A DNA stretch of 64,000 nt from Comamonadaceae bacterium. Lineage in GTDB: Bacteria > Pseudomonadota > Gammaproteobacteria > Burkholderiales > Burkholderiaceae_C. The translations under genes were made by a program, and so were the position numbers. Each line of letters begins with the position of its first letter. Positions within the stretch are counted from its first letter, which is position 1. The stretch spans positions 1 through 64,000 of the forward strand of contig CANFWV010000001.1 of NCBI GenBank assembly GCA_947450695.1. Direction: 5' to 3'. Below the pieces are notes generated by a model. It saw only the letters and a list, made by a program, of their open reading frames with translations, had not been told where the DNA came from and searched no databases. Below, piece after piece: positions 1-64,000 of this stretch.

Positions 1-122
1 GACTTGCCCGCGCCATTGCGGCCGACCAAGCCGATTTTTTCGCTCGGGTTCAGGCTGATCGACGCGCTGTCGAGAATCACTTTGGCGCCACGGCGCAGCA
101 CCACATTTTTAAGGGTAATCAT
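1..122 (-). CDS. ABC-F family ATPase, N-terminal fragment (runs off window)
   Basis: Only the first 40 residues are inside the window. They read as the start of an ABC-F protein (Uup/YheS type): a beta-strand opening MITLKNVVLRRGAKVILDSA, then the Walker A motif GRNGAGKS at residues 34-41. ABC-F proteins are soluble twin-ATPase proteins that act on the ribosome rather than in transport. The gene lies downstream of prmB on the same strand with about 100 bases between. The subfamily cannot be set from this fragment. Confidence 0.72.
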   Translation of the reverse strand, partial: MITLKNVVLRRGAKVILDSASISLNPSEKIGLVGRNGAGK

Positions 123-222
123 TGAAAAGCAGACAAAAGAAAAGGAAAAGGCACTGTCACCGTGAGGTGTTAGCGCTGCCGTCAAAGCCTAATGGCCTCC
201 AGAAGACGGCGATTCAAAAAAT

Positions 223-3112
<2,890 letters not shown>

Positions 3113-3172
3113 GTCGGTTTTTATTTCAGGTGAAGTTTAAAAAAATCAGAGAGAAAAGAGGTTCAAGCCGTT

Positions 3173-4402
3173 TCATGCCGTTTTTGCGGGGAAAGACTTG
3201 CAAAACTGCACGATGCGTTCGGCCGCTTCTCGGCATTCAGCGGTTTCTGCCACCAAGGCCATGCGAATCCGGCCAGCGCCAGGGTTGACAAGTTTGCCAT
3301 CGGCACCAAGCGCTTCGCGCGCCAAGTAGCTGCCTGGCAAAACGACCACATTGTATTGAGCCAGCAACTGGCTGGAAAAATCAGTGTCCGAACCGGCAAA
3401 GGCAGCCGGAATTTCAGCCCACAAATAAAAACCAGCATCAGGCAAGGCGACGTTCATCACGCTGGCCAGCAGCGGCGTGACCTCGGCAAACTTTTGCCGG
3501 TACAGCTCGCGGTTCAGAACGACGTGCTCTTCATCGTCCCAGGCTGCGCGGCTGGCGGCTTGAACTACCGGACTCATGGCGCTACCGTGGTAAGTGCGAT
3601 AAAGCAAAAACGCTTTCATGATGGCGGCGTCACCGGCGACAAAACCGCTGCGCAAGCCCGGCACATTGCTGCGCTTGGAGAGGCTGGTGAGCGCGACCAG
3701 GTTTTTGAAGTCGTGCCGGCCCAAAGCCGTCGCCGCTTCAAGACTGCCCAAGGGCGCTTCTTCTCGGAAGTAGATCTCGCTGTAGCACTCGTCCGAGGCG
3801 ATCACAAAGCCATATTGGTCGCTCAACTCAAACAGCTGTTTCCATTCAGCCAAGCCAATGACCGAGCCGGTCGGGTTGCCAGGCGAGCAGACGATGAGCA
3901 ACTGGGTCTTGGCCCACACGGCTTCGGGCACAGCGGCCCAGTCGATACCAAAGTTACGCGCCGGGTCGCTGGACGCATAAAAAACGTCAGCGCCAGCCAG
4001 CAACGCAGCACCTTCGTAAATTTGATAAAACGGATTGGGTGACACCACCGTAGCCCCGGCCCGCGACGGGTCGATGATGGTTTGCGTCAGCGCAAACAGC
4101 GCTTCACGTGAGCCATTCACTGGCAGCAACTGTTTAACTGGATCCACTGTGACGCTATAACGCCGCTGTAACCAGGCCGCCATCGATTGCCGCAGCACTG
4201 GCTCGCCCAGCGTGCCTGGATAGCTGGCCAAACCCGCCAAGCTGGCGGTCAGCGCTGCTTTGATCAGCTCCGGCGTGGCGTGGCGTGGCTCGCCAATGCC
4301 CAAGCTGATGGGCCGAAATGCCGGGTTCGGGATGACCGTGGCGTGAAGCTGGCGCAGCCGCTCGAAAGGGTAGGGCTGCAGACGGGAGAGCAGAGGATTC
4401 AT
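3173..4402 (-). CDS. dapC: Succinyldiaminopimelate transaminase DapC
   Basis: PLP-dependent class I/II aminotransferase, 409 residues from the start used here. It makes N-succinyl-LL-diaminopimelate from the keto compound. Seen are SLGIGEPRHATPELI, the substrate loop GNPTGSVIG, DECYSEIYF, and the PLP lysine in LTSLSKRSNVPGLRSGFVAG. The open frame continues to 4453, but the family begins at MNPLLSRLQPYPFERL, whose ATG is at 4402. The added 17 residues are not family-like and would overlap the promoter of the divergent gene. It heads the dapC-dapD-dapE-prmB run. Confidence 0.92.
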   Translation of the reverse strand: MNPLLSRLQPYPFERLRQLHATVIPNPAFRPISLGIGEPRHATPELIKAALTASLAGLASYPGTLGEPVLRQSMAAWLQRRYSVTVDPVKQLLPVNGSREALFALTQTIIDPSRAGATVVSPNPFYQIYEGAALLAGADVFYASSDPARNFGIDWAAVPEAVWAKTQLLIVCSPGNPTGSVIGLAEWKQLFELSDQYGFVIASDECYSEIYFREEAPLGSLEAATALGRHDFKNLVALTSLSKRSNVPGLRSGFVAGDAAIMKAFLLYRTYHGSAMSPVVQAASRAAWDDEEHVVLNRELYRQKFAEVTPLLASVMNVALPDAGFYLWAEIPAAFAGSDTDFSSQLLAQYNVVVLPGSYLAREALGADGKLVNPGAGRIRMALVAETAECREAAERIVQFCKSFPAKTA

Positions 4403-4430
4403 CCGGGCATTATCGAGGATGGGAGGTGAT

Positions 4431-4460
4431 TTGGCGCCCAATCGCATCGACACCTATAAT
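4431..4460 (+). promoter_or_regulatory. Sigma-70-type promoter for the glycosyltransferase gene
   Basis: TTGGCG (4431-4436), an 18-base spacer, and a perfect TATAAT (4455-4460). It lies in the gap between divergent dapC and the glycosyltransferase gene and points at the latter. Predicted initiation is near 4467, just upstream of the chosen ATG at 4477, which would leave a very short leader; the ATG at 4537 would give a normal one. Confidence 0.5.
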
Positions 4461-4476
4461 TTTCGCTCTCTCATTG

Positions 4477-6078
4477 ATGCCCCACCACTTGAAAAATAAC
4501 TCGCTGCCTTCGGATCACTCTAAAAATACAGGCACGATGTTCAGCATTTGGAGTCTTTTAGGACTTCATGTCTTGGTCTGGGTACTTGCCCGCGGCATAG
4601 CCGACAGCAACTTAGACCACTACGCCGACATGTTAGAAAACTACGCATGGGGCCAAAACATGGCATGGGGAAGCACCAAGCACCCGCCTCTTTTTGCTTG
4701 GGTCACGGGCCTCTGGTTTGATATTTTTCCGACCCGAGATATCGCGTATTACCTGCTGTCGTATCTGAATGTGGCGATTGGACTGTTCGGGGTTTACCGT
4801 TTAGCGCATTCCTTGCGTTTGCCCAACTTAGCCTTGGCTAGCGCATTGCTGCTGTGCATGGCGTTTCCGTACAGTACGTTGGCCGCGAAGTTCAATGCCA
4901 ATGCGATTTTGCTGAGTCTGTGGCCATGGGTGGCCGTGGCTTGGCTAAACAGCGTCAGAAAATCCGGCCGTTCAGGCTGGCTCTGGTCTGTGGTTTTGGG
5001 GCTGCTGGGGGCCTTGGCCATGCTGGGCAAGTATTACAGCGGTGTGTTTTTGCTGGGCATTTTTCTCGCTGCTTTTGCCAGTAAAGAGGGACGACTCTGG
5101 TTTTTAACACTCAAACCTTGGCTCGCCTTATTGGTGTTTGGGTTGTCTCTGCTGCCGCATCTGCAATGGCTGCGAGCGCATGATTACGTCACCTTGCACT
5201 ACGTTGGCGAACAAGGTGGCAAGGACGGTACGGCTTGGATGCAGATGTCCAAATTTGCACTTGCGCCGATCGCTTATTGGCTGCTTCCTTGGCTGCTGTG
5301 TGCAGGGCTTGTTGCACCCGGCCAACCCGATTTGCGCCAGCGCCTTCGCGGCGTTCCTTTGCGGCTGCTGCGTTGCTGGCTGCCACAAGGCTGGGATGAC
5401 ACCTTGTTTTGGCTGGCCATCCTTCCTTGGTTCATCACCTTGGTGTTTGGCGTGACGGGATTTGTGGCGCTGTCCTTGCCTTGGGCTATTCCGGTTGGCT
5501 TTGGTTTTCCTTTGTTATGGCTTCGCAACCTGACAGCGGGCAAGCCCGACACCCTGGGCATCATGGTCATGACCCGTCGAATCCGGAACTGCATGCTGGC
5601 TTGCAGCCTGATGGTGCTGCTGCTCAGCCCCTTTTATGCTTGGTACGCGGCCCTAAATGGCTCCTACAGCCATTACATGCCGCGTCGAGAGGCTGCAATT
5701 GCCATTCTGAGTGGTTGGCATGAAAGACATCCTGACCAGCCTCTGCGTTGGGTGGGGGGTGCTTGGGCCGAAAACGCGCTGCTGGCTTTTTATGGTGATG
5801 CGAGCATCAAAGTTGTCCCTGGCGTTCCCGATCAATTCCCCGCTACCGTTAATCCTGTGGCGAACTGGGCCCAGCAAGGCGGATTGTTGTTGTGCCCGAT
5901 GGGCCAGGTTGACAAACCTATCGATAGCGGTTGCCAGCAAAAAATGCAAGTCTGGCTTCAAACCAAAGGTCAATCGGGTGAGGTAATTCGCATCACCGTC
6001 CAAAGTCAGGGTTTGTGGTTTCCAAAGCACGTGCCGTTTAGCTATGTTGTGTTCGACTATTTACCAGTTCGCCCCTGA
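4477..6078 (+). CDS. Membrane glycosyltransferase, GT39/ArnT-like
   Basis: Polytopic inner-membrane protein of about 533 residues with many hydrophobic helices. The first extracytoplasmic loop carries an acidic stretch (SNLDHYADMLENYAWGQ) followed by STKHPPLFAW, the pattern of GT-C enzymes such as ArnT that use a polyprenyl-phosphate sugar donor. A soluble C-terminal domain follows the last helix (from about MPRRE). The acceptor is unknown; lipid A, another glycolipid or protein are all possible. Two starts compete: ATG 4477, and ATG 4537 directly before the first membrane helix. The gene stands alone between the dap genes and smc, with its own promoter. Confidence 0.7.
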   Translation: MPHHLKNNSLPSDHSKNTGTMFSIWSLLGLHVLVWVLARGIADSNLDHYADMLENYAWGQNMAWGSTKHPPLFAWVTGLWFDIFPTRDIAYYLLSYLNVAIGLFGVYRLAHSLRLPNLALASALLLCMAFPYSTLAAKFNANAILLSLWPWVAVAWLNSVRKSGRSGWLWSVVLGLLGALAMLGKYYSGVFLLGIFLAAFASKEGRLWFLTLKPWLALLVFGLSLLPHLQWLRAHDYVTLHYVGEQGGKDGTAWMQMSKFALAPIAYWLLPWLLCAGLVAPGQPDLRQRLRGVPLRLLRCWLPQGWDDTLFWLAILPWFITLVFGVTGFVALSLPWAIPVGFGFPLLWLRNLTAGKPDTLGIMVMTRRIRNCMLACSLMVLLLSPFYAWYAALNGSYSHYMPRREAAIAILSGWHERHPDQPLRWVGGAWAENALLAFYGDASIKVVPGVPDQFPATVNPVANWAQQGGLLLCPMGQVDKPIDSGCQQKMQVWLQTKGQSGEVIRITVQSQGLWFPKHVPFSYVVFDYLPVRP

Positions 6079-6101
6079 AAGACTTGACCGTACCCATCCC
6101 C

Positions 6102-6130
6102 TTGACACGTCGGGGCTCGGGTAATAATCA
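6102..6130 (+). promoter_or_regulatory. Promoter of the smc-zipA-ligA-def operon
   Basis: Perfect TTGACA at 6102-6107, then a 17-base spacer and TAATCA at 6125-6130, inside an AT-rich TAATAATCA run. The smc GTG start follows 27 bases later. It sits in the 79-base gap after the glycosyltransferase gene. Confidence 0.55.
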
Positions 6131-6157
6131 GGACTATTCCTCCATTTTGGGTTTGCC

Positions 6158-9100
6158 GTGCGTCTTAATTCCATCAAGCTCTCCGGTTTCAAATCGTTTG
6201 CCGAGCCGACCAACTTCGTGCTGCCAGGTCAGCTCGTCGGTGTGGTCGGGCCGAACGGTTGCGGCAAATCCAACATCATGGACGCCGTGCGCTGGGTGCT
6301 GGGCGAAAGTAAAGCCTCTGAATTGCGCGGCGAGTCGATGCAAGACGTTATCTTCAATGGCACCAACACGCGTAAGCCGGCGAGTCGCTCGAGCGTTGAG
6401 TTGGTGTTTGACAACGCCGATCACCGTGCGGGGGGACAGTGGGGACAGTTTGCCGAAATCGCCGTTAAGCGCGTGCTGACCCGCGATGGCACCTCGAGCT
6501 ACTACATCAACAACCAACCGGTGCGTCGCCGTGACGTGCAGGACGTGTTCCTTGGCACGGGTCTCGGCCCACGCGCTTACGCCATCATTGGGCAAGGCAC
6601 GATCAGCCGCATCATCGAGTCAAAGCCTGAAGAGTTGCGGCTGTTTCTGGAAGAAGCCGCAGGTGTTTCAAAGTACAAAGAGCGCCGCCGTGAGACCGCC
6701 AACCGCTTGTCTGACACACGTGAAAACCTGACCCGCGTCGATGACATCTTGCGTGAGCTGAACGCCAACCTCGACAAGCTTGAAAAGCAGGCTGAAGTGG
6801 CTATGCGTTACAACACTTTGCAGGCTGACGGTACGCTTAAACAGCATCAGCTCTGGTTCATGAAACGCACTGAGAGTGAGGCGGACCAGTCAAAGGTCAA
6901 GGCCGACTCAGAAAAAGCCGTCAACGATTTGGAAAGCCGCGTGGCCGACTTGCGTCATATCGAAGCCGACCTCGAAACCGTTCGGCAGGCGCACTACACG
7001 GCAGGGGACCAAGTGAATCAGGCGCAGGGCAAACTGTACGAAGCCAGCGCTGAAGTGGGTCGTTTGGAAGCTGAAATCCGCTTTGTGGTCGATGGCCGCT
7101 TGCGCGTCGAGCAGCGCTTGGCGCAGCTCAAAGAGCAAACCGCCCAATGGGCGACGCGGCAAGAAGACGCGGCTGTTGAAACCGAAAGCTTGGCGGGGCA
7201 GGCCGTCGATGCGGAAGAAAAAGCCGAGTTATTAGCGGCCCAAACTGAAGACCGTGTGGGTCAATTGCCGGCACTTGAAGAAGCCCTGCGCAGTGCTCAA
7301 ACCAAAGCCAACGAGCAGCGCAGCGGCGTGGCGCAGGTGCAGCAGCAAATACAGGTGTTGGCCGCAGATCAACGCAACATTGAAGAGCAAAGCCGGGCCT
7401 TCGACGTTCGGCGTGAACGTCTGCTGGCTGATCGCAATGCACTGAACGCCCCTGACGAAGCTCGCTTGGTGAACCTCACCGAGCAGTTCACGGCCGCACA
7501 AGAGAGCCAGGAAATGGTCGAAGCCGTTCTGCAAGAACTGACCGACCGCGTGCCTCAACTTGACCAAGACCGTCGCGACAAGCAGCAAGTCGTTAACAGT
7601 GAATCTTCCCGTCAAGCAGACCTTTCGGCACGCATGGAAGCGCTCAAGGCGCTGCAAGAAAAAGTCAAAACCGATGGCAAGCTCAAGCCTTGGCTGGCCA
7701 AGCATGGACTTGATTCTTTACAGGCCTTGTGGAGCCGCATCAACGTTGAACAAGGCTGGGAAAACGCGCTTGAGGCCGCTTTGCGCGAGCGCCTTGGCGC
7801 ACTGGAGGTCAGCCGGCTGGAGATGGTGCGAGGCTTTGCCGGCACCGATGGCCGCGATGCGCCACCCGCGAAGCTCTCTTTTTACGCGCCGCCGGTGGCG
7901 GGTGCCGCGGTCCGAGCCAGTACCGCTGGTTTAAAACCGTTGGCAGATTTTCTGCGTTTGTCAGACGCTGGCCAAAGTGCATTGTTGGTTGATTGGCTGC
8001 AGGGCTGCTACACCGCCGGCAACTTGGATGATGCCTTGAGTGCACGCGCCAAGCTGCAGGCTGGTGAGGTGATTTATGTGCAGGGCGGGCACGCCGTGAC
8101 GCAACACAGTGTGAGTTTTTACGCGCAAGACTCTGAGCAAGCTGGGCTGCTGGCACGGGCGCAAGAGATTGAAAATCTCGACAAGCAGTTGCGTGCACAA
8201 GCGTTGATCGGAGACGAAGCCCGCAGTGCACTGGCGCGCGCCGAAGCGGCTTATGCCGACGCAGCGCAGAAGTTGGTGTCGGCCCGTCGTGATGCGGCTG
8301 AAGGCCAAAGCCGCACGCATGGTTTGCAGGTTGAAGTGCTTCGCTTGACGCAATTGGCCGAGCAATCCCGGGCTCGCAGCGAACAAATTCAAGGTGACTT
8401 GCAAGAGATCGATGCGCAGATGGACGAACTGCAAGAGCGCCGCGTGACCGCTGAAGGCAGATTTGAAGAGCTTGACATGCAGTTGGCCGACAGCCAGGAA
8501 CGTCACGCCCAATTAGATGACCGGGTGATTGAGACTGAGCGCAAGCTGAATGAGTCACGCGAACAACAACGCATGCTTGAACGTCAGTCGCAAGAAGCTC
8601 AATTTGCGCTTCGAAGCTTGGCGTCACGGCGCGACGAATTAGCCCGGTCGATTCAGATCGCTGCGCAGCAAGCTGCTTCTCTGGCCGATGAAGGACAACG
8701 CGCCAAAGAAGAACTCTCACGCTTGACTGATGCGGCAGCGCAAGCAGGTTTGCAAAACGCCTTGAGCATCAAGCTGGAACGTGAAGCAGATCTGGGGGCC
8801 AAACGTAGCCAGTACGACGACCTCAGCGCTAAGCTGCGCGCCAGCGATGAGCGCCGGCTGCAGCTTGAGCGCGAACTGGACCCGCTGCGCCAACGCATCA
8901 CTGAATTTCAGTTGAAGGAACAGGCCGCACGTCTGGGCTTTGAGCAATACGCCCAACTGCTCAACGACGCACAGGCCGATTTAGCCGCAGTTCAGCTGTC
9001 GATTGAAACCGGCAATGTGCGCTTGACCGGCTTGCAAAGTGAGATCGACCGTATCAACCGTGAGATTCAATCTCTCGGGGCTGTCAACTTGGCCGCGTTG

Positions 9101-9697
9101 GATGAACTCAGTGCGGCACGCGAACGCAAAGGTTTCCTAGACGCGCAGATGGCCGACTTGAACGAGGCCATGACGACGCTGGAAGACGCGATTAAAAAAA
9201 TCGACGTTGAAACACGCGAGCTGTTGTCAAGCACGTTTGAGGTGGTTAACGGTCACTTCGGCAAGATGTTCCCCGAGCTTTTTGGCGGTGGCAATGCACG
9301 GCTGGTCATGACCGGCGAGGAAATTTTGGATGCTGGCGTGCAGGTCATGGCGCAACCACCGGGGAAAAAAAATCAGACGATTCACTTGCTCTCCGGCGGT
9401 GAAAAAGCGCTGACGGCCATTGCCCTCGTTTTTGCTATTTTTCAACTCAACCCCGCGCCGTTTTGTTTGCTGGACGAGGTTGACGCCCCTCTCGACGACG
9501 CCAACACTGAACGCTATGCCAAGCTGGTCGCCAGCATGAGTAAGTCGACTCAGTTCCTCTTCATCAGCCACAACAAGATCGCCATGGAAATGGCCGAGCA
9601 ATTGATCGGCGTCACCATGCAGGAGCAGGGCGTTTCGCGCATTGTGGCTGTTGACATGGAAGCAGCTCTTGGTTTTTCAGAAACACTCATCGCATGA
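6158..9697 (+). CDS. smc: Chromosome segregation protein SMC
   Basis: Structural maintenance of chromosomes ATPase, 1179 residues, the core of the bacterial condensin. Walker A is GPNGCGKSN near residues 32-40. Two long coiled coils (about 170-500 and 660-1000) flank a hinge domain (about 510-660). The C-terminal head has the signature LLSGGEKALTAIALVFA and Walker B with D-loop CLLDEVDAPLDDAN. Translation starts at GTG 6158, giving the family opening MRLNSIKLSGFKSF. It overlaps zipA by four bases (ATGA). No scpA or scpB is adjacent. Confidence 0.97.
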   Translation: MRLNSIKLSGFKSFAEPTNFVLPGQLVGVVGPNGCGKSNIMDAVRWVLGESKASELRGESMQDVIFNGTNTRKPASRSSVELVFDNADHRAGGQWGQFAEIAVKRVLTRDGTSSYYINNQPVRRRDVQDVFLGTGLGPRAYAIIGQGTISRIIESKPEELRLFLEEAAGVSKYKERRRETANRLSDTRENLTRVDDILRELNANLDKLEKQAEVAMRYNTLQADGTLKQHQLWFMKRTESEADQSKVKADSEKAVNDLESRVADLRHIEADLETVRQAHYTAGDQVNQAQGKLYEASAEVGRLEAEIRFVVDGRLRVEQRLAQLKEQTAQWATRQEDAAVETESLAGQAVDAEEKAELLAAQTEDRVGQLPALEEALRSAQTKANEQRSGVAQVQQQIQVLAADQRNIEEQSRAFDVRRERLLADRNALNAPDEARLVNLTEQFTAAQESQEMVEAVLQELTDRVPQLDQDRRDKQQVVNSESSRQADLSARMEALKALQEKVKTDGKLKPWLAKHGLDSLQALWSRINVEQGWENALEAALRERLGALEVSRLEMVRGFAGTDGRDAPPAKLSFYAPPVAGAAVRASTAGLKPLADFLRLSDAGQSALLVDWLQGCYTAGNLDDALSARAKLQAGEVIYVQGGHAVTQHSVSFYAQDSEQAGLLARAQEIENLDKQLRAQALIGDEARSALARAEAAYADAAQKLVSARRDAAEGQSRTHGLQVEVLRLTQLAEQSRARSEQIQGDLQEIDAQMDELQERRVTAEGRFEELDMQLADSQERHAQLDDRVIETERKLNESREQQRMLERQSQEAQFALRSLASRRDELARSIQIAAQQAASLADEGQRAKEELSRLTDAAAQAGLQNALSIKLEREADLGAKRSQYDDLSAKLRASDERRLQLERELDPLRQRITEFQLKEQAARLGFEQYAQLLNDAQADLAAVQLSIETGNVRLTGLQSEIDRINREIQSLGAVNLAALDELSAARERKGFLDAQMADLNEAMTTLEDAIKKIDVETRELLSSTFEVVNGHFGKMFPELFGGGNARLVMTGEEILDAGVQVMAQPPGKKNQTIHLLSGGEKALTAIALVFAIFQLNPAPFCLLDEVDAPLDDANTERYAKLVASMSKSTQFLFISHNKIAMEMAEQLIGVTMQEQGVSRIVAVDMEAALGFSETLIA

Positions 9698-10746
9698 GCA
9701 CCTTACAAATCAGTTTGGCTATTCTGGGCGTGTTTATATTGGCCGCTGTGCTGGGACACGGAACTTGGACGTCACGGAGAAATCTGCCTAAAAAAGCCAG
9801 TCAAATGGCGGACGTCATGGCCGGGACTGTCAAGGAGCCGTCCGTCAGCGGCGCTTCCCTTGAGCGCCAGGAGCCCGAGTTTGACAGTAGCCTCGAAGCG
9901 CTGGCGACCCTGACATTGCCTGAGAAAAAAGTCGGCCTGGACGCTTTGATCGATGTCATTGCCGCCATTGCTGTTGATGCCCAAGTGTCTGGCGAAGCCG
10001 CTTTGGCTGCCATGCCGGCCACGCGTCGTGCAGGCAGTAAACCATTTGCTGTTGAGGGTCTGAGCATTGAAACTGGTGAGTGGGAAGTGCCTGCTGCCGG
10101 CCAACGTTACAGTGCTTTTCAAGCCGGTGTGCAACTGGCTAACCGAACGGGGGCCCTGAATCAGATTGAATACTCAGAATTTGTCATGAAGGCGCAAGCT
10201 TTTGCCGATGCCGTCAACGGTGAACCTGAGTTTCCGGAGATGCATGACGAGGTGGCGCGCGCCCGTGAATTGGATCAATTTGCGAGCGACCATGACGCTC
10301 AGTTGAGCTTCACCCTGCGTGCTGCAAGCATCGCTTGGAGTCCTGGCTATGTTCAGCAAAACGCGTCTCGCATCGGCTTTGTGGCTGGTGCGATTCCTGG
10401 CCGCATGGTGCTGCCCGGGGCACAAGCTCAGGCACCGATTTTGGGTTTGTCGTTTGATTCTCAAGCAGCCATGTCTGAGGATCCCGAGCAGACGGCCCTT
10501 CGAGAAGTGACCTTGTCGCTAGATGTCCCGCAGGTCGCCCGTAGTGAGCAGCCATTTGCACGCATGTGTGAAGCCGCCTTGGCGCTGGCGTCTGCCATGG
10601 ACGGTGTCATCATGGATGACAACGGCAGCCGCATTCGGGCTGAAGCCATGGAGGTCATCAACGCCGATCTCGAGAAACTTTATGACACGCTCGATGCGCG
10701 TGAACTCTCCGCCGGCTCGCTGCTGGGCCGGCGCCTTTTTTCCTAA
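9694..10746 (+). CDS. zipA: Cell division protein ZipA-like
   Basis: 350 residues with ZipA architecture: one N-terminal membrane helix (about 5-24), a variable linker, and a C-terminal FtsZ-binding domain from about residue 205. That domain includes LSFTLRAASIAWSPG and MCEAALALASAMDGVIMDDNG. ZipA tethers FtsZ to the inner membrane. The sequence is diverged from the enterobacterial protein, so the call rests partly on its place between smc and ligA, a conserved order in Burkholderiales. Its start overlaps the smc stop. Confidence 0.82.
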   Translation: MSTLQISLAILGVFILAAVLGHGTWTSRRNLPKKASQMADVMAGTVKEPSVSGASLERQEPEFDSSLEALATLTLPEKKVGLDALIDVIAAIAVDAQVSGEAALAAMPATRRAGSKPFAVEGLSIETGEWEVPAAGQRYSAFQAGVQLANRTGALNQIEYSEFVMKAQAFADAVNGEPEFPEMHDEVARARELDQFASDHDAQLSFTLRAASIAWSPGYVQQNASRIGFVAGAIPGRMVLPGAQAQAPILGLSFDSQAAMSEDPEQTALREVTLSLDVPQVARSEQPFARMCEAALALASAMDGVIMDDNGSRIRAEAMEVINADLEKLYDTLDARELSAGSLLGRRLFS

Positions 10747-13396
<2,650 letters not shown>

Positions 13397-13416
13397 CACC
13401 TTAAGGCTGAGCGGTC

Positions 13417-14019
13417 TTAGTCGATTCGCTGCAGCCAAGGTGTCTGCAGCGCCACTTTTTGCTCATAGGCTGTGAGGGCGTCGGCGTAGCGAAGTGTGCG
13501 GGTGATGTCATCTTCACCAGACAACAGTTGCGCCAAGTGGCCGCGCGCCAGCTCAAACTTGATCTTCAAACCGTCAGGCGTTAGCGCCACACAGTTGGCA
13601 ATGTCCATGGCGAGCATGGCGCCATCGACTTTGAGGCTTTCAGTCAGCGCCGCGTGGTCCGTGGCTGACACCGTTCCCGTGACGATGCCATTTTTAACCG
13701 TGTTATTACGGAAAATATCACCGAAAGACAGCGCCACAATCGCCTGAATTCCATAGTCAGAGAGGGCCCAAACCGCGTGTTCCCTGGACGAACCGCAGCC
13801 AAAATTACGCCCGGCAATCAGGATGCGGGTTGCGCTGCCTGCCGTCACAAAAGAGGCATCAGGGTTCTTCGCCGCCACCCAGTCAGCAAACAAGTGAACC
13901 CCCATCCCCTGGCGAACCGTGGTCTTGAGGTACTGAGCCGGGAAGAGGGCATCGGTGTCAATGTCGTCGCGCTGCAAGATGGCCACGGGACCTTGGACGC
14001 GTGTGATGGCTTGTCTCAT
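13417..14019 (-). CDS. leuD: LeuD-type small subunit of a 3-isopropylmalate dehydratase-family enzyme
   Basis: 200 residues, the swivelling small subunit of a heterodimeric aconitase-family hydro-lyase. Seen are DDIDTDALFPAQYLK, the substrate-loop motif NFGCGSSREHAVWAL, and FGDIFRNNTVKNG. The start overlaps leuC by four bases. In leucine synthesis LeuCD interconverts 2- and 3-isopropylmalate, but here no leuB or leuA is near and the pair ends a six-gene catabolic operon. The partner of LeuC as a citraconate- or dimethylmaleate-type hydratase is therefore at least as likely (inference). The symbol denotes family only. Confidence 0.85.
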   Translation of the reverse strand: MRQAITRVQGPVAILQRDDIDTDALFPAQYLKTTVRQGMGVHLFADWVAAKNPDASFVTAGSATRILIAGRNFGCGSSREHAVWALSDYGIQAIVALSFGDIFRNNTVKNGIVTGTVSATDHAALTESLKVDGAMLAMDIANCVALTPDGLKIKFELARGHLAQLLSGEDDITRTLRYADALTAYEQKVALQTPWLQRID

Positions 14020-15449
14020 AACAGAAACTCCCGCGGATCAGTGAGTGCACCGCGCAGGGCCGAAGCTGCCACAGCGGCAGGGCTCATCAAATGGGTCCGC
14101 CCGCCTTGACCCTGACGATTTTCAAAATTACGGTTGGACGTTGACGCACTGCGCTGCCCAGGCTTCAGGTTGTCGCCATTCATGCCCACGCACATGGAGC
14201 AGCCAGACTCACGCCACTCAAATCCTGCGTCGACAAAGATCTGCGCCAAACCTTCAGCCTCTGCCTGACGCTTGACCATGGTCGAACCTGGAACCACCAG
14301 TCCTCTCACACCCTTGGCGATACGCCTGCCTTGGGTCACGCTGGCTGCTGCGCGCAGGTCCTCAATTCGGGCGTTGGTACAGGAACCGATAAAGGCCACG
14401 TCGATGGGAATGCTGGCGACAGCTTGTCCGGCGTGCAGCCCCATGTATGTCAGCGCAGCCTCAAACCGATACTGTTCGGCGATGCTGTCTTCAGCCCCAA
14501 AGGAGGACGGAACGATTTGGTCAAAACCGGCGCTGTCTGCAGGCGTGGTACCCCAGGTCACCGTGGGATGAATACGACTTGCATCTACCGACTCAAGCCT
14601 GTCAAAGTCGCTATTGACTCCATTGATGCCAATGACGCCGTAGTTGTCGGTCTGAAGACAGCGCCATGCAATCAACGCTTGATCAAAGTGCATCTTGGCC
14701 AGGCCAGAGACACGCGGTCTCAAATAGGCCACGGTAGCCTCATCAGGTGCCACCAAACCAAAGCGAGAACCCGCTTCGATGGTCATGTTGCAGAGCGTCA
14801 TCCGGGCTTCCATGGACAGTGCGCTGACAGTCGGGCCAAAATATTCGATGGCAAATCCAACACCCCCACTGGTGCCTAACTGGCGAATGATGGCGAGCGC
14901 CAGGTCTTTGGCGTAAACACCTCGACCGAGCTGTCCGTCAACCCGCAGCCCAAGGGTCGCGAGTTTGCGCACCCACAGGCTTTGCGTGCTCATGACATGT
15001 TCGGCTTCAGACGTCCCGATGCCCCAAGCCAGAGCCCCTAGCGCACCCAGCGTTGCGGTGTGAGAGTCACCGCAGACGACTGTCGCACCGGGCAGGATGT
15101 AGCCCTGCTCAGGCCCGACCACATGGACAATACCTTGCCGCACGTCATCAAGGTCAATCAGGCGCATGCCGGTCAGTTTGGCGTTGGCCCGCAAGGTGTC
15201 AATCTGCGCGGCACTCTCCGCATTGGGGATGTGCGTATTGCGGTCGGGTGTTGTCGGGACGTTGTGGTCCTGAATCGCTATGTGGCGTTCACTCGAACGC
15301 AATACACGCCCCGACAAGGCCAGCCCGGCAAAGGCCTGCGGGCTGGAGACTTCTTGCACAAGGTGCCGGTCGATATAGACAAGGTCTTCGCCGTCTTCAT
15401 TGCTGGCCACCACATGGGTTTGCCAGATTTTGTCAAACAAGGTGGTCAC
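14016..15449 (-). CDS. leuC: LeuC-type large subunit of a 3-isopropylmalate dehydratase-family enzyme
   Basis: Iron-sulfur large subunit, 477 residues from GTG 15449. The 4Fe-4S ligands are visible in IGSCTNARIEDL and SGCSMCVGMN; YIDRHLVQEVSSPQAF and VCGDSHTATLGALGALAWG are family hallmarks. Compared with E. coli LeuC there is an extra segment of about ten residues before VTWGTTPAD. The open frame runs on to 15656, but the upstream residues are not LeuC-like and lie antisense-free inside the preceding gene. An ATT overlapping that gene's TGA is an alternative start. Operon context suggests a catabolic hydratase rather than leucine synthesis (inference). Confidence 0.85.
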   Translation of the reverse strand: MTTLFDKIWQTHVVASNEDGEDLVYIDRHLVQEVSSPQAFAGLALSGRVLRSSERHIAIQDHNVPTTPDRNTHIPNAESAAQIDTLRANAKLTGMRLIDLDDVRQGIVHVVGPEQGYILPGATVVCGDSHTATLGALGALAWGIGTSEAEHVMSTQSLWVRKLATLGLRVDGQLGRGVYAKDLALAIIRQLGTSGGVGFAIEYFGPTVSALSMEARMTLCNMTIEAGSRFGLVAPDEATVAYLRPRVSGLAKMHFDQALIAWRCLQTDNYGVIGINGVNSDFDRLESVDASRIHPTVTWGTTPADSAGFDQIVPSSFGAEDSIAEQYRFEAALTYMGLHAGQAVASIPIDVAFIGSCTNARIEDLRAAASVTQGRRIAKGVRGLVVPGSTMVKRQAEAEGLAQIFVDAGFEWRESGCSMCVGMNGDNLKPGQRSASTSNRNFENRQGQGGRTHLMSPAAVAASALRGALTDPREFLL

Positions 15450-15465
15450 AGAAGATGGGACCTGA

Positions 15466-16206
15466 TCAATAGTGGGACAACAACTTGCCCAAGCCTTGGA
15501 CTTTGTCCGTGATACCGACGGCACGCAAGGCGTGCCAATACGTGGCCGTGTTGATGGCGATGACGGGTTTCCCGAGGTACAGCTCGGCAGCGGCGGCAAA
15601 TCGAACCATGGACAGATTGGTGCCAACCTGCACGATGGCGTCCACGTCGTCGCCATCGAGTTGTCTCAGCGCGTCACGGCACATTTCGTCGGTGGTGTGG
15701 GCAATCTGCACCGGGCCGGGCCGCTGCAAACAAAGATCACGGACGACGGTGAAACCGCAGTCTTCATAGAACCGGCGGACTTGCTCGTTGGCCACAGGAA
15801 AGTAGGGCGACAGAAAGGCAATCCGTTTTACCTTGTAAGCATTGAGTGCGGCTTCAGTGGCGAAGGAACCGCAGGAAACGTCTACTCCGGCGCGTTCACG
15901 CATCATGGTGAGGAAGCTTTCAGCGCCTTTGCGGCCATCCCAGAAAGTCGCTGCAGACATGCCCATCACCAAGTACTGCATCTCGCAACTTTTGAGAACA
16001 TCAGCGGCCTGCAGGGTGTTGCCTTGAATGCTCTTGACCAACTTCAGGAATTCCTCGTTGTTACTGACCGGATCATTTGGAATGACGATCCGACTGTAAT
16101 GGTTGGTTACGCCCACCGGTCGCATGTCGTCAAAGTCAGGTTGAACAATGGTGTTCGTGGAGGGGCCCAACACACCAAATTTCATGCGGTAACCAAGATG
16201 GTCCAT
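15466..16206 (-). CDS. Maleate isomerase/arylmalonate decarboxylase-fold protein lacking both family cysteines
   Basis: 246 residues of the Asp/Glu racemase superfamily, maleate isomerase (NicE) and arylmalonate decarboxylase branch. The opening MKFGVLGPSTNTIVQPDF matches the maleate isomerase substrate loop. The two positions that carry catalytic cysteines in the family read MGMSAAT (Ser84) and QVGTNLSM (Gly195/Thr196), so neither is cysteine by my alignment. It may not do classical cysteine chemistry and could be a decarboxylase, hydrolase or isomerase of new type. Two bases separate it from the upstream amidase gene, and its stop abuts leuC. Confidence 0.75.
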   Translation of the reverse strand: MDHLGYRMKFGVLGPSTNTIVQPDFDDMRPVGVTNHYSRIVIPNDPVSNNEEFLKLVKSIQGNTLQAADVLKSCEMQYLVMGMSAATFWDGRKGAESFLTMMRERAGVDVSCGSFATEAALNAYKVKRIAFLSPYFPVANEQVRRFYEDCGFTVVRDLCLQRPGPVQIAHTTDEMCRDALRQLDGDDVDAIVQVGTNLSMVRFAAAAELYLGKPVIAINTATYWHALRAVGITDKVQGLGKLLSHY

Positions 16207-16208
16207 GA

Positions 16209-16829
16209 TTAGACTTTCATAAGTAGTTGAAGAAAAGTATCGCGAGGCATCACATCGGCATATTTCTGCCGCATATCGAACAGATTGGCGTCGTGGGGTT
16301 CGATGGCCCGGTCGCCAACGCAGTCCTCAATCACGACGGTGCGAAAGTTGAACTGCATCGCGTCCACGACGGTTGCACGGATACAGCCGCTGGTGGTGCA
16401 GCCGACCACGACGGCTGTGTCAACACCCCGCAAATGCAGCCATTCAGACAGGCCGGTCGAAAAGAATGCAGAGGCTGAAGTCTTGCGCAAAACCCATTCG
16501 CCCATGACCGGTGTCAATTCGGGAACGATTTGTGAGGCATGGGCGTGTTCCGTTAATTGCAGCAGCGGTGGCACCTTCAGACAAAACACGTTTTGATTAG
16601 CGCCATCGTCAGCAAAAACCACGCGTGTGTGTACGACCGGAAGTTGAGCTTTCCGGAAGGCCGCCAGCAGGGGCACTGTCGCCTTGACAGCCTCAACGAT
16701 GTGAGGGCCGCCAAACTGCGTTTCGTCCACGAAACCGTTGACGAAATCCACCAATATCAAACCGCACCGTGAGCCCATGCCGGATGCATTGCCCATGTTC
16801 TGCTTGCGGTAGATGTCTTCCTTGCTCAA
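16209..16829 (-). CDS. Isochorismatase-family amidase (maleamate/N-carbamoylsarcosine amidohydrolase-like)
   Basis: Cytosolic cysteine hydrolase, 206 residues, with the complete triad: Asp28 in LILVDFVNGF, Lys116 in VLRKTSASAF and the nucleophile Cys149 in VGCTTSGCIRATVVDAM. TSGC followed by RATVVDAM is typical of the N-carbamoylsarcosine amidase and maleamate amidohydrolase (NicF) subgroup rather than isochorismatase itself. In nicotinate degradation NicF releases ammonia from maleamate and a maleate isomerase acts next; here too a maleate-isomerase-fold gene follows. Substrate inferred to be a half-amide. Overlaps the upstream lyase gene by four bases. Confidence 0.85.
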   Translation of the reverse strand: MSKEDIYRKQNMGNASGMGSRCGLILVDFVNGFVDETQFGGPHIVEAVKATVPLLAAFRKAQLPVVHTRVVFADDGANQNVFCLKVPPLLQLTEHAHASQIVPELTPVMGEWVLRKTSASAFFSTGLSEWLHLRGVDTAVVVGCTTSGCIRATVVDAMQFNFRTVVIEDCVGDRAIEPHDANLFDMRQKYADVMPRDTFLQLLMKV

Positions 16830-17734
16830 GGCTTCACCTCTTCGGCAGCATGCGACTTGTCAAAATTTGCCACCCAGTCGAAGCCCATCAATTTAGAGAA
16901 CTCCTGGAAGTCATGCAGTGGCTGATCGAGGTTGGCACTTGAACCGGTTGCCTTGATGTGGCTGTAAACATTTTTAAATGCGGCTCCCGCAGACAAGAAT
17001 GCCGCCGACGGAAAGATAACAAGCCCAAAACCGATGCGCTGCAACTCTTCCTTTGTCAGCACGGGGGTGCGTCCAGTTTCAACCATGTTGGCCACCAGTG
17101 GCAGGTCAAATGCTTTGCCGATGGTTTCCATCTCCTCAATGGACTCCGGACTTTCAATGAACAGGATGTCGGCACCAGCTCGTGCGTATTGCTCCATGCG
17201 GCGCAGGGCTTCGTCCAGACCATGAACGGTGCGAGCATCTGTGCGGGCAATGATCTGGAAGTTCTTGTCGGTGCGTGTTTCTGCCGCCACCTTGATCTTG
17301 GCAACCATGTCCTGCGTAGGCACCACCCTGCGGCCCAACATATGGCCACATTTTTTGGGGAATTCCTGGTCTTCAAGTTGGATCGCGCAGGCACCGGCCG
17401 TTTCATAGCCGCGAACGGTGTGCATGACGTTGAGCAGGCCGCCGTAACCTGTATCACCGTCGCAAATCAGGGGCGTGTCGGTGATGCTGACGAATTGACT
17501 GACCCGATTGACCATATCCGTGTAGCTGGCCAGACCAGCATCGGGCAGTCCCAAGTAAGAGGCAACGGTGCCGTAACCCGTCATGTACAAGGCTTCAAAG
17601 CCCATCTGGTCCGCGATCTTGGCGGAGACCATTTCAAAAACACCTGGTGCGACGACGAGGTGTCCCTTGGCGAAATGGGCTTTGAGTTCAGCGCGCTTTT
17701 GCGCGCCTGTTTTGGTGCTTAGACCTTGCTTCAT
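16826..17734 (-). CDS. Isocitrate lyase/PEP mutase-family carbon-carbon lyase
   Basis: 302 residues, TIM-barrel lyase. Metal-binding DGDTGYG (Asp92, Asp94), LEDQEFPKKCGH with the catalytic KKCGH loop at 127-131, and ARTDAR near 185 are all present. The KKCGH cysteine points to carbon-carbon bond cleavage of a 2-hydroxy-dicarboxylate (methylisocitrate, 2,3-dimethylmalate or similar) rather than phosphonomutase chemistry. Such enzymes yield pyruvate or glyoxylate plus a short carboxylate. The gene overlaps both neighbours by ATGA, second in the operon. Given leuCD downstream, a 2,3-dimethylmalate lyase-like role is plausible but unproven. Confidence 0.85.
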   Translation of the reverse strand: MKQGLSTKTGAQKRAELKAHFAKGHLVVAPGVFEMVSAKIADQMGFEALYMTGYGTVASYLGLPDAGLASYTDMVNRVSQFVSITDTPLICDGDTGYGGLLNVMHTVRGYETAGACAIQLEDQEFPKKCGHMLGRRVVPTQDMVAKIKVAAETRTDKNFQIIARTDARTVHGLDEALRRMEQYARAGADILFIESPESIEEMETIGKAFDLPLVANMVETGRTPVLTKEELQRIGFGLVIFPSAAFLSAGAAFKNVYSHIKATGSSANLDQPLHDFQEFSKLMGFDWVANFDKSHAAEEVKP

Positions 17735-18927
17735 GCGATGGACTCCGCGCGTTCTAGCGCATCAATCATGGATGTTTTGCGAAGGTAATCTTTCGCGGCG
17801 GAAGGGCTCGCTGCGATAGCTCGCAGTTCGCTCTGGGTTTTTTGGCGCGCTTGTGGATCACGCTCTTCGATATTCTTTTTGTTGCGAGCCGTGTTGGCAT
17901 TGATGTACTCGATGGCCACCGCACGTCGTTGACGTTCATAGCGGTCCAGTAGATCCGGTGATGCGCCCGACGTCAAAATTTCAATCAGTTTGTCCGAAAG
18001 GTTGAAGGCATCTTGGACGCCACCGTTCATGCCCATGCCACCGATCGGATTGTTGATGTGCGCGGCATCTCCAGCAAGGGCGACACGGCCCCGGCGGAAC
18101 TCCTTGGCAACGCGCTGGTGAACTTTGTAGAGCGTGCGGTGCACCGTGTTGTAAGGGGTATCTTTAGGGAGAAGATTTTGCATCCGGGCTTCAATAGATT
18201 CGTCGGTCATGACTTCTTCATCCGTCTCTTCAAGCCGAGTGGGGAAAAGAACCCGCCACAAGGTCGGAACTTTCAGCAGAACGCACCATTCATTAGGATC
18301 CGAGACGTAATTGACATACGACAATTTGGGTAGGTGATCAGCGTATTCAAAGTCGGTCGACACTGACAAAAAACGCTCAGGGTAAGTAAATCCTTCAAAT
18401 TCAATGCCCAGTGACTGACGCACCATGCTTGATGCACCATCTGCGCCAATGAGGTAGTTGCCGGTGAAGTTTTCGATTTTGCCGTCTATTTTGACTTTGG
18501 CTGTCACGCTGTCAACATCCTGATCAACCGACTGTAGTTCTGCCCCCATCAAAATAGTGACGTGTGGCAATAAAGCCAGTCTGTCTAGCAACAGGGTATT
18601 GAGTTTCCATTGCTCACATTGCAGACGAAAGGGGTGCTGTGTTTCGCCTTTTAACAGAGCCATGTCAAATTCTGCAATGAGGCCTTCTTTCCGATCGCGC
18701 TGTTGCGTATAGCGGGCAACTAGGCCTTGCGACACAAGTTCCTCCGTCAGTCCGAAACGGGCCAGAAGGTCCAACGTTGGGGGGTGAAAGGTGGATGCGC
18801 GAAGGTCCTCCTGGGGGGCGATGTGACGTTCAAAGACAGTCACGGAAATGCCAGCCTTGGCCAAGTTCAGTGCGCTGACCAGACCTACGGGGCCTGCCCC
18901 AGCAATCAATACATGAGAGGGAGTCAT
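17731..18927 (-). CDS. FAD-dependent monooxygenase, group A (first paralogue)
   Basis: 398 residues from ATG 18927. The ADP-binding GAGPVGL lies at 10-16, the DG motif ADGASSMVR at 162-170, and the GD motif RVALAGDAAHINNP at 281-294. These are hallmarks of single-component, NAD(P)H-using flavoprotein hydroxylases acting on aromatic or heteroaromatic rings. The frame is open to a GTG at 18969, but the ATG gives exact collinearity with the paralogue at 30173-31369 (about 68% identical, no gaps, hand count). It is the first gene of the coupled operon; the substrate is not evident. Confidence 0.85.
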   Translation of the reverse strand: MTPSHVLIAGAGPVGLVSALNLAKAGISVTVFERHIAPQEDLRASTFHPPTLDLLARFGLTEELVSQGLVARYTQQRDRKEGLIAEFDMALLKGETQHPFRLQCEQWKLNTLLLDRLALLPHVTILMGAELQSVDQDVDSVTAKVKIDGKIENFTGNYLIGADGASSMVRQSLGIEFEGFTYPERFLSVSTDFEYADHLPKLSYVNYVSDPNEWCVLLKVPTLWRVLFPTRLEETDEEVMTDESIEARMQNLLPKDTPYNTVHRTLYKVHQRVAKEFRRGRVALAGDAAHINNPIGGMGMNGGVQDAFNLSDKLIEILTSGASPDLLDRYERQRRAVAIEYINANTARNKKNIEERDPQARQKTQSELRAIAASPSAAKDYLRKTSMIDALERAESIA

Positions 18928-19264
18928 TAGGAATCTGTTCAAGTGAGTAAGATTTGGATGATCGGTCACCCGCTCAATTTCTTCAAGCGGTAAATAATAA
19001 AGCTATATCAATAATTTATTAATCCATACAACTTAGTTGATGGCTAGGGATTGGTTCTGTAGCGCATTTGATGGGTGAGACTGTCAAGCGTCCACACATT
19101 GGTGCAACTTTGATACGCTTAGTTGAATGGCCATGGGGGAAACGCCCGCAGTGGCACAACATAAGTGCGATTTGTTCGTCGGTGGTGCGCAACATCGCAT
19201 CGAATGGGATCAGTCGCATTAAGGTCAACTCAACGTCCAAAGCGTGGACAGGCCTTTAAACATA
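18928..19264. other. 337-base intergenic region upstream of the catabolic operon
   Basis: Lies between the LysR gene and the monooxygenase operon, all on the minus strand. It is AT-rich near 18990-19025 and holds the dyad listed separately. Read on the minus strand, TTGTAT with an 18-base spacer and TATAGC is a possible promoter overlapping the dyad. Short open frames at 19019-19240 and 19068-19259 resemble nothing I know and are not called. Confidence 0.5.
19024..19043 (-). promoter_or_regulatory. Inverted repeat, candidate LysR operator
   Basis: CCATACAACTTAGTTGATGG: arms CCAT-CAACT against AGTTG-ATGG, with one unpaired base on one side. It lies about 100 bases before the monooxygenase ATG and overlaps the proposed -35 region, where LysR-type activators commonly bind. 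A shorter relative, CCATTAAGTTATGG, lies at 20187-20200, just upstream of the LysR gene. Confidence 0.35.
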
Positions 19265-20176
19265 TCAAGCCCCGGCATGCCGCCGCAAGCCATCCATAAA
19301 AGCTTTTAACAAGGGTGACTCGTTTGCTTCACGTCGACGAATAACGCCAACGCTGCCCTCCCGCAAGTAGGGTAGCGGCAGCGGAACCACCTGTTTGAGC
19401 CCTTGAAAGTAGTGCATCAGCCTTGCAGACATGGGCGCGACAAGATCACCGTCCTGGAGCATGGTCACGATGAGCAGGGTAGAGCCAGTCTCAACACGAT
19501 AACGTGGCGGAGGTTGGCCTGCGAGGGCTAATTCGTGCTCTAGCTCACGCCTGAGGGGACTGACTTTGGGCGGGATAATCCAAGGGTAGCGAAGAACATC
19601 AGGCCAGTCTACTTTTCGCTTTTTTGCCAATGGGTGATTCACACCAACCACGATGCGAATCTGCTCTGGGTAAAGGATGTCGCAGCGGACACCGGCATCA
19701 AGTCGTGCCTGGTCGGTACGGGTGATCACCAAATCTATCCGTCCTTCTTCAAGTTGCGGAAGCAAAGTGTCCAGTCGATTTTCAATGATGTTGAGGTAAG
19801 CATCAGGAAATTTTTTTCTGAAATATCCGACAGCGAGCGGCAACAATTCTGTCGCGACAGTTGGCGTGGTGCCCACCACCAAATTGCCAGACGCACCAAT
19901 GGACATCAAACTGATGGTCGCCTGTGTCCGATCCAGCTCTCCGATGATGGCCCTGGCATGCGTGACCAGTGCGGTACAAAATTCAGTCGGTGTGAGTCCG
20001 CGCGAGTTGCGTTTGAATAGTTTGACGTTCAGGTCTTCTTCGAGATCACCCAAAAATTTTGAAAGGCCCGGTTGAGTCACACCCATTTGGGTCGCCGTGT
20101 GGCTGATATTACGTGTTTCGTAAAGTGCAACCAGCAAGTACAGCTGACGCATGCGCAGACGTTGTGTCCACTCCAT
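19265..20176 (-). CDS. LysR-family transcriptional regulator
   Basis: 303 residues. N-terminal winged helix-turn-helix (about 8-65) with RNISHTATQMGVTQPGLSKFLGDLEEDL, then a periplasmic-binding-protein-like effector domain (about 95-300; GNLVVGTTPTVATELLP). It lies immediately upstream of and in line with the catabolic operon and divergent from a Bug receptor gene, so it probably controls one or both in response to a pathway compound (inference). The opening is MEWTQRLRMRQLYLL. Confidence 0.93.
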   Translation of the reverse strand: MEWTQRLRMRQLYLLVALYETRNISHTATQMGVTQPGLSKFLGDLEEDLNVKLFKRNSRGLTPTEFCTALVTHARAIIGELDRTQATISLMSIGASGNLVVGTTPTVATELLPLAVGYFRKKFPDAYLNIIENRLDTLLPQLEEGRIDLVITRTDQARLDAGVRCDILYPEQIRIVVGVNHPLAKKRKVDWPDVLRYPWIIPPKVSPLRRELEHELALAGQPPPRYRVETGSTLLIVTMLQDGDLVAPMSARLMHYFQGLKQVVPLPLPYLREGSVGVIRRREANESPLLKAFMDGLRRHAGA

Positions 20177-20713
20177 TTTGATATGCCCATTAAGTTATGG
20201 AATGAGAAAATAATATCATAGTAAAGAAATACTGCTTGCATCCAAAATACTTGCACTGAGCAACAACTAGTAAGGAAAACCGTGGGCTGCGTATTCCCTC
20301 TGTCGCAGGCCCTTGTGAGTACTTTGCAGCAGAGCCATTAGGCCAATCGGGCACGCTTAGTGCTTAGTGTTGCGCATTGGGCAAACCGGTCATCGTCGAA
20401 GTCGCCGAGATGCAGAAGGTCGTGACGGTGCACCCGAGCATTCCTGTGAACTCAATGAAGGAGTTGGTTCAGTTGATTAAAAAAATTGAGTAGTTTCAAT
20501 CACGGATCTTATTGGCGGCACAAGTGCCCAGTTCGATGCACGCATTAAAAGGACACAACACGCTTGACAGATGCCATTCGAATTTGAGGTTGCAGCGCCA
20601 AGTAGCTAAAGCAATTAACGCCATTTAGATTCGTATTCATTGGAATATTTATTATGCTCAGGACATTATTTTGTGATGATGAAGTATCTTTTTTTAAAAA
20701 TGAAGGAAGTCCC
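20177..20713. other. 537-base region between LysR and Bug genes with gene debris
   Basis: No intact gene. The LysR-proximal part (20177-20270) is AT-rich and includes CCATTAAGTTATGG at 20187-20200, a possible autoregulatory site. From 20380 to 20567 there is debris of a Bug receptor gene (listed separately). The last 140 bases before the next gene are AT-rich and presumably hold its promoter, but no convincing hexamer pair was found. Confidence 0.5.
20380..20567 (+). pseudogene. Remnant of a Bug-type solute receptor gene
   Basis: From 20380 the frame reads GKPVIVEVAEMQ and VTVHPSIPVNSMKELVQLIKK before a TAG at 20491. This matches the conserved Bug stretch seen in the intact neighbours as LVVPANLPVKTLGEFIAMAKAK. 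In another frame, 20514-20567 reads GGTSAQFDARIKRTQH, like the Bug C-terminus. The middle of the gene is gone and the frame is shifted, so this is a decayed copy. Confidence 0.5.
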
Positions 20714-21679
20714 ATGCGGCTGTTTCGGAATGCATTGATCTTGACCGTTTGCGCGTTGTCCAGTTTGGGCGCATGGAGCCAAACCTACCCCTCACAGCCC
20801 ATCAAATTGGTGATGCCTTTTGCGCCTGGTACGAACGCGGAGGTAGCCTTGCGCGCCATCGCAGAACGTTTGGGCAATGCACTCAAGCAGCCTGTCGTGA
20901 TCGAAAATCGCCCTGGCGCTGGATCAACCCTTGGGGCGGATCTGGTGGCCAAAGCGGCGCCTGATGGTTATACCTTGGCGGCAACTTTCAACTCATCGAT
21001 TGCCCCTGGGCCGTTGATGTACGCCAAGATTCCTTACGACCCACTCAAGGACTTTCATCACATTGCACTCGTCGGTGTTTATCCGCAGTATGTGATTGTC
21101 AAATCAGACCATCCGGCCAAAACAATGCGGGACTTGCTAGCCATGGTCAAGGCCAAGCCTGGCACAGTCAATTACGCCTCTGCCGGCGTGGGCACATCTG
21201 GGTTTCTGGCTGCTGAGTTGCTCAAACAAACACTTGGCCTGGATATGACCCATATCCCTTACAAAGGCCCAGCGCCAGCCATTTCCGATCTTCTCGGGGG
21301 GCGTTTGGACATGGTTCTGACGGCCAGCGCAACTGCATTGGTTAAGGCTGGCAAAGTAAGGATACTGGCCGTGACCAGCGATAAGCGTGTTGCTGCATTC
21401 CCTGATGTGCCCACTTTAGACGAGATCGTTCCCGGGGTGCAGGCCGTTTCATGGTTGGGCATCTCTGCGCCTGCTCAAACGCCGCGTGCAATCACTTCCC
21501 TGCTTGAAAAAGAGCTGCTTGCCATTTTGAATACGCCCGAAATGCAGGCGCGACTGTCTGATCCGGTCGTCGGCCTATCCCCTATGGTGCTGGGTTCCGA
21601 CAAATTTGTGGGATTCATTCAAAAGGAAATTAGGGTTTGGTCGCCGGTCATCAAGGTGGGCAACATTCGTGTTGAGTGA
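20714..21679 (+). CDS. Bug-family (tripartite tricarboxylate) solute-binding protein
   Basis: 321 residues from ATG 20714, which follows an AAGGAAG ribosome site; the open frame starts at 20654. A signal peptide MRLFRNALILTVCALSSLGAWS precedes QTYPSQPIKLVMPFAPG. Family features are IENRPGAGSTLGADLVAKAAPDGYTL, NYASAGVGTSG and HIPYKGPAPAISDLLGG. Bug proteins are periplasmic receptors for carboxylates and many other small compounds. No membrane-component genes of a TTT transporter are in the window, so this is an orphan receptor, perhaps acting in sensing. Divergent from LysR. Confidence 0.9.
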   Translation: MRLFRNALILTVCALSSLGAWSQTYPSQPIKLVMPFAPGTNAEVALRAIAERLGNALKQPVVIENRPGAGSTLGADLVAKAAPDGYTLAATFNSSIAPGPLMYAKIPYDPLKDFHHIALVGVYPQYVIVKSDHPAKTMRDLLAMVKAKPGTVNYASAGVGTSGFLAAELLKQTLGLDMTHIPYKGPAPAISDLLGGRLDMVLTASATALVKAGKVRILAVTSDKRVAAFPDVPTLDEIVPGVQAVSWLGISAPAQTPRAITSLLEKELLAILNTPEMQARLSDPVVGLSPMVLGSDKFVGFIQKEIRVWSPVIKVGNIRVE

Positions 21680-21752
21680 CCGACTTTGACAGTCTGGTCT
21701 GACGTTGTGCGCAACCGCTTTTAGACAAGCAAGCGAAACAGGCGTGGGCCAT

Positions 21753-22529
21753 TCAAGGCATGTAGGTGCCGCCGTTCACATGCAAGGTCTGACCCGTCAT
21801 GTAGGCAGCCGCCTCCGACAGCAGGAACATGACGGGACCGACAATATCTTTGGGTTCTGCAATCCGTCCAAGTGGAACGACTTGACCGTAACTGCTGGGG
21901 TCTAAGCTGGAAGCTGCTTGCTCGTCAGACCTGCCAGTTCCGCCGCGCAAAAAAGCAGTATCCACTGCGCCAGGAGCAACAGCGTTGACCCTCACAGTGG
22001 GCGCATTTTCAAGAGCTAACTGGCGTGTCAGTAAGATGATCCCAGCTTTCGCAGGACCATAGGCGCCAAAATTAGGACGAGCCCATGCACCGAGCCCCGA
22101 GGCAATGTGAACCAGAGATGCGCGACCAGACTGATGCAGGTAGGGTAGGGCAGAGCGTGAAAGATAAAAAGCGGCATCCAAGTTGCCGTGAATCACGTCT
22201 TGCCATGTTTCGATGGACATACTTGCTAAGCTTTGTGGTGCGGTCATGAAACCGATCAAGTTGACGCAGGCATCGATGCCTCCGAGTTGTTTTGCGGCTT
22301 CGGTCATCGCTCGTTCGACAGAGTCTGGCGCTTTCGCATCCAGCGCGAAATGGGAGAGTCCTTCAACATGGTGCCGTTCAATTGACGCAGGCAGGTCAAG
22401 AATGGCAACGTCCATTCCCAGTCGCTTCGCCTCAAGGGCGACGGCGCGTCCGATTCCACCACAGCCCCCGGCCAGTACAAGTTTCAGGGGTGACGAACTG
22501 CCTAGAACGCCATGATGCAAAGGGTTCAC
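21753..22529 (-). CDS. Short-chain dehydrogenase/reductase (SDR)
   Basis: 258 residues, classical SDR. The cofactor motif GGCGGIG is at 21-27 and the catalytic set is Asn116, Ser144, Tyr157 and Lys161 (YGPAK). LDLPAS after the second strand suggests NAD preference through the aspartate. The end AYMTGQTLHVNGGTYMP is typical. The start is GTG 22529, supported by GGAG eight bases upstream. It probably oxidises an alcohol or reduces a ketone intermediate of the surrounding pathway (inference). It is transcribed divergently from the ABC transporter operon. Confidence 0.88.
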   Translation of the reverse strand: MNPLHHGVLGSSSPLKLVLAGGCGGIGRAVALEAKRLGMDVAILDLPASIERHHVEGLSHFALDAKAPDSVERAMTEAAKQLGGIDACVNLIGFMTAPQSLASMSIETWQDVIHGNLDAAFYLSRSALPYLHQSGRASLVHIASGLGAWARPNFGAYGPAKAGIILLTRQLALENAPTVRVNAVAPGAVDTAFLRGGTGRSDEQAASSLDPSSYGQVVPLGRIAEPKDIVGPVMFLLSEAAAYMTGQTLHVNGGTYMP

Positions 22530-22640
22530 TAAACGTTCTCCAGTTGTTGAATAGCTTGGCGAAAGATACCAGAGCCGCGGTGGATGCTACAAAATTCCTA
22601 ATGTCGTTTTTATCAAAAATGATCAGCGGCATGAATTTAC

Positions 22641-22656
22641 TGGCACTGAAATTGCA
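22641..22656 (+). promoter_or_regulatory. Sigma-54 (-24/-12) promoter for the ABC transporter operon
   Basis: TGGCAC, five bases, TTGCA: an exact match to the sigma-54 core (GG at -24, GC at -12, correct spacing). It points at the transporter operon with predicted initiation near 22667, 63 bases before the GTG start. Sigma-54 control often goes with nitrogen limitation or a dedicated enhancer-binding activator; no such activator gene lies in the window, and no NtrC-like palindrome was seen in the 110 bases upstream. Confidence 0.6.
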
Positions 22657-22729
22657 CTCAGTGTTATCACCAATTTAAGCCGGATGCTTTTTGAGTCAAG
22701 ATTGAATTTAACTAAAAATCACATTTAAC

Positions 22730-23644
22730 GTGCAGCTCACACAACAAATCATTAACGGCCTGATGCTGGGCGGCATATTGGCCTTTGTGGCAGTGGCATT
22801 CACCCTCACCATCGGTATGTTGAACTTTCTCAATTTCACCATTCCGGCACTATTCATGATCGCCGCCATGGTGACGTGGGCCTTGTCGTCATCGGGTTCT
22901 AACGTGTTGGGTTGGGGCTGGCATTGGGCATGGGCTGCTGCCGTTGGTATTGGCTTTGCCGTGCTGGCGTCTCTACTGATCGAGCGTTTTACCTACCGCT
23001 ACATGAAGGCCCGTTTTGGAGATGCGACAGAGCACGCCTTGCCGGTGGTGAGCTCCTTGGGTTTTCTTATTTTCTTCGAGCATTTGGCTTCGTCAATCTG
23101 GGGCAGTGACCCGCAGCGTTTTGAGCTTCCGTTCAAATACACCAATTTGCGTCTGGGCGAGTTGATTGTTGGCATTCCGCACCTTATCAGTTTGCTGCTC
23201 GCCATCACCCTGGTCGCCATGCTCAATGCACTGCTGGTTCGCACCAAGGTAGGGCGAGCTTTGCGTGCCATCGCTGAAAACCCGAATGCATCCACCTTGA
23301 TGGGGGTTGAAGTGCAGCATGTTGTACCTGTGGTTTTTGTGATTGCCGGCGTGCTGTCAGGTTTGGCTGGCATTTTGTATGCGGCCAGTTATGGGACTGT
23401 CACGCCTTTTATGGGTGATGCGATCGCCACCGATGCCATTGCTGCGATGGTTCTTGGCGGGCTCGGAAATATTTGGGGCGCTATTGCAGGAGGCTTGTTA
23501 GTCGGCTTGGTCAAGGTTTTGGCCATCAGTACCTTTGGTGCAGAAATAGAAAAAATACCAGTTTGGGGATTACTTTTAATCGTGTTGATTATTCGGCCAT
23601 CAGGTTTGTTTGGTCATACTCAGATTGGCAAAGGTAAATTCTGA
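22730..23644 (+). CDS. Branched-chain-type ABC transporter permease (LivH-like)
   Basis: 304 residues, hydrophobic, with LivH features: NGLMLGGILAFVAVAFTLTIGMLNFLNF at the start (first helices), RAIAENPNASTLMGV in the cytoplasmic coupling loop, and VLGGLGNIWGAIAGG. The start is GTG 22730; no strong ribosome site precedes it, so the N-terminus is uncertain by a few residues. First gene of a complete five-gene uptake system (two permeases, two ATPases, binding protein) behind the sigma-54 promoter. Confidence 0.9.
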   Translation: MQLTQQIINGLMLGGILAFVAVAFTLTIGMLNFLNFTIPALFMIAAMVTWALSSSGSNVLGWGWHWAWAAAVGIGFAVLASLLIERFTYRYMKARFGDATEHALPVVSSLGFLIFFEHLASSIWGSDPQRFELPFKYTNLRLGELIVGIPHLISLLLAITLVAMLNALLVRTKVGRALRAIAENPNASTLMGVEVQHVVPVVFVIAGVLSGLAGILYAASYGTVTPFMGDAIATDAIAAMVLGGLGNIWGAIAGGLLVGLVKVLAISTFGAEIEKIPVWGLLLIVLIIRPSGLFGHTQIGKGKF

Positions 23645-24540
23645 TGTCTGGTTATTTCAGTGGCTTGTTGGCCATGTTTGCCATCAATGTTGTGGTTGCC
23701 TACTCTGTCTTCATTCCAGCTTCTGCTGGGTTATTGAATTTGGGGGCAGCAGGTTTTGTTTTGGTGGGCGGTTATACCGCCGGTGCCTTGACATCGCAGT
23801 TTGACCTTCCACTTTGGTCTGCGATCTTGTTGGGCTCCGCATTGGCAGGTGTCGTCGCGTTTTTGATCTCTTGGCCGATTTTGCGGACGCGCGGCGTTTA
23901 CATGGTGCTGGCTACATTTGCATTCGCCGAGGTGGTGGCTGGTGTACTGCTGAATATTCCGGCCTTGGGCGGTGCGGCAGGTTTATCTGTCATGGCCTAT
24001 GCCGGCCTGCCAACCGTTTTACCGGTGACGCTTGCCGTGATTTGTTTTGTCGCATGGCTGATGTCGACGCGTTTTGGCTTGTCAGTGCGTGCCATCCATG
24101 ACGATGAAAGCGTTGCCCACTTGTTTGGCGTCAACTTGCGCGGAACTCAGGTGACAGCGCTGACCATCGGTGGTGCCATCGGCGGCATGGGAGGCGCTTT
24201 ACTGGTTCACCAGTTCAACTTCATCGACGTGCAATCCACGGGTGTCCTGTTTAGTATTTATGTCCTGCTGTATGTCCTGATGGGGGGCACACAAACGGTC
24301 TGGGGGCCGATTTTTGGCGCGGCCTTCTTCACGCTAGCGCCCGAAGCCCTGCGTAATCTGGCAGAACTGAGCCCTGCCCTTAAATTTCTTGAAGGAGGAC
24401 GTTACATGGTTTTCGGCATGGCCGTGGTGCTGCTCATGATGTGGCGGCCCCAGGGCATGATCACGCGGACCATGCTTGAGAGGATGCGCTCCAGCATCAC
24501 TACGTCTCACGCAGCTGATCGCAAAAAGGCAGGCTCATGA
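23644..24540 (+). CDS. Branched-chain-type ABC transporter permease (LivM-like)
   Basis: 298 residues, about eight to ten membrane helices. LivM features include LLNLGAAGFVLVGGYTAG, the coupling loop VRAIHDDESVAHLFGVNLRG, and LMGGTQTVWGPIFGAAFF. The ATG overlaps the LivH-like stop (TGATG) and has AAAGG eight bases upstream. It forms the transmembrane heterodimer with the preceding gene product. Confidence 0.92.
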   Translation: MSGYFSGLLAMFAINVVVAYSVFIPASAGLLNLGAAGFVLVGGYTAGALTSQFDLPLWSAILLGSALAGVVAFLISWPILRTRGVYMVLATFAFAEVVAGVLLNIPALGGAAGLSVMAYAGLPTVLPVTLAVICFVAWLMSTRFGLSVRAIHDDESVAHLFGVNLRGTQVTALTIGGAIGGMGGALLVHQFNFIDVQSTGVLFSIYVLLYVLMGGTQTVWGPIFGAAFFTLAPEALRNLAELSPALKFLEGGRYMVFGMAVVLLMMWRPQGMITRTMLERMRSSITTSHAADRKKAGS

Positions 24541-25298
24541 GCACGGTGCTGCAACTTTCCGGAGTCAGTAAATCCTTTGGTGGCTTGAAGGTCATCGATG
24601 ACGTCAGCTTCGAGGTTAAACGTGCCAGTCGAACAGCATTGATTGGACCCAACGGCGCAGGCAAATCGACAATTTTCAACCTGATCTCAGGTGTTTACCC
24701 TATCGACGCCGGACGCATCGTGGCTGTCGGCCAAGACATCACACACATGTCCGTTGCCAAGCGGGTGGCGCATGGCGTAGCTCGCTCATTTCAAAATATT
24801 AGATTGATGCCCCATTTATCAACAATTGAAAATGTGATGCTGGGCGAGCACCATTACAGCTCCCCGTTTGCACTGGCCAGGGGCAACAAAGCCTCAGAAA
24901 ATGCCCGCACCGCCCTGGCCGATGCCGGGCTTGGAACGTATCCTGGTCAGGTCGTCGCTGACTTGCCTTACGGCATTCAAAAACGTATTGAGGTGGTGCG
25001 CGCCATCATGGCCCGGCCCAGCATCTTGCTGCTCGATGAGCCCGCCGCGGGTCTGAATAGCGCAGAAACAGTTGAATTGAGATTGCTTCTGGAGCGCCTT
25101 TCAAACACCGGCATCACCTTGTTGGTGGTCGAACACGACATGCCCTTTGTGCGCAACCTCTGCGACCACGTGGTCGTGCTCAATTTCGGCCGCAAGATTT
25201 TTGAAGGAACACCCGATGCAGTACACCGGGACTCCGGCGTGATGGAAGCCTATCTGGGCACACCCGCTCCTCTGCCAGGAGTTGCTCATGCTGCTTGA
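24537..25298 (+). CDS. Branched-chain-type ABC transporter ATPase (LivG-like)
   Basis: 253 residues. Walker A GPNGAGKST (about 36-44), Q-loop and LivG-type RSFQNIRLMPHLSTIENVMLG, Walker B ILLLDEPAAGLNSAE and switch histidine in VVEHDM. The usual LSGGQ is replaced by LPYGIQKRIEVVRAI, which LivG proteins often show (for example TLAYGQQRRLEIARAL). It overlaps LivM-like by ATGA and the next ATPase gene by about 11 bases. Confidence 0.93.
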   Translation: MSTVLQLSGVSKSFGGLKVIDDVSFEVKRASRTALIGPNGAGKSTIFNLISGVYPIDAGRIVAVGQDITHMSVAKRVAHGVARSFQNIRLMPHLSTIENVMLGEHHYSSPFALARGNKASENARTALADAGLGTYPGQVVADLPYGIQKRIEVVRAIMARPSILLLDEPAAGLNSAETVELRLLLERLSNTGITLLVVEHDMPFVRNLCDHVVVLNFGRKIFEGTPDAVHRDSGVMEAYLGTPAPLPGVAHAA

Positions 25299-25989
25299 GG
25301 CACGCGGACTGCAGGTGACATACGGTCCTACTGAGGCCGTAAAAAATATGTCCTTGCACATCGCTGAAGGCGAAATCGTCACCGTGCTCGGCGCCAATGG
25401 CGCGGGAAAAACATCCCTGCTCAAGGCCTTGCAAGGTGTTGTTAAACCAAGCCGGGGGGAAGTCTTTTTCAAAGGCCAATCCGTTAATCGGCAAAGTGCT
25501 GCGTGGCGGGTCAGGCAGGGTCTTGTGCTGGTACCTGAAGGCCGACAAATTTTCGTCAGCCTCACGGTGCACGACAACTTGTTGATGGGCGCCTACACGA
25601 GAACCGACAATCCTGAGCGGGAAATCGCTGCTATTTTCGACCGTTTCCCCAACCTCGCCAAGCGCCGCGACATGCTCGCGTCAGTGTTGTCAGGCGGAGA
25701 GCAGCAGATGCTGGCAATCGGTCGGGCTTTGCTGAGCAAGCCTGCCCTGATGATGCTTGACGAACCGTCTTTGGGACTGAGCCCCTTGTTGGTTCAAACG
25801 CTGTTCAAACTGATCACCGATTTGAACCGCGATGGACTCTCTATATTGCTGATCGAGCAAAACACACATATGGCTTTGGCTACCGCCCACAGGGCCTATG
25901 TGCTTGAGTTAGGGCGGCTGGTTTTGGAAGGTAGCACCAGCGAGTTGGCATCAGACCCTCGCATGGCGGCGGCTTATTTGGGTACTTAA
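25288..25989 (+). CDS. Branched-chain-type ABC transporter ATPase (LivF-like)
   Basis: 233 residues from ATG 25288, six bases after AGGAG; a TTG at 25282 is in frame but too close to that site. Walker A GANGAGKTS, LivF-typical LVLVPEGRQIFVSLTVHDNL, signature LSGGEQQMLAIGRAL and Walker B LMMLDEPSLGLSP are present. It completes the ATPase pair with the LivG-like protein. Confidence 0.93.
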   Translation: MLLEARGLQVTYGPTEAVKNMSLHIAEGEIVTVLGANGAGKTSLLKALQGVVKPSRGEVFFKGQSVNRQSAAWRVRQGLVLVPEGRQIFVSLTVHDNLLMGAYTRTDNPEREIAAIFDRFPNLAKRRDMLASVLSGGEQQMLAIGRALLSKPALMMLDEPSLGLSPLLVQTLFKLITDLNRDGLSILLIEQNTHMALATAHRAYVLELGRLVLEGSTSELASDPRMAAAYLGT

Positions 25990-26004
25990 ACAAAGGGGTT
26001 TTCA

Positions 26005-27177
26005 ATGAAAATGCGCTTCTTGCTCGGTTACTTGGCTGCCGCTGTGGCGCTTCCGGCCATGTCTCAGGAATTGGTTCTGGGTTTGTCCCACGCAAAAACA
26101 GGGCGCTATGCCGGTGTCGGGGTCGGTACCGAAATCGCGGTCGATATTGCTGTGGCTGAAATCAATGCCGCCGGCGGCATCAATGGTAAGAAGCTCCGTA
26201 TCGAAAAATTCGACACGGGTGGTGAGGGCAAAAATGCGCAGGTGGCGGTGCAAAAATTTGTCGAAGACACCAAGGCGCTCGGCGTCATTGGGCCATTCTC
26301 CAGTCAGGAAGCACAAGTCGGCTTTGCCGCCGGCGAGCGACTTGAAATCGTCCAAATTTCCAACTCGGCTACTGCACCTGGATTGACCAAAGACCGGAAA
26401 TGGGCCTTCCGTGTCACGGAAGATGAAGGCAAGCAGTTCGGGCGTCTGCTCAAGACAATGGCCACCAAGGGCGGCGTCACCAACAAGACTGCTGCCGTGA
26501 TGTACCCCAGCGATGAATTTGTTGGCAAGTCGCTGGCGAGCTGGATGCCTAATTTGCTCGAGGCCAATGGCTGGAAGATGGTCATCCCGGCGGAAGGTTT
26601 CCCAACCAACGCAACAGACTTATCCCCCCATATCACCAAGCTCAAGGGTATTTCTCCTGGCGTTTTTGCTTTTGCCGGCCTGCCTGAAGGCACTGCCAAA
26701 GTAATGAAAGAACTACGCCGCCAAGGCCATACCAGCACCTTGATTGGCGGCCAAATTTTTGCCGACCCAGACATTGGCAAGGTCTTGGGTGCAGACGGTG
26801 AGGGGGCTACTTTCGTATCCTGGTACTGGTGGGATGCCAATGACCGGACCCGTCAATTCGAGAAGAAGTTTTTGGAGGAAGCCAAGAAACGGGGCGTCAA
26901 CAAATCGGGCGCTCACCACGTTGACGCATCCGTCTATGACATTGTTTATGTTTACGCTGACTCCATGCGCCGGGCCAACGTGACCGGGGATGCGGCCAAG
27001 ATCAAAGCAGAAAGAGCTGCCATTCGTGACAACCTGATGGCTACCAACATCAATGGCGTCAACGGCAAAATCTGCTTCAGTCAAGACCATGACTCCGAAC
27101 TGCCTGCCTACATTATTCGGCTCAAAAACGGGCAGCGCACATTACTTGACTCGCACGCACCAGACGTTTGCAAGTAA
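26005..27177 (+). CDS. Periplasmic binding protein of the branched-chain-type ABC transporter
   Basis: 390 residues with a cleavable signal peptide (MKMRFLLGYLAAAVALPAMS before QELVLGLS). Type I periplasmic-binding fold of the LivJ/LivK/AmiC kind: SHAKTGRYAGVGVGTEIAVD, EINAAGGINGKKLRI, GPFSSQEAQVGFAAGE. The family binds amino acids, amides, urea and aromatic acids, so the ligand is open; the neighbouring enzymes suggest a nitrogen-containing ring compound or its amide (inference). Fifteen bases after LivF-like, and followed by a strong terminator. Confidence 0.92.
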   Translation: MKMRFLLGYLAAAVALPAMSQELVLGLSHAKTGRYAGVGVGTEIAVDIAVAEINAAGGINGKKLRIEKFDTGGEGKNAQVAVQKFVEDTKALGVIGPFSSQEAQVGFAAGERLEIVQISNSATAPGLTKDRKWAFRVTEDEGKQFGRLLKTMATKGGVTNKTAAVMYPSDEFVGKSLASWMPNLLEANGWKMVIPAEGFPTNATDLSPHITKLKGISPGVFAFAGLPEGTAKVMKELRRQGHTSTLIGGQIFADPDIGKVLGADGEGATFVSWYWWDANDRTRQFEKKFLEEAKKRGVNKSGAHHVDASVYDIVYVYADSMRRANVTGDAAKIKAERAAIRDNLMATNINGVNGKICFSQDHDSELPAYIIRLKNGQRTLLDSHAPDVCK

Positions 27178-27183
27178 CTTCAC

Positions 27184-27220
27184 AAAAAAATAAACGGGAT
27201 TCAGTCCCGTTTATTTTTTT
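27184..27220. terminator. Bidirectional intrinsic terminator
   Basis: A perfect 16-base-pair stem (27184-27199 with 27205-27220) and a five-base loop. The stem core is AAACGGGA/TCCCGTTT, flanked by an A-run on one side and a T-run on the other, so it can terminate both the transporter operon and the convergent CE4-like gene. Confidence 0.85.
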
Positions 27221-27229
27221 CATAACCAG

Positions 27230-27252
27230 CAACACTACATAACGTAGCGTTG
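27230..27252. repeat. Inverted repeat, small hairpin
   Basis: CAACACTAC and GTAGCGTTG, nine-base arms with one mismatch and a five-base loop. It lies directly after the bidirectional terminator. No T-run follows. Confidence 0.4.
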
Positions 27253-27255
27253 CGA

Positions 27256-27288
27256 GTAGATTCAGACAATTGATTCGTCTGAATCTAC
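27256..27288. repeat. Perfect 12-bp inverted repeat
   Basis: GTAGATTCAGAC (27256-27267) and GTCTGAATCTAC (27277-27288) with a nine-base spacer. It lies 17 bases beyond the stop of the CE4-like gene. There is no T-run, so it is either a second, atypical terminator or mRNA-end-stabilising hairpin, or a protein-binding dyad. Confidence 0.55.
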
Positions 27289-27304
27289 CGGTGCTATTGC
27301 CTGA

Positions 27305-28207
27305 TTAACTAATATGGCCGGCGTGATTTTCCAGATACCAAGACGACAGTTCTTCGCGCGTTGTCCACCAAACGTCAGGGTGTCCTTTCGCATGCGCCAG
27401 GAACTCGCGGAAACAAGGCATCCGGTGAGCGTAGCCGGAGACATGCGGATGCAAGCCGATATTCATCAGTCGGCCGCTTTCGGCACCTTCCTTGTAAAGC
27501 TCGTCAAACTGGTCTTTAAGCATGCGTGCAGCATCCCAAGTCGACATGGCACGGCGGTGAAAGAAGGTGAAGTCGTTGATCTCGATGCTGTAAGGCACGT
27601 TGACAATCGGACCGGACGGTGTCTGTATCAGGTAGGGCTGATCGTCATTCATGTAGTCGCAGAAAAATTGAAGGCCTTGTTCCGCAACCAGATCAGGCGT
27701 GTTGGGTGTGCCGCGCAAGGACGAAGACAGCCAACCCTTGGCTTTACGTCCGACAGTTTTTTCGTAAACAGCCAAGGTGGCAGCGATCAGTTCCCGCTCT
27801 TTCGCAATGTCAAAGGTGTGGCGCGTCAACAGCTCGCCCTGTTCGTAGTTATGGGCCACGATTTCCCATTTCCGCTCGTTGGCGTAGGCGATGATTTCAG
27901 GACGCTCAAGTGCCGTCTTGGCGTTGATGGTGATGGAGAACGGGGCGCCCATCTCATCAAACAACTTGAACATCCGCCAGACGCCCACACGCTGGCCGTA
28001 TTCTCGCCAAGTGAAGTTGGGGAAGTCAGCCACGTTACCGGGAAGGGAGTCAGGCAACATCGGAGGGCCCCCAGCGTAATAGGGCTCGGTGGTGTCTTTG
28101 GTCAGATCCCAATACTCGCAGTTCATTGTCACGATGAGTGCCAGTTTTTTTCCATTGGGGAATCGCAAAGGTTTGCGGTTGATGATGGGCGACCATGAAT
28201 AATGCAA
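27305..28207 (-). CDS. CE4 (polysaccharide deacetylase-fold) amidohydrolase, PuuE/imidase-like
   Basis: 300 residues. The fold is that of polysaccharide deacetylases, but the metal motif is altered: TMNCEYW (Glu31) replaces the TxDD motif and AHNYEQGE (His119, Glu122) replaces HxxxH. With GTPNTPDLVAEQG, CDYMNDDQPYL and LHPHVSGYAHR (His253, His255), it matches the allantoinase PuuE and cyclic-imide hydrolase side of the family. Ring-opening of a cyclic amide or imide is more likely than sugar deacetylation; no signal peptide is seen. TTG start at 28207, seven bases after AGGAG. Divergent from the MBL gene. Confidence 0.78.
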   Translation of the reverse strand: MHYSWSPIINRKPLRFPNGKKLALIVTMNCEYWDLTKDTTEPYYAGGPPMLPDSLPGNVADFPNFTWREYGQRVGVWRMFKLFDEMGAPFSITINAKTALERPEIIAYANERKWEIVAHNYEQGELLTRHTFDIAKERELIAATLAVYEKTVGRKAKGWLSSSLRGTPNTPDLVAEQGLQFFCDYMNDDQPYLIQTPSGPIVNVPYSIEINDFTFFHRRAMSTWDAARMLKDQFDELYKEGAESGRLMNIGLHPHVSGYAHRMPCFREFLAHAKGHPDVWWTTREELSSWYLENHAGHIS

Positions 28208-28306
28208 GATAAAACTCCTGAGTGAAAGTTATAAAAATAAGCTGTGCGTTTGCCCAGCGAGGACGGAAACGGTGCGTATCACGACGTTATCAAAAGGACA
28301 GTCAAC

Positions 28307-29197
28307 ATGAAAAAACATATTTTGGGTGAGTTCAGCATTGACCGGATCGTTGAATCCGAAGGCGCTTTTGCAGCCCTGCAATGGATCATTCCACAAATCA
28401 CGAAAGACGATATTGATGCCAATGCAGACTGGCTCAAACCGCTGTTTGTAGATAACGACAACAACGCCATGATGTCGTTCCACAGCTATGTCCTCAGGAC
28501 TCGCCGGCATACCATCTTGATCGACACCTGCGTGGGTAACGACAAACCCAGGCCGAATCGGCCTAGCTGGCATCTGCAGAACTACGACTACCTGCAGGCG
28601 ATGGCACGCATTGGCGTTCGCCCCGATGAAATTGATTTTGTCTGCTGCACTCATCTGCACGCAGACCATGTAGGCTGGAACACCCAACTGGTCAATCAGC
28701 AATGGATTCCCACATTTGCCAAGGCCAAGTATGTCTTCTCCAAAACCGAGTACAACCACTGGGAGCATGCCCATCGATCGGCAATGGCGACAAACCAACC
28801 CGTGCCAAACCACGGCTCGTTTGCTGACAGCATTTTGCCAGTGGTCGATGCCGGTCAGGCGGTCATGGTGGCGGATGATTTTGAATTTGAAGAGGGGGTC
28901 TATTTGCAGGCTGCACGGGGTCACACACCCGGCAACTGCATGTTGCACGCCCACAGCCAAGGGGCGCACGGCGTCTTCAGTGGCGACATTCTTCACACGC
29001 CGGCTCAACTGATTAATTTGGACTGGTCGTCTCATTTTTGTCATGACGTCCATGCCTCTGAGGCCTCGCGCAAAGCCATGGTGCACAGCATGGCAGACAC
29101 GTCGAGTCTGCTGTTTGCCGCACACTTCCCCAGCCCGGTGGCCGGGCGTATTGTCAGCCACAAAGATCAATTCAGATTCCAAGGTCTGAAGTCCTGA
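28307..29197 (+). CDS. Metallo-beta-lactamase-fold hydrolase
   Basis: 296 residues from ATG 28307, eight bases after AAGGA; the frame opens at 28244. All dinuclear zinc ligands are present: THLHADH (His116, His118, Asp120, His121), GHTPGN (His206), FSGDILH (Asp227) and AAHFPSP (His273). The layout is that of lactonase and ester-hydrolase members (AHL lactonase, parathion hydrolase, pyridoxolactonase types) rather than true beta-lactamases, and there is no signal peptide. It may open a lactone, lactam or other ring product in this pathway (inference). Confidence 0.85.
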   Translation: MKKHILGEFSIDRIVESEGAFAALQWIIPQITKDDIDANADWLKPLFVDNDNNAMMSFHSYVLRTRRHTILIDTCVGNDKPRPNRPSWHLQNYDYLQAMARIGVRPDEIDFVCCTHLHADHVGWNTQLVNQQWIPTFAKAKYVFSKTEYNHWEHAHRSAMATNQPVPNHGSFADSILPVVDAGQAVMVADDFEFEEGVYLQAARGHTPGNCMLHAHSQGAHGVFSGDILHTPAQLINLDWSSHFCHDVHASEASRKAMVHSMADTSSLLFAAHFPSPVAGRIVSHKDQFRFQGLKS

Positions 29198-29254
29198 GCG
29201 GCAGGAATTGGCCTAGCCGCATGACTCTGTCCGTGTCGATGATGTGGAGCCGTG

Positions 29255-29932
29255 TCATGACAACAGATTCAAGCCGTGAAGGGACTCTTCGACCATGGCA
29301 CGCGGTCTGGTTGACATGATGTGCGACTGGGTTCGCAGTTTCCCTAGTAAGGGGTCGCGGGCTCGCAAGGCCTCTATGATCTCCATGTGTTGCTGGTTTG
29401 AACGGCGCACGGACACTTCACCCGGCCAATTCTGATTTTTCATGAGCACCAAAGGCAGTTCGATCAAAGGCTTGGCGAGGACCTGCAGGCGCTTTGAACC
29501 ACTGGCACGCAAAAGAGTCCCGTGAAACTCGTTGTTGCTGGACTGAAAGCGGGCAAACAACTCATCGGGGGTCAGGTCCGCACGATCGAGTAGAGCCTCT
29601 ATATCTCCGGCAATGCGCTCGAGTGCATCGAGGTCTTCGGTCTTCGCATTCAGGGCCGCCTGAGCGGTGGCATGGCCCTCCAAGATAGCGCGAAGTTGAA
29701 ATATTTCATCAATTTCTGCTGTGGACAGGTCTGCAACAAAAGTGCCCCGATTCGGTTCGGTACGCACCATACCATCATTGACTAAACGTCGCAAACTGTC
29801 GCGAACGGATGTTCTTGACACACCAACTCGCTGCGCTAACTCATCCTCAATCATGCGCTGCCCTGGGACATAGCGCCCCTCCAAAATGAGGCCTCGAATA
29901 GTTTTGTAAGCGATATCGCTGGCGCGGGTCAT
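29255..29932 (-). CDS. GntR-family regulator, FCD (FadR-type) subfamily
   Basis: 225 residues. Winged helix-turn-helix at about 5-72 (IEDELAQRVGVSRTSVRDSLRRL), then an all-helical FCD effector domain from about 85, with the acidic and histidine pattern NNEFHGTLLRASGSKRL. Such regulators are usually repressors released by a pathway carboxylate. It is divergent from the second monooxygenase gene with 240 bases between, where two matching TTGTGTACA sites lie, so it probably controls that promoter and its own. Confidence 0.92.
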   Translation of the reverse strand: MTRASDIAYKTIRGLILEGRYVPGQRMIEDELAQRVGVSRTSVRDSLRRLVNDGMVRTEPNRGTFVADLSTAEIDEIFQLRAILEGHATAQAALNAKTEDLDALERIAGDIEALLDRADLTPDELFARFQSSNNEFHGTLLRASGSKRLQVLAKPLIELPLVLMKNQNWPGEVSVRRSNQQHMEIIEALRARDPLLGKLRTQSHIMSTRPRAMVEESLHGLNLLS

Positions 29933-29960
29933 GGTGAAGAAATCGTTGCAGACGACTTAA

Positions 29961-29970
29961 TTGTGTACAA
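29961..29970. promoter_or_regulatory. Candidate GntR (FCD) operator 1
   Basis: TTGTGTACAA, fitting the TTGT-NN-ACAA pattern of FCD-type GntR operators. It lies 28 bases before the start of the GntR gene, in position for autoregulation. Its first nine bases recur exactly at 30098. Confidence 0.45.
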
Positions 29971-30097
29971 GACTGGTATTCAGTGACTTATGAATTTTGT
30001 GAGTTTAGGGCCAGACGGCTTGAGTGCAGAGGAGTATTTGTGTGTTTTTATAGAAAATATCAATATTTACGACCTGACTCCACAATAGAAAAATATT

Positions 30098-30107
30098 TTG
30101 TGTACAT
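30098..30107. promoter_or_regulatory. Candidate GntR (FCD) operator 2
   Basis: TTGTGTACAT, sharing nine consecutive bases with the site at 29961. It lies 65 bases before the monooxygenase start, in an AT-rich stretch (AAAATATTTTG) that is a likely promoter region. Confidence 0.45.
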
Positions 30108-30172
30108 TGAGAACTTAGAAAATTGCTTTTCATGAAGCACGTTCAAAGTCTCAGAGTCTCAAGGAGTTGGAA

Positions 30173-31369
30173 TTGATACAAGCTCATGTGATGATTGCAG
30201 GGGCCGGGCCCGTCGGCTTGGTCAGTGCCTTGGTACTGGCCGAAGCCGGTGTCAGAGTGACGGTGGCGGAATCGTCTCCGGGTCTCAACGAAGACTTTCG
30301 GGCTTCCACTTTCCACCCACCAACGCTGGACATGTTGGCGCCCTATGGACTGACACAAGATTTGATTTCGCAAGGCTTGGTGGCTCGCTACACCCAACAG
30401 CGCGACCGCCATGAAGGGGTCGTGGCAGAGTTTGACATGCAACTCCTGTCGGGCGACACGGACCATCCGTTTCGCCTGCAGTGCGAGCAGTGGAAGCTGA
30501 CCAATCTGATCTTGGCCAAGCTCGAAAAAATACCGCATGTGCAGATCCACTTCAACGCCAAGGTCGAATCGGTCGAGCAAACCGCCGACAAGGCGATCAC
30601 CCACCTGACGATTGAGGAGCAGGCCCATCAAGTAGTAAGCAATTACGTATTGGCTGCTGACGGTGCCTGGAGCACAGTCCGGCGGAGTTTGGGCATCGAT
30701 TTTGACGGCTTAACCTACCCGGAACGGTTTTTGGTGATTTCAACCGAGTTTGAATACGCTAAACACCTGCCCAAGTTGTCTTACGTGAACTACTGTTCTG
30801 ACCCCAAGGAGTGGTGCGTGCTGCTGCGCGTTCCTACCTTGTGGCGTGTGCTGTTTCCAACCAAGCCGGAGGAAACCGACGAAGAGGTGATGGGGGACGT
30901 TTTGGTCGAGCAGCGACTGCAAGCGCTGCTGCCGCAGCCGAAAAGTTACGAGACGGTTCACCGCAGCTTGTACAAAGTTCATCAGCGAGTGGCAAAGACT
31001 TTTCGCCAGGGACGTGTCTTTCTGCTGGGAGACGCCGGCCATATCAACAACCCACTAGGTGGGATGGGGATGAACGGTGGGGTACACGACGCGATGAACT
31101 TGTGCAAAAAACTGTTGGCGGTTATTCAAAAAGGGCAATCCGAGGACACCCTTGATCGCTATGAACGCCAGCGCAGAACCATCGCCATTGAATACATTAA
31201 CGCCAGCACAGCACGCAACAAAAAAGAGATAGAGGAGCGAGACCCGGTGCTGCGTAAAAAGACCCAAGACGAGTTGCGCGCCATTTGCGCCAACCCTGTC
31301 AAGGCAAAGGCCTATCTTCGAAAAACGTCCATGCTTGATGCCCTTGAGAGGGCAGATTCGATCGCCTAA
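30173..31369 (+). CDS. FAD-dependent monooxygenase, group A (second paralogue)
   Basis: 398 residues from TTG 30173, six bases after AAGGAG; the in-frame TTG at 30167 directly abuts that site. GAGPVGL is at 10-16, the DG motif ADGAWSTVR at 162-170 and the GD motif RVFLLGDAGHINNP at 281-294. Collinear with the 17731-18927 protein at about 68% identity (hand count, no gaps). The differences concentrate at residues 31-40, 112-160 and 311-320, so substrate or partner may have diverged while the core is kept. Divergent from GntR and probably repressed by it. Confidence 0.86.
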   Translation: MIQAHVMIAGAGPVGLVSALVLAEAGVRVTVAESSPGLNEDFRASTFHPPTLDMLAPYGLTQDLISQGLVARYTQQRDRHEGVVAEFDMQLLSGDTDHPFRLQCEQWKLTNLILAKLEKIPHVQIHFNAKVESVEQTADKAITHLTIEEQAHQVVSNYVLAADGAWSTVRRSLGIDFDGLTYPERFLVISTEFEYAKHLPKLSYVNYCSDPKEWCVLLRVPTLWRVLFPTKPEETDEEVMGDVLVEQRLQALLPQPKSYETVHRSLYKVHQRVAKTFRQGRVFLLGDAGHINNPLGGMGMNGGVHDAMNLCKKLLAVIQKGQSEDTLDRYERQRRTIAIEYINASTARNKKEIEERDPVLRKKTQDELRAICANPVKAKAYLRKTSMLDALERADSIA

Positions 31370-31572
31370 TTTCGCAAAGCCTGACCACCGCAAACCCCTT
31401 TCTGCATCACAGCTTGTTAGCCAGAGCTGGCTGTTGTCAGCGAGTTAATTTAGCTGTAAAAGTTTTGACGGCCATGTACGATAAGAAAATTAAGCTTTAG
31501 ATTCTGACTTTTTATCGTCAGACGTCGCGTCATAACGCGGTAACGAATTGCCTCCAACAAACTCAGCACACT
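31370..31572. other. Intergenic region before the CoA-transferase gene
   Basis: About 200 bases. A short hairpin AGCCAGAGCTGGCT lies at 31419-31432. TTGACG at 31465-31470 is a possible -35 box, with a weak AT-rich -10 (AATTAA) 17 bases on. A further small dyad TCTGAC/GTCAGA lies at 31503-31522. The downstream gene thus probably has its own promoter. Confidence 0.35.
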
Positions 31573-32868
31573 ATGTCAGTACAAGATTTATACCGGAGTA
31601 AACGCGGTAGCGCGGCAGATGCTTTAGCGCATCTTCATGATGGTGATTTCATCATCGTTCCGACTGGCGTTGGCGAGCCACCCACAATGCTGACAGAGTT
31701 GTCTGAACAACGCCGACGCTTTCACGACATCAAAGTTGGCCAGATTTTGGCGGTACGAAAATTCGCTTATTTCGATGCCGAAACTGCGGACCATGTCCGG
31801 CATGTCGCCTTTTTCTTTGGGGCAGCTTCTCGTGCTGGAGGCAGTGGGGGATGGGTTGATTTCATTCCCAGCTATTTTTCGGAAATGCCAAGTTTGATCG
31901 AGCGCGGTCAGATGGCGGCAGACGTGGTGATGGCGATGGCTTCGCCCATGGATAACCACGGTTATTTTTCGCTTAGTCTTGGCACTGACTACACCATGGC
32001 GGCGATCAAAAAGGCGCGTGTGGTGGTGCTGGAGGTGAACCCCAACGTGCCGTATGCCATGGGCAATTGCCATGTGCATATATCTCAGGTGACTGCACTG
32101 ATTGAGAGCAGCGATGTGATCATGGAAGTTGGGTTACCAAAGATCGGTCCGATTCAAGAGGCTATCGGTAAATATGTAGCCGACATGATCGACGACGGCT
32201 CGACGTTGCAGATCGGTTACGGTGGTATTCCCGATGCCGTGGTGATGCAGTTGACAGCCAAGCACGATCTGGGTATTCACACTGAGATGATCGGCGATGG
32301 CATCTTGACACTGATTGAAAGCGGTGCTGTGACCAACCGCAAAAAAAACTACCTGCCGGGAAAGACCATCGCCACTTTTGCGCTGGGCTCGCAAAATCTC
32401 TACCGCTATATGGACCGCAATCCGGGCCTAGAAATGCACCCGGTCGACTTCACCAACGATCCTTATTTGGCGGGCCAGAATGACAATTTGGTCACTATCA
32501 ACGCCACTTTACAGATTGATTTATTAGGCCAGTGTGGTTCTGAAAGTTTGGCGCATCTGCCTTACTCAGGCACCGGTGGTCAATCTGATTTTGTCCGTGC
32601 AGCCAACCGATCAAGGGGTGGAAAGTCCTTCATTGTTTTGCCCTCCACTGCGAAAAACGACACCATCAGCCGCATTGTGCCAATGCTGTCACCTGGCACC
32701 CACGTGAGCACCAGCAAGAACGACATCAACTACGTGGTGTCGGAGTTCGGCGTAGCCCAGTTGCGTGGCAAGTCAGCCAAGCAACGCGCGAGGGAGTTGA
32801 TTGCTATTTCCCACCCTGATTTCCGTGCTGACTTAACGCTGGCAGCCAAAACGATGAATTTGATCTGA
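31573..32868 (+). CDS. Acetyl-CoA hydrolase/transferase-family CoA-transferase
   Basis: 431 residues, two-domain class I CoA-transferase of the Cat1/4-hydroxybutyrate CoA-transferase type. GYGGIPDAVV and the active-site LGIHTEMIGDG (Glu238, in the register of the known 4-hydroxybutyrate enzyme) are visible, then DLLGQCGSESL. It would move CoA between acetyl-CoA and another short acid, such as propionate or succinate. It follows the second monooxygenase by 203 bases and may activate the pathway's carboxylate product, or be unrelated. It converges with glnD, five bases apart. Confidence 0.85.
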   Translation: MSVQDLYRSKRGSAADALAHLHDGDFIIVPTGVGEPPTMLTELSEQRRRFHDIKVGQILAVRKFAYFDAETADHVRHVAFFFGAASRAGGSGGWVDFIPSYFSEMPSLIERGQMAADVVMAMASPMDNHGYFSLSLGTDYTMAAIKKARVVVLEVNPNVPYAMGNCHVHISQVTALIESSDVIMEVGLPKIGPIQEAIGKYVADMIDDGSTLQIGYGGIPDAVVMQLTAKHDLGIHTEMIGDGILTLIESGAVTNRKKNYLPGKTIATFALGSQNLYRYMDRNPGLEMHPVDFTNDPYLAGQNDNLVTINATLQIDLLGQCGSESLAHLPYSGTGGQSDFVRAANRSRGGKSFIVLPSTAKNDTISRIVPMLSPGTHVSTSKNDINYVVSEFGVAQLRGKSAKQRARELIAISHPDFRADLTLAAKTMNLI

Positions 32869-32873
32869 CAGCT

Positions 32874-35537
32874 TCAGGTTTTCAAGGCCTCGAGCAACTC
32901 AGTCTCGATCGCTATTTGCGCCTTGTTGTGCTGCAATTCAGGCCCCTCGATCAAGAACGTATCTTCAACACGTTCGCCCAGCGTGGTGACTTTAGCGAGT
33001 TGAAGATTGATGCGGTGGCGGGCCAGCACGCGGGCGATGGAGTAGAGCAGACCAACCCGGTCGCTGGCTGAGACGCTGAGCAACCAGCGTTGGCCTTTTT
33101 CGTCAGGACGCAAATCGACACGCGGTGCAATTGGAAAGCTTTTCACACGCCTTGAAACACGACCCTTGCCAGCGGGCAGCAGCGGACCGACCACGCCAAT
33201 CGCGCGAACAAGATCAGCTTCAACCATGGCGACCAGTTCGCGATAGTGCTCAGTCAATATCGGGCTGATGACCTGGAATGTGTCTAGCGCGTAGCCGTTA
33301 TGGGCTGTGTGAATTTTGGCGTCCAGAATGCTCAAGCCGGCTTCTTCAAAATAACCACAAATACGGGCAAATAAATCAGGTGCATCAGGTGTGTAGACCA
33401 ACACTTGCATGCCTTCACCCGCAGAAGACCGCCGTGCCCTCACCACCGATTTGCCCGTGCCGACATGGCGGGCCAGCTGCCGCGCATGCCAAGCAATATC
33501 AGCGGCCTCATGACGCATGAAATAGCTCACATCAAGGGTGGACCAAAGCGATTTGTGCGACTCAAAAGGTTCTGCATGGAGGGCCAACATCGTCAACGCT
33601 TCTCGCTTGCGCGACTCGATTTCCGCACGTGGGTCAGGGGCACCGCCACCGAGCACGCGCAAGGTGTAGCGGTAAAGGTCTTCTAGGAGTTTGCCTTTCC
33701 ATGCATTCCAAACTTTTGGGCTGGTGCCGCGAATATCGGCCACGGTCAGCAAGTACAAGGCAGTGAGATAGCGTTCGTTGCCCACTCGCTTAGCAAAAGC
33801 GGCGATCACCTCTGGGTTACTCAGGTCTTCTTTCTGGGCGATACGGCTCATGCTCAGATGCTCACGTACTAAAAACTCAATGAGTTGGGCATCTTCTGTG
33901 ACGATGCCGTGCTGGCGGCAAAACGTCCGAACGTCTTTGCAACCCAACTCAGAATGGTCGCCACCACGGCCCTTGGCGATGTCATGAAACAGTGCGCCAA
34001 CGTACAAAATCCACGGCCGGTCCCAACCCGCAGCCAATTGCGAGCACATCGGGTATTCGTGCGAATGCTCGGCCATGAAAAAGCGCCGCACATTGCGCAG
34101 CACCATCAAGATGTGTTGGTCGACGGTGTAAACATGAAACAGGTCGTGCTGCATCTGCCCAACAATTTTACGAAAAACCCACAGATACCGTCCCAGCACG
34201 GAGGTCTGGTTCATCAACCGCATAGCGTGTGTGAGGCCTTGGTTTTGCTGCAATATCTGCAGAAACGTCTGACGGTTGACTGGGTCACTTCGGAACTTTG
34301 TGTCCATCACGCCGCGGGCGTTGTAAAGAGCCCGCAGCGTTCTGGCTGAAAGGCCACTGACGCCTGGTGTGGTCTGGAAAATCAAAAAGGTTTCGAGGAT
34401 CGCGTGTGGTTCACGCACATACAGATCGTCGCTAGCGACCTCGATACGGCCTGCTTTTTCAAAAAAATGAGCGTTTAGCGGCCGCAGGGGTTGCGTGTTC
34501 GGGTTCAGCCGTTCTTCAATATTTAGCAGCAATATTTGGTTCAGCTGGGTGACGGCCTTGGCCGCCCAGTAGTAGCGGCGCATCAGTGATTCGCTGGGGC
34601 GTCGCGGCAGTCTTGAGCCGTCAGGCGCTTGGCTCACATAGCCAAAGGACTCAGCCACAACCGTTTGCAGGTCGAACACCAGTCTGTCTTCACGTCTGCC
34701 GGAAAGCACGTGCAGTCGGGCGCGAATTGAACTCAGCAAGGATTCGTTACTCTTAATTTGTCGGATTTCGAAGGCTGTGGCTAATCCATTGCGCGCCAGT
34801 TCCTCCCATGTTTTTCCAAGGCCTGCAGCACGCGCTACCCAAAGAACCACCTGCAGGTCGCGCAGGCCACCGGGAGATTCTTTGCAATTTGGTTCGAGTG
34901 CATAGGGCGTATCTTCAAACTTGTTGTGGCGTTGCCTCAGTTCAAGCGTCTTGGCGACAAAAAATGCCTTGGGGTCGAGCGCAGCATCTAACTTTACCCG
35001 CAAGGTTGAGAAGTTGTCTTTGGAACCTGCCAACCAGCGCCCTTCTAGCAGCGAGGTTTGTACCGTCACATCCTTGGCAGATTCTTCAATGCACTCAGCC
35101 AGAGTGCGCACGCTTGAACCAATCTCTAATCCGCTGTCCCAACAACTGCCGATGAAGTTTTCAATACGCGTTTTCAGGCTCTCTCTATCAGCGAGTGTGT
35201 TGCCGTCTAAGTCGCCATCGATCTGGGTGCCGTTTGGCAGCAGCAACAGCACATCGACATCGGAATTCGGAAACAGCTCAGCGCGACCATAGCCACCCAC
35301 AGCAACCAGGGTGCAGTCAGTGGGGAAACCAGCACGTTGCCAAAGTTCTTGCAGCAGGGTGTCCGCATGGCGTGCCAATTTTTGCAGCAAACTTCGAATG
35401 CCACGGCTTGACGGTCCACATTGGGTCAGAGAGGCGAGGAGGGCAGTTTTACCTGCACGGTAGTTCTCCCGCATGTGCGCTAGTTCGCCAGCAGCGTCTG
35501 CCACGGTGCTCGAGGCGACAAGACTCAAGGTGTTCAT
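32874..35537 (-). CDS. glnD: Bifunctional uridylyltransferase/uridylyl-removing enzyme GlnD
   Basis: 887 residues from ATG 35537, against 890 in E. coli; the upstream extension to 35627 runs into map and is not family-like. Nucleotidyltransferase motif [21 protein letters not shown] domain with [15 protein letters not shown], and two C-terminal ACT domains ([18 protein letters not shown] and [17 protein letters not shown]). It senses glutamine and modifies the PII protein, the top of the nitrogen-control cascade. It follows map by 31 bases on the same strand. Confidence 0.96.
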
Positions 35538-35568
35538 CCGGAAATGGGACTTGTGGGAGACCTGATGC

Positions 35569-36423
35569 TCAGGCGGTGACGGGGATGCCTGCGACCGTGG
35601 TTTCGGCCGCATGAAAGGCCGCCACAAAGTCAGGTGTTGCAGGGGTGCCCGCTGAAAGGGTCAGCACCTCGTAGCCAGTCTCCGTCACCAAAATGGTGTG
35701 CTCCCACTGCGCCGACAAGGAGTGGTCACGTGTCACGATGCTCCAGCCGTCTTTTTCAGGGCCATCCTTGATGTCACGCTTGCCAATGTTGATCATCGGC
35801 TCAATGGTGAAGGTCATCCCGGGCTTGAGGACATCGAGCGTTCCTGGCCGGCCGTAATGCAACACTTGTGGATCTTCATGAAAGCGCTGCCCAATGCCAT
35901 GACCGCAAAATTCACGGACGATCGAAAAGCCCTGTTTTTCAGCGAAAGTCTGGATGGCGTGGCCGATATCACCCAAGCGAATGCCGGGCTTGACGCGCAT
36001 GATGCCTTGCCACATAGCGTCATACGTAATTTGGCACAGCCGTTTGGCCGCAATGGAGGTTTCACCCACGAGGAACATGCGGCTTGAATCGCCATGCCAA
36101 GTGTCCTTGATCACCGTCACATCGATATTCACGATGTCGCCCTTTTTTAGAGGCTTGTCGTTCGGGATGCCGTGGCAAACCTGATGATTGACCGAGGTGC
36201 AAAGCGACTTCGGATAAGCACCGTAGCCCGGCGGTTGGTAACCCAAAGTGGCCGGAATGGTGTTTTGCACCTCCGTCATATAAACATGGGCCAAACGATC
36301 GATTTCGTTGGTGGTGATGCCGGGTTTGACGAAGGGCGTCAGGTAGTCCAACAACTCTGAAGCGAGCTTGCCAGCCACTCGCATGCCTTCAATTCCGGCG
36401 GCGTCTTTGTACGTAATACTCAT
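35569..36423 (-). CDS. map: Methionine aminopeptidase, type I
   Basis: 284 residues; removes the N-terminal methionine from nascent proteins. The pita-bread fold residues are clear: CHGIPND (His), [19 protein letters not shown] (two metal aspartates), CGHGIG (metal His), FTIEPMIN (Glu) and [17 protein letters not shown] (Glu). A C-terminal tail of about 20 residues extends past the core. It lies upstream of glnD and is transcribed away from purL. Confidence 0.96.
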
Positions 36424-36608
36424 GTTGTTTATTATCCCACCAGCTTTGAGGCCGTGTCTTGACGTGGCTTCACCCGAGCTAATCGTGGCCCACTGAGCAC
36501 TGATAAAATCCGCGGCTATCGCCCACCTCGCGGCGTTTTGGCCCTATAGGCCGACCAACCCCGGACAAGGCCCCAGCCGACCCCGACAACCACAAGGCCG
36601 CCGCCACC

Positions 36609-39600
36609 GTGACTCTGCATTTGACGACTTTCGAGGGCGAATCCCGCGGGATCAATGCCCTGAGCGACTTCCGCGCCCAGCAACTGCTTCCCCGCCTGCA
36701 AGCCATCAACGACAAGATCACCGGCATCAGCGCCCGATTTGTGCATCTGGTGGCCACCGATGCGCCCCCAACCGAAGCCATTGAAACCCAGCTCGAAGCG
36801 CTGCTCAGCTACGGTGAACCCTGCCGTACGTGGCCGGCCAACACGACGGGGGCTTCGTTTTTCATCGTCACACCGCGATTTGGCACGGTCTCTCCTTGGG
36901 CGTCAAAAGCCACAGACATTGCCCACAGTTGCGGCTTGGCGGTCAAGCGCATTGAACGCATCACCGAGTACTGCATTTCGATCAAGTCCGGCCTACTGGG
37001 AAAAACTTATTTGAGCTTGCCCCAACGTGAAGACATCATTGCTTTGCTGCACGACCGCATGACCGAAAGCGTCATGACCGACCGAGCGCAAGCGGCTTCG
37101 CTGTTTGCTGAACTGCAGGCTGCACCGCTGCAATCGATTGACGTGCTGGGTGGTGGCAAGGCCGCCTTGGAGGCCGCCAACATCGAATTTGGTCTGGCTT
37201 TGGCGAGTGACGAAATCGAGTATTTGGTTCAGGCGTTCACGCAACTTCAGCGCAATCCGACCGACGTCGAATTGATGATGTTCGCTCAAGCCAACAGCGA
37301 GCATTGCCGCCACAAGATTTTCAACGCTGAGTTCACGATTGACGGCGTTTCGCAAGACAAGAGCCTCTTTGGCATGATCCGCAACACCGAGCAGCTGAAC
37401 CCGCAGCACACGGTGGTGGCTTACTCAGACAACGCGTCGGTGATGGAGGGCGGCAAGGTTCAGCGTTTCTACGCGCAAGCAGCCTCCGCTGCGGCGACAG
37501 CGTCAACCCTGCAGCCTTACGGTGCACATGACGATGTGTTGACGCATGTGCTCATGAAAGTCGAAACGCACAACCACCCCACCGCGATTTCACCGTTCCC
37601 TGGCGCCTCGACGGGAGCCGGCGGCGAGATCCGCGATGAAGGCGCTACCGGCCGCGGCTCCAAGCCCAAAGCCGGCCTGACGGGTTTCACGGTGTCGAGG
37701 CTGTTTGACACCTCGTTTGGGAAGCCTGACCACATCGCCAGCGCCTTGCAGATCATGACTGAAGGCCCGCTCGGTGGAGCGGCCTTTAACAATGAATTTG
37801 GCCGGCCGAACCTGGCCGGTTACTTCCGCGAATACGAGCAGACCGTGAACGGTCAGCGCTGGGGTTACCACAAGCCGATCATGATTGCCGGCGGCCTTGG
37901 CACGATTGACGCGGGCCTGACGAAGAAAATTTTGTTCCCTGCCGGCACGCTGCTGATTCAGCTGGGCGGCCCTGGCATGCGCATCGGCATGGGCGGCAGC
38001 GCGGCCAGCTCCATGGCCACGGGAACGAACGCGGCAGCACTGGATTTTGATTCGGTGCAACGCGGCAACCCTGAAATTGAAAGGCGTGCACAAGAAGTCA
38101 TCAACCAGTGCGCACAACTCGGTGCTGCGAATCCTATTTTGGCGATTCATGACGTCGGCGCGGGCGGATTGTCGAACGCCTTTCCGGAACTCGTGAACGA
38201 CGCCGGTCGCGGCGCACGCTTTGATCTGCGTACCGTACCTCTGGAAGAAAGCGGCTTGAGCCCTAAAGAAATCTGGAGCAATGAAAGCCAAGAGCGCTAC
38301 GTGATGGCGATTGCGCCAGCGTCGCTGCCGCAATTCCAAGCCTTCTGCGAACGCGAGCGGTGTCCGTTCTCGGTGGTCGGTGTGGCGACTGAAGAAAAAG
38401 ACCTCGTCTTATTTGACAATGATGCGACAAGCGTGGGGGCCACATCGCCAGTCCAGATGCCGATGAATGTGCTGCTCGGCAAACCGCCGAAGATGCACCG
38501 CGATGTGAAGCGTCTGCCGGTGGCCGTGACACCGCTGGACCTGACCGGCGTCGATCTGCAAAAAAGCGTGATCGATGTGCTGAGCCATCCGACCGTGGCC
38601 TCCAAGCGTTTCCTCATCACCATCGGCGACCGCACGGTGGGTGGTCTCACCCATCGCGACCAAATGGTCGGTCCGTGGCAAGTGCCCGTGGCCGACTGCG
38701 CCGTGACCCTGGCCGATTACCAGGGCTTCGCCGGTGAGGCCATGAGCATGGGCGAGCGCACGCCGCTGGCCACCACCGACGCAGCAGCCTCGGGCCGGAT
38801 GGCCGTGGCTGAAGCCATCACCAACTTGTTGGCGGCGCCGATCGAGTTGCCGCGCGTCAAGCTGTCGGCGAACTGGATGGCCGCTTGCGGGGAGCCCGGT
38901 CAAGACGCCGCGCTGTTTGAGACCGTCAAAGCCGTCGGCATGGAACTGTGCCCTGCATTGGGCGTGTCGATTCCGGTCGGCAAAGATTCACTGTCGATGC
39001 GCACGGTGTGGGACGACAAAAAAGTTACCTCGCCGGTCTCGCTCATCGTCACCGCCTTTGCCACGCTGGCCGATGTGCGTGGCACGCTGACGCCGCAGTT
39101 GAACACCGAAGAAGCCGACACCACGCTGATCTTGATTGACCTTGGGCAAGGTCAGTGCCGCATGGGCGCATCGATCCTGGCGCAAACGCTGAAGCGCGGC
39201 GAGGGCGCTGTGCCCGACCTCGACGACGCACAAGACTTGGTCAACCTCGTCAACGCCATCAATGCATTGCGCGCGCAAGGCGACATCTTGGCGTACCACG
39301 ACCGCAGTGACGGCGGCCTGCTGGCAGCCGTCTGCGAAATGGCCTTTGCCGGCCAAGTCGGTGTCTCATTGAACATCGACATGTTGCTGGTCGAAGGCGA
39401 TGGTATTTCAGACAGCCGCATGGACACGGGCGACAGTAAAAACTGGGCCACGCAGGTCAGCGCGCGCCGCGACGAACTCACGCTGAAAGCGCTCTTCAAC
39501 GAAGAGCTGGGCGTGGTGATTCAGGTGCGGACAACTGCCCGCAATGAGGTGATGCAGGTACTGCGTCAGCACGGCTTGTCAAAGTTCAGCCACTTCGTTG

Positions 39601-40631
39601 GCAAGACCCGGCCGCAACACGCCGCGCTGGATGTTGGCAAAGGTCATATTCAAGTTTGGCGTGACACCAAGGCTGTTTTTAGCGCCAAGCTGCAAGACTT
39701 GCATCAAGTGTGGGATGCCGTCAGCTGGAAGATTTGCCAGCAGCGCGATAACCCGGCTGGCGCCGATGCTGAGCATGCGTCCGTCGGCGACCCACAAAAC
39801 ACAGGTTTGCATGTTTATATGCCGGAGACGTTCAAGGCAACGGACAACGCTCCAGCTTTGAATTTGTCCCGTCCGCGTGTGGCGATCTTGCGCGAGCAAG
39901 GGGTCAACTCACACGTTGAAATGGCCTACGCCTTCACGCTCGCCGGCTTTGAATCCTGCGATGTCCACATGACTGATTTGCAAAGCGGCCGTGCCAAGTT
40001 GAAGGACTTTCAAGGCGTGGTGGCTTGCGGTGGTTTCAGCTACGGTGACACACTGGGTGCCGGCATCGGCTGGGCACGTTCGATCTTGTTCAACACGGTA
40101 TTGGCGGAAGAGTTCAAAGCTTTCTTTGCACGCCCCGACACCTTCGGGTTGGGTGTTTGCAACGGCTGCCAGATGTTCGCTGAGCTGGCCAGCATCATTC
40201 CCGGTGCGGATGCTTGGCCGCGCTTCACCACCAACCTCAGCGAGCGCTTTGAAGCCCGCTTGGGCCAAGTCGAGATTCTGGATTCACCTAGCCTTTTCTT
40301 GCAGGGCATGGCGGGCGTTCGTCTGCCGATTGCCGTCGCCCACGGCGAAGGCTTTGCCAACTTTGCCCGTCGTGGCAACGCCGCTAAAGCCATTGCTGCA
40401 ATGCGCTTCACCGACCACCTTGGCCTGGCCACTGAATCCTACCCGGCGAACCCGAACGGCAGCCCCGGTGGACTCACTGCAGTGACCACTGCAGATGGTC
40501 GCTTCACCGCGATGATGCCGCACCCAGAGCGGGTCTTCCGCAACGTACAGATGAGCTGGACTGACGCCAACGTGGACAATTTCAGCACTTGGATGCAGAT
40601 ATGGCGAAACGCACGTCAGTGGGTGGGTTAA
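36609..40631 (+). CDS. purL: Phosphoribosylformylglycinamidine synthase PurL (large, single-chain)
   Basis: 1340 residues, the long proteobacterial form with a fused glutaminase domain; fourth step of purine synthesis (FGAR to FGAM). Seen are the ATP-binding [31 protein letters not shown], the PurL repeat [13 protein letters not shown]-type motif ([15 protein letters not shown]) and a C-terminal GATase with [14 protein letters not shown] and nucleophile in [11 protein letters not shown] start at 36609. No regulator motif such as a purine-box was recognised in the 185-base gap before map. Confidence 0.97.
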
Positions 40632-40677
40632 CGAGTCCTTGATTTCACGGCACGTTTTTTGCGTTCGTACTCTTTAA

Positions 40678-40699
40678 AAATTGAATCTTTTCTGATTCA
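40678..40699. repeat. Hairpin between purL and Bug gene
   Basis: ATTGAATC and GATTCAAT, eight-base perfect arms with a T-rich six-base loop, about 45 bases after the purL stop and 24 bases before the next ATG. It could be a weak terminator for purL or a leader hairpin for the receptor gene. Confidence 0.35.
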
Positions 40700-40723
40700 A
40701 TCTGTCAAAGGGGTCTTTCGTCT

Positions 40724-41695
40724 ATGAAGCGTAAGTATTTCAATTTATGCGTAAGCATCAGCCTGGCGATGTGGACGGGTTTGGCTGCAGCACAGCCTTA
40801 TCCGACAAAGCCTGTGCGCTTGGTAGTACCTTTTCCGGCGGGGGGGGCGACCGATATTTTGGCCCGCACCATCAGCGTCAAAGCTGCAGAAAAGCTCGGT
40901 CAGCCCATCGTTATTGACAATCGTGCAGGTGCTGGGGGCACGATTGGTTCTGCACTTGTTGCTAAGGCGTCAGCTGATGGTTACACCTTGTTGATCGCGA
41001 CGGGCAGCACCCATTCCATCGGACCGATCATTAATCCCAAACTTCCATACGACGTAGAGCGTGATTTCGAGCCGGTGGTCTACGTTGCAAAAACTGCTAG
41101 CGTGTTGGTGGTGCCGGCCAACCTGCCGGTAAAAACCCTAGGCGAGTTCATCGCGATGGCCAAGGCCAAACCGGGTCAACTCAATTACGGCTCCAGCGGC
41201 AATGGCACCAACAGCCACCTTAGCGCCGAGTTGTTCAAGGCGCAGGCTGGTGTTTTCATCACACACATTCCTTATCGCGGCACAGGTTTGGTGTTCAACG
41301 ACATGATGTCAGGGCAAGTGCACCTGTTGATGGACAACTATGTCACTTCGCAAGCGAACATCAAGGATGGCAGGTTGCGAGTGCTAGGCGTGTCGAGTCT
41401 GCAACGGCTGCCGTTTTTGCCAGATGTGCCGACACTCCATGAGCAGGGTTTGAGAGGCTTCGATGTCAGCAACTGGTTTGGCGTTTACGCACCGCACGGC
41501 GTCACTTCGGACGTGATTGAGAAGGTGAATGCGGCGTTCAACGCGGCCTTGCAAGATCCAGAAATGATCAAGCGTCTGGCTTTCCTTGGTGCCACGCCAA
41601 CCGGTAGCACACCGGCCCAGATGGGCAAGATGGTGGCGGATGACAAGACAAAGTGGGCGAATCTGATTCGTGACCGCAAACTTGTCGTCAACTGA
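40724..41695 (+). CDS. Bug-family solute-binding protein
   Basis: 323 residues. Signal peptide MKRKYFNLCVSISLAMWTGLAAA before QPYPTKPVRLVVPFPAGG. Family landmarks are IDNRAGAGGTIGSALVAKASADGYTL, NYGSSGNGTNSHL, HIPYRGTG and LPFLPDVPTLHEQG. Periplasmic receptor of unknown ligand; no TTT permease genes are near. It follows purL but is probably transcribed independently. A terminator-like hairpin follows its stop. Confidence 0.92.
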   Translation: MKRKYFNLCVSISLAMWTGLAAAQPYPTKPVRLVVPFPAGGATDILARTISVKAAEKLGQPIVIDNRAGAGGTIGSALVAKASADGYTLLIATGSTHSIGPIINPKLPYDVERDFEPVVYVAKTASVLVVPANLPVKTLGEFIAMAKAKPGQLNYGSSGNGTNSHLSAELFKAQAGVFITHIPYRGTGLVFNDMMSGQVHLLMDNYVTSQANIKDGRLRVLGVSSLQRLPFLPDVPTLHEQGLRGFDVSNWFGVYAPHGVTSDVIEKVNAAFNAALQDPEMIKRLAFLGATPTGSTPAQMGKMVADDKTKWANLIRDRKLVVN

Positions 41696-41706
41696 GTAAA
41701 AAGGTT

Positions 41707-41738
41707 AGCCCTGCCGACTTGATGTCGAACAGGGCTTT
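41707..41738. terminator. Intrinsic terminator-like hairpin between convergent genes
   Basis: AGCCCTG (41707-41713) pairs with CAGGGCT (41730-41736), and inside it CGAC pairs with GTCG around a five-base loop; a short T-run follows on the plus strand. It lies between the Bug receptor gene and the convergent gamma-glutamyltransferase gene. Confidence 0.6.
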
Positions 41739-41753
41739 CATCCTCAACCCTGA

Positions 41754-43358
41754 TTACATCCCGACCGGATAACCGTCTTTGCGGTGGTCTGATGCGGCGA
41801 TGTAGCCGTGCGGAACTTTCATCGCCATCTGGGCGCAACCGAACTCAGTGTTAAAACGCGGGGCTACTTTGACCACGTGACCGCGGGCAATCAAACCATC
41901 AATCGCTTCTTGTGGAAAGTTCCATTCCACAGCAACTGTGACGTTGTCGTCCATGACGCGCCAGCGCGGTGCATCGCTGGCGGCTTGTGGATTTTGTCCG
42001 TGGTCTGCCACCCGAGCCGCCACTTGCAAATGGCCTTGCGCTTGCATGGAACCGCCCATCACGCCGAAGCTCATGAGTGGGGCACCACCCTGCGTTAAAA
42101 ATCCCGGGATGATGGTGTGAAAGGGTCGTTTGCCAGGTGCCACCTGGTTCGGGTGACCTGGCTTGAGGCTGAACCCTGAGCCACGGTTATGCAGCGCGAT
42201 GCCCGTGCCCGGGACCACGATGCCCGACCCAAATCCCTTGAAATTCGACTGTATGAACGAGACCATCATCCCGTTTTCATCGGCGGCAGTCAGGTAGACC
42301 GTACCTCCGTTGTGCGGCGAACCAGGACGTGCCGGTGCAGCGTGTTGCGGGTCGATCAAGCTTGCGCGCTGTTTCAGGTAAGCGGGTTTAAGCAGGTCGG
42401 CCGCCGTGACCGCCTGCATCGCCTTTGGATCAGCGACGTATTCATGCAGATCGGCAAAGGCCAACTTCATGGCTTCAATTTGCAAATGCTGTGTCAGCGC
42501 TGAATCAAGGCCGGCACCTTTTAGATCGAAGTGTTCGAGCATGCCCAGTGCCATGAGTGCACCGATGCCTTGACCGCTGGGTCCGATTTCGTGCAGTTCG
42601 ACGTCACGGTAACGCACCGATATGGGGTCAACCCAGTCAGCTTCGTGCGCCGCCAGATCAGCCTCATCAAGCAGACCGCCTGTATTGCGCGCATGGTCGG
42701 CGATGGCTTTAGCCAACTCACCATGGTAAAAATCGTCGCCCTTGCTAGCGGCGATGCGTTCCAGCGTTTTGGCTTGGCCTGGGCTGCGGAACAGCTCACC
42801 TGGCAACGGGGCGCGGCCTTGCGGGGCGAAGGCTTCGCGGTAGCCGGGTTGCGGCAGCAACTCTTCGACCTGGGCTTGCCACTGCCGGTGCACCGTGTGC
42901 GAGACCATGAACCCATCTCGGGCATGGCGCAGGGCTGGTTCAAACAAATCAGCAAAAGGCAGCTTGCCAAAGCGGTCAGACAAAGCGCGCCAAGCCGACA
43001 CAGTACCCGGAACAGTGACGGAGTCCCAGCCACGCAAGGGCACGGCGCTGTACTTTGAAAAGTGCTCAGGCGTCCAGCGCTGGGGGGAGCGGCCTGAGGC
43101 ATTCAGTCCATGCATGCGCTGGCCGTCCCAGATGATGGCAAAGGCATCGCCGCCAATGCCGTTCATGCACGGTTCAACCACCGTCAAGGTGATGGCCGTG
43201 GCCAAAGCTGCGTCTACGGCATTACCGCCCCGCGCCAACATCAGCAAACCGGACGCGGATGCCAGCGGCTGTGAGGTACTCACGACATTGCGAGCCAACA
43301 GCGGCATACGTTGTGAGGTGTAGGGGAATTGCCAGAAAGCGGAGGAGTCTGAGGACAT
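41754..43358 (-). CDS. Gamma-glutamyltransferase-family protein (Ntn hydrolase)
   Basis: 534 residues. The autocatalytic processing site and nucleophile threonine lie in HNGGTVYLTAADENGMMVSF (about residue 350), and GIGGDAFAIIWDG and GSGFSLKPGHPNQ are family motifs. There is no signal peptide, unlike periplasmic Ggt, so it resembles the cytosolic YwrD-like branch, whose members include enzymes of other gamma-glutamyl or amide substrates. It follows a Bug receptor gene by 30 bases on the same strand, suggesting uptake or sensing and processing of one compound (inference). Confidence 0.88.
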   Translation of the reverse strand: MSSDSSAFWQFPYTSQRMPLLARNVVSTSQPLASASGLLMLARGGNAVDAALATAITLTVVEPCMNGIGGDAFAIIWDGQRMHGLNASGRSPQRWTPEHFSKYSAVPLRGWDSVTVPGTVSAWRALSDRFGKLPFADLFEPALRHARDGFMVSHTVHRQWQAQVEELLPQPGYREAFAPQGRAPLPGELFRSPGQAKTLERIAASKGDDFYHGELAKAIADHARNTGGLLDEADLAAHEADWVDPISVRYRDVELHEIGPSGQGIGALMALGMLEHFDLKGAGLDSALTQHLQIEAMKLAFADLHEYVADPKAMQAVTAADLLKPAYLKQRASLIDPQHAAPARPGSPHNGGTVYLTAADENGMMVSFIQSNFKGFGSGIVVPGTGIALHNRGSGFSLKPGHPNQVAPGKRPFHTIIPGFLTQGGAPLMSFGVMGGSMQAQGHLQVAARVADHGQNPQAASDAPRWRVMDDNVTVAVEWNFPQEAIDGLIARGHVVKVAPRFNTEFGCAQMAMKVPHGYIAASDHRKDGYPVGM

Positions 43359-43388
43359 TCGGGACGGTCTTGTGATGAGTGTGGATTC

Positions 43389-44399
43389 TTAGTCTAGCTT
43401 GACCTTCGCCATATCAACGGCTTTACCCCAAATTCTGAATTCACGCTCAACGAGCGGACCGAATTCTTCACCCGGTGTGAACTTTAACTCGACGCCTTGC
43501 GCTTGCATACGCTCCTTGAGGTCGGCTGAACTCAGCGCCGTCTGAATAGCTTTGGAAAGCTTGGCCAGCACGGGTGCAGGGGTTCCCTTAGGGGCTGAAA
43601 TACCAAATAAATTGTTCGCTTCGAAGCCTTTGACGCCACTTTCATCGACGGTCGGCACGTTGGGTAGCAAGCTGACACGCTTGCTGGAAGCCACCGCCAA
43701 AACGCGTAACTTGCCCGACTTCACATGCGGCATGGAGGCCGGAATGCTGTCAAACATCATGTTCGAAATGCCAGACATCAAGTCGGGCAGGGCTTGCGAA
43801 CTTCCTTTGTAAGGCACGTGCACCAAGTCAAGACCCACCCTCGTCATGAACACTTCTGATTCGAGATGGGACAGCGTGCCCGACCCCTGCGAAGCGAAGT
43901 TGTATTTTCCAGGGGACGCCTTGAACAAGGTGATCAACTGGCCTAGGTTTTGAACTGGCAGGGAAGCTGGTACGACCAGCATGTGCGGCACGGTAGCAAT
44001 GCCCGCCACAGGAATGAAATCCCTGATGAGGTGAACCGGCTTAGGGGAATAAGCCGCAGCGGCGATGGCCACGTTGGTGACAGCCGCTAAGTAGAGTGTG
44101 TAACCGTCAGGCGCGGCTTTGGCCGCAAACGTCAGGCCGATGATGCCGCCACCGCCAGGTTTGTTCTCAACAATCACGTTTTGTCCAAGGGCCTCAGACA
44201 TCTTTTGACCAATGGCACGCGCCAGTATGTCCGACGCACCGGCGGGTGGAAAAGACAACACGAGTTGAATGCTGCGCTCAGGATATTCAGCGAACGCCGG
44301 GACGGCAATGGCTGATGCCGCGAGAAGAATGCCCGTCATCGCCAGCCGCAATCGGATGAGTCGTGTTGGAATGTTATGTTGCTTGACCTGACGTGTCAT
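43389..44399 (-). CDS. Bug-family solute-binding protein
   Basis: 336 residues with a long n-region and signal helix (AMTGILLAASAIAVPAFA before EYPERSIQLVLSFPPAG). Family motifs are VENKPGGGGIIGLTFAAKAAPDGYTL, NFASQGSGTLSHLES and HVPYKGSSQALPDLMSG. It lies 30 bases upstream of the gamma-glutamyltransferase gene on the same strand and is probably co-transcribed. Ligand unknown. Confidence 0.92.
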   Translation of the reverse strand: MTRQVKQHNIPTRLIRLRLAMTGILLAASAIAVPAFAEYPERSIQLVLSFPPAGASDILARAIGQKMSEALGQNVIVENKPGGGGIIGLTFAAKAAPDGYTLYLAAVTNVAIAAAAYSPKPVHLIRDFIPVAGIATVPHMLVVPASLPVQNLGQLITLFKASPGKYNFASQGSGTLSHLESEVFMTRVGLDLVHVPYKGSSQALPDLMSGISNMMFDSIPASMPHVKSGKLRVLAVASSKRVSLLPNVPTVDESGVKGFEANNLFGISAPKGTPAPVLAKLSKAIQTALSSADLKERMQAQGVELKFTPGEEFGPLVEREFRIWGKAVDMAKVKLD

Positions 44400-44462
44400 G
44401 AGCGTTGCTTTCTGAAGAGAAGAATGAGAGTGCGATCACTGCTGAAGTGATATCTCACGCAA

Positions 44463-45365
44463 TTAACAGGCCAGTTCAGACTTCAAGTGTTGACTCAAAG
44501 TGTGCGATTCTCCTGGCATTAAGCCAATGACGTCAGGACCGGCGTTCGCGGCTTCAATGCATATGAAGTCTGGCCAGTCGTCGTTAGCCACATCGACCAT
44601 GTTACGGGCGGTCTCATGCCCAGGGTTCCACACCACGACAGATCGACTGCCTTCAACCTCAATGACGATGCGGCGCTGCCACTCTGCATCTAACAATGTG
44701 TAGCGGTGGCTGTTAGATGCAGGTACTTCAAGCCCATGCTCATATGTGCGATCGCAAGCTTGACCCAGTGAGAAAGGGCTTTGCTGAACGCCGGGGGCTA
44801 AGTCACGGAGTCGGTCGATGTAGCTCAGGCCTTGAATGCCGTCAATCCCTACCCGCTGAGCATGGCTGACGGCATAGTAACTATGCAAGGCTTGCGACAA
44901 AACAAATTGGCTGTTGCTCTGGTTGTCAGTGTGCAGTGTCTGGCGCAAGGTTTGCCCCAATGTGACTCGAAGACTGACCAGCAAGCCAACCGGGATACCC
45001 GCTTCGGTCAACTGAACCGGACACATGTTGACGGGCTCAAGAGTCAGGGAAACTTCGTCGTCGTTACAAGCATGAATAGCACTGACCCGCCAATGCAGAT
45101 TGCGTACCGGGCCGTGTTGCACAGCCGAGCTGCCTTGTCCTTGCTTGGCGAACCATGGCCAGCAAATGGGAACACCGCCGCGAATGGCAGCGGGTTCAGG
45201 CAAAGACGCTCGTGACAACCAAAAAACATCTCGTTGGTCAGTGGGCACCCAAGACAACAGATGTGCACCCTGCATGGCAATCACGGCCTCACCATGGCGG
45301 GTCGTCAACTGCAGGGCGCGGTGACCCGCATGCTGGACCACTGCAATCTGCGGTGGCAGCAACAC
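44463..45365 (-). CDS. D-hexose-6-phosphate mutarotase (YeaD-like aldose 1-epimerase)
   Basis: 300 residues of the galactose-mutarotase fold. YeaD features are GAHLLSWVP, ALRGGVPICWPWF-type motif (AIRGGVPICWPWFAKQG), LHSYYAVSH with the catalytic histidine region, and VVVWNPGHETARNM then FICIEAAN with the glutamate. It interconverts anomers of phosphorylated hexoses. Six bases after the parvulin gene on the same strand, so it may share its transcript. Confidence 0.88.
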   Translation of the reverse strand: MLLPPQIAVVQHAGHRALQLTTRHGEAVIAMQGAHLLSWVPTDQRDVFWLSRASLPEPAAIRGGVPICWPWFAKQGQGSSAVQHGPVRNLHWRVSAIHACNDDEVSLTLEPVNMCPVQLTEAGIPVGLLVSLRVTLGQTLRQTLHTDNQSNSQFVLSQALHSYYAVSHAQRVGIDGIQGLSYIDRLRDLAPGVQQSPFSLGQACDRTYEHGLEVPASNSHRYTLLDAEWQRRIVIEVEGSRSVVVWNPGHETARNMVDVANDDWPDFICIEAANAGPDVIGLMPGESHTLSQHLKSELAC

Positions 45366-45371
45366 GTTGAG

Positions 45372-46157
45372 TTACTCGATCTTGGCTTTGGTGCGCAAAT
45401 TCTGCTGGAATGCACCCAGCTTTTCTTGCAACATCTGCTGGGAAATTTGTGGCTTAACTTCTTCGAAGGCCGGCAATTTGACATCACGAACGTCATCAAC
45501 ACGGATGATATGGAAACCAAACTGGGTCTTAACGGGTTCTTGTGTCAATTGGCCTTTGTTCAACTTAAGCAAGGCGGCGCTGAACTCAGGCACATAGCTG
45601 CTCGGGTTGGCCCAATCAAGATCTCCGCCCTTGGCACCAGAACCGGTGTCTTTGGACTGCTTCTTAGCGATGTCTTCAAACTTACCACCTTTTTTCAGGC
45701 TCGCGATGATGGCTTTTGCATCTGTTTCTTTTTCAACCAAGATGTGGTGCGCCTTGTATTCTTTGCCACCATTAGCTGCTGCAAATTTGTCGTATTCTGC
45801 TTTCAAATCGACATCCGTGATCGGATTTTTCTTTTGAAAATCATTGAAAAGTTGGCGAATCAGAATGGTTTGGCGCGCCAGTTCCATCTGCACCTTGAAG
45901 TCGTCTGTCGCCGACAAGCCCAGCTTGTCGGCTTCTTGCATGAAGACTTCGCGGGCAATCACTTCCTCACGCAATTGGCCCTGCATTTCAGGGGTGATGG
46001 GTCGACCGCTGCTTTCAATTTGCTGAGCCAATGAATCGAGGCGCGCTTTAGGCACCGCTTTGCCATTGACGATAGCCACGTTTTGCGCAAAAGCAGCCGT
46101 TGCACCAAGTGTCATCAAGCAAGTGAGGGTGGTAGCCAATAGAAGATTTTTTTTCAT
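45372..46157 (-). CDS. Periplasmic parvulin-type peptidyl-prolyl isomerase
   Basis: 261 residues from ATG 46157, seven bases after AAGGA; the frame opens at 46283 but the upstream part lies before the signal peptide. Signal MKKNLLLATTLTCLMTLGATAAFA, a SurA-like helical N-domain, then a rotamase domain from about 135 (KAHHILVEKETDAKAII, GGDLDWANPSSYVPEF, TQFGFHIIRVDD). It assists folding of exported proteins. It follows bolA by about 120 bases. Confidence 0.92.
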   Translation of the reverse strand: MKKNLLLATTLTCLMTLGATAAFAQNVAIVNGKAVPKARLDSLAQQIESSGRPITPEMQGQLREEVIAREVFMQEADKLGLSATDDFKVQMELARQTILIRQLFNDFQKKNPITDVDLKAEYDKFAAANGGKEYKAHHILVEKETDAKAIIASLKKGGKFEDIAKKQSKDTGSGAKGGDLDWANPSSYVPEFSAALLKLNKGQLTQEPVKTQFGFHIIRVDDVRDVKLPAFEEVKPQISQQMLQEKLGAFQQNLRTKAKIE

Positions 46158-46279
46158 GCGGAATCCTTGCGATCGTGAAAGATGAAATGAGGGAGAAAAC
46201 TGAAAAGAAGGGAAAAAACGGGGTGTCGCGTTATGGATTTCTAACGAACTCAACAGCTTGATAATTTTGCCACGCTGAA

Positions 46280-46564
46280 TCATGCCTGGTCGATGACTTC
46301 GATCGCCAAGGCGTGTAGGCCTTTGTCGATGAAATTTTGCATTGCATCATACACAAGCCGATGCCGGGCAACTCTGCTCTTGCCGTCAAACAAACGACTG
46401 GCAACGCGGACGCGGAAATGCGTGCCAAAACCTGCAGCATTAGCGCCAGCATGACCCGCATGGTCACTGCTTTCGTCGATGACTTGCAATGCTGTTGGTT
46501 GTAAGAGGGCACGCAGCTGAGCTTCAATGGCATGGACCGTCGGTAAAGGGGCTGCGTTAGCCAT
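46280..46564 (-). CDS. BolA-family protein
   Basis: 94 residues from ATG 46564, the start of the family-like opening MANAAPLPTVHAIEAQLRALL. The class II KH-like fold shows in DESSDHAGHAG, HFRVRVASRLFDGKSRVARHRLVYDAM and HALAIEVIDQ, with the conserved histidines implicated in glutaredoxin-linked iron-sulfur binding. Eight bases after yciB, a common pairing in this group. Confidence 0.92.
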   Translation of the reverse strand: MANAAPLPTVHAIEAQLRALLQPTALQVIDESSDHAGHAGANAAGFGTHFRVRVASRLFDGKSRVARHRLVYDAMQNFIDKGLHALAIEVIDQA

Positions 46565-46572
46565 TGAATAGC

Positions 46573-47199
46573 TCAAGGGGCCGAATCCGGTTTGATGTAC
46601 TTGTTCAAGTACATCGCTTGGATGGCCACAAATACGAACATCAGACCGAGACCGCCAAACAGCTTGAAGTTGACCCAAGTACTGGTCGAGAAGTTAAAAG
46701 CCACCCAGAGATTCAGACACCCCATGAACGCGAAAAATCCGACCCAACTGAGGTTAACGCGTTGCCAAATGGCATCTGGCAAGCTCATTTGAGCGCCCAT
46801 CATGGACTTGATGCCGTTCCTTTTAAAGACCAATTGGCCTATCAGCAAGGCCCCGCCCATGACCCAATACAACACCGTTGGCTTCCATTTGATAAAGCTT
46901 TCGCTGTGAAAGTAAATAGTGGCGCCGCCCAGAAACGTAACCAGCCCAAGACTGACCCAGAGCATGGTGTCCACTTTTTTGCCAGCTATTTTGAGCCAGA
47001 GAATTTGACCCAGAGTAGCCACAATGACCACCACCGTGGCTAACAACACGGGCGCCTCGGCTGGCCCTACCGCACCGCCCGCGACCATGAACCCGAGCCA
47101 ATCGGTCGCCACAGCAGCGGCCCATTCACGGTTACTCTCGGCATACTTGAACATGCCAAAGAACAATGCAATCGGCAAAAAGTCGAACAATATTTTCAT
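46573..47199 (-). CDS. yciB: Septation protein A/YciB inner-membrane protein
   Basis: 208 residues from ATG 47199 (MKILFDFLPIALFFGMFKYAE, the canonical opening; the frame extends 13 residues further up). Five to six membrane helices and the family run WLKIAGKKVDTMLWVSLGLV. YciB (IspZ) affects cell envelope and septation; its molecular role is not settled. It is co-directional with msrB upstream and bolA downstream. Confidence 0.94.
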   Translation of the reverse strand: MKILFDFLPIALFFGMFKYAESNREWAAAVATDWLGFMVAGGAVGPAEAPVLLATVVVIVATLGQILWLKIAGKKVDTMLWVSLGLVTFLGGATIYFHSESFIKWKPTVLYWVMGGALLIGQLVFKRNGIKSMMGAQMSLPDAIWQRVNLSWVGFFAFMGCLNLWVAFNFSTSTWVNFKLFGGLGLMFVFVAIQAMYLNKYIKPDSAP

Positions 47200-47264
47200 G
47201 GCGTGATTATGGCTGGCGCTGGTAAATGGATAGCGCAAGTGTGTAAAGTTTTCTGCGGGTCTTC

Positions 47265-47675
47265 TTACTTCGGCGTGAAATCCAATGACGCAGAGTTCAT
47301 GCAGTAACGCAAGCCGGTGGGTGCCGGGCCGTCTTCAAAGACATGACCCAAGTGTGAGCCGCAATCAGGGCAGTGCGCCTCTACGCGCTCACCAAAAAGG
47401 GAGCGGTCGACTTTGGTTTCAACTGCGTCGTTGGCCAGCGGTGCAAAGTAGCTTGGCCAACCAGAGCCAGACTCGTATTTGGTCGCAGAGTCAAACAAGG
47501 GCTTGCCGCAGCAGATGCAGGCGTAGGTGCCAGCGGCCTTGTTACCTTCGTATTTACCGGTGAAGGCTCGTTCAGTCGATTCGTGCCTTGTGATGTCAAA
47601 AGCAGCGGGTTCAGCACCTTTTTCGGCTAGCAGGGCTTTCCATTCGGCTTCTGTTTTTTCAATTTTGTAGGTCAT
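47265..47675 (-). CDS. msrB: Peptide-methionine (R)-S-oxide reductase MsrB
   Basis: 136 residues; repairs methionine-R-sulfoxide in proteins with thioredoxin. Two zinc-binding CxxC pairs (CICC and CPDC), the substrate motif [11 protein letters not shown], and the catalytic cysteine in [11 protein letters not shown] are all present. AAAGAGG precedes the ATG. It lies between selO and yciB on the same strand. Confidence 0.96.
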
Positions 47676-47699
47676 GAGAATTCCTCTTTGAAAGCGATT

Positions 47700-49181
47700 T
47701 TACGAACTGCAGCTGATCTCAATACCAGCGGCCCAGTCGGGTGGAAAGTCGGCCAAGGCCAGATGGCCGGCAATGTCTTCATGCTCGTCAAACGGCGATT
47801 GAAGCACTCCCAGTAGTTTCTCAACTTCTGAATAATCTTGAATGCCCGCTGCGCGAATGGCCTGCTCGCCAAGGTGGTTTCGCAAGACGAATTTGGGGTT
47901 GCTACGGCGCATCAGCGTCTGACTTGCATGTCGGTCTTGCTGCTCAAGCCGTGCAGCGTAGGGCGCTGCCCAAGCGTCAAATGGCGCGCGATCCAGAAAG
48001 AGGTCACGCACAGACTCGCACCCTGCTGGTGTTGAAAAATCGCACAGCCGGCGCCAAAAAATGGTGTGGTCGATCTGCTGCGCCGCCAGCAATTTCAAGG
48101 TGCTTTCGATCAATGCTTGGTCGTCGTTTTGAGATGCATCGTCAGCCAGCCCAAGCTTGGTGCGCATTCGGTTTTCAAGGACCTTCGGGAAGACAGTTTT
48201 GTAAGACTCCAGGGCCGCCAAGGCATGCTCTTGGTTATCAATCAAAGGCAGCAGTGCCTGACCGAGACAAAAAAGATTCCAGTAGGCAATGTTCGGCTGC
48301 TTGTTGTAGGCGTAGCGTCCTTGCGTGTCAGAGTGGTTGCAAATATGGCCGGGGTCAAAGGTGTCCAAAAACTGGAAAGGGCCGTAGTCAATCGTCAGCC
48401 CAAGGATGCTCATGTTGTCAGTATTCATCACGCCATGGCAAAAGCCCACCGATTGCCAGGCGGCCATGAGCTCTGCCGTGCGCTCACTAACGGCTTGCAG
48501 AAAGGCGGCGTAAGGCTGCGCGGCATCGCGGCAGGCCGGGTAATGGTGCTCGATGACAAAGTCAGCCAGCGTCTTCAACTCTGTATGTTGATCGCCGTGA
48601 CTGAAGTGTTCAAAATGCCCGAAGCGGATAAAGCTAGGTGCAGTACGCGCTACAACGGCAGCGGTTTCGATTTCTTCGCGGCGCACCCGGTCATCCGAGC
48701 CGGTGATGCACAGTGCGCGCGTGGTCGGAATGCCCAAGCCGTGCATGGCTTCTGAGCAGAGGTATTCGCGAATCGAACTGCGCAACACTGCACGACCATC
48801 GCCGCCGCGCGAGTAGGGCGTGAGACCGGCTCCTTTAAGTTGCAGTTCCATACCGCCTAGTGGCGTTTGCAGCTCTCCCAGCAGCGTGGCACGACCATCG
48901 CCCAGTTGTCCGGCCCACTGGCCAAATTGATGTCCGCTGTAAACGCTTGCCAGTGGCTCAGTGCCCGGCAACACGCGGTTACCGCTGAAAATCTCGAGCG
49001 CCTCCTGAGATTCCAACCAAACAGCATCCAAGCCCAATTCGCGTGCCAATGCTGCGTTGCGGCTGACCCAGTAGGGTTCGTTGAGTGGACGCACCGGTTG
49101 CGGCATCGAAAAATTGTGGCCCAAGCGGGCGAAGCGATTGCGCCAGAGGTGCGGGGCGTTTGAAGGCGTTTGCAATGTCAT
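47700..49181 (-). CDS. selO: Protein adenylyltransferase SelO (YdiU)
   Basis: 493 residues from ATG 49181 (the frame reaches 49229). Pseudokinase fold that transfers AMP to proteins. Landmarks: [23 protein letters not shown], the inverted nucleotide site [35 protein letters not shown], and [24 protein letters not shown]. It ends in EISCSS, with Cys at the position that is selenocysteine in animal SELENOO, as in E. coli YdiU. Divergent from the acyl-CoA ligase gene. Confidence 0.95.
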
Positions 49182-49317
49182 GTTGAGATTGTCTCTGACT
49201 TGATTAAAAACCACTCTGAACGCGGGCAATCCCGCATGGGCGAACTTGTTAGCTGCGAGATGATGTCAGTGTTACAAAGCAGATTCACCAGAATAAATAA
49301 ATGATCGGAGTCACAAA

Positions 49318-50943
49318 ATGCTCGGCTTGATGCAAGACCAACCGCTGCTAATTTCTAACCTGATTGATTTTGCCGAGCGTCATCACGCCGACGTCGAAAT
49401 CGTTTCACGTCGTGTCGAGGGCGATATCCACCGCTACACCTACAAGGACGCTGCAAAGCGCTCGCGGCAAGTGGCGAATGCGCTCGACAGCATGGCGCTG
49501 CAGTTCAGCGACAGGGTGGCTACGCTGGCCTGGAATGGCTACCGCCACTTCGAGCTGTATTACGGCGTCAGCGGTTCAGGGCGGGTGTTGCATACCCTCA
49601 ACCCGCGCCTGCATCCAGACCAAATCGCTTGGATTGCGAACCACGCCGAAGACCAAGTGCTGTGCTTTGACATGAGCTTTTTGCCGCTGGTGCAGGCTGT
49701 CCACAGTCAGTGCAAAACCATTCGCCATTACGTGGCGCTGTGTGATGCCGACAAACTGCCGGCAGACAGCGGCATACCCGGACTCATTAGCTACGAAGCC
49801 TGGATTGCCCCGCACACGACAACGTACCCTTGGCCGACGTTTGACGAGAACTCGGCTTCGAGCATGTGCTACACCAGCGGCACCACCGGCCACCCCAAAG
49901 CCGCGCTGTACAGCCACCGCTCGACCACCTTGCACGCATACGCCGCAGCCCTACCGGACGTCATGAGCTTGTCAGCGGGCGACTCTGTGTTGCCGGTGGT
50001 GCCGATGTTTCACGTCAACGCTTGGGGTATTCCGTATTCAGCATCGCTCACTGGCGCCAAGCTGGTGTTCCCCGGGCCAGCACTGGACGGTCAATCAATT
50101 TACGAATTGCTAGAGGCCGAGCAGGTAACTTACGCAGCGGGTGTCCCGACGGTCTGGCAAATGCTGCTGACCCACATGAAACCGCTGGGCCTGCATTTCT
50201 CTAGCTTGAAGCGCACAGTGATTGGCGGTTCGGCTTGCCCGCCGGCCATGATCACCGCCTTCAACGACGATTACGGCGTTCAGGTCTTGCACGCCTGGGG
50301 CATGACCGAGATGAGCCCGCTGGGAACACTGTGCAGCCTGAAAAACAAACACCAAGGTTTGCCGACAGAAGAAAAAATGAAGATTCGCCTGAAGCAGGGG
50401 CGAGCAATTTTCGGTGTCGATCTGAAAATTGTTGACGCCAATGGCACTGAGCTGCAGTGGGATGGTAAAACCTACGGCGACCTGCTGGTCAAAGGGCCTT
50501 GGATTGTTCGTGACTACTACAAAAGCGAGAGTGCCTCACCACTGGTCGATGGCTGGTTTCCCACCGGCGACGTCGCCACCATTGACGCCGATGGCTACAT
50601 GCAAATCACTGACCGCAGCAAAGACGTGATCAAGTCGGGCGGTGAGTGGATCAGCTCTATCGACATCGAAAACATCGCAGTGGCACACCCAGCCGTGGCC
50701 ATGGCGGCATGCATCGGTGTGGCGCACCCCAAATGGGACGAGCGCCCGATCATTGCCGTGGTCAAAAAACCGGGGGCTGTGGTCAGTCGTGAAGAACTGC
50801 TGAGCTTCTACGAAGGCAAGACCGCCAAGTGGCAGATCCCTGACGATGTGGTGTTTGTTGACGCGATCCCGATTGGCGCCACCGGCAAGATGCTAAAAAC
50901 CCGGCTGCGTGAAGTGCTCAAGGACTACAAATTGCCGGCTTGA
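49318..50943 (+). CDS. Acyl-CoA ligase, AMP-forming (medium-chain/AlkK or DmdB-like)
   Basis: 541 residues of the ANL superfamily. P-loop CYTSGTTGHPKAALYSH near 190, GMTEMSPLGT, the ATP/ribose motif GWFPTGDVATIDADGY, and the C-terminal lysine motif GATGKMLKTRLRE. The sequence sits in the medium/long-chain fatty acyl-CoA and 3-methylmercaptopropionyl-CoA ligase group; chain-length cannot be read from it. The ATG follows CGGAG by eight bases. It could feed the beta-oxidation genes some 6 kb further on. Confidence 0.9.
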   Translation: MLGLMQDQPLLISNLIDFAERHHADVEIVSRRVEGDIHRYTYKDAAKRSRQVANALDSMALQFSDRVATLAWNGYRHFELYYGVSGSGRVLHTLNPRLHPDQIAWIANHAEDQVLCFDMSFLPLVQAVHSQCKTIRHYVALCDADKLPADSGIPGLISYEAWIAPHTTTYPWPTFDENSASSMCYTSGTTGHPKAALYSHRSTTLHAYAAALPDVMSLSAGDSVLPVVPMFHVNAWGIPYSASLTGAKLVFPGPALDGQSIYELLEAEQVTYAAGVPTVWQMLLTHMKPLGLHFSSLKRTVIGGSACPPAMITAFNDDYGVQVLHAWGMTEMSPLGTLCSLKNKHQGLPTEEKMKIRLKQGRAIFGVDLKIVDANGTELQWDGKTYGDLLVKGPWIVRDYYKSESASPLVDGWFPTGDVATIDADGYMQITDRSKDVIKSGGEWISSIDIENIAVAHPAVAMAACIGVAHPKWDERPIIAVVKKPGAVVSREELLSFYEGKTAKWQIPDDVVFVDAIPIGATGKMLKTRLREVLKDYKLPA

Positions 50944-50952
50944 GTTGTCGGG

Positions 50953-52200
50953 TTAATCGTGCTCAAGATCCCAGATGAAATGGGCGTCCGTGAGCAGCCC
51001 GTAAAATGCTTTCAACGCGCCAACATGTGCTTGCAATGCGCTGTATTCAGAGGCCGTGGCTTGACGCCTAGCCAATAGCAACAATTGCAGATCCCCTTCG
51101 CCTAAGGCATAGGCGCGCTGTACCAGCTTTGCGTTTTCCTGCATGGCTCGAGCGCCTTCGTTGGCCATTTGGAGGCTTTCGAACAAACCGCGAGCCGTCA
51201 CCAAGGCCGTGGCGATGTCTGCTTCCAACTCTCGCTGGGCGATCTCAACCGCTTGACGGGCCACTTCAACCGCTGCCACTGCTTTGGCGCTTCTTGAGTC
51301 ACGCAAGCCGCCGACCAAAGGAATGCTGATGCTCAGTCCTGTCAGCCTTTCGCGGCCGCCAACCTCCGAAGCACTGAAAACGCCCAGTGTTGGATCCGCA
51401 AAGCGATTGGCACGGGCCCGATCTGCCTGCGCCTGCGCAATCCGCAACTGTGTCTGTGCGAGTTTCAGCACGTCGCTTTCGCCGAGGATTCGATCACGCC
51501 ACTGAGTCACTTCTTCGTCAATCAACAAAGGGGAGGGCAGTGCCAAACGCAACGGTTTGATGCCTGGAAACCGAACTGAAAGCCGTGCCCAAGCGGTAGC
51601 GGCTAGAGTCTTAGCATCGTTGTTCATCCTTTTTTGCTCAGCGAGTTCAGCGCTGGCCAAGTTGATGTCAAGCCTGGAGGCGTCTCCCGCGCGGCTGCGC
51701 TTGTCAACGACGAACAAGTTCTCTTGCACGGCTTGAAGGTTAGCGGCCGCCAGTTCAAGACCCCGTTCAGACGCGAGCCAATCGATCCAGAGCGACATCA
51801 ACTCCTTGGCGGACTCATGCATCGCCTCGCCATAGCGTGCCTCAGCCTCTTCCAATGTCCCCTTGCCAATATCACGGTCAGCGGTACCTTTGGCAGGTAG
51901 CCGGATAGCACGCTCAATGCCTATATTCCATTCTCGGTATTGCGCGCCAGTGTCCAGTGAGCGCCGCTGCCCAGTCGCTTTGGCCGTCCATTCGTAAGGG
52001 GATTTATCAAGAATGTTGGACTCCTCCCGCGCAACCGCCAAGCCGGCCCGGGCGGCCGCGACGCGCGGATCTTGCTCAAGTAACGGGCGAGCCAATTCGG
52101 TTGGTAACAGACCAGTGACGGTGGGCGCCTGTAAAGCGTAGGCGGAACCCGAAACAGTGACCACGCTGACCACACATATCCAGCGCCAACGAATCATCAT
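50953..52200 (-). CDS. czcC: Outer-membrane factor of CzcCBA-type efflux system
   Basis: 415 residues from the ATG at 52200 (MMIRWRWICVVSVVTVSGSAYA, signal peptide). TolC-family repeats of long helices with VAREESNILDKSPYEWT and WIDWLASERGLELAAANLQAV. It forms the outer-membrane channel for the RND pump encoded upstream. The start overlaps the DUF3240 stop by four bases. Order on the strand is czcB-czcA-DUF3240-czcC, so the outer-membrane gene is last rather than first. Confidence 0.85.
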   Translation of the reverse strand: MMIRWRWICVVSVVTVSGSAYALQAPTVTGLLPTELARPLLEQDPRVAAARAGLAVAREESNILDKSPYEWTAKATGQRRSLDTGAQYREWNIGIERAIRLPAKGTADRDIGKGTLEEAEARYGEAMHESAKELMSLWIDWLASERGLELAAANLQAVQENLFVVDKRSRAGDASRLDINLASAELAEQKRMNNDAKTLAATAWARLSVRFPGIKPLRLALPSPLLIDEEVTQWRDRILGESDVLKLAQTQLRIAQAQADRARANRFADPTLGVFSASEVGGRERLTGLSISIPLVGGLRDSRSAKAVAAVEVARQAVEIAQRELEADIATALVTARGLFESLQMANEGARAMQENAKLVQRAYALGEGDLQLLLLARRQATASEYSALQAHVGALKAFYGLLTDAHFIWDLEHD

Positions 52201-52499
52201 GCGATCTCTCCTGCATCCAAAACCGGCGTGATCCAATAACGCAAACCAGCACCAGCCAACTGTGCTTTGATAGCCTCCAGCAAAGCGAGCTGGTCAGCAC
52301 TGCCAATGAACACTTGTATTTGCGTCGCAAAGCCGCGGCCCAGGACTTGCTCAGTCTGGTTCAAATTGTTGAACGCTAAGCCATGCGCTGCAGTAGGGGT
52401 ACTGGTGAAGACGCTGGCATGAGGCGACATGAGCAGCAGGTCGAGTAGTTTCTCTTCGACGGACGGGGGGCATAGCAAGGTCAGACAAAGATCAGACAT
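52197..52499 (-). CDS. DUF3240-family small protein of metal efflux operon
   Basis: 100 residues from ATG 52499 (MSDLCLTLLCPPSVEEKLLD), which overlaps the czcA stop by eight bases. It looks like a PII/ferredoxin-type alpha-beta fold of the DUF3240 family, often seen beside CzcA-type pumps; its histidines are few (His36, His48) and the function is unknown. Overlap with both neighbours shows tight coupling. A cytosolic metal-sensing or regulatory partner is a possibility only. Confidence 0.75.
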   Translation of the reverse strand: MSDLCLTLLCPPSVEEKLLDLLLMSPHASVFTSTPTAAHGLAFNNLNQTEQVLGRGFATQIQVFIGSADQLALLEAIKAQLAGAGLRYWITPVLDAGEIA

Positions 52500-55400
52500 C
52501 GGAATTCTTTCGTTTCGCAAAGGCAAAGCGTAAATACAAAATCGGCAACAGCATCAAGGTCAAGGCCGTGGCCGTGATCAAGCCACCAATCACGACGATG
52601 GCCAAGGGACGTTGAATTTCAGACCCTGGACCGGTGGCAAATAGCAGGGGAATCAAACCAAAGGCGGTGATGGAGGCGGTCATCAAGACGGGCCGCAGTC
52701 GGCGCTTAGCACCTTGCATCACAACCTCCATCATGGCCAAGCCTTCGCTTTTCAGCTGGTTGAAATAGCTGACCAAAACCACGCCGTTAAGCACCGTGAT
52801 GCCCAACAACGCAATGAAACCAACCGATGCAGGCACCGACAGATATTCACCGGTGACCCACAAAGCGACGATGCCGCCGACCAGTGCGAACGGGATGATG
52901 CTCAAAATCAGCAGCGCCTGGCGCACCGATCGGAAGGTGGAAAACAACAACACAAAGATCAAGCCAAGGGCGACCGGCACCACCACAGTGAGACGGGCCG
53001 CAGCGCGTTGCTGATTTTCAAACTGACCGCCCCAACTGATGCGGTAACCCGTGTCAAGATTTACTTTTTGAGAGACCAGCGTTTTCGATTCTTCTACAAA
53101 ACCCACCAAGTCCCGATTCGCCACATTGGCCACGACCACGCTATAACGACTACCCATTTCGCGGTCAATCTTGACGGGACCGGCGGCACGTTCAAGCTGG
53201 GCAACATTCGACAAGGCGACCGTGTCGCCATTTTTATTGGTGATGCGAATGGCCGAGAATTCAGCGGGCGACATGCGCAAGCTTTCAGCCCCACGTAAGA
53301 CGATCGGCGTGCGGCGATTTGATTCAACCACCACCCCGGCCCGTTGACCTTCAATCTGCATGCGCAGCGCGTCCTGAATTTCCTCGACACTCAGACCCAA
53401 TCGACCCGCCTGCAAACGATCGACGGTCACCTTCAGGTATTGCACGCCATCGTTTTGAACTGTGTAGACGTCCTGGTTACCAGAAACGGTCTTCAGCAAG
53501 GACTCAATCTGGTTGGCATAGGCGTTCAACTTGGCAAGGTCAGGGCCAAAAATCTTGACAGCCAAGTCACCACGCACCCCGATGATCATTTCAGATACCC
53601 GCATCTCGATCGGTTGCGTGAAGCTGTAAAGAATGCCCGGCATCGGGTTGAGCACCTTGCGGACTTCATCCATCAGCGCTTCTTTGCTCTTCATGCGCCA
53701 TTCGCTTTGCGGCTTGAGCAGCAAGTAGGTGTCGCTCTGGTTCAGACCCATCGGATCAAGCCCAATTTCATCGGAACCGGCGCGCGCCACAATACCTTGA
53801 ATTTCCGGGATAGCCTGCAAAATAGCTCGTTGAATTTTCAGGTCTAGCGCGGCACTTTGTTCCAAGCTGATGGACGGCAGTTTTTCAATGCCCACAATCA
53901 AGTCACCTTCGTCCATGGTCGGCATGAAGGTCTTGCCGACTTGGGTATAAATAACCCCGGCCGCCAGCAGCATAACGAGCGCAGCCGCAGCCACCATGCG
54001 CTGCCTGCGCATGGCCCAGGCGAGGGCTGGTTCATACAGCGTCAAAAGTTGACGTGGCAACCACGGATCTTCGTGCTTCACTTCACGCAATAAATAAGAC
54101 GCCAGCACCGGAATGATCGTCAGCGACAAAGCCAGTGAGCCGGCCAGTGCAAAAACGATGGTCAGGGCCACCGGCACAAAGTACTTGCCCTCCAGTCCTT
54201 GTAAGGTCAGCAGCGGCAAAAACACGGTGATGATGATCAAAATACCCGCCGTCACCGGCACCGCTACTTCACGTACAGCCCGGTAAATGATGTGCAGCCG
54301 CGGCAGTTTGCTGGCGGTCGGATCGGTGGCCAGACGCTGCACGATGTTTTCAACGACCACGATGGCCGCATCCACCAACATGCCGATGGCAATCGCCAGA
54401 CCGCCCAAGCTCATCAAGTTCGCTGACATGCCAAAGGTGCTCATCAAAATGAAGGTGATGAGAGCGGCCAATGGCAGCACCAAGGCAACCGTGAGTGCCG
54501 CCCGAATATTCCCCAAAAACAGCCCCAACAAAATGATGACCAGCACCGTGGCTTCCAACAAGGCAGAAGTGACCGCATCGACTGCTTTGGTGACCAGTGA
54601 AGCCCTGTCATAAAAAGTTTTGATCACCACGCCGGCGGGCAAACTCGGTTGCAGTTCTGCCAGTTTTTGACGTACACCCTCGACCACATTTTTGGCATTG
54701 GAACCGGCCAAGCCCAACACCAAACCTTGCACGGCCTCACCACGCCCGTTCTGTGTCACCACGCCGTTGCGCGTCACCGTGCCGATGCTGACATCAGCCA
54801 ACTGACCCAAACGAACCGGGGAGCCGCTTTTCATCGTAACCACAATGGCACGCAAGTCCTCCAGACTGTTGACGCTGCCTTCCGTGCGCACCAGTAGGAC
54901 TTCATCTCCCTCACGCAGTCGGCCGGCCCCGTCATTGCGGTTGTTCGCCTCGACGGCGTCTTTCAGCTGTGTGATGGTCACGCCACTGGCCGCCATGCGG
55001 ATTGGGTCGGGGACAATTTCGTAAGCTCTGACAACGCCGCCCAAAGCATTCACATCAGCCACGCCCGGCACGGTGCGCAGCGCTGGCCGAATGACCCAAT
55101 CGAGCAGCGTGCGACGTTCCGCGAGTGACATCGCATCGGCCTCAACCGTGAACATGTACATTTCGCCGAGTGGGGTCGTCACCGGAGCCATGCCACCCGA
55201 CATACCCACCGGCAGGCTGGCGGTCAAGCCACCCAACCTTTCGCTCACCTGCTGTCGTGCCCAATAGATGTCGGTCCCGTCTTCAAAGTCAATCGTCACG
55301 TCGACCAAGCCGTACTTGGTGACGGACCGCAAAATTTTGGTTTTGGGAATACCAAGCATTTCAACTTCGATCGGCACCGAGATGCGACTTTCGACTTCCT

Positions 55401-55575
55401 CCGGTGTCATGCCCGGTGCTTTCATGATGATCTTGACCTGCGTGCTCGAGACATCCGGAAAGGCGTCGATGGGCAAGCCGCGCAGGGCATACCAGCCGGC
55501 AGCGGCTAACATCACTGTGGCCATCAAGACAAAGAGGCGCTGGGCCAAAGAAAATTGAATCAACCGTGCCAGCAT
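52492..55575 (-). CDS. czcA: Heavy-metal efflux RND transporter (CzcA/CusA family)
   Basis: 1027 residues, the inner-membrane proton-driven pump. Opening MLARLIQFSLAQRLFVL, twelve predicted helices, two large periplasmic loops, and MRVSEMIIGVRGDLAVKIFG in the porter domain. The helix-4 motif reads AIGMLVDAAIVVVEN: the DFG of cobalt/zinc/cadmium pumps is AIG here, as in copper/silver pumps, so the metal is uncertain. ATG 55575 shares one base with the czcB stop (TGATG); a GTG sits one codon earlier. Confidence 0.92.
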   Translation of the reverse strand: MLARLIQFSLAQRLFVLMATVMLAAAGWYALRGLPIDAFPDVSSTQVKIIMKAPGMTPEEVESRISVPIEVEMLGIPKTKILRSVTKYGLVDVTIDFEDGTDIYWARQQVSERLGGLTASLPVGMSGGMAPVTTPLGEMYMFTVEADAMSLAERRTLLDWVIRPALRTVPGVADVNALGGVVRAYEIVPDPIRMAASGVTITQLKDAVEANNRNDGAGRLREGDEVLLVRTEGSVNSLEDLRAIVVTMKSGSPVRLGQLADVSIGTVTRNGVVTQNGRGEAVQGLVLGLAGSNAKNVVEGVRQKLAELQPSLPAGVVIKTFYDRASLVTKAVDAVTSALLEATVLVIILLGLFLGNIRAALTVALVLPLAALITFILMSTFGMSANLMSLGGLAIAIGMLVDAAIVVVENIVQRLATDPTASKLPRLHIIYRAVREVAVPVTAGILIIITVFLPLLTLQGLEGKYFVPVALTIVFALAGSLALSLTIIPVLASYLLREVKHEDPWLPRQLLTLYEPALAWAMRRQRMVAAAALVMLLAAGVIYTQVGKTFMPTMDEGDLIVGIEKLPSISLEQSAALDLKIQRAILQAIPEIQGIVARAGSDEIGLDPMGLNQSDTYLLLKPQSEWRMKSKEALMDEVRKVLNPMPGILYSFTQPIEMRVSEMIIGVRGDLAVKIFGPDLAKLNAYANQIESLLKTVSGNQDVYTVQNDGVQYLKVTVDRLQAGRLGLSVEEIQDALRMQIEGQRAGVVVESNRRTPIVLRGAESLRMSPAEFSAIRITNKNGDTVALSNVAQLERAAGPVKIDREMGSRYSVVVANVANRDLVGFVEESKTLVSQKVNLDTGYRISWGGQFENQQRAAARLTVVVPVALGLIFVLLFSTFRSVRQALLILSIIPFALVGGIVALWVTGEYLSVPASVGFIALLGITVLNGVVLVSYFNQLKSEGLAMMEVVMQGAKRRLRPVLMTASITAFGLIPLLFATGPGSEIQRPLAIVVIGGLITATALTLMLLPILYLRFAFAKRKNSDV

Positions 55576-56723
55576 CACTGAGCATCTTTCTGATTGATCC
55601 AGGCGCCTTTGAGGGCCACAACACCGCTGACAGCAACTTCATCGCCCACATTGATGGGACCTTGAATTCGTACACGCTGACCAGCACTCACCGAGACTTG
55701 GACGGCCCTGGCTTCAAAGCCGTCGGTCGTTCGTACAAAAACGTATGCCTGCTTGCCGTCATGCGCCACAGCGGACAGTGGGAGTTCCCATGCGCCACGA
55801 GTCCCCGCCGTGTTCGACACGGCGGGCAGATCAACCGACAGTACCTCGCCCGCTCGCACGAGGCTGGTTTTGCCCTGAACAAGCGCACGCAAGGTCACCA
55901 TCTGGCTGCTAGCGTCCACCATAGCGCTTCGGCTCAAGATCTGTGCGCTCACGCTGCGTCCCACAACATTCAGCTTGGTGCCTGGCAGCCAAAGCGCACT
56001 TTCAGCGACCGGCACCTGGACCTCGAGCCAGAGCGTTCCGGTTTGCGCCAAATGGAGCAGGGCAGTCGTTGGATCGACCCGTTGGCCAGGTTTGGTCATC
56101 AGGTCCGTGACAACACCCGCCTGTGCCGCCGACAACACCAAGCTGTCTTGAGGATTGCCGGATGCCACGACCTTGTCGATGCTGGCCGTCGACATGCCCA
56201 TCAGGCGCAAGGCGGCTTTGGCTTGCATCAAGACCGCTTCAGCGTCCTTCAAGTTGGCTAGTGCTTCTTGGACACGTCGCTGAGGAATGAGCCCTTCAGC
56301 GAAAAGTGCTTGTTCACGTTGGCTGGCCTGCGCCGTCAAACTGGCTCGCGTGTTCGCCTGGAGCAATTGCAATTGCTGCTGGCCAAACTCTGCGCTGGCG
56401 ATGCGGACCAAAGGTGCGCCGGCGCGAACCACATCGTTGGTCTGAACCAGCATTTGAGAGATCAGCCCATTGACAGGTGAGCTGATGACCTGCTCTGCGT
56501 TCGGTGGAATGACCACCTGAGCCGGGTAACTGGCCCGCACCGACTCAGCTTGACTTTGACTCTTCAATGGGGCAGTCTGAATACCCAAAGCTTGGACTTG
56601 GGCACTGGCCACTGCAAACTTGGCTGGCCGCTCAGCCGACTCTGCCGTTGCGGTCCACGCGCAGAGCACCGACATGACACAAACAGTCATATGACTTAGA
56701 ACCCATGAATGAAAAATACGCAT
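55575..56723 (-). CDS. czcB: Periplasmic adaptor of CzcCBA-type efflux system
   Basis: 382 residues from ATG 56723, six bases after GAGG; the open frame reaches 56810. Signal MTVCVMSVLCAWTATAESA region, then HlyD-type barrel-sandwich and helical hairpin domains (VISSPVNGLISQMLVQTNDVVRAGAPLVRI; AQASQREQALFAEGLIPQRRVQEAL). No histidine-rich N-terminal extension of the kind found in some CzcB proteins. First gene of the efflux operon. Confidence 0.88.
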   Translation of the reverse strand: MRIFHSWVLSHMTVCVMSVLCAWTATAESAERPAKFAVASAQVQALGIQTAPLKSQSQAESVRASYPAQVVIPPNAEQVISSPVNGLISQMLVQTNDVVRAGAPLVRIASAEFGQQQLQLLQANTRASLTAQASQREQALFAEGLIPQRRVQEALANLKDAEAVLMQAKAALRLMGMSTASIDKVVASGNPQDSLVLSAAQAGVVTDLMTKPGQRVDPTTALLHLAQTGTLWLEVQVPVAESALWLPGTKLNVVGRSVSAQILSRSAMVDASSQMVTLRALVQGKTSLVRAGEVLSVDLPAVSNTAGTRGAWELPLSAVAHDGKQAYVFVRTTDGFEARAVQVSVSAGQRVRIQGPINVGDEVAVSGVVALKGAWINQKDAQ

Positions 56724-56788
56724 AACGAACCTCAGTGAATGACATGAAACGGGCTTGTTCCGTCCATCAAAATAGAGCGGCGATGTCT

Positions 56789-56832
56789 GAACGATTGATC
56801 GTTCGTACAATCGAAAAACAGAACGATCGTAC
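56789..56832. promoter_or_regulatory. Paired operator-like sites between czcB and fadB
   Basis: GAACGATTGATCGTTC at 56789-56804 is a palindrome with seven-base arms. GAACGATCGTAC at 56821-56832 repeats the left arm 32 bases on (three helical turns) with an ACGATCGT core. Such dyads are typical of TetR-family repressors of fatty-acid degradation genes. They lie 33 bases before fadB and also in the czcB upstream region. Confidence 0.5.
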
Positions 56833-56864
56833 TTCTTTAGACATCATCCCCGAAAGAACTTTTC

Positions 56865-58964
56865 ATGACAGCGCACTACTCAGTTCACGGCAACGTGGCG
56901 GTTATCACGCTCGACAACCCACCCGTCAACGGCTTGGGCATGGCCACTCGACGCGCCATCACTGACGGCTTACAGCAGGCGCAAGCCGACAGTGCCATCA
57001 AGTCCATTGTCATCACAGGTGCAGGCAAGGCCTTTTCGGGCGGTGCCGATATCAAGGAATTCGGTACGGACAAGGCGGCCGTAGAGCCCAATTTACGCAG
57101 TGTCATTTTGGCGGTTGAATTTTCCAACAAGCCGGTGCTTGCCGCGATCCATTCGGTCTGTATGGGCGGTGGTCTTGAGTTGGCTCTGGGTTGCCATTAC
57201 CGCATAGCGGCACCCGGCTGCAGCGTTGCACTGCCCGAAGTCAAGCTCGGATTGTTACCGGGGGCGGGCGGCACGCAACGCTTGCCGCGAGCCTTGGGAG
57301 TGGAGCCTGCGCTGAACATGATCGTCAGCGGTGAAGTTGTCAAAAGTGAGATGCTGGGCATGCTGCCGGGTCAGAAGCTTTTTGACAAAATCAGCGCTTC
57401 TGCTGCGTCACTGGCAGATGAAGCACTTGTTTTTGCAGTAGAAGTGGCTGACGCCCGTCCTTTTCCTCTGGTACGGAATCTACCTTGCAAACACCCACAA
57501 GGCGATGGCTACTTTCAGTTTGCCCGGAACATGGCCAAAGGCATGGCCAAGAATTTTCCGGCCCCGCTGAAATGTGTCGATGCAGTGCAGGCGGCAACGC
57601 GGCTCAGTTTTGATGAGGGTGTCTTGTTTGAGCGTGAGCTCTTCGTTAACCTGATGCTATCGCCCGAAAGTCGGGCGCTACGGCATCTGTTCACGGCCGA
57701 GCGAGCAGCGTCGAAGATCACAGATGTGCCGGCTGACACGCCGCTTCGCGACATCAAGTCAGTCGCGGTGATTGGCGCAGGCACCATGGGTGGCGGGATT
57801 GCCATGAACTTTCTCAACGCGGGCCTTCCCGTCAAGTTACTGGAGATGAAGCAAGAAGCGCTGGACCGCGGCATCGCCACCATCCGCAAGAACTACGAGG
57901 CGCAGGTCACAAAAGGCAAGCTCAAGCAAGATAAATACGAGCAGCGCATGAGCCTGCTGAGCAGCACGCTGAGCTACGACGACTTGAGTGCCGCCGACAT
58001 AGTCATTGAAGCCGTTTTTGAAGAGATGGGCGTGAAAGAAAAAGTCTTCAAAGAACTCGACCGAGTGATGAAACCGGGCGCGATTTTGGCGACCAACACC
58101 TCGACGCTGGATGTCAACACTATTGCCAGCTTCACCCAGCGTCCGCAAGACGTCGTTGGACTGCATTTTTTCAGCCCCGCCAACGTCATGAAACTGCTGG
58201 AAGTGGTGCGCGCAGAAAAGACCGCCAAAGAGGTCTTGGCAACGGTCATGTCTGTCGCCAAAAAAATCCGTAAAACGGCGGTGGTCTCAGGTGTTTGTGA
58301 CGGCTTCATCGGCAACCGGATGATCGAACAATACGGCCGCCAAGCCGGCTTTTTATTGGATGAAGGCTGCACCCCCGCGCAGGTTGACAAGGCCATTGAA
58401 AAGTTCGGTTTTGCAATGGGTCCGTTTCGTATGAGCGACTTGGCAGGCAACGATATCAGTTGGGCCATTCGCAAGCGCAAGTACAGCGAAATGCCTGATA
58501 TGAAATACAGCAAGACGGCGGATTTGCTCTGCGACCAAGGGCGTTTTGGTCAAAAAACTGGTGCCGGCTGGTACGACTACGTGCTCGGCAAACGTGACGC
58601 GATTCCGAACGCGGACGTGGTCGCCATGGTGGTAGCGAACCGTCAATCCCAGGGCATCACGCCGCGTCAGATTTCTGACGGAGAAATTGTGCAGCGGCTG
58701 GTGTTCAGCTTGGTCAACGAAGCCGCCCATATTTTGGAGGAGGGTATAGCCGCCAAAGCCGGCGACATAGACATCGCCTATGTGTTTGGCTATGGCTTTC
58801 CTGCGCATCGCGGTGGCCCCATGCTCTACGCCGATCAAGTAGGCTTATTCAACGTCATGCAAAGCATGAAGCGCTTTGCACAAAACCCGCTAGATGACGC
58901 TCAGTTCTGGCAGCCAGCACCGCTGCTGGCCCGGCTCGTCGCTGAGGGCAAGACCTTCAACTGA
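56865..58964 (+). CDS. fadB: Bifunctional enoyl-CoA hydratase/3-hydroxyacyl-CoA dehydrogenase (FadB/FadJ type)
   Basis: 699 residues. The N-terminal crotonase domain has the oxyanion-hole glycines in [18 protein letters not shown] and the acid [20 protein letters not shown]. The dehydrogenase domain from about 300 has the NAD motif [15 protein letters not shown] and [17 protein letters not shown], with the C-terminal dimer domain to the end. It does hydration and oxidation in fatty-acid beta-oxidation. It heads an operon with thiolase, a small membrane protein and a thioesterase. Confidence 0.94.
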
Positions 58965-58992
58965 ACCCCATTTAACGAATCTGGAGAATTCC

Positions 58993-60168
58993 ATGACATC
59001 AGCTGTGATTGTTTCCACTGCCCGCACTCCTTTGGCCAAAAGCTGGAAGGGCTCTTTCAACATGACGCACGGCGCCACGCTTGGCGGGCATGCTGTCGAA
59101 CGGGCTTTGCAGCGCGCCGGTATCGAGGCCGCTGAGGTGGATGACGTGATCATCGGCTGCGCCACACCGGAAGGTGCCACAGGCGCCAACATCGCACGCC
59201 AAATTGCACTTCGCGCGGGTTGTCCAGTCAGTGTGTCTGGCATGACGGTGAACCGCTTTTGCTCATCGGGGTTGCAGTCGATTGCGCTCGCCGCGCAGCG
59301 GGTAATCGCAGGCGAAGCCGATATTTATGTGGCCGGCGGTGTCGAGAGTATTTCTTGTGTCCAGCAAGAGATGAACATGCACATGTTGCAAGACAGCTGG
59401 CTCACAAAAAACAAACCTGAAATTTACTGGAGCATGCTGCAAACCGCTGAGCTGGTGGCCAAGCGGTACGGCATCGCACGTGATCGCATGGACGAGTACG
59501 GCGCTCGCAGCCAGCAAAGAGCTGCTGCGGCGCAAACTGCCGGACTCTTTGAAGCGGAGATCGCGCCGATCACAGTGGTCGCTGGCGTACTTGATCCAGA
59601 GATGGGTCTGGTGACAAAAAAGTTGACCGTCAGCCAAGACGAAGGGATTCGATCAGGGACCACGCAAGAAGGTATCCGTGGCATCAAACCAGCCATACTA
59701 GGTGGAGTCGTGGCTGCAGGCAATGCCAGCCAATTTTCAGATGGTGCAGGTGCTGTCGTGGTGATGCACGAAAGCGTGGCTGGACGCAAAGGCCTCAAGC
59801 CGCTAGGCCGTTTTCTAGGATTTGCCGTGGCGGGATGTGAGCCTGAAGAAATGGGCATCGGTCCCGTTTTTGCTATCCCGAAGGTCCTGGCCAAGTTGGG
59901 CTTGAAGGTCAGCGACATCGACCTGTGGGAGCTCAACGAAGCCTTTGCCGTGCAGGTGCTTCACTGCGCCGACAAACTGGGCATTCCGATGGACCGTTTG
60001 AATGTCAATGGCGGTGCAATTGCCGTTGGCCATCCATACGGTGTGAGTGGTCAGAGGCTGACAGGCCACGCGCTGATTGAAGGCAAGCGCCGCGGTGCCA
60101 AACGCGTATGTGTCACTATGTGCATTGGTGGCGGCATGGGTGCCGCTGGCATTTTTGAGGTTTTATAA
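58993..60168 (+). CDS. Acetyl-CoA C-acyltransferase (thiolase, FadA-like)
   Basis: 391 residues from ATG 58993 after GGAG; the longer open frame (from 58894) runs back into fadB. Thiolase landmarks are [16 protein letters not shown] (acyl-carrying Cys near 88), [17 protein letters not shown] (His) and [16 protein letters not shown] (second Cys). It cleaves 3-ketoacyl-CoA in beta-oxidation. The start lies 28 bases after fadB. Confidence 0.94.
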
Positions 60169-60369
60169 ATGACAACTCTCCACAACCTGAAACGGCTGCA
60201 GCAGCTGATTTGGGTGCTAATTTACGGCGGCTTGCTGACGCTTGTGCTTGGTTTTTCGGTGGAACGTCACGATGAAGCTTTAGGGTGGTCGATGGCCGTT
60301 GGTGGTGGCTGCGTTGCCTTGCTTGGCGCTGTCTTGATTTATGTTCGCTCGCGGCTAAAGGCAAACTGA
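60169..60369 (+). CDS. Small membrane protein, function unknown
   Basis: 66 residues beginning with the ATG that directly abuts the thiolase TAA. Two predicted membrane helices (about 13-31 and 40-59) joined by a short acidic/basic loop VERHDEALGW, and a basic C-terminus YVRSRLKAN. Its tight position between thiolase and thioesterase argues it is translated. I do not recognise the family; a role at the membrane in lipid handling is only a guess. Confidence 0.6.
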   Translation: MTTLHNLKRLQQLIWVLIYGGLLTLVLGFSVERHDEALGWSMAVGGGCVALLGAVLIYVRSRLKAN

Positions 60370-60410
60370 CACAACCGGTAAATTTGAATCATTTCCACTT
60401 GAGAAAAAAC

Positions 60411-60851
60411 ATGAAATTCGGCGTTGAAATCCCTTTTGTCACCCACCTTGGCTTCGACCTCACTCACTTTGAAGGTGGAGATTCAGCGATCGAATTTTCA
60501 CCCCGCCCAGAACACCTAAACTCCTTTGGCGTTACCCACGGCGGGGTGATCATGTCGCTGATGGATGTGACCATGGCCACTGCGGCCCGAAGTGTGGCTC
60601 CCGAAATGGGCATCGTCACCATCGAGATGAAAACCACGTTCATGAAGCCGGCCCCTGGCGACGGAAGCACCTTAACGGGGCGTGGTCACCTGATTCAACG
60701 GACCGCCAAGATGGCCTTCGTTGAAGCCAAGCTGTACGACAGTCAGGAGCAGCTTTGCGCTCATGCAACCGGAACGTTCAAATACGCCAAACGACCCGAC
60801 GCTAATACGGCAAGGGCTGGCTTGCCAGCAAATCAACTGTCCACCGACTGA
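60411..60851 (+). CDS. PaaI-family (hotdog-fold) acyl-CoA thioesterase
   Basis: 146 residues from ATG 60411 (MKFGVEIPFVTHLGF). Hotdog-fold motif RPEHLNSFGVTHGGVIMSLMDVTMATAA with HGG and the acidic residue in LMD, then VTIEMKTTFMKPAPGDGSTL. It hydrolyses acyl- or phenylacyl-CoA. Last gene of the beta-oxidation operon; it may release CoA from stalled intermediates (inference). The frame opens further up at 60285 but overlaps the small membrane-protein gene there. Confidence 0.88.
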   Translation: MKFGVEIPFVTHLGFDLTHFEGGDSAIEFSPRPEHLNSFGVTHGGVIMSLMDVTMATAARSVAPEMGIVTIEMKTTFMKPAPGDGSTLTGRGHLIQRTAKMAFVEAKLYDSQEQLCAHATGTFKYAKRPDANTARAGLPANQLSTD

Positions 60852-60906
60852 TCATTAACCGGATCACAGACTTTGCCGCCTCGCTACGCTCGCCATAAAA
60901 AAAGCA

Positions 60907-61419
60907 TCAGCGCAGGCGATGGCTCTCGGCTTCAATCACAGGGTGGCCTGTAGCCACATCAACTCGGTCTTCCAGTTCGCCGATGCAGGCTGCGAGCGTG
61001 TTGGTTGATTGCTCGATGCGCGACTCAAGGTCTTGCTGCAAACGCGCTAAGCGTTCGTCAAGGCGGAGAATGGTTTCGGCTTCGCGGTCGGCCAGGGCAT
61101 GGTTTTCTGCCGCCAAGTACTGCTGCAACTCATTGAATCGCGAGGTCTCGGCTTTGTCGGCCAGTTCGCGCTGGGCTTTGAGCTCACGTGCCGTGCGCCG
61201 GTTCTCGATCAAATACGCACTTTTGGCGTAGGCGCTGAAAAGCACGAAGATCATCAACGCGGCCGCTAGAGCCACCAGCATGATCATCGCCAAAGGCGCT
61301 TGAACGCTGGTAAAACCCAAGCTAAGCAGGCTGAGTCGGTTGAACTCTTCGAGGTTCAGGGCCACGAAAGCCGTCGTCAAGACGATGCCCAACAGCAGAA
61401 AAATAGAGCGTATGCGCAT
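60907..61419 (-). CDS. LapA-like membrane protein with C-terminal coiled coil
   Basis: 170 residues from ATG 61419, preceded by GGGGAG. Two membrane helices (about 1-22 and 38-65) in the LapA arrangement with ALNLEEFNRLSLLSLGF between, then a charged coiled coil (about 80-150; ERLARLQQDLESRIEQ). LapA (YciS) helps control LPS assembly in enterics; the longer coiled coil here is different, so function is inferred only broadly. Divergent from tex. Confidence 0.6.
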   Translation of the reverse strand: MRIRSIFLLLGIVLTTAFVALNLEEFNRLSLLSLGFTSVQAPLAMIMLVALAAALMIFVLFSAYAKSAYLIENRRTARELKAQRELADKAETSRFNELQQYLAAENHALADREAETILRLDERLARLQQDLESRIEQSTNTLAACIGELEDRVDVATGHPVIEAESHRLR

Positions 61420-61516
61420 CGGAACTCCCCTTAAAGCTTCATCATACGCAGAGCTGGCTGAAGGGGCTGTGGGAGAATGCCTCTTCATTTTTTCGCTCGC
61501 CACAAGACCCTCCCAC

Positions 61517-63919
61517 ATGCAGAAAATCATCCGGCAGATTGCCGCAGAAATCAAAGTTCAAGAGCAACAGATTCGGGTTGCCGTTGAACTGCTTGACGGC
61601 GGTGCGACCGTGCCTTTCATTGCCCGCTACCGTAAGGAGGTCACGGGTGGACTTGACGATATCCAGTTGCGTGAACTGGAAGCTCGGCTGGGATATTTAA
61701 GAGAGCTTGAAGATCGCCGTGACACGGTGCTCAAAAGTATCGAGGAGCAGGGCAAGTTGACAGCAGATCTGCGCCGTGCGATTGAAGCCGCCGGCACCAA
61801 GCAAGACTTGGAAGATTTGTACTTGCCCTACAAGCCAAGGCGTCGTACCAAGGGGCAAATTGCCCGTGAGTCGGGTATTGAGCCACTCGCCGATTCGCTG
61901 TTTGCCGACCCAATGCTGGTGCCGCAAGAAGCTGCTGCTCCGTATGTCAAAGCCGAAAAGAACGAGAGCGGTGACGACTTCACCACTGTGCAAGCGGTGC
62001 TGGATGGGGTGCGAGATATCTTGAGCGAGCGTTGGGCCGAAGACGCGCCGCTGGTGCAGTCGCTGCGCGCGTGGCTATGGAGTGAAGGGCTGTTTGCCTC
62101 GAAGCTGGTGGCCGGCAAAGACGAAAACCACCCTGACAACGCCAAGTTTCGCGATTACTTTGCCTACGATGAACCGATTGGCCGCGTGCCATCGCACCGG
62201 GCCTTGGCCGTTTTTCGCGGCCGCGGGCTGGAAATTTTGGATGCTAAGCTGGTCTTGCCCGAGCCGCCGGTGAGCGTTACCCCCGTGGGTGTGAAGGCTG
62301 TGCCCACGGTGTCGGTCGCGGAAGGCAAGATTGCGCTGCACTTGGGCTGGAGCCACAAAGCCCGCCCGGCAGACGACTTGTTGCGCAAATGCGTGACCTG
62401 GACTTGGCGCGTCAAACTCAGTTTGTCGATTGAGCGAGACCTCTTCACACGGCTGCGCGAAGACGCAGAGAAAGTCGCTATCAAGGTCTTTGCCGACAAC
62501 CTGCGCGACCTGTTGCTGGCCGCACCGGCTGGCCCGCGCGTGGTGATGGGGCTTGACCCCGGCATCCGTACCGGCGTCAAAGTGGCGGTGGTCGACGCCA
62601 CCGGCAAGTTGGTAGAAACCGCCACGGTGTTTCCGCACGAGCCCCGCAAAGACTGGGAGGGCTCGCTGCACACGCTGGCCAAGCTTAGCGAAAAGCACGG
62701 CGTCAATCTGATCGCCATCGGCAACGGCACGGCCAGTCGCGAAACGGACAAGCTGGCCGCCGACCTCATCAAGCGGATCACCCAACACGCTGAATCTACT
62801 GGAACCGCGTGGCCGATTGACAAAGTCGTGGTGAGCGAAGCGGGTGCGTCGGTTTATTCGGCCAGTGAATTCGCCTCTCAAGAAATGCCTGACGTTGACG
62901 TCAGTTTGCGTGGAGCTGCCAGCATTGCGCGGCGCTTGCAAGACCCGCTGGCCGAGCTGGTCAAGATTGACCCGAAATCCATCGGAGTTGGCCAGTACCA
63001 GCACGATGTCAATCAAAGTGAGTTGGCCCGCAGCCTAGACACCGTGGTTGAAGACTGCGTCAACAGCGTTGGCGTTGACCTGAACACTGCCAGCGTGCCC
63101 CTGTTGGCGCGCGTCTCGGGCCTTAGCCAAACCGTGGCCAAGTCGGTAGTGCGCTGGCGTGATGCCAACGGAGCCTTCACCAGCCGCGCTGATCTCTTGA
63201 AGGTCACCGGTTTGGGCGCTAAGACCTTTGAGCAAAGTGCCGGTTTTTTGCGCTTGCATGCCAGCAGCAATCCGTTAGACATGACCGGCGTTCACCCCGA
63301 AACCTATCCGGTTGTCGAAAAAATCATTGCCCACACCGGCAAGCCGGTGGCCGAACTCATGGGCCGTGCCGAGATGCTCAAGACACTTCGGCCCGAGCTT
63401 TTTGCGAATGAAAAGTTCGGTGTCATCACAGTCAAAGACATTTTGGCAGAGCTCGAAAAGCCGGGTCGTGATCCACGCCCTGACTTCAAAGTGGCCCGAT
63501 TCAATGAGGGTGTTGAAGACATCAAAGACTTGGTAGAAGGCATGACACTGGAAGGCACCGTGAGCAACGTGGCGGCCTTCGGCGCTTTTGTCGACATCGG
63601 TGTGCATCAGGACGGGCTGGTGCATGTAAGTCAGCTTGCCAATAAATTCGTCACCGACGCGCGTGACGTTGTGAAGACGGGTGACATCGTCAATGTCCGC
63701 GTGACCGAAGTCGACGTGGTCCGCAAACGCATTGGCTTGACCATGAAGCTCGACGCCGCCCCTGCGCGTCGTGACGCCCCGCGCGACAACAAGTTCGAAG
63801 GCGCAGCACGTGGTGTACGGATGCCTCAAGGCCCCAATTTCTCCAGTAGAAACGAGCCAGCCGGGCAGGGCAGCGCCATGGCATCGGCTTTTGCCAAGTT
63901 GCAAAGTCTGAAGAAATAA
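61517..63919 (+). CDS. tex: Transcription accessory protein Tex
   Basis: 800 residues from ATG 61517 (MQKIIRQIAAEIKVQEQQIRVAV); the frame opens at 61340 across the LapA-like start. N-terminal Tex domain VPFIARYRKEVTGGLDD, YqgF/RNase H-like domain VVMGLDPGIRTGVKVAVVD, helix-hairpin-helix repeats (LNTASVPLLARVSGLSQTVAKSVV region), and a C-terminal S1 domain GTVSNVAAFGAFVDIGVHQDG. A basic Arg/Asn-rich tail follows. Nucleic-acid binding factor at transcription complexes. Confidence 0.96.
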   Translation: MQKIIRQIAAEIKVQEQQIRVAVELLDGGATVPFIARYRKEVTGGLDDIQLRELEARLGYLRELEDRRDTVLKSIEEQGKLTADLRRAIEAAGTKQDLEDLYLPYKPRRRTKGQIARESGIEPLADSLFADPMLVPQEAAAPYVKAEKNESGDDFTTVQAVLDGVRDILSERWAEDAPLVQSLRAWLWSEGLFASKLVAGKDENHPDNAKFRDYFAYDEPIGRVPSHRALAVFRGRGLEILDAKLVLPEPPVSVTPVGVKAVPTVSVAEGKIALHLGWSHKARPADDLLRKCVTWTWRVKLSLSIERDLFTRLREDAEKVAIKVFADNLRDLLLAAPAGPRVVMGLDPGIRTGVKVAVVDATGKLVETATVFPHEPRKDWEGSLHTLAKLSEKHGVNLIAIGNGTASRETDKLAADLIKRITQHAESTGTAWPIDKVVVSEAGASVYSASEFASQEMPDVDVSLRGAASIARRLQDPLAELVKIDPKSIGVGQYQHDVNQSELARSLDTVVEDCVNSVGVDLNTASVPLLARVSGLSQTVAKSVVRWRDANGAFTSRADLLKVTGLGAKTFEQSAGFLRLHASSNPLDMTGVHPETYPVVEKIIAHTGKPVAELMGRAEMLKTLRPELFANEKFGVITVKDILAELEKPGRDPRPDFKVARFNEGVEDIKDLVEGMTLEGTVSNVAAFGAFVDIGVHQDGLVHVSQLANKFVTDARDVVKTGDIVNVRVTEVDVVRKRIGLTMKLDAAPARRDAPRDNKFEGAARGVRMPQGPNFSSRNEPAGQGSAMASAFAKLQSLKK

Positions 63920-63931
63920 GCCTCAGCGACC

Positions 63932-64000
63932 TCATTCGTTAACGGTTGACTTGGCGCAAGCTTTGGTCAGTCTGGTGAGCAAGCCGATCGCCAGCTTGAT
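63932..64000 (-). CDS. 3' end of an unidentified gene (runs off window)
   Basis: An open frame of 22 codons plus TGA entering from beyond the window: IKLAIGLLTRLTKACAKSTV then NE and stop. It is convergent with tex, 12 bases apart, and codon use is normal for the region. Too short to identify, and may be chance. Confidence 0.3.
   Translation of the reverse strand: MKLAIGLLTRLTKACAKSTVNE

Follow-up and report, generated by a model that had tools for sequence, protein, structure and literature searches.

A gene set in a Comamonadaceae bacterium is best explained, to our mind with about even confidence, as an aerobic catabolic pathway of horizontally patchy distribution, one that would run through a cyclic imide. 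It lies in a 64,000-nucleotide stretch of DNA (the window). Four things are observed: the identity of the genes, their co-conservation, a LeuCD pair extra to the housekeeping copy, and the repeated association of LeuCD with a lyase; the reactions and the substrate proposed below are predictions from enzyme families. A preliminary description of this DNA had proposed imide opening, half-amide hydrolysis, hydration and C–C cleavage. The gene set and its co-conservation support that core, but the NicE-like isomerization that was part of it is not supported. The enzyme families are known; their combination we did not find described. As that description had held, no known pathway with this gene set came to light in searches of open-access PubMed Central full text.

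Layout of the locus

Genes were assigned by Pfam, NCBIfam and PDB searches of the window proteins (Table 1). Every gene named earlier is present and open, with minor fixes only, although the earlier list had left out the TctC receptor. The leuC gene was correct but its start was not: the 546-codon reading frame extends to 15656, inside the preceding gene, and is an over-read, whereas a GTG at 15449 fits LeuC. A plus-strand reading frame of similar length that overlaps the CE4 gene belongs to no Pfam or NCBIfam family; the coding strand of CE4 is the minus strand. The genes lie between pdf and glnD and form a patchy accessory island at this site: among 11 examined genomes of the genus, 6 have pdf next to glnD.

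Table 1. Genes of the island, with the matches on which each assignment rests.
Gene	Position	Strand	Evidence
LeuD-type small subunit, extra (non-housekeeping) aconitase-family hydratase	13417..14019	-	PF00694 89 bits; NF002458 186 bits
LeuC-type large subunit	14016..~15449	-	PF00330 513 bits; likely GTG start 15449
mai, maleate-isomerase/AMDase-fold protein	15466..16206	-	PF17645 49 bits
ami, isochorismatase-family amidase	16209..16829	-	227 bits to 3ot4/3uao
lya, ICL/PEP-mutase superfamily lyase	16826..17734	-	PF13714 157 bits
fmo1, group A flavin monooxygenase, first gene of six-gene operon	17731..18969	-	PF01494 241 bits
LysR regulator	19265..20176	-	PF03466 and PF00126
TctC solute receptor	20654..21679	+	PF03401 249 bits
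SDR dehydrogenase	21753..22529	-	PF13561 160 bits
Liv-type ABC importer, five genes (livH, livM, livG, livF, livK)	22730..27177	+	PF02653 x2, PF00005 x2, PF13458
CE4/PuuE-type hydrolase, candidate cyclic imidase	27305..28207	-	PuuE 3cl6 124 bits; 3qbu 33 bits
MBL-fold hydrolase, lactonase-like, motif HLHADH	28244..29197	+	PF00753 75 bits; 7y7u 61 bits
GntR-FCD regulator	29255..29932	-	PF07729, PF00392
fmo2, group A flavin monooxygenase	30167..31369	+	PF01494 214 bits
CoA-transferase, acetyl-CoA hydrolase/transferase family	31573..32868	+	PF13336 205 bits; TIGR03948 279 bits

Co-conservation of the gene set

Eighty loci anchored on CE4 orthologues were searched for partners within 10 kb of CE4. 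A flavin monooxygenase was found in 33, mai in 30, the lyase in 28 and the amidase in 25, and because these four cluster near CE4 the gene set is not accidental. MBL and livH follow in 21 loci each. As a control, 19 window proteins encoded outside the cluster were compared with the same loci, and 16 of them match nothing there; the exceptions are two TctC receptors (12 loci each) and an AMP-binding enzyme (3 loci). The co-occurrence of the operon genes with CE4 and MBL, proposed as a check in the preliminary description, thus exceeds chance, and the set or large parts of it move together in Beta-, Alpha- and Gammaproteobacteria.

The SDR gene lies beside the Liv operon in several loci (L069, L070, L074-L079, L086), and in one relative (L252/L266) a 61% homologue of MBL separates mai from leuC. 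The CoA-transferase, expected to be a constant member, is not one: it is missing from all 80 CE4-anchored loci, and among the loci examined a copy (93%) occurs only in one close relative, at the same genomic site (L260), which links it weakly to the cluster. Reading the product (butyrate) from this enzyme was rejected, since it is not conserved and falls under the TIGR03948 cut-off of 675 bits.

A second, sphingomonad assembly, found in 6 of 26 genomes, re-uses CE4 (~33%), the isochorismatase (~33%) and LeuCD (~46%). Neighboring genes in sphingomonads (a VAO-type flavoenzyme, an amine oxidase, a methyltransferase and IclR) gave no substrate lead, and several conserved reading-frame families there have no Pfam match.

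The enzymes

The CE4 protein has no Pfam match at E<=0.001, and its class rests on PuuE allantoinase. E31, H119 and the LHPH stretch at 252-255 are invariant. The protein is a candidate cyclic imidase. It stands nearer to PuuE (124 bits) than to 3qbu (33 bits), the structure closest to the fungal imidase, which is a point against the imide explanation. Of 46 CE4 loci with ample flanks, 12 show none of the partner genes in the vicinity, so that CE4 may take part in several pathways.

The amidase matches 3ot4 with 227 bits over 194 residues; 3ot4 and 3uao we take to be the maleamate amidohydrolase NicF. The full triad announced earlier was found (D28, K116, C149), and the strong homology points to a maleamate-type half-amide hydrolase. 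Second among its solved relatives comes N-carbamoylsarcosine amidohydrolase (140 bits). Amidases that belong neither to Comamonadaceae nor to the minimal operons are only 33-41% identical to that of the window.

The AlphaFold2 model of mai (mean pLDDT 92.2) has the Asp/Glu racemase-type fold of maleate isomerase, with 2xed as the best PDB match (TM 0.88). The name maleate isomerase is nevertheless unsuitable, and a NicE-like step finds no support, because both catalytic cysteines are missing. The first cysteine site is G82 in the AMDase alignment (position 74) or M83 in the 2xed alignment, where we presume the cysteine numbering of 2xed; the second (C200 of P. putida Iso, 4fq5/4fq7) is an invariant G195. 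There is no invariant cysteine in 21 mai sequences. Nor does mai have Cys188 of arylmalonate decarboxylase: in the alignment a VGT stretch of mai stands where AMDase has CGG. Plasmid records do name mai arylmalonate decarboxylase. A GTN motif is invariant in 12 sequences, and the gene often adjoins a flavin monooxygenase. Mai is not exclusive to the CE4 gene set. Outside the family, the proteins most similar to it (79-82%; G002, G052, G137, G175) are encoded on short contigs (7 to 17 kb) in which no CE4 was found; the partners there (L045-L048) are a monooxygenase and a lyase or amidase at 38-56%, or none. For several mai at 49-60% the stretch fetched holds no partner gene (e.g., L036, L051, L052, L065).

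LeuC has the Fe-S cluster cysteine motifs GSCTN and SGCSMC and LeuD is adjacent, as in a LeuCD-type hydratase. In the tree, the second LeuCD of the genome (G000:C73) is placed with betaproteobacterial single copies, and the window LeuC groups with the cluster LeuC of Cupriavidus sp. P-10, outside the housekeeping set. By this placement the window pair is extra to the copy for leucine biosynthesis. At another locus (L217) the cluster LeuC looks as if it had been copied recently from the housekeeping gene, and recruitment of LeuCD seems to have happened repeatedly. The pairing with the lyase recurs: of 26 whole genomes, 11 have LeuC and a lyase homologue (38-97% identity) no more than 5 kb apart, versus ~0.3 expected from gene numbers, a count in which the genomes were hand-picked among CE4 carriers and an expectation that ignores kinship. 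LeuC lies within 10 kb of CE4 in just 8 of the 80 loci, none of them Comamonadaceae.

The lyase carries KKCGH at 127, the KKCGH/KRCGH motif of the ICL/PEP-mutase superfamily, whose Cys, Gly and His are invariant in a 15-sequence alignment. Its best PDB matches are 4iqd (203 bits) and the petal death protein 1zlp (200 bits); the solved 2,3-dimethylmalate lyase 3fa3 ranks sixth (172 bits). It is not a PrpB-type 2-methylisocitrate lyase by TIGR02317 (270 against a cut-off of 354), and it has VETG and TGYG where four solved methylisocitrate lyases have TEFG and SGGG. The top-scoring chain, 4iqd, itself carries TEFG. Some sphingomonad lyases form a more divergent group (33-44%). Among 114 loci scanned, CaiB and an HMGL-type lyase occur together in L040, L104, L108, L121, L067, L075 and L096; the idea that the combination strictly replaces the ICL-type lyase is weakened by L121, L067 and L075, which hold an ICL-type lyase too.

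The nearest solved relatives of fmo1 include PnpA (223 bits) and HspB (206 bits). Two successive monooxygenase steps are not supported. The two enzymes look redundant instead, since they are 67% identical and none of 11 related CE4-bearing genomes searched has two: ten have exactly one such close monooxygenase (65-73%), and one incomplete genome has none. Probably fmo2 is the redundant member.

The proposed pathway and its rivals

A small N-heterocycle would be imported by the Liv system, the TctC system or both, and its ring oxidized by the flavin monooxygenase together with the cysteine-less mai. The SDR, by analogy with HxnW of Aspergillus nidulans, may convert a hydroxylactam to the imide. 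The CE4 hydrolase would open the imide to a maleamate-like half-amide, from which the NicF-like amidase is expected, by its family, to release a substituted maleate and ammonia. Hydration of the maleate by the extra LeuCD would then yield a substituted malate, which the ICL-type lyase would split into a 2-oxo acid such as pyruvate and a short carboxylic acid. The MBL hydrolase is a candidate for a step on a ring or lactone intermediate.

An ending by LeuCD and an ICL-type lyase requires a malate-type C4 acid, and this C4-diacid ending favors a five-membered, probably alkyl-substituted imide. More tentatively, then, an alkyl-substituted pyrrole- or pyridine-derived ring might go through such an imide to an alkylmaleate and on to pyruvate and a short acid. 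This would be an undescribed aerobic route with a new clade of CE4 imidases, a repeatedly recruited LeuCD, and a cysteine-less isomerase-fold enzyme doing a new reaction beside a monooxygenase. Maleimides from chlorophyll, heme or bilin breakdown are example substrates under this reading. The same C4 requirement weighs against a six-membered route like that of the hxn genes, in which the monooxygenase would give a polyhydroxypyridine, the SDR a glutarimide-type imide, CE4 would open it, the amidase would release a C5 acid, and LeuCD and the lyase would act on a later or side intermediate. HspB, a hydroxypyridine monooxygenase, does stand close to fmo1, and A. nidulans hxn has the same order of enzyme types; but in the excerpts of its description hxn ends at alpha-hydroxyglutarate, with neither hydratase nor ICL-type lyase (PMC9304392), and the cluster proteins scanned include no alkene reductase. 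We consider this route unlikely.

A non-imide substrate is more doubtful still. Here CE4 would open a hydantoin- or lactam-type ring, as does PuuE, to which it is closest, and the amidase would act on an N-carbamoyl compound or another amide, in keeping with its second-best relative; yet 3ot4 scores far higher, and an amino-acid product would not suit LeuCD and the lyase. That chance insertion at the pdf-glnD site made neighbors of two separate pathways, with leuCD-mai-ami-lya-fmo1 as module A and Liv, SDR, CE4 and MBL as module B, seems the least probable. The modules are on different contigs in the closest relative (L260; L261/L262), CE4 can be partnerless, and the 31 kb fetched of a Cupriavidus locus (L043) contain leuCD, lyase, mai and amidase but no CE4. 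However, the closest relative retains both modules, L266 carries them as a single block at a different genomic place, an Allorhizobium locus (L037) packs into ~16 kb the monooxygenase, mai, CE4 and MBL together with lyase, amidase, SDR and Liv, and in three genomes (L089 = L054, L090, L091) CE4-ami-mai-fmo-lya form a single five-gene operon downstream of TctB/TctA-family genes.

Relation to known systems

The bacterial nicotinate pathway runs in the order NicC-NicX-NicD-NicF-NicE. The cluster resembles it in bringing together a group A flavin monooxygenase, a NicF-type amidase and a maleate-isomerase fold, but its mai is without the isomerase cysteines, it adds LeuCD and the lyase, and no NicX-type ring-cleaving dioxygenase or NicD-type hydrolase is found among the cluster proteins scanned. 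A peptide deformylase (12857-13396) was rejected as a NicD substitute: it passes the general PRK00150 cut-off, adjoins an NAD-dependent DNA ligase gene and has no match in the 80 CE4 loci. Nicotinate fermenters use dimethylmaleate hydratase and then 2,3-dimethylmalate lyase, likewise a LeuCD-type hydratase followed by an ICL-superfamily lyase. Here, in contrast, the putative pair belongs to clusters of aerobe type, in the company of flavin monooxygenases and CE4. Cyclic imide metabolism, by imidase and half-amidase to a dicarboxylate, shares the passage from imide through half-amide to diacid, whereas our proposal puts ring oxidation upstream and hydration and C–C cleavage downstream. Riboflavin catabolism was set aside; in the excerpts of its description the named enzymes differ, and maleamate occurs just in the references (PMC12746152).

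The nearest described logic, in our analysis, is that of fungal hxn, which the preliminary description did not name and which gives precedent for the imidase-amidase half. According to the excerpts, HxnX, HxnV, HxnW, HxnM and HxnN comprise flavin monooxygenases, an imide-making NAD-dependent dehydrogenase, a PuuE-related cyclic imidase and an amide hydrolase, and 3qbu is the structure nearest to HxnM (PMC9304392). Monooxygenase, dehydrogenase, PuuE-related imidase and amidase types are thus common to both. The hxn amidase, however, is of the fatty-acid-amide-hydrolase type and that of the cluster of the isochorismatase type, and LeuCD, the ICL-type lyase and mai, all present in the cluster, are absent from hxn as described in those excerpts.

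Carriers with strain numbers exist, such as Sphingopyxis panaciterrulae DSM 27163, Sphingobium sufflavum HL-25 and Pseudoroseomonas ludipueritiae DSM 14915, and the prediction is therefore testable. Two enzyme groups are now misnamed or missed by annotation: isomerase-fold proteins that lack the cysteines, and the CE4 clade, which no Pfam family matches. We know of no genes for the use of imide-forming heterocycles by aerobic freshwater or soil bacteria; the pathway would assign genes to this step of nutrient cycling, and it suggests that these bacteria have, by convergence, a counterpart of the fungal imide route with another ending.

Gene content and layout

The gene list of the preliminary description, which proposed an undescribed pathway for a nitrogen-containing ring, is real, as family and structure-sequence searches show. 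A six-gene operon encodes a flavin monooxygenase (fmo1), an ICL/PEP-mutase-type lyase (lya), an isochorismatase-family amidase (ami), a protein of the maleate-isomerase/AMDase fold (mai) and LeuCD. It is followed, in order, by LysR, a TctC receptor, an SDR, a five-gene Liv-type ABC importer, a PuuE-type hydrolase and candidate cyclic imidase (CE4), an MBL-fold hydrolase (MBL), GntR, a second flavin monooxygenase (fmo2) and a CoA-transferase. No Pfam family matches the CE4 protein at E<=0.001; it is assigned to its family by its match to PuuE allantoinase.

Coordinates of features in the window and in compared loci (L), genomes (G) and their contigs (C); G000 is the window's own genome
Feature	Sequence	Coordinates	Strand	Basis
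Operon fmo1-lya-ami-mai-leuC-leuD	window	18969 to 13417	minus	family and structure-sequence searches
LeuC start, most likely GTG	window	15449		
CE4	window	27305-28207	minus	PuuE allantoinase 3cl6, 124 bits
glnD	G640:C31	492394-494988		
Flavin monooxygenase homologue (67%)	G640, between glnD and pdf	502635-503822		
pdf	G640:C31	518076-518612		
Deeper mai-monooxygenase-CE4 set	L056 (G000:C2:51500-71400)	5753-19887		
CE4 orthologue with CofD- and AbrB-family proteins	L101	7583-9382 and 12345-13601		
CaiB-type CoA-transferase and HMGL-type lyase	L104	16407-18611		
CaiB-type CoA-transferase and HMGL-type lyase	L108	14323-16636		
CaiB-type CoA-transferase and HMGL-type lyase	L040	16458-18610		
LeuC of the Sphingobium sufflavum cluster	L217 (G316:C32)	3362		
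Lyase homologue (38%)	G307:C7	31951-32850		

Enzymes and key residues

D28, K116 and C149 are all kept in the amidase. Its closest solved relative in a PDB search is 3ot4/3uao (227 bits), labelled putative isochorismatase in the PDB listing, which we take to be the maleamate amidohydrolase NicF of Bordetella bronchiseptica; N-carbamoylsarcosine amidohydrolase is second (140 bits). A structure paper on the Bordetella bronchiseptica maleamate amidohydrolase stands in the reference list of PMC12746152. The cluster cysteines are intact in the window LeuC, and KKCGH is present in the lyase. The lyase scores 270 for methylisocitrate lyase, under the cut-off of 354, and carries VETG and TGYG at the places of TEFG and SGGG in four solved methylisocitrate lyases; in petal death protein these places read IEGG and SGY. 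TEFG also occurs in 4iqd, the top-scoring PDB chain for the lyase, named carboxyvinyl-carboxyphosphonate phosphorylmutase, which counts against a separation based on TEFG.

The nearest solved relatives of fmo1 are PnpA (223 bits) and HspB (206 bits), and fmo1 and fmo2 are 67% identical. With fmo2 as query, exactly one monooxygenase at 65-73% was found in 10 of 11 related CE4-bearing genomes (several incomplete), the remaining matches being at 39-46%; G637 (78% complete) had none of this close kind. Since none of the 11, several incomplete, yielded two close copies in this search, fmo1 and fmo2 are best explained as paralogues that stem from two different module versions.

The isomerase-like fold first noticed for mai is borne out by an AlphaFold2 model (mean pLDDT 92.2), which is predicted to resemble maleate isomerase (2xed, TM 0.88). 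An identity as maleate isomerase is not, because both catalytic cysteines are absent: the second position is an invariant glycine, the first also has no cysteine, and no cysteine is invariant in 21 sequences (the commonest, at residue 74, is in 16). The name "maleate isomerase" should not be used for mai. It stands without partners within the fetched stretch in some loci (e.g., L036, L051, L052, and L065). On the contigs that carry its nearest homologues from beyond the family (79-82%; L045-L048), no CE4 was found. Distant relatives (about 36-40%) adjoin AMP-binding or adenylation-domain proteins on Leisingera and rhizobial plasmids (L149, L150, L151), and the mai family may therefore also serve outside catabolism.

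Genomic site and spread

The island of the window sits between pdf and glnD and takes up the whole interval. Two genomes of the genus, G657 and G639, have ligA, pdf, glnD and map side by side and no cluster among them, and by coordinates the pdf-glnD distance is about 0.9 kb or less in 6 of 11 same-genus genomes (G591, G628, G629, G639, G647, G657). It is 3.3 kb in G634, 11 kb in G666 and about 23 kb in G640; in G660 and G672 the two genes are far apart. The G640 stretch holds a flavin monooxygenase homologue, and the CE4 of that genome is 158 kb off.

The cluster is patchy, since CE4 orthologues (E<=1e-90, own genome counted) are present in 11 of the 61 genomes from the genus and in 3 of 299 across the family. 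At its pdf-glnD site, the closest relative (G666; L260-L262) carries leuDC-mai-ami-lya-fmo1-lysR together with two TctC-type places and a CoA-transferase of 93% identity; its CE4, MBL, GntR, Liv, SDR and TctC, along with a further amidase (71%), are on a separate contig. A single block in G630 (L266) holds leuDC, MBL, mai, ami, lya, fmo1, LysR, TctC, SDR, Liv and CE4. Other Comamonadaceae have the order mai-ami-lya-fmo2/gntR/mbl/CE4/Liv/SDR (L074, L075, L076, L077, L079), one end being missing in L078 and L080.

Conservation around CE4

Scanning named genomes with a CE4 alignment gave 320 relatives, and the comparison uses the 80 best; these loci are non-independent and many lie on short contigs. 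The co-occurrence that the preliminary description proposed as a check, of the operon with CE4 and MBL, holds best for fmo (33), mai (30), lyase (28) and amidase (25) within 10 kb of CE4 in the best 80 of 320, followed by MBL and livH (21 each), GntR (15), SDR (14) and TctC (12); LeuC (8) and LeuD (7) are fewer, with LysR in one locus and CoA-transferase in none. Among the 46 of these loci with >6 kb on both sides, at slightly different score limits, the counts are fmo 22, lyase 19, mai 18, amidase 17, livH 11, MBL 10, LeuC, SDR and GntR 8 each, and LeuD 7. One or more of fmo, mai, lyase, amidase, LeuC, MBL and livH accompany CE4 in 34 of the 46 loci, and none of them does in 12; CE4 is without partners in several lineages. 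Among 19 window proteins encoded beyond the cluster, 16 gave no match of 100 bits in the best 80 of 320 loci; the other three are two TctC receptors (12 loci each) and an AMP-binding enzyme (3).

Plasmid records carry nearly the whole set in Allorhizobium pseudoryzae (L037) and CE4, amidase, lyase, fmo and mai in Novosphingobium capsulatum (L035). Partial sets occur in Thioclava (L038), where CE4 and the lyase are missing, in Roseomonas marmotae (L039), where fmo, mai and the lyase are, and in Cupriavidus sp. P-10 (L043), where CE4 and fmo are. Minimal operons have the order CE4-ami-mai-fmo-lya (L089-L091). MBL and SDR were found neither in these nor, within the limits of the 10-kb scan, near CE4 in sphingomonad loci. 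A deeper set of mai, flavin monooxygenase and CE4 (29-42% identity) is present in L062 and in the own genome (L056, at 30-42%), where TctC and SDR are included and Rieske-type ring-hydroxylating alpha and beta subunits, a CaiB-type transferase and an amidase are near. In a Defluviicoccus MAG (L101), a CE4 orthologue lies by CofD-family and AbrB-family proteins without other partners.

Recruitment of LeuCD

A further LeuCD lies at C73 of the own genome. Among 26 whole genomes hand-picked from CE4 carriers, LeuC lies within 5 kb of a lyase homologue (38-97%) in 11 (G300, G301, G309, G310, G312-G316, G318, G319). Given 59 LeuC matches, 70 matches of the lyase family and the sizes of the genomes, the expectation is about 0.3 pairs, a figure that ignores kinship and takes the lyase family broadly. 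In a LeuC tree (61 rows from 68 pieces, <400 residues and exact duplicates dropped), the window copy groups with Cupriavidus sp. P-10 (100/100), and six sphingomonad copies near a lyase form another clade with a Glaciecola copy (95/92). L104 (its copy entered as L240) and L108 (as L239) fall in a third part, along with the copies that neighbour distant CE4 paralogues. Sphingobium sufflavum has a cluster LeuC that branches within the housekeeping set, by that genome's own copy, and looks like a recent recruitment. The hand-set neighbour label changes 11 times vs. 19.1 in shuffles (0 of 500 as low). These separate placements and label changes suggest that LeuCD was recruited on more than one occasion.

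Six genomes (G312, G314, G315, G316, G318 and G319) carry a second, sphingomonad arrangement in which LeuCD (about 46%) stands together with an isochorismatase (about 33%) and a paralogue of CE4 (about 33%). A CaiB-type CoA-transferase and HMGL-type lyase by the clusters of L104, L108 and L040 are possibly an alternative cleavage of the same hydroxy acid. Near the L104 cluster, a lyase homologue with one in-frame stop (G307) is perhaps a decayed copy.

A proposed route

Uptake of the substrate would come first, followed by ring oxidation by one flavin monooxygenase together with mai and, possibly, dehydrogenation of a hydroxylactam by the SDR. CE4 would open the imide, and after deamidation LeuCD would hydrate the product, C-C cleavage being the last step. 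By the chemistry of their families, the lyase would take a malate-type substrate and LeuCD a maleate-type one; together these point to a C4 diacid, and therefore to a five-membered imide.

No description of the gene set was found in open-access full texts. The nearest described logic is the nicotinate (hxn) route of Aspergillus nidulans: as outlined in PMC9304392, it uses the monooxygenases HxnX and HxnV, HxnW, which yields 3-hydroxypiperidine-2,6-dione, the cyclic imidase HxnM and the amidase HxnN. According to its authors, the structure nearest to HxnM is HpPgdA (3qbu), and among characterised proteins the allantoinase PuuE is the closest relative of HpPgdA (PMC9304392). Compared with the fungal route, the window set has an amidase of a different family and, in addition, mai, LeuCD and the lyase.
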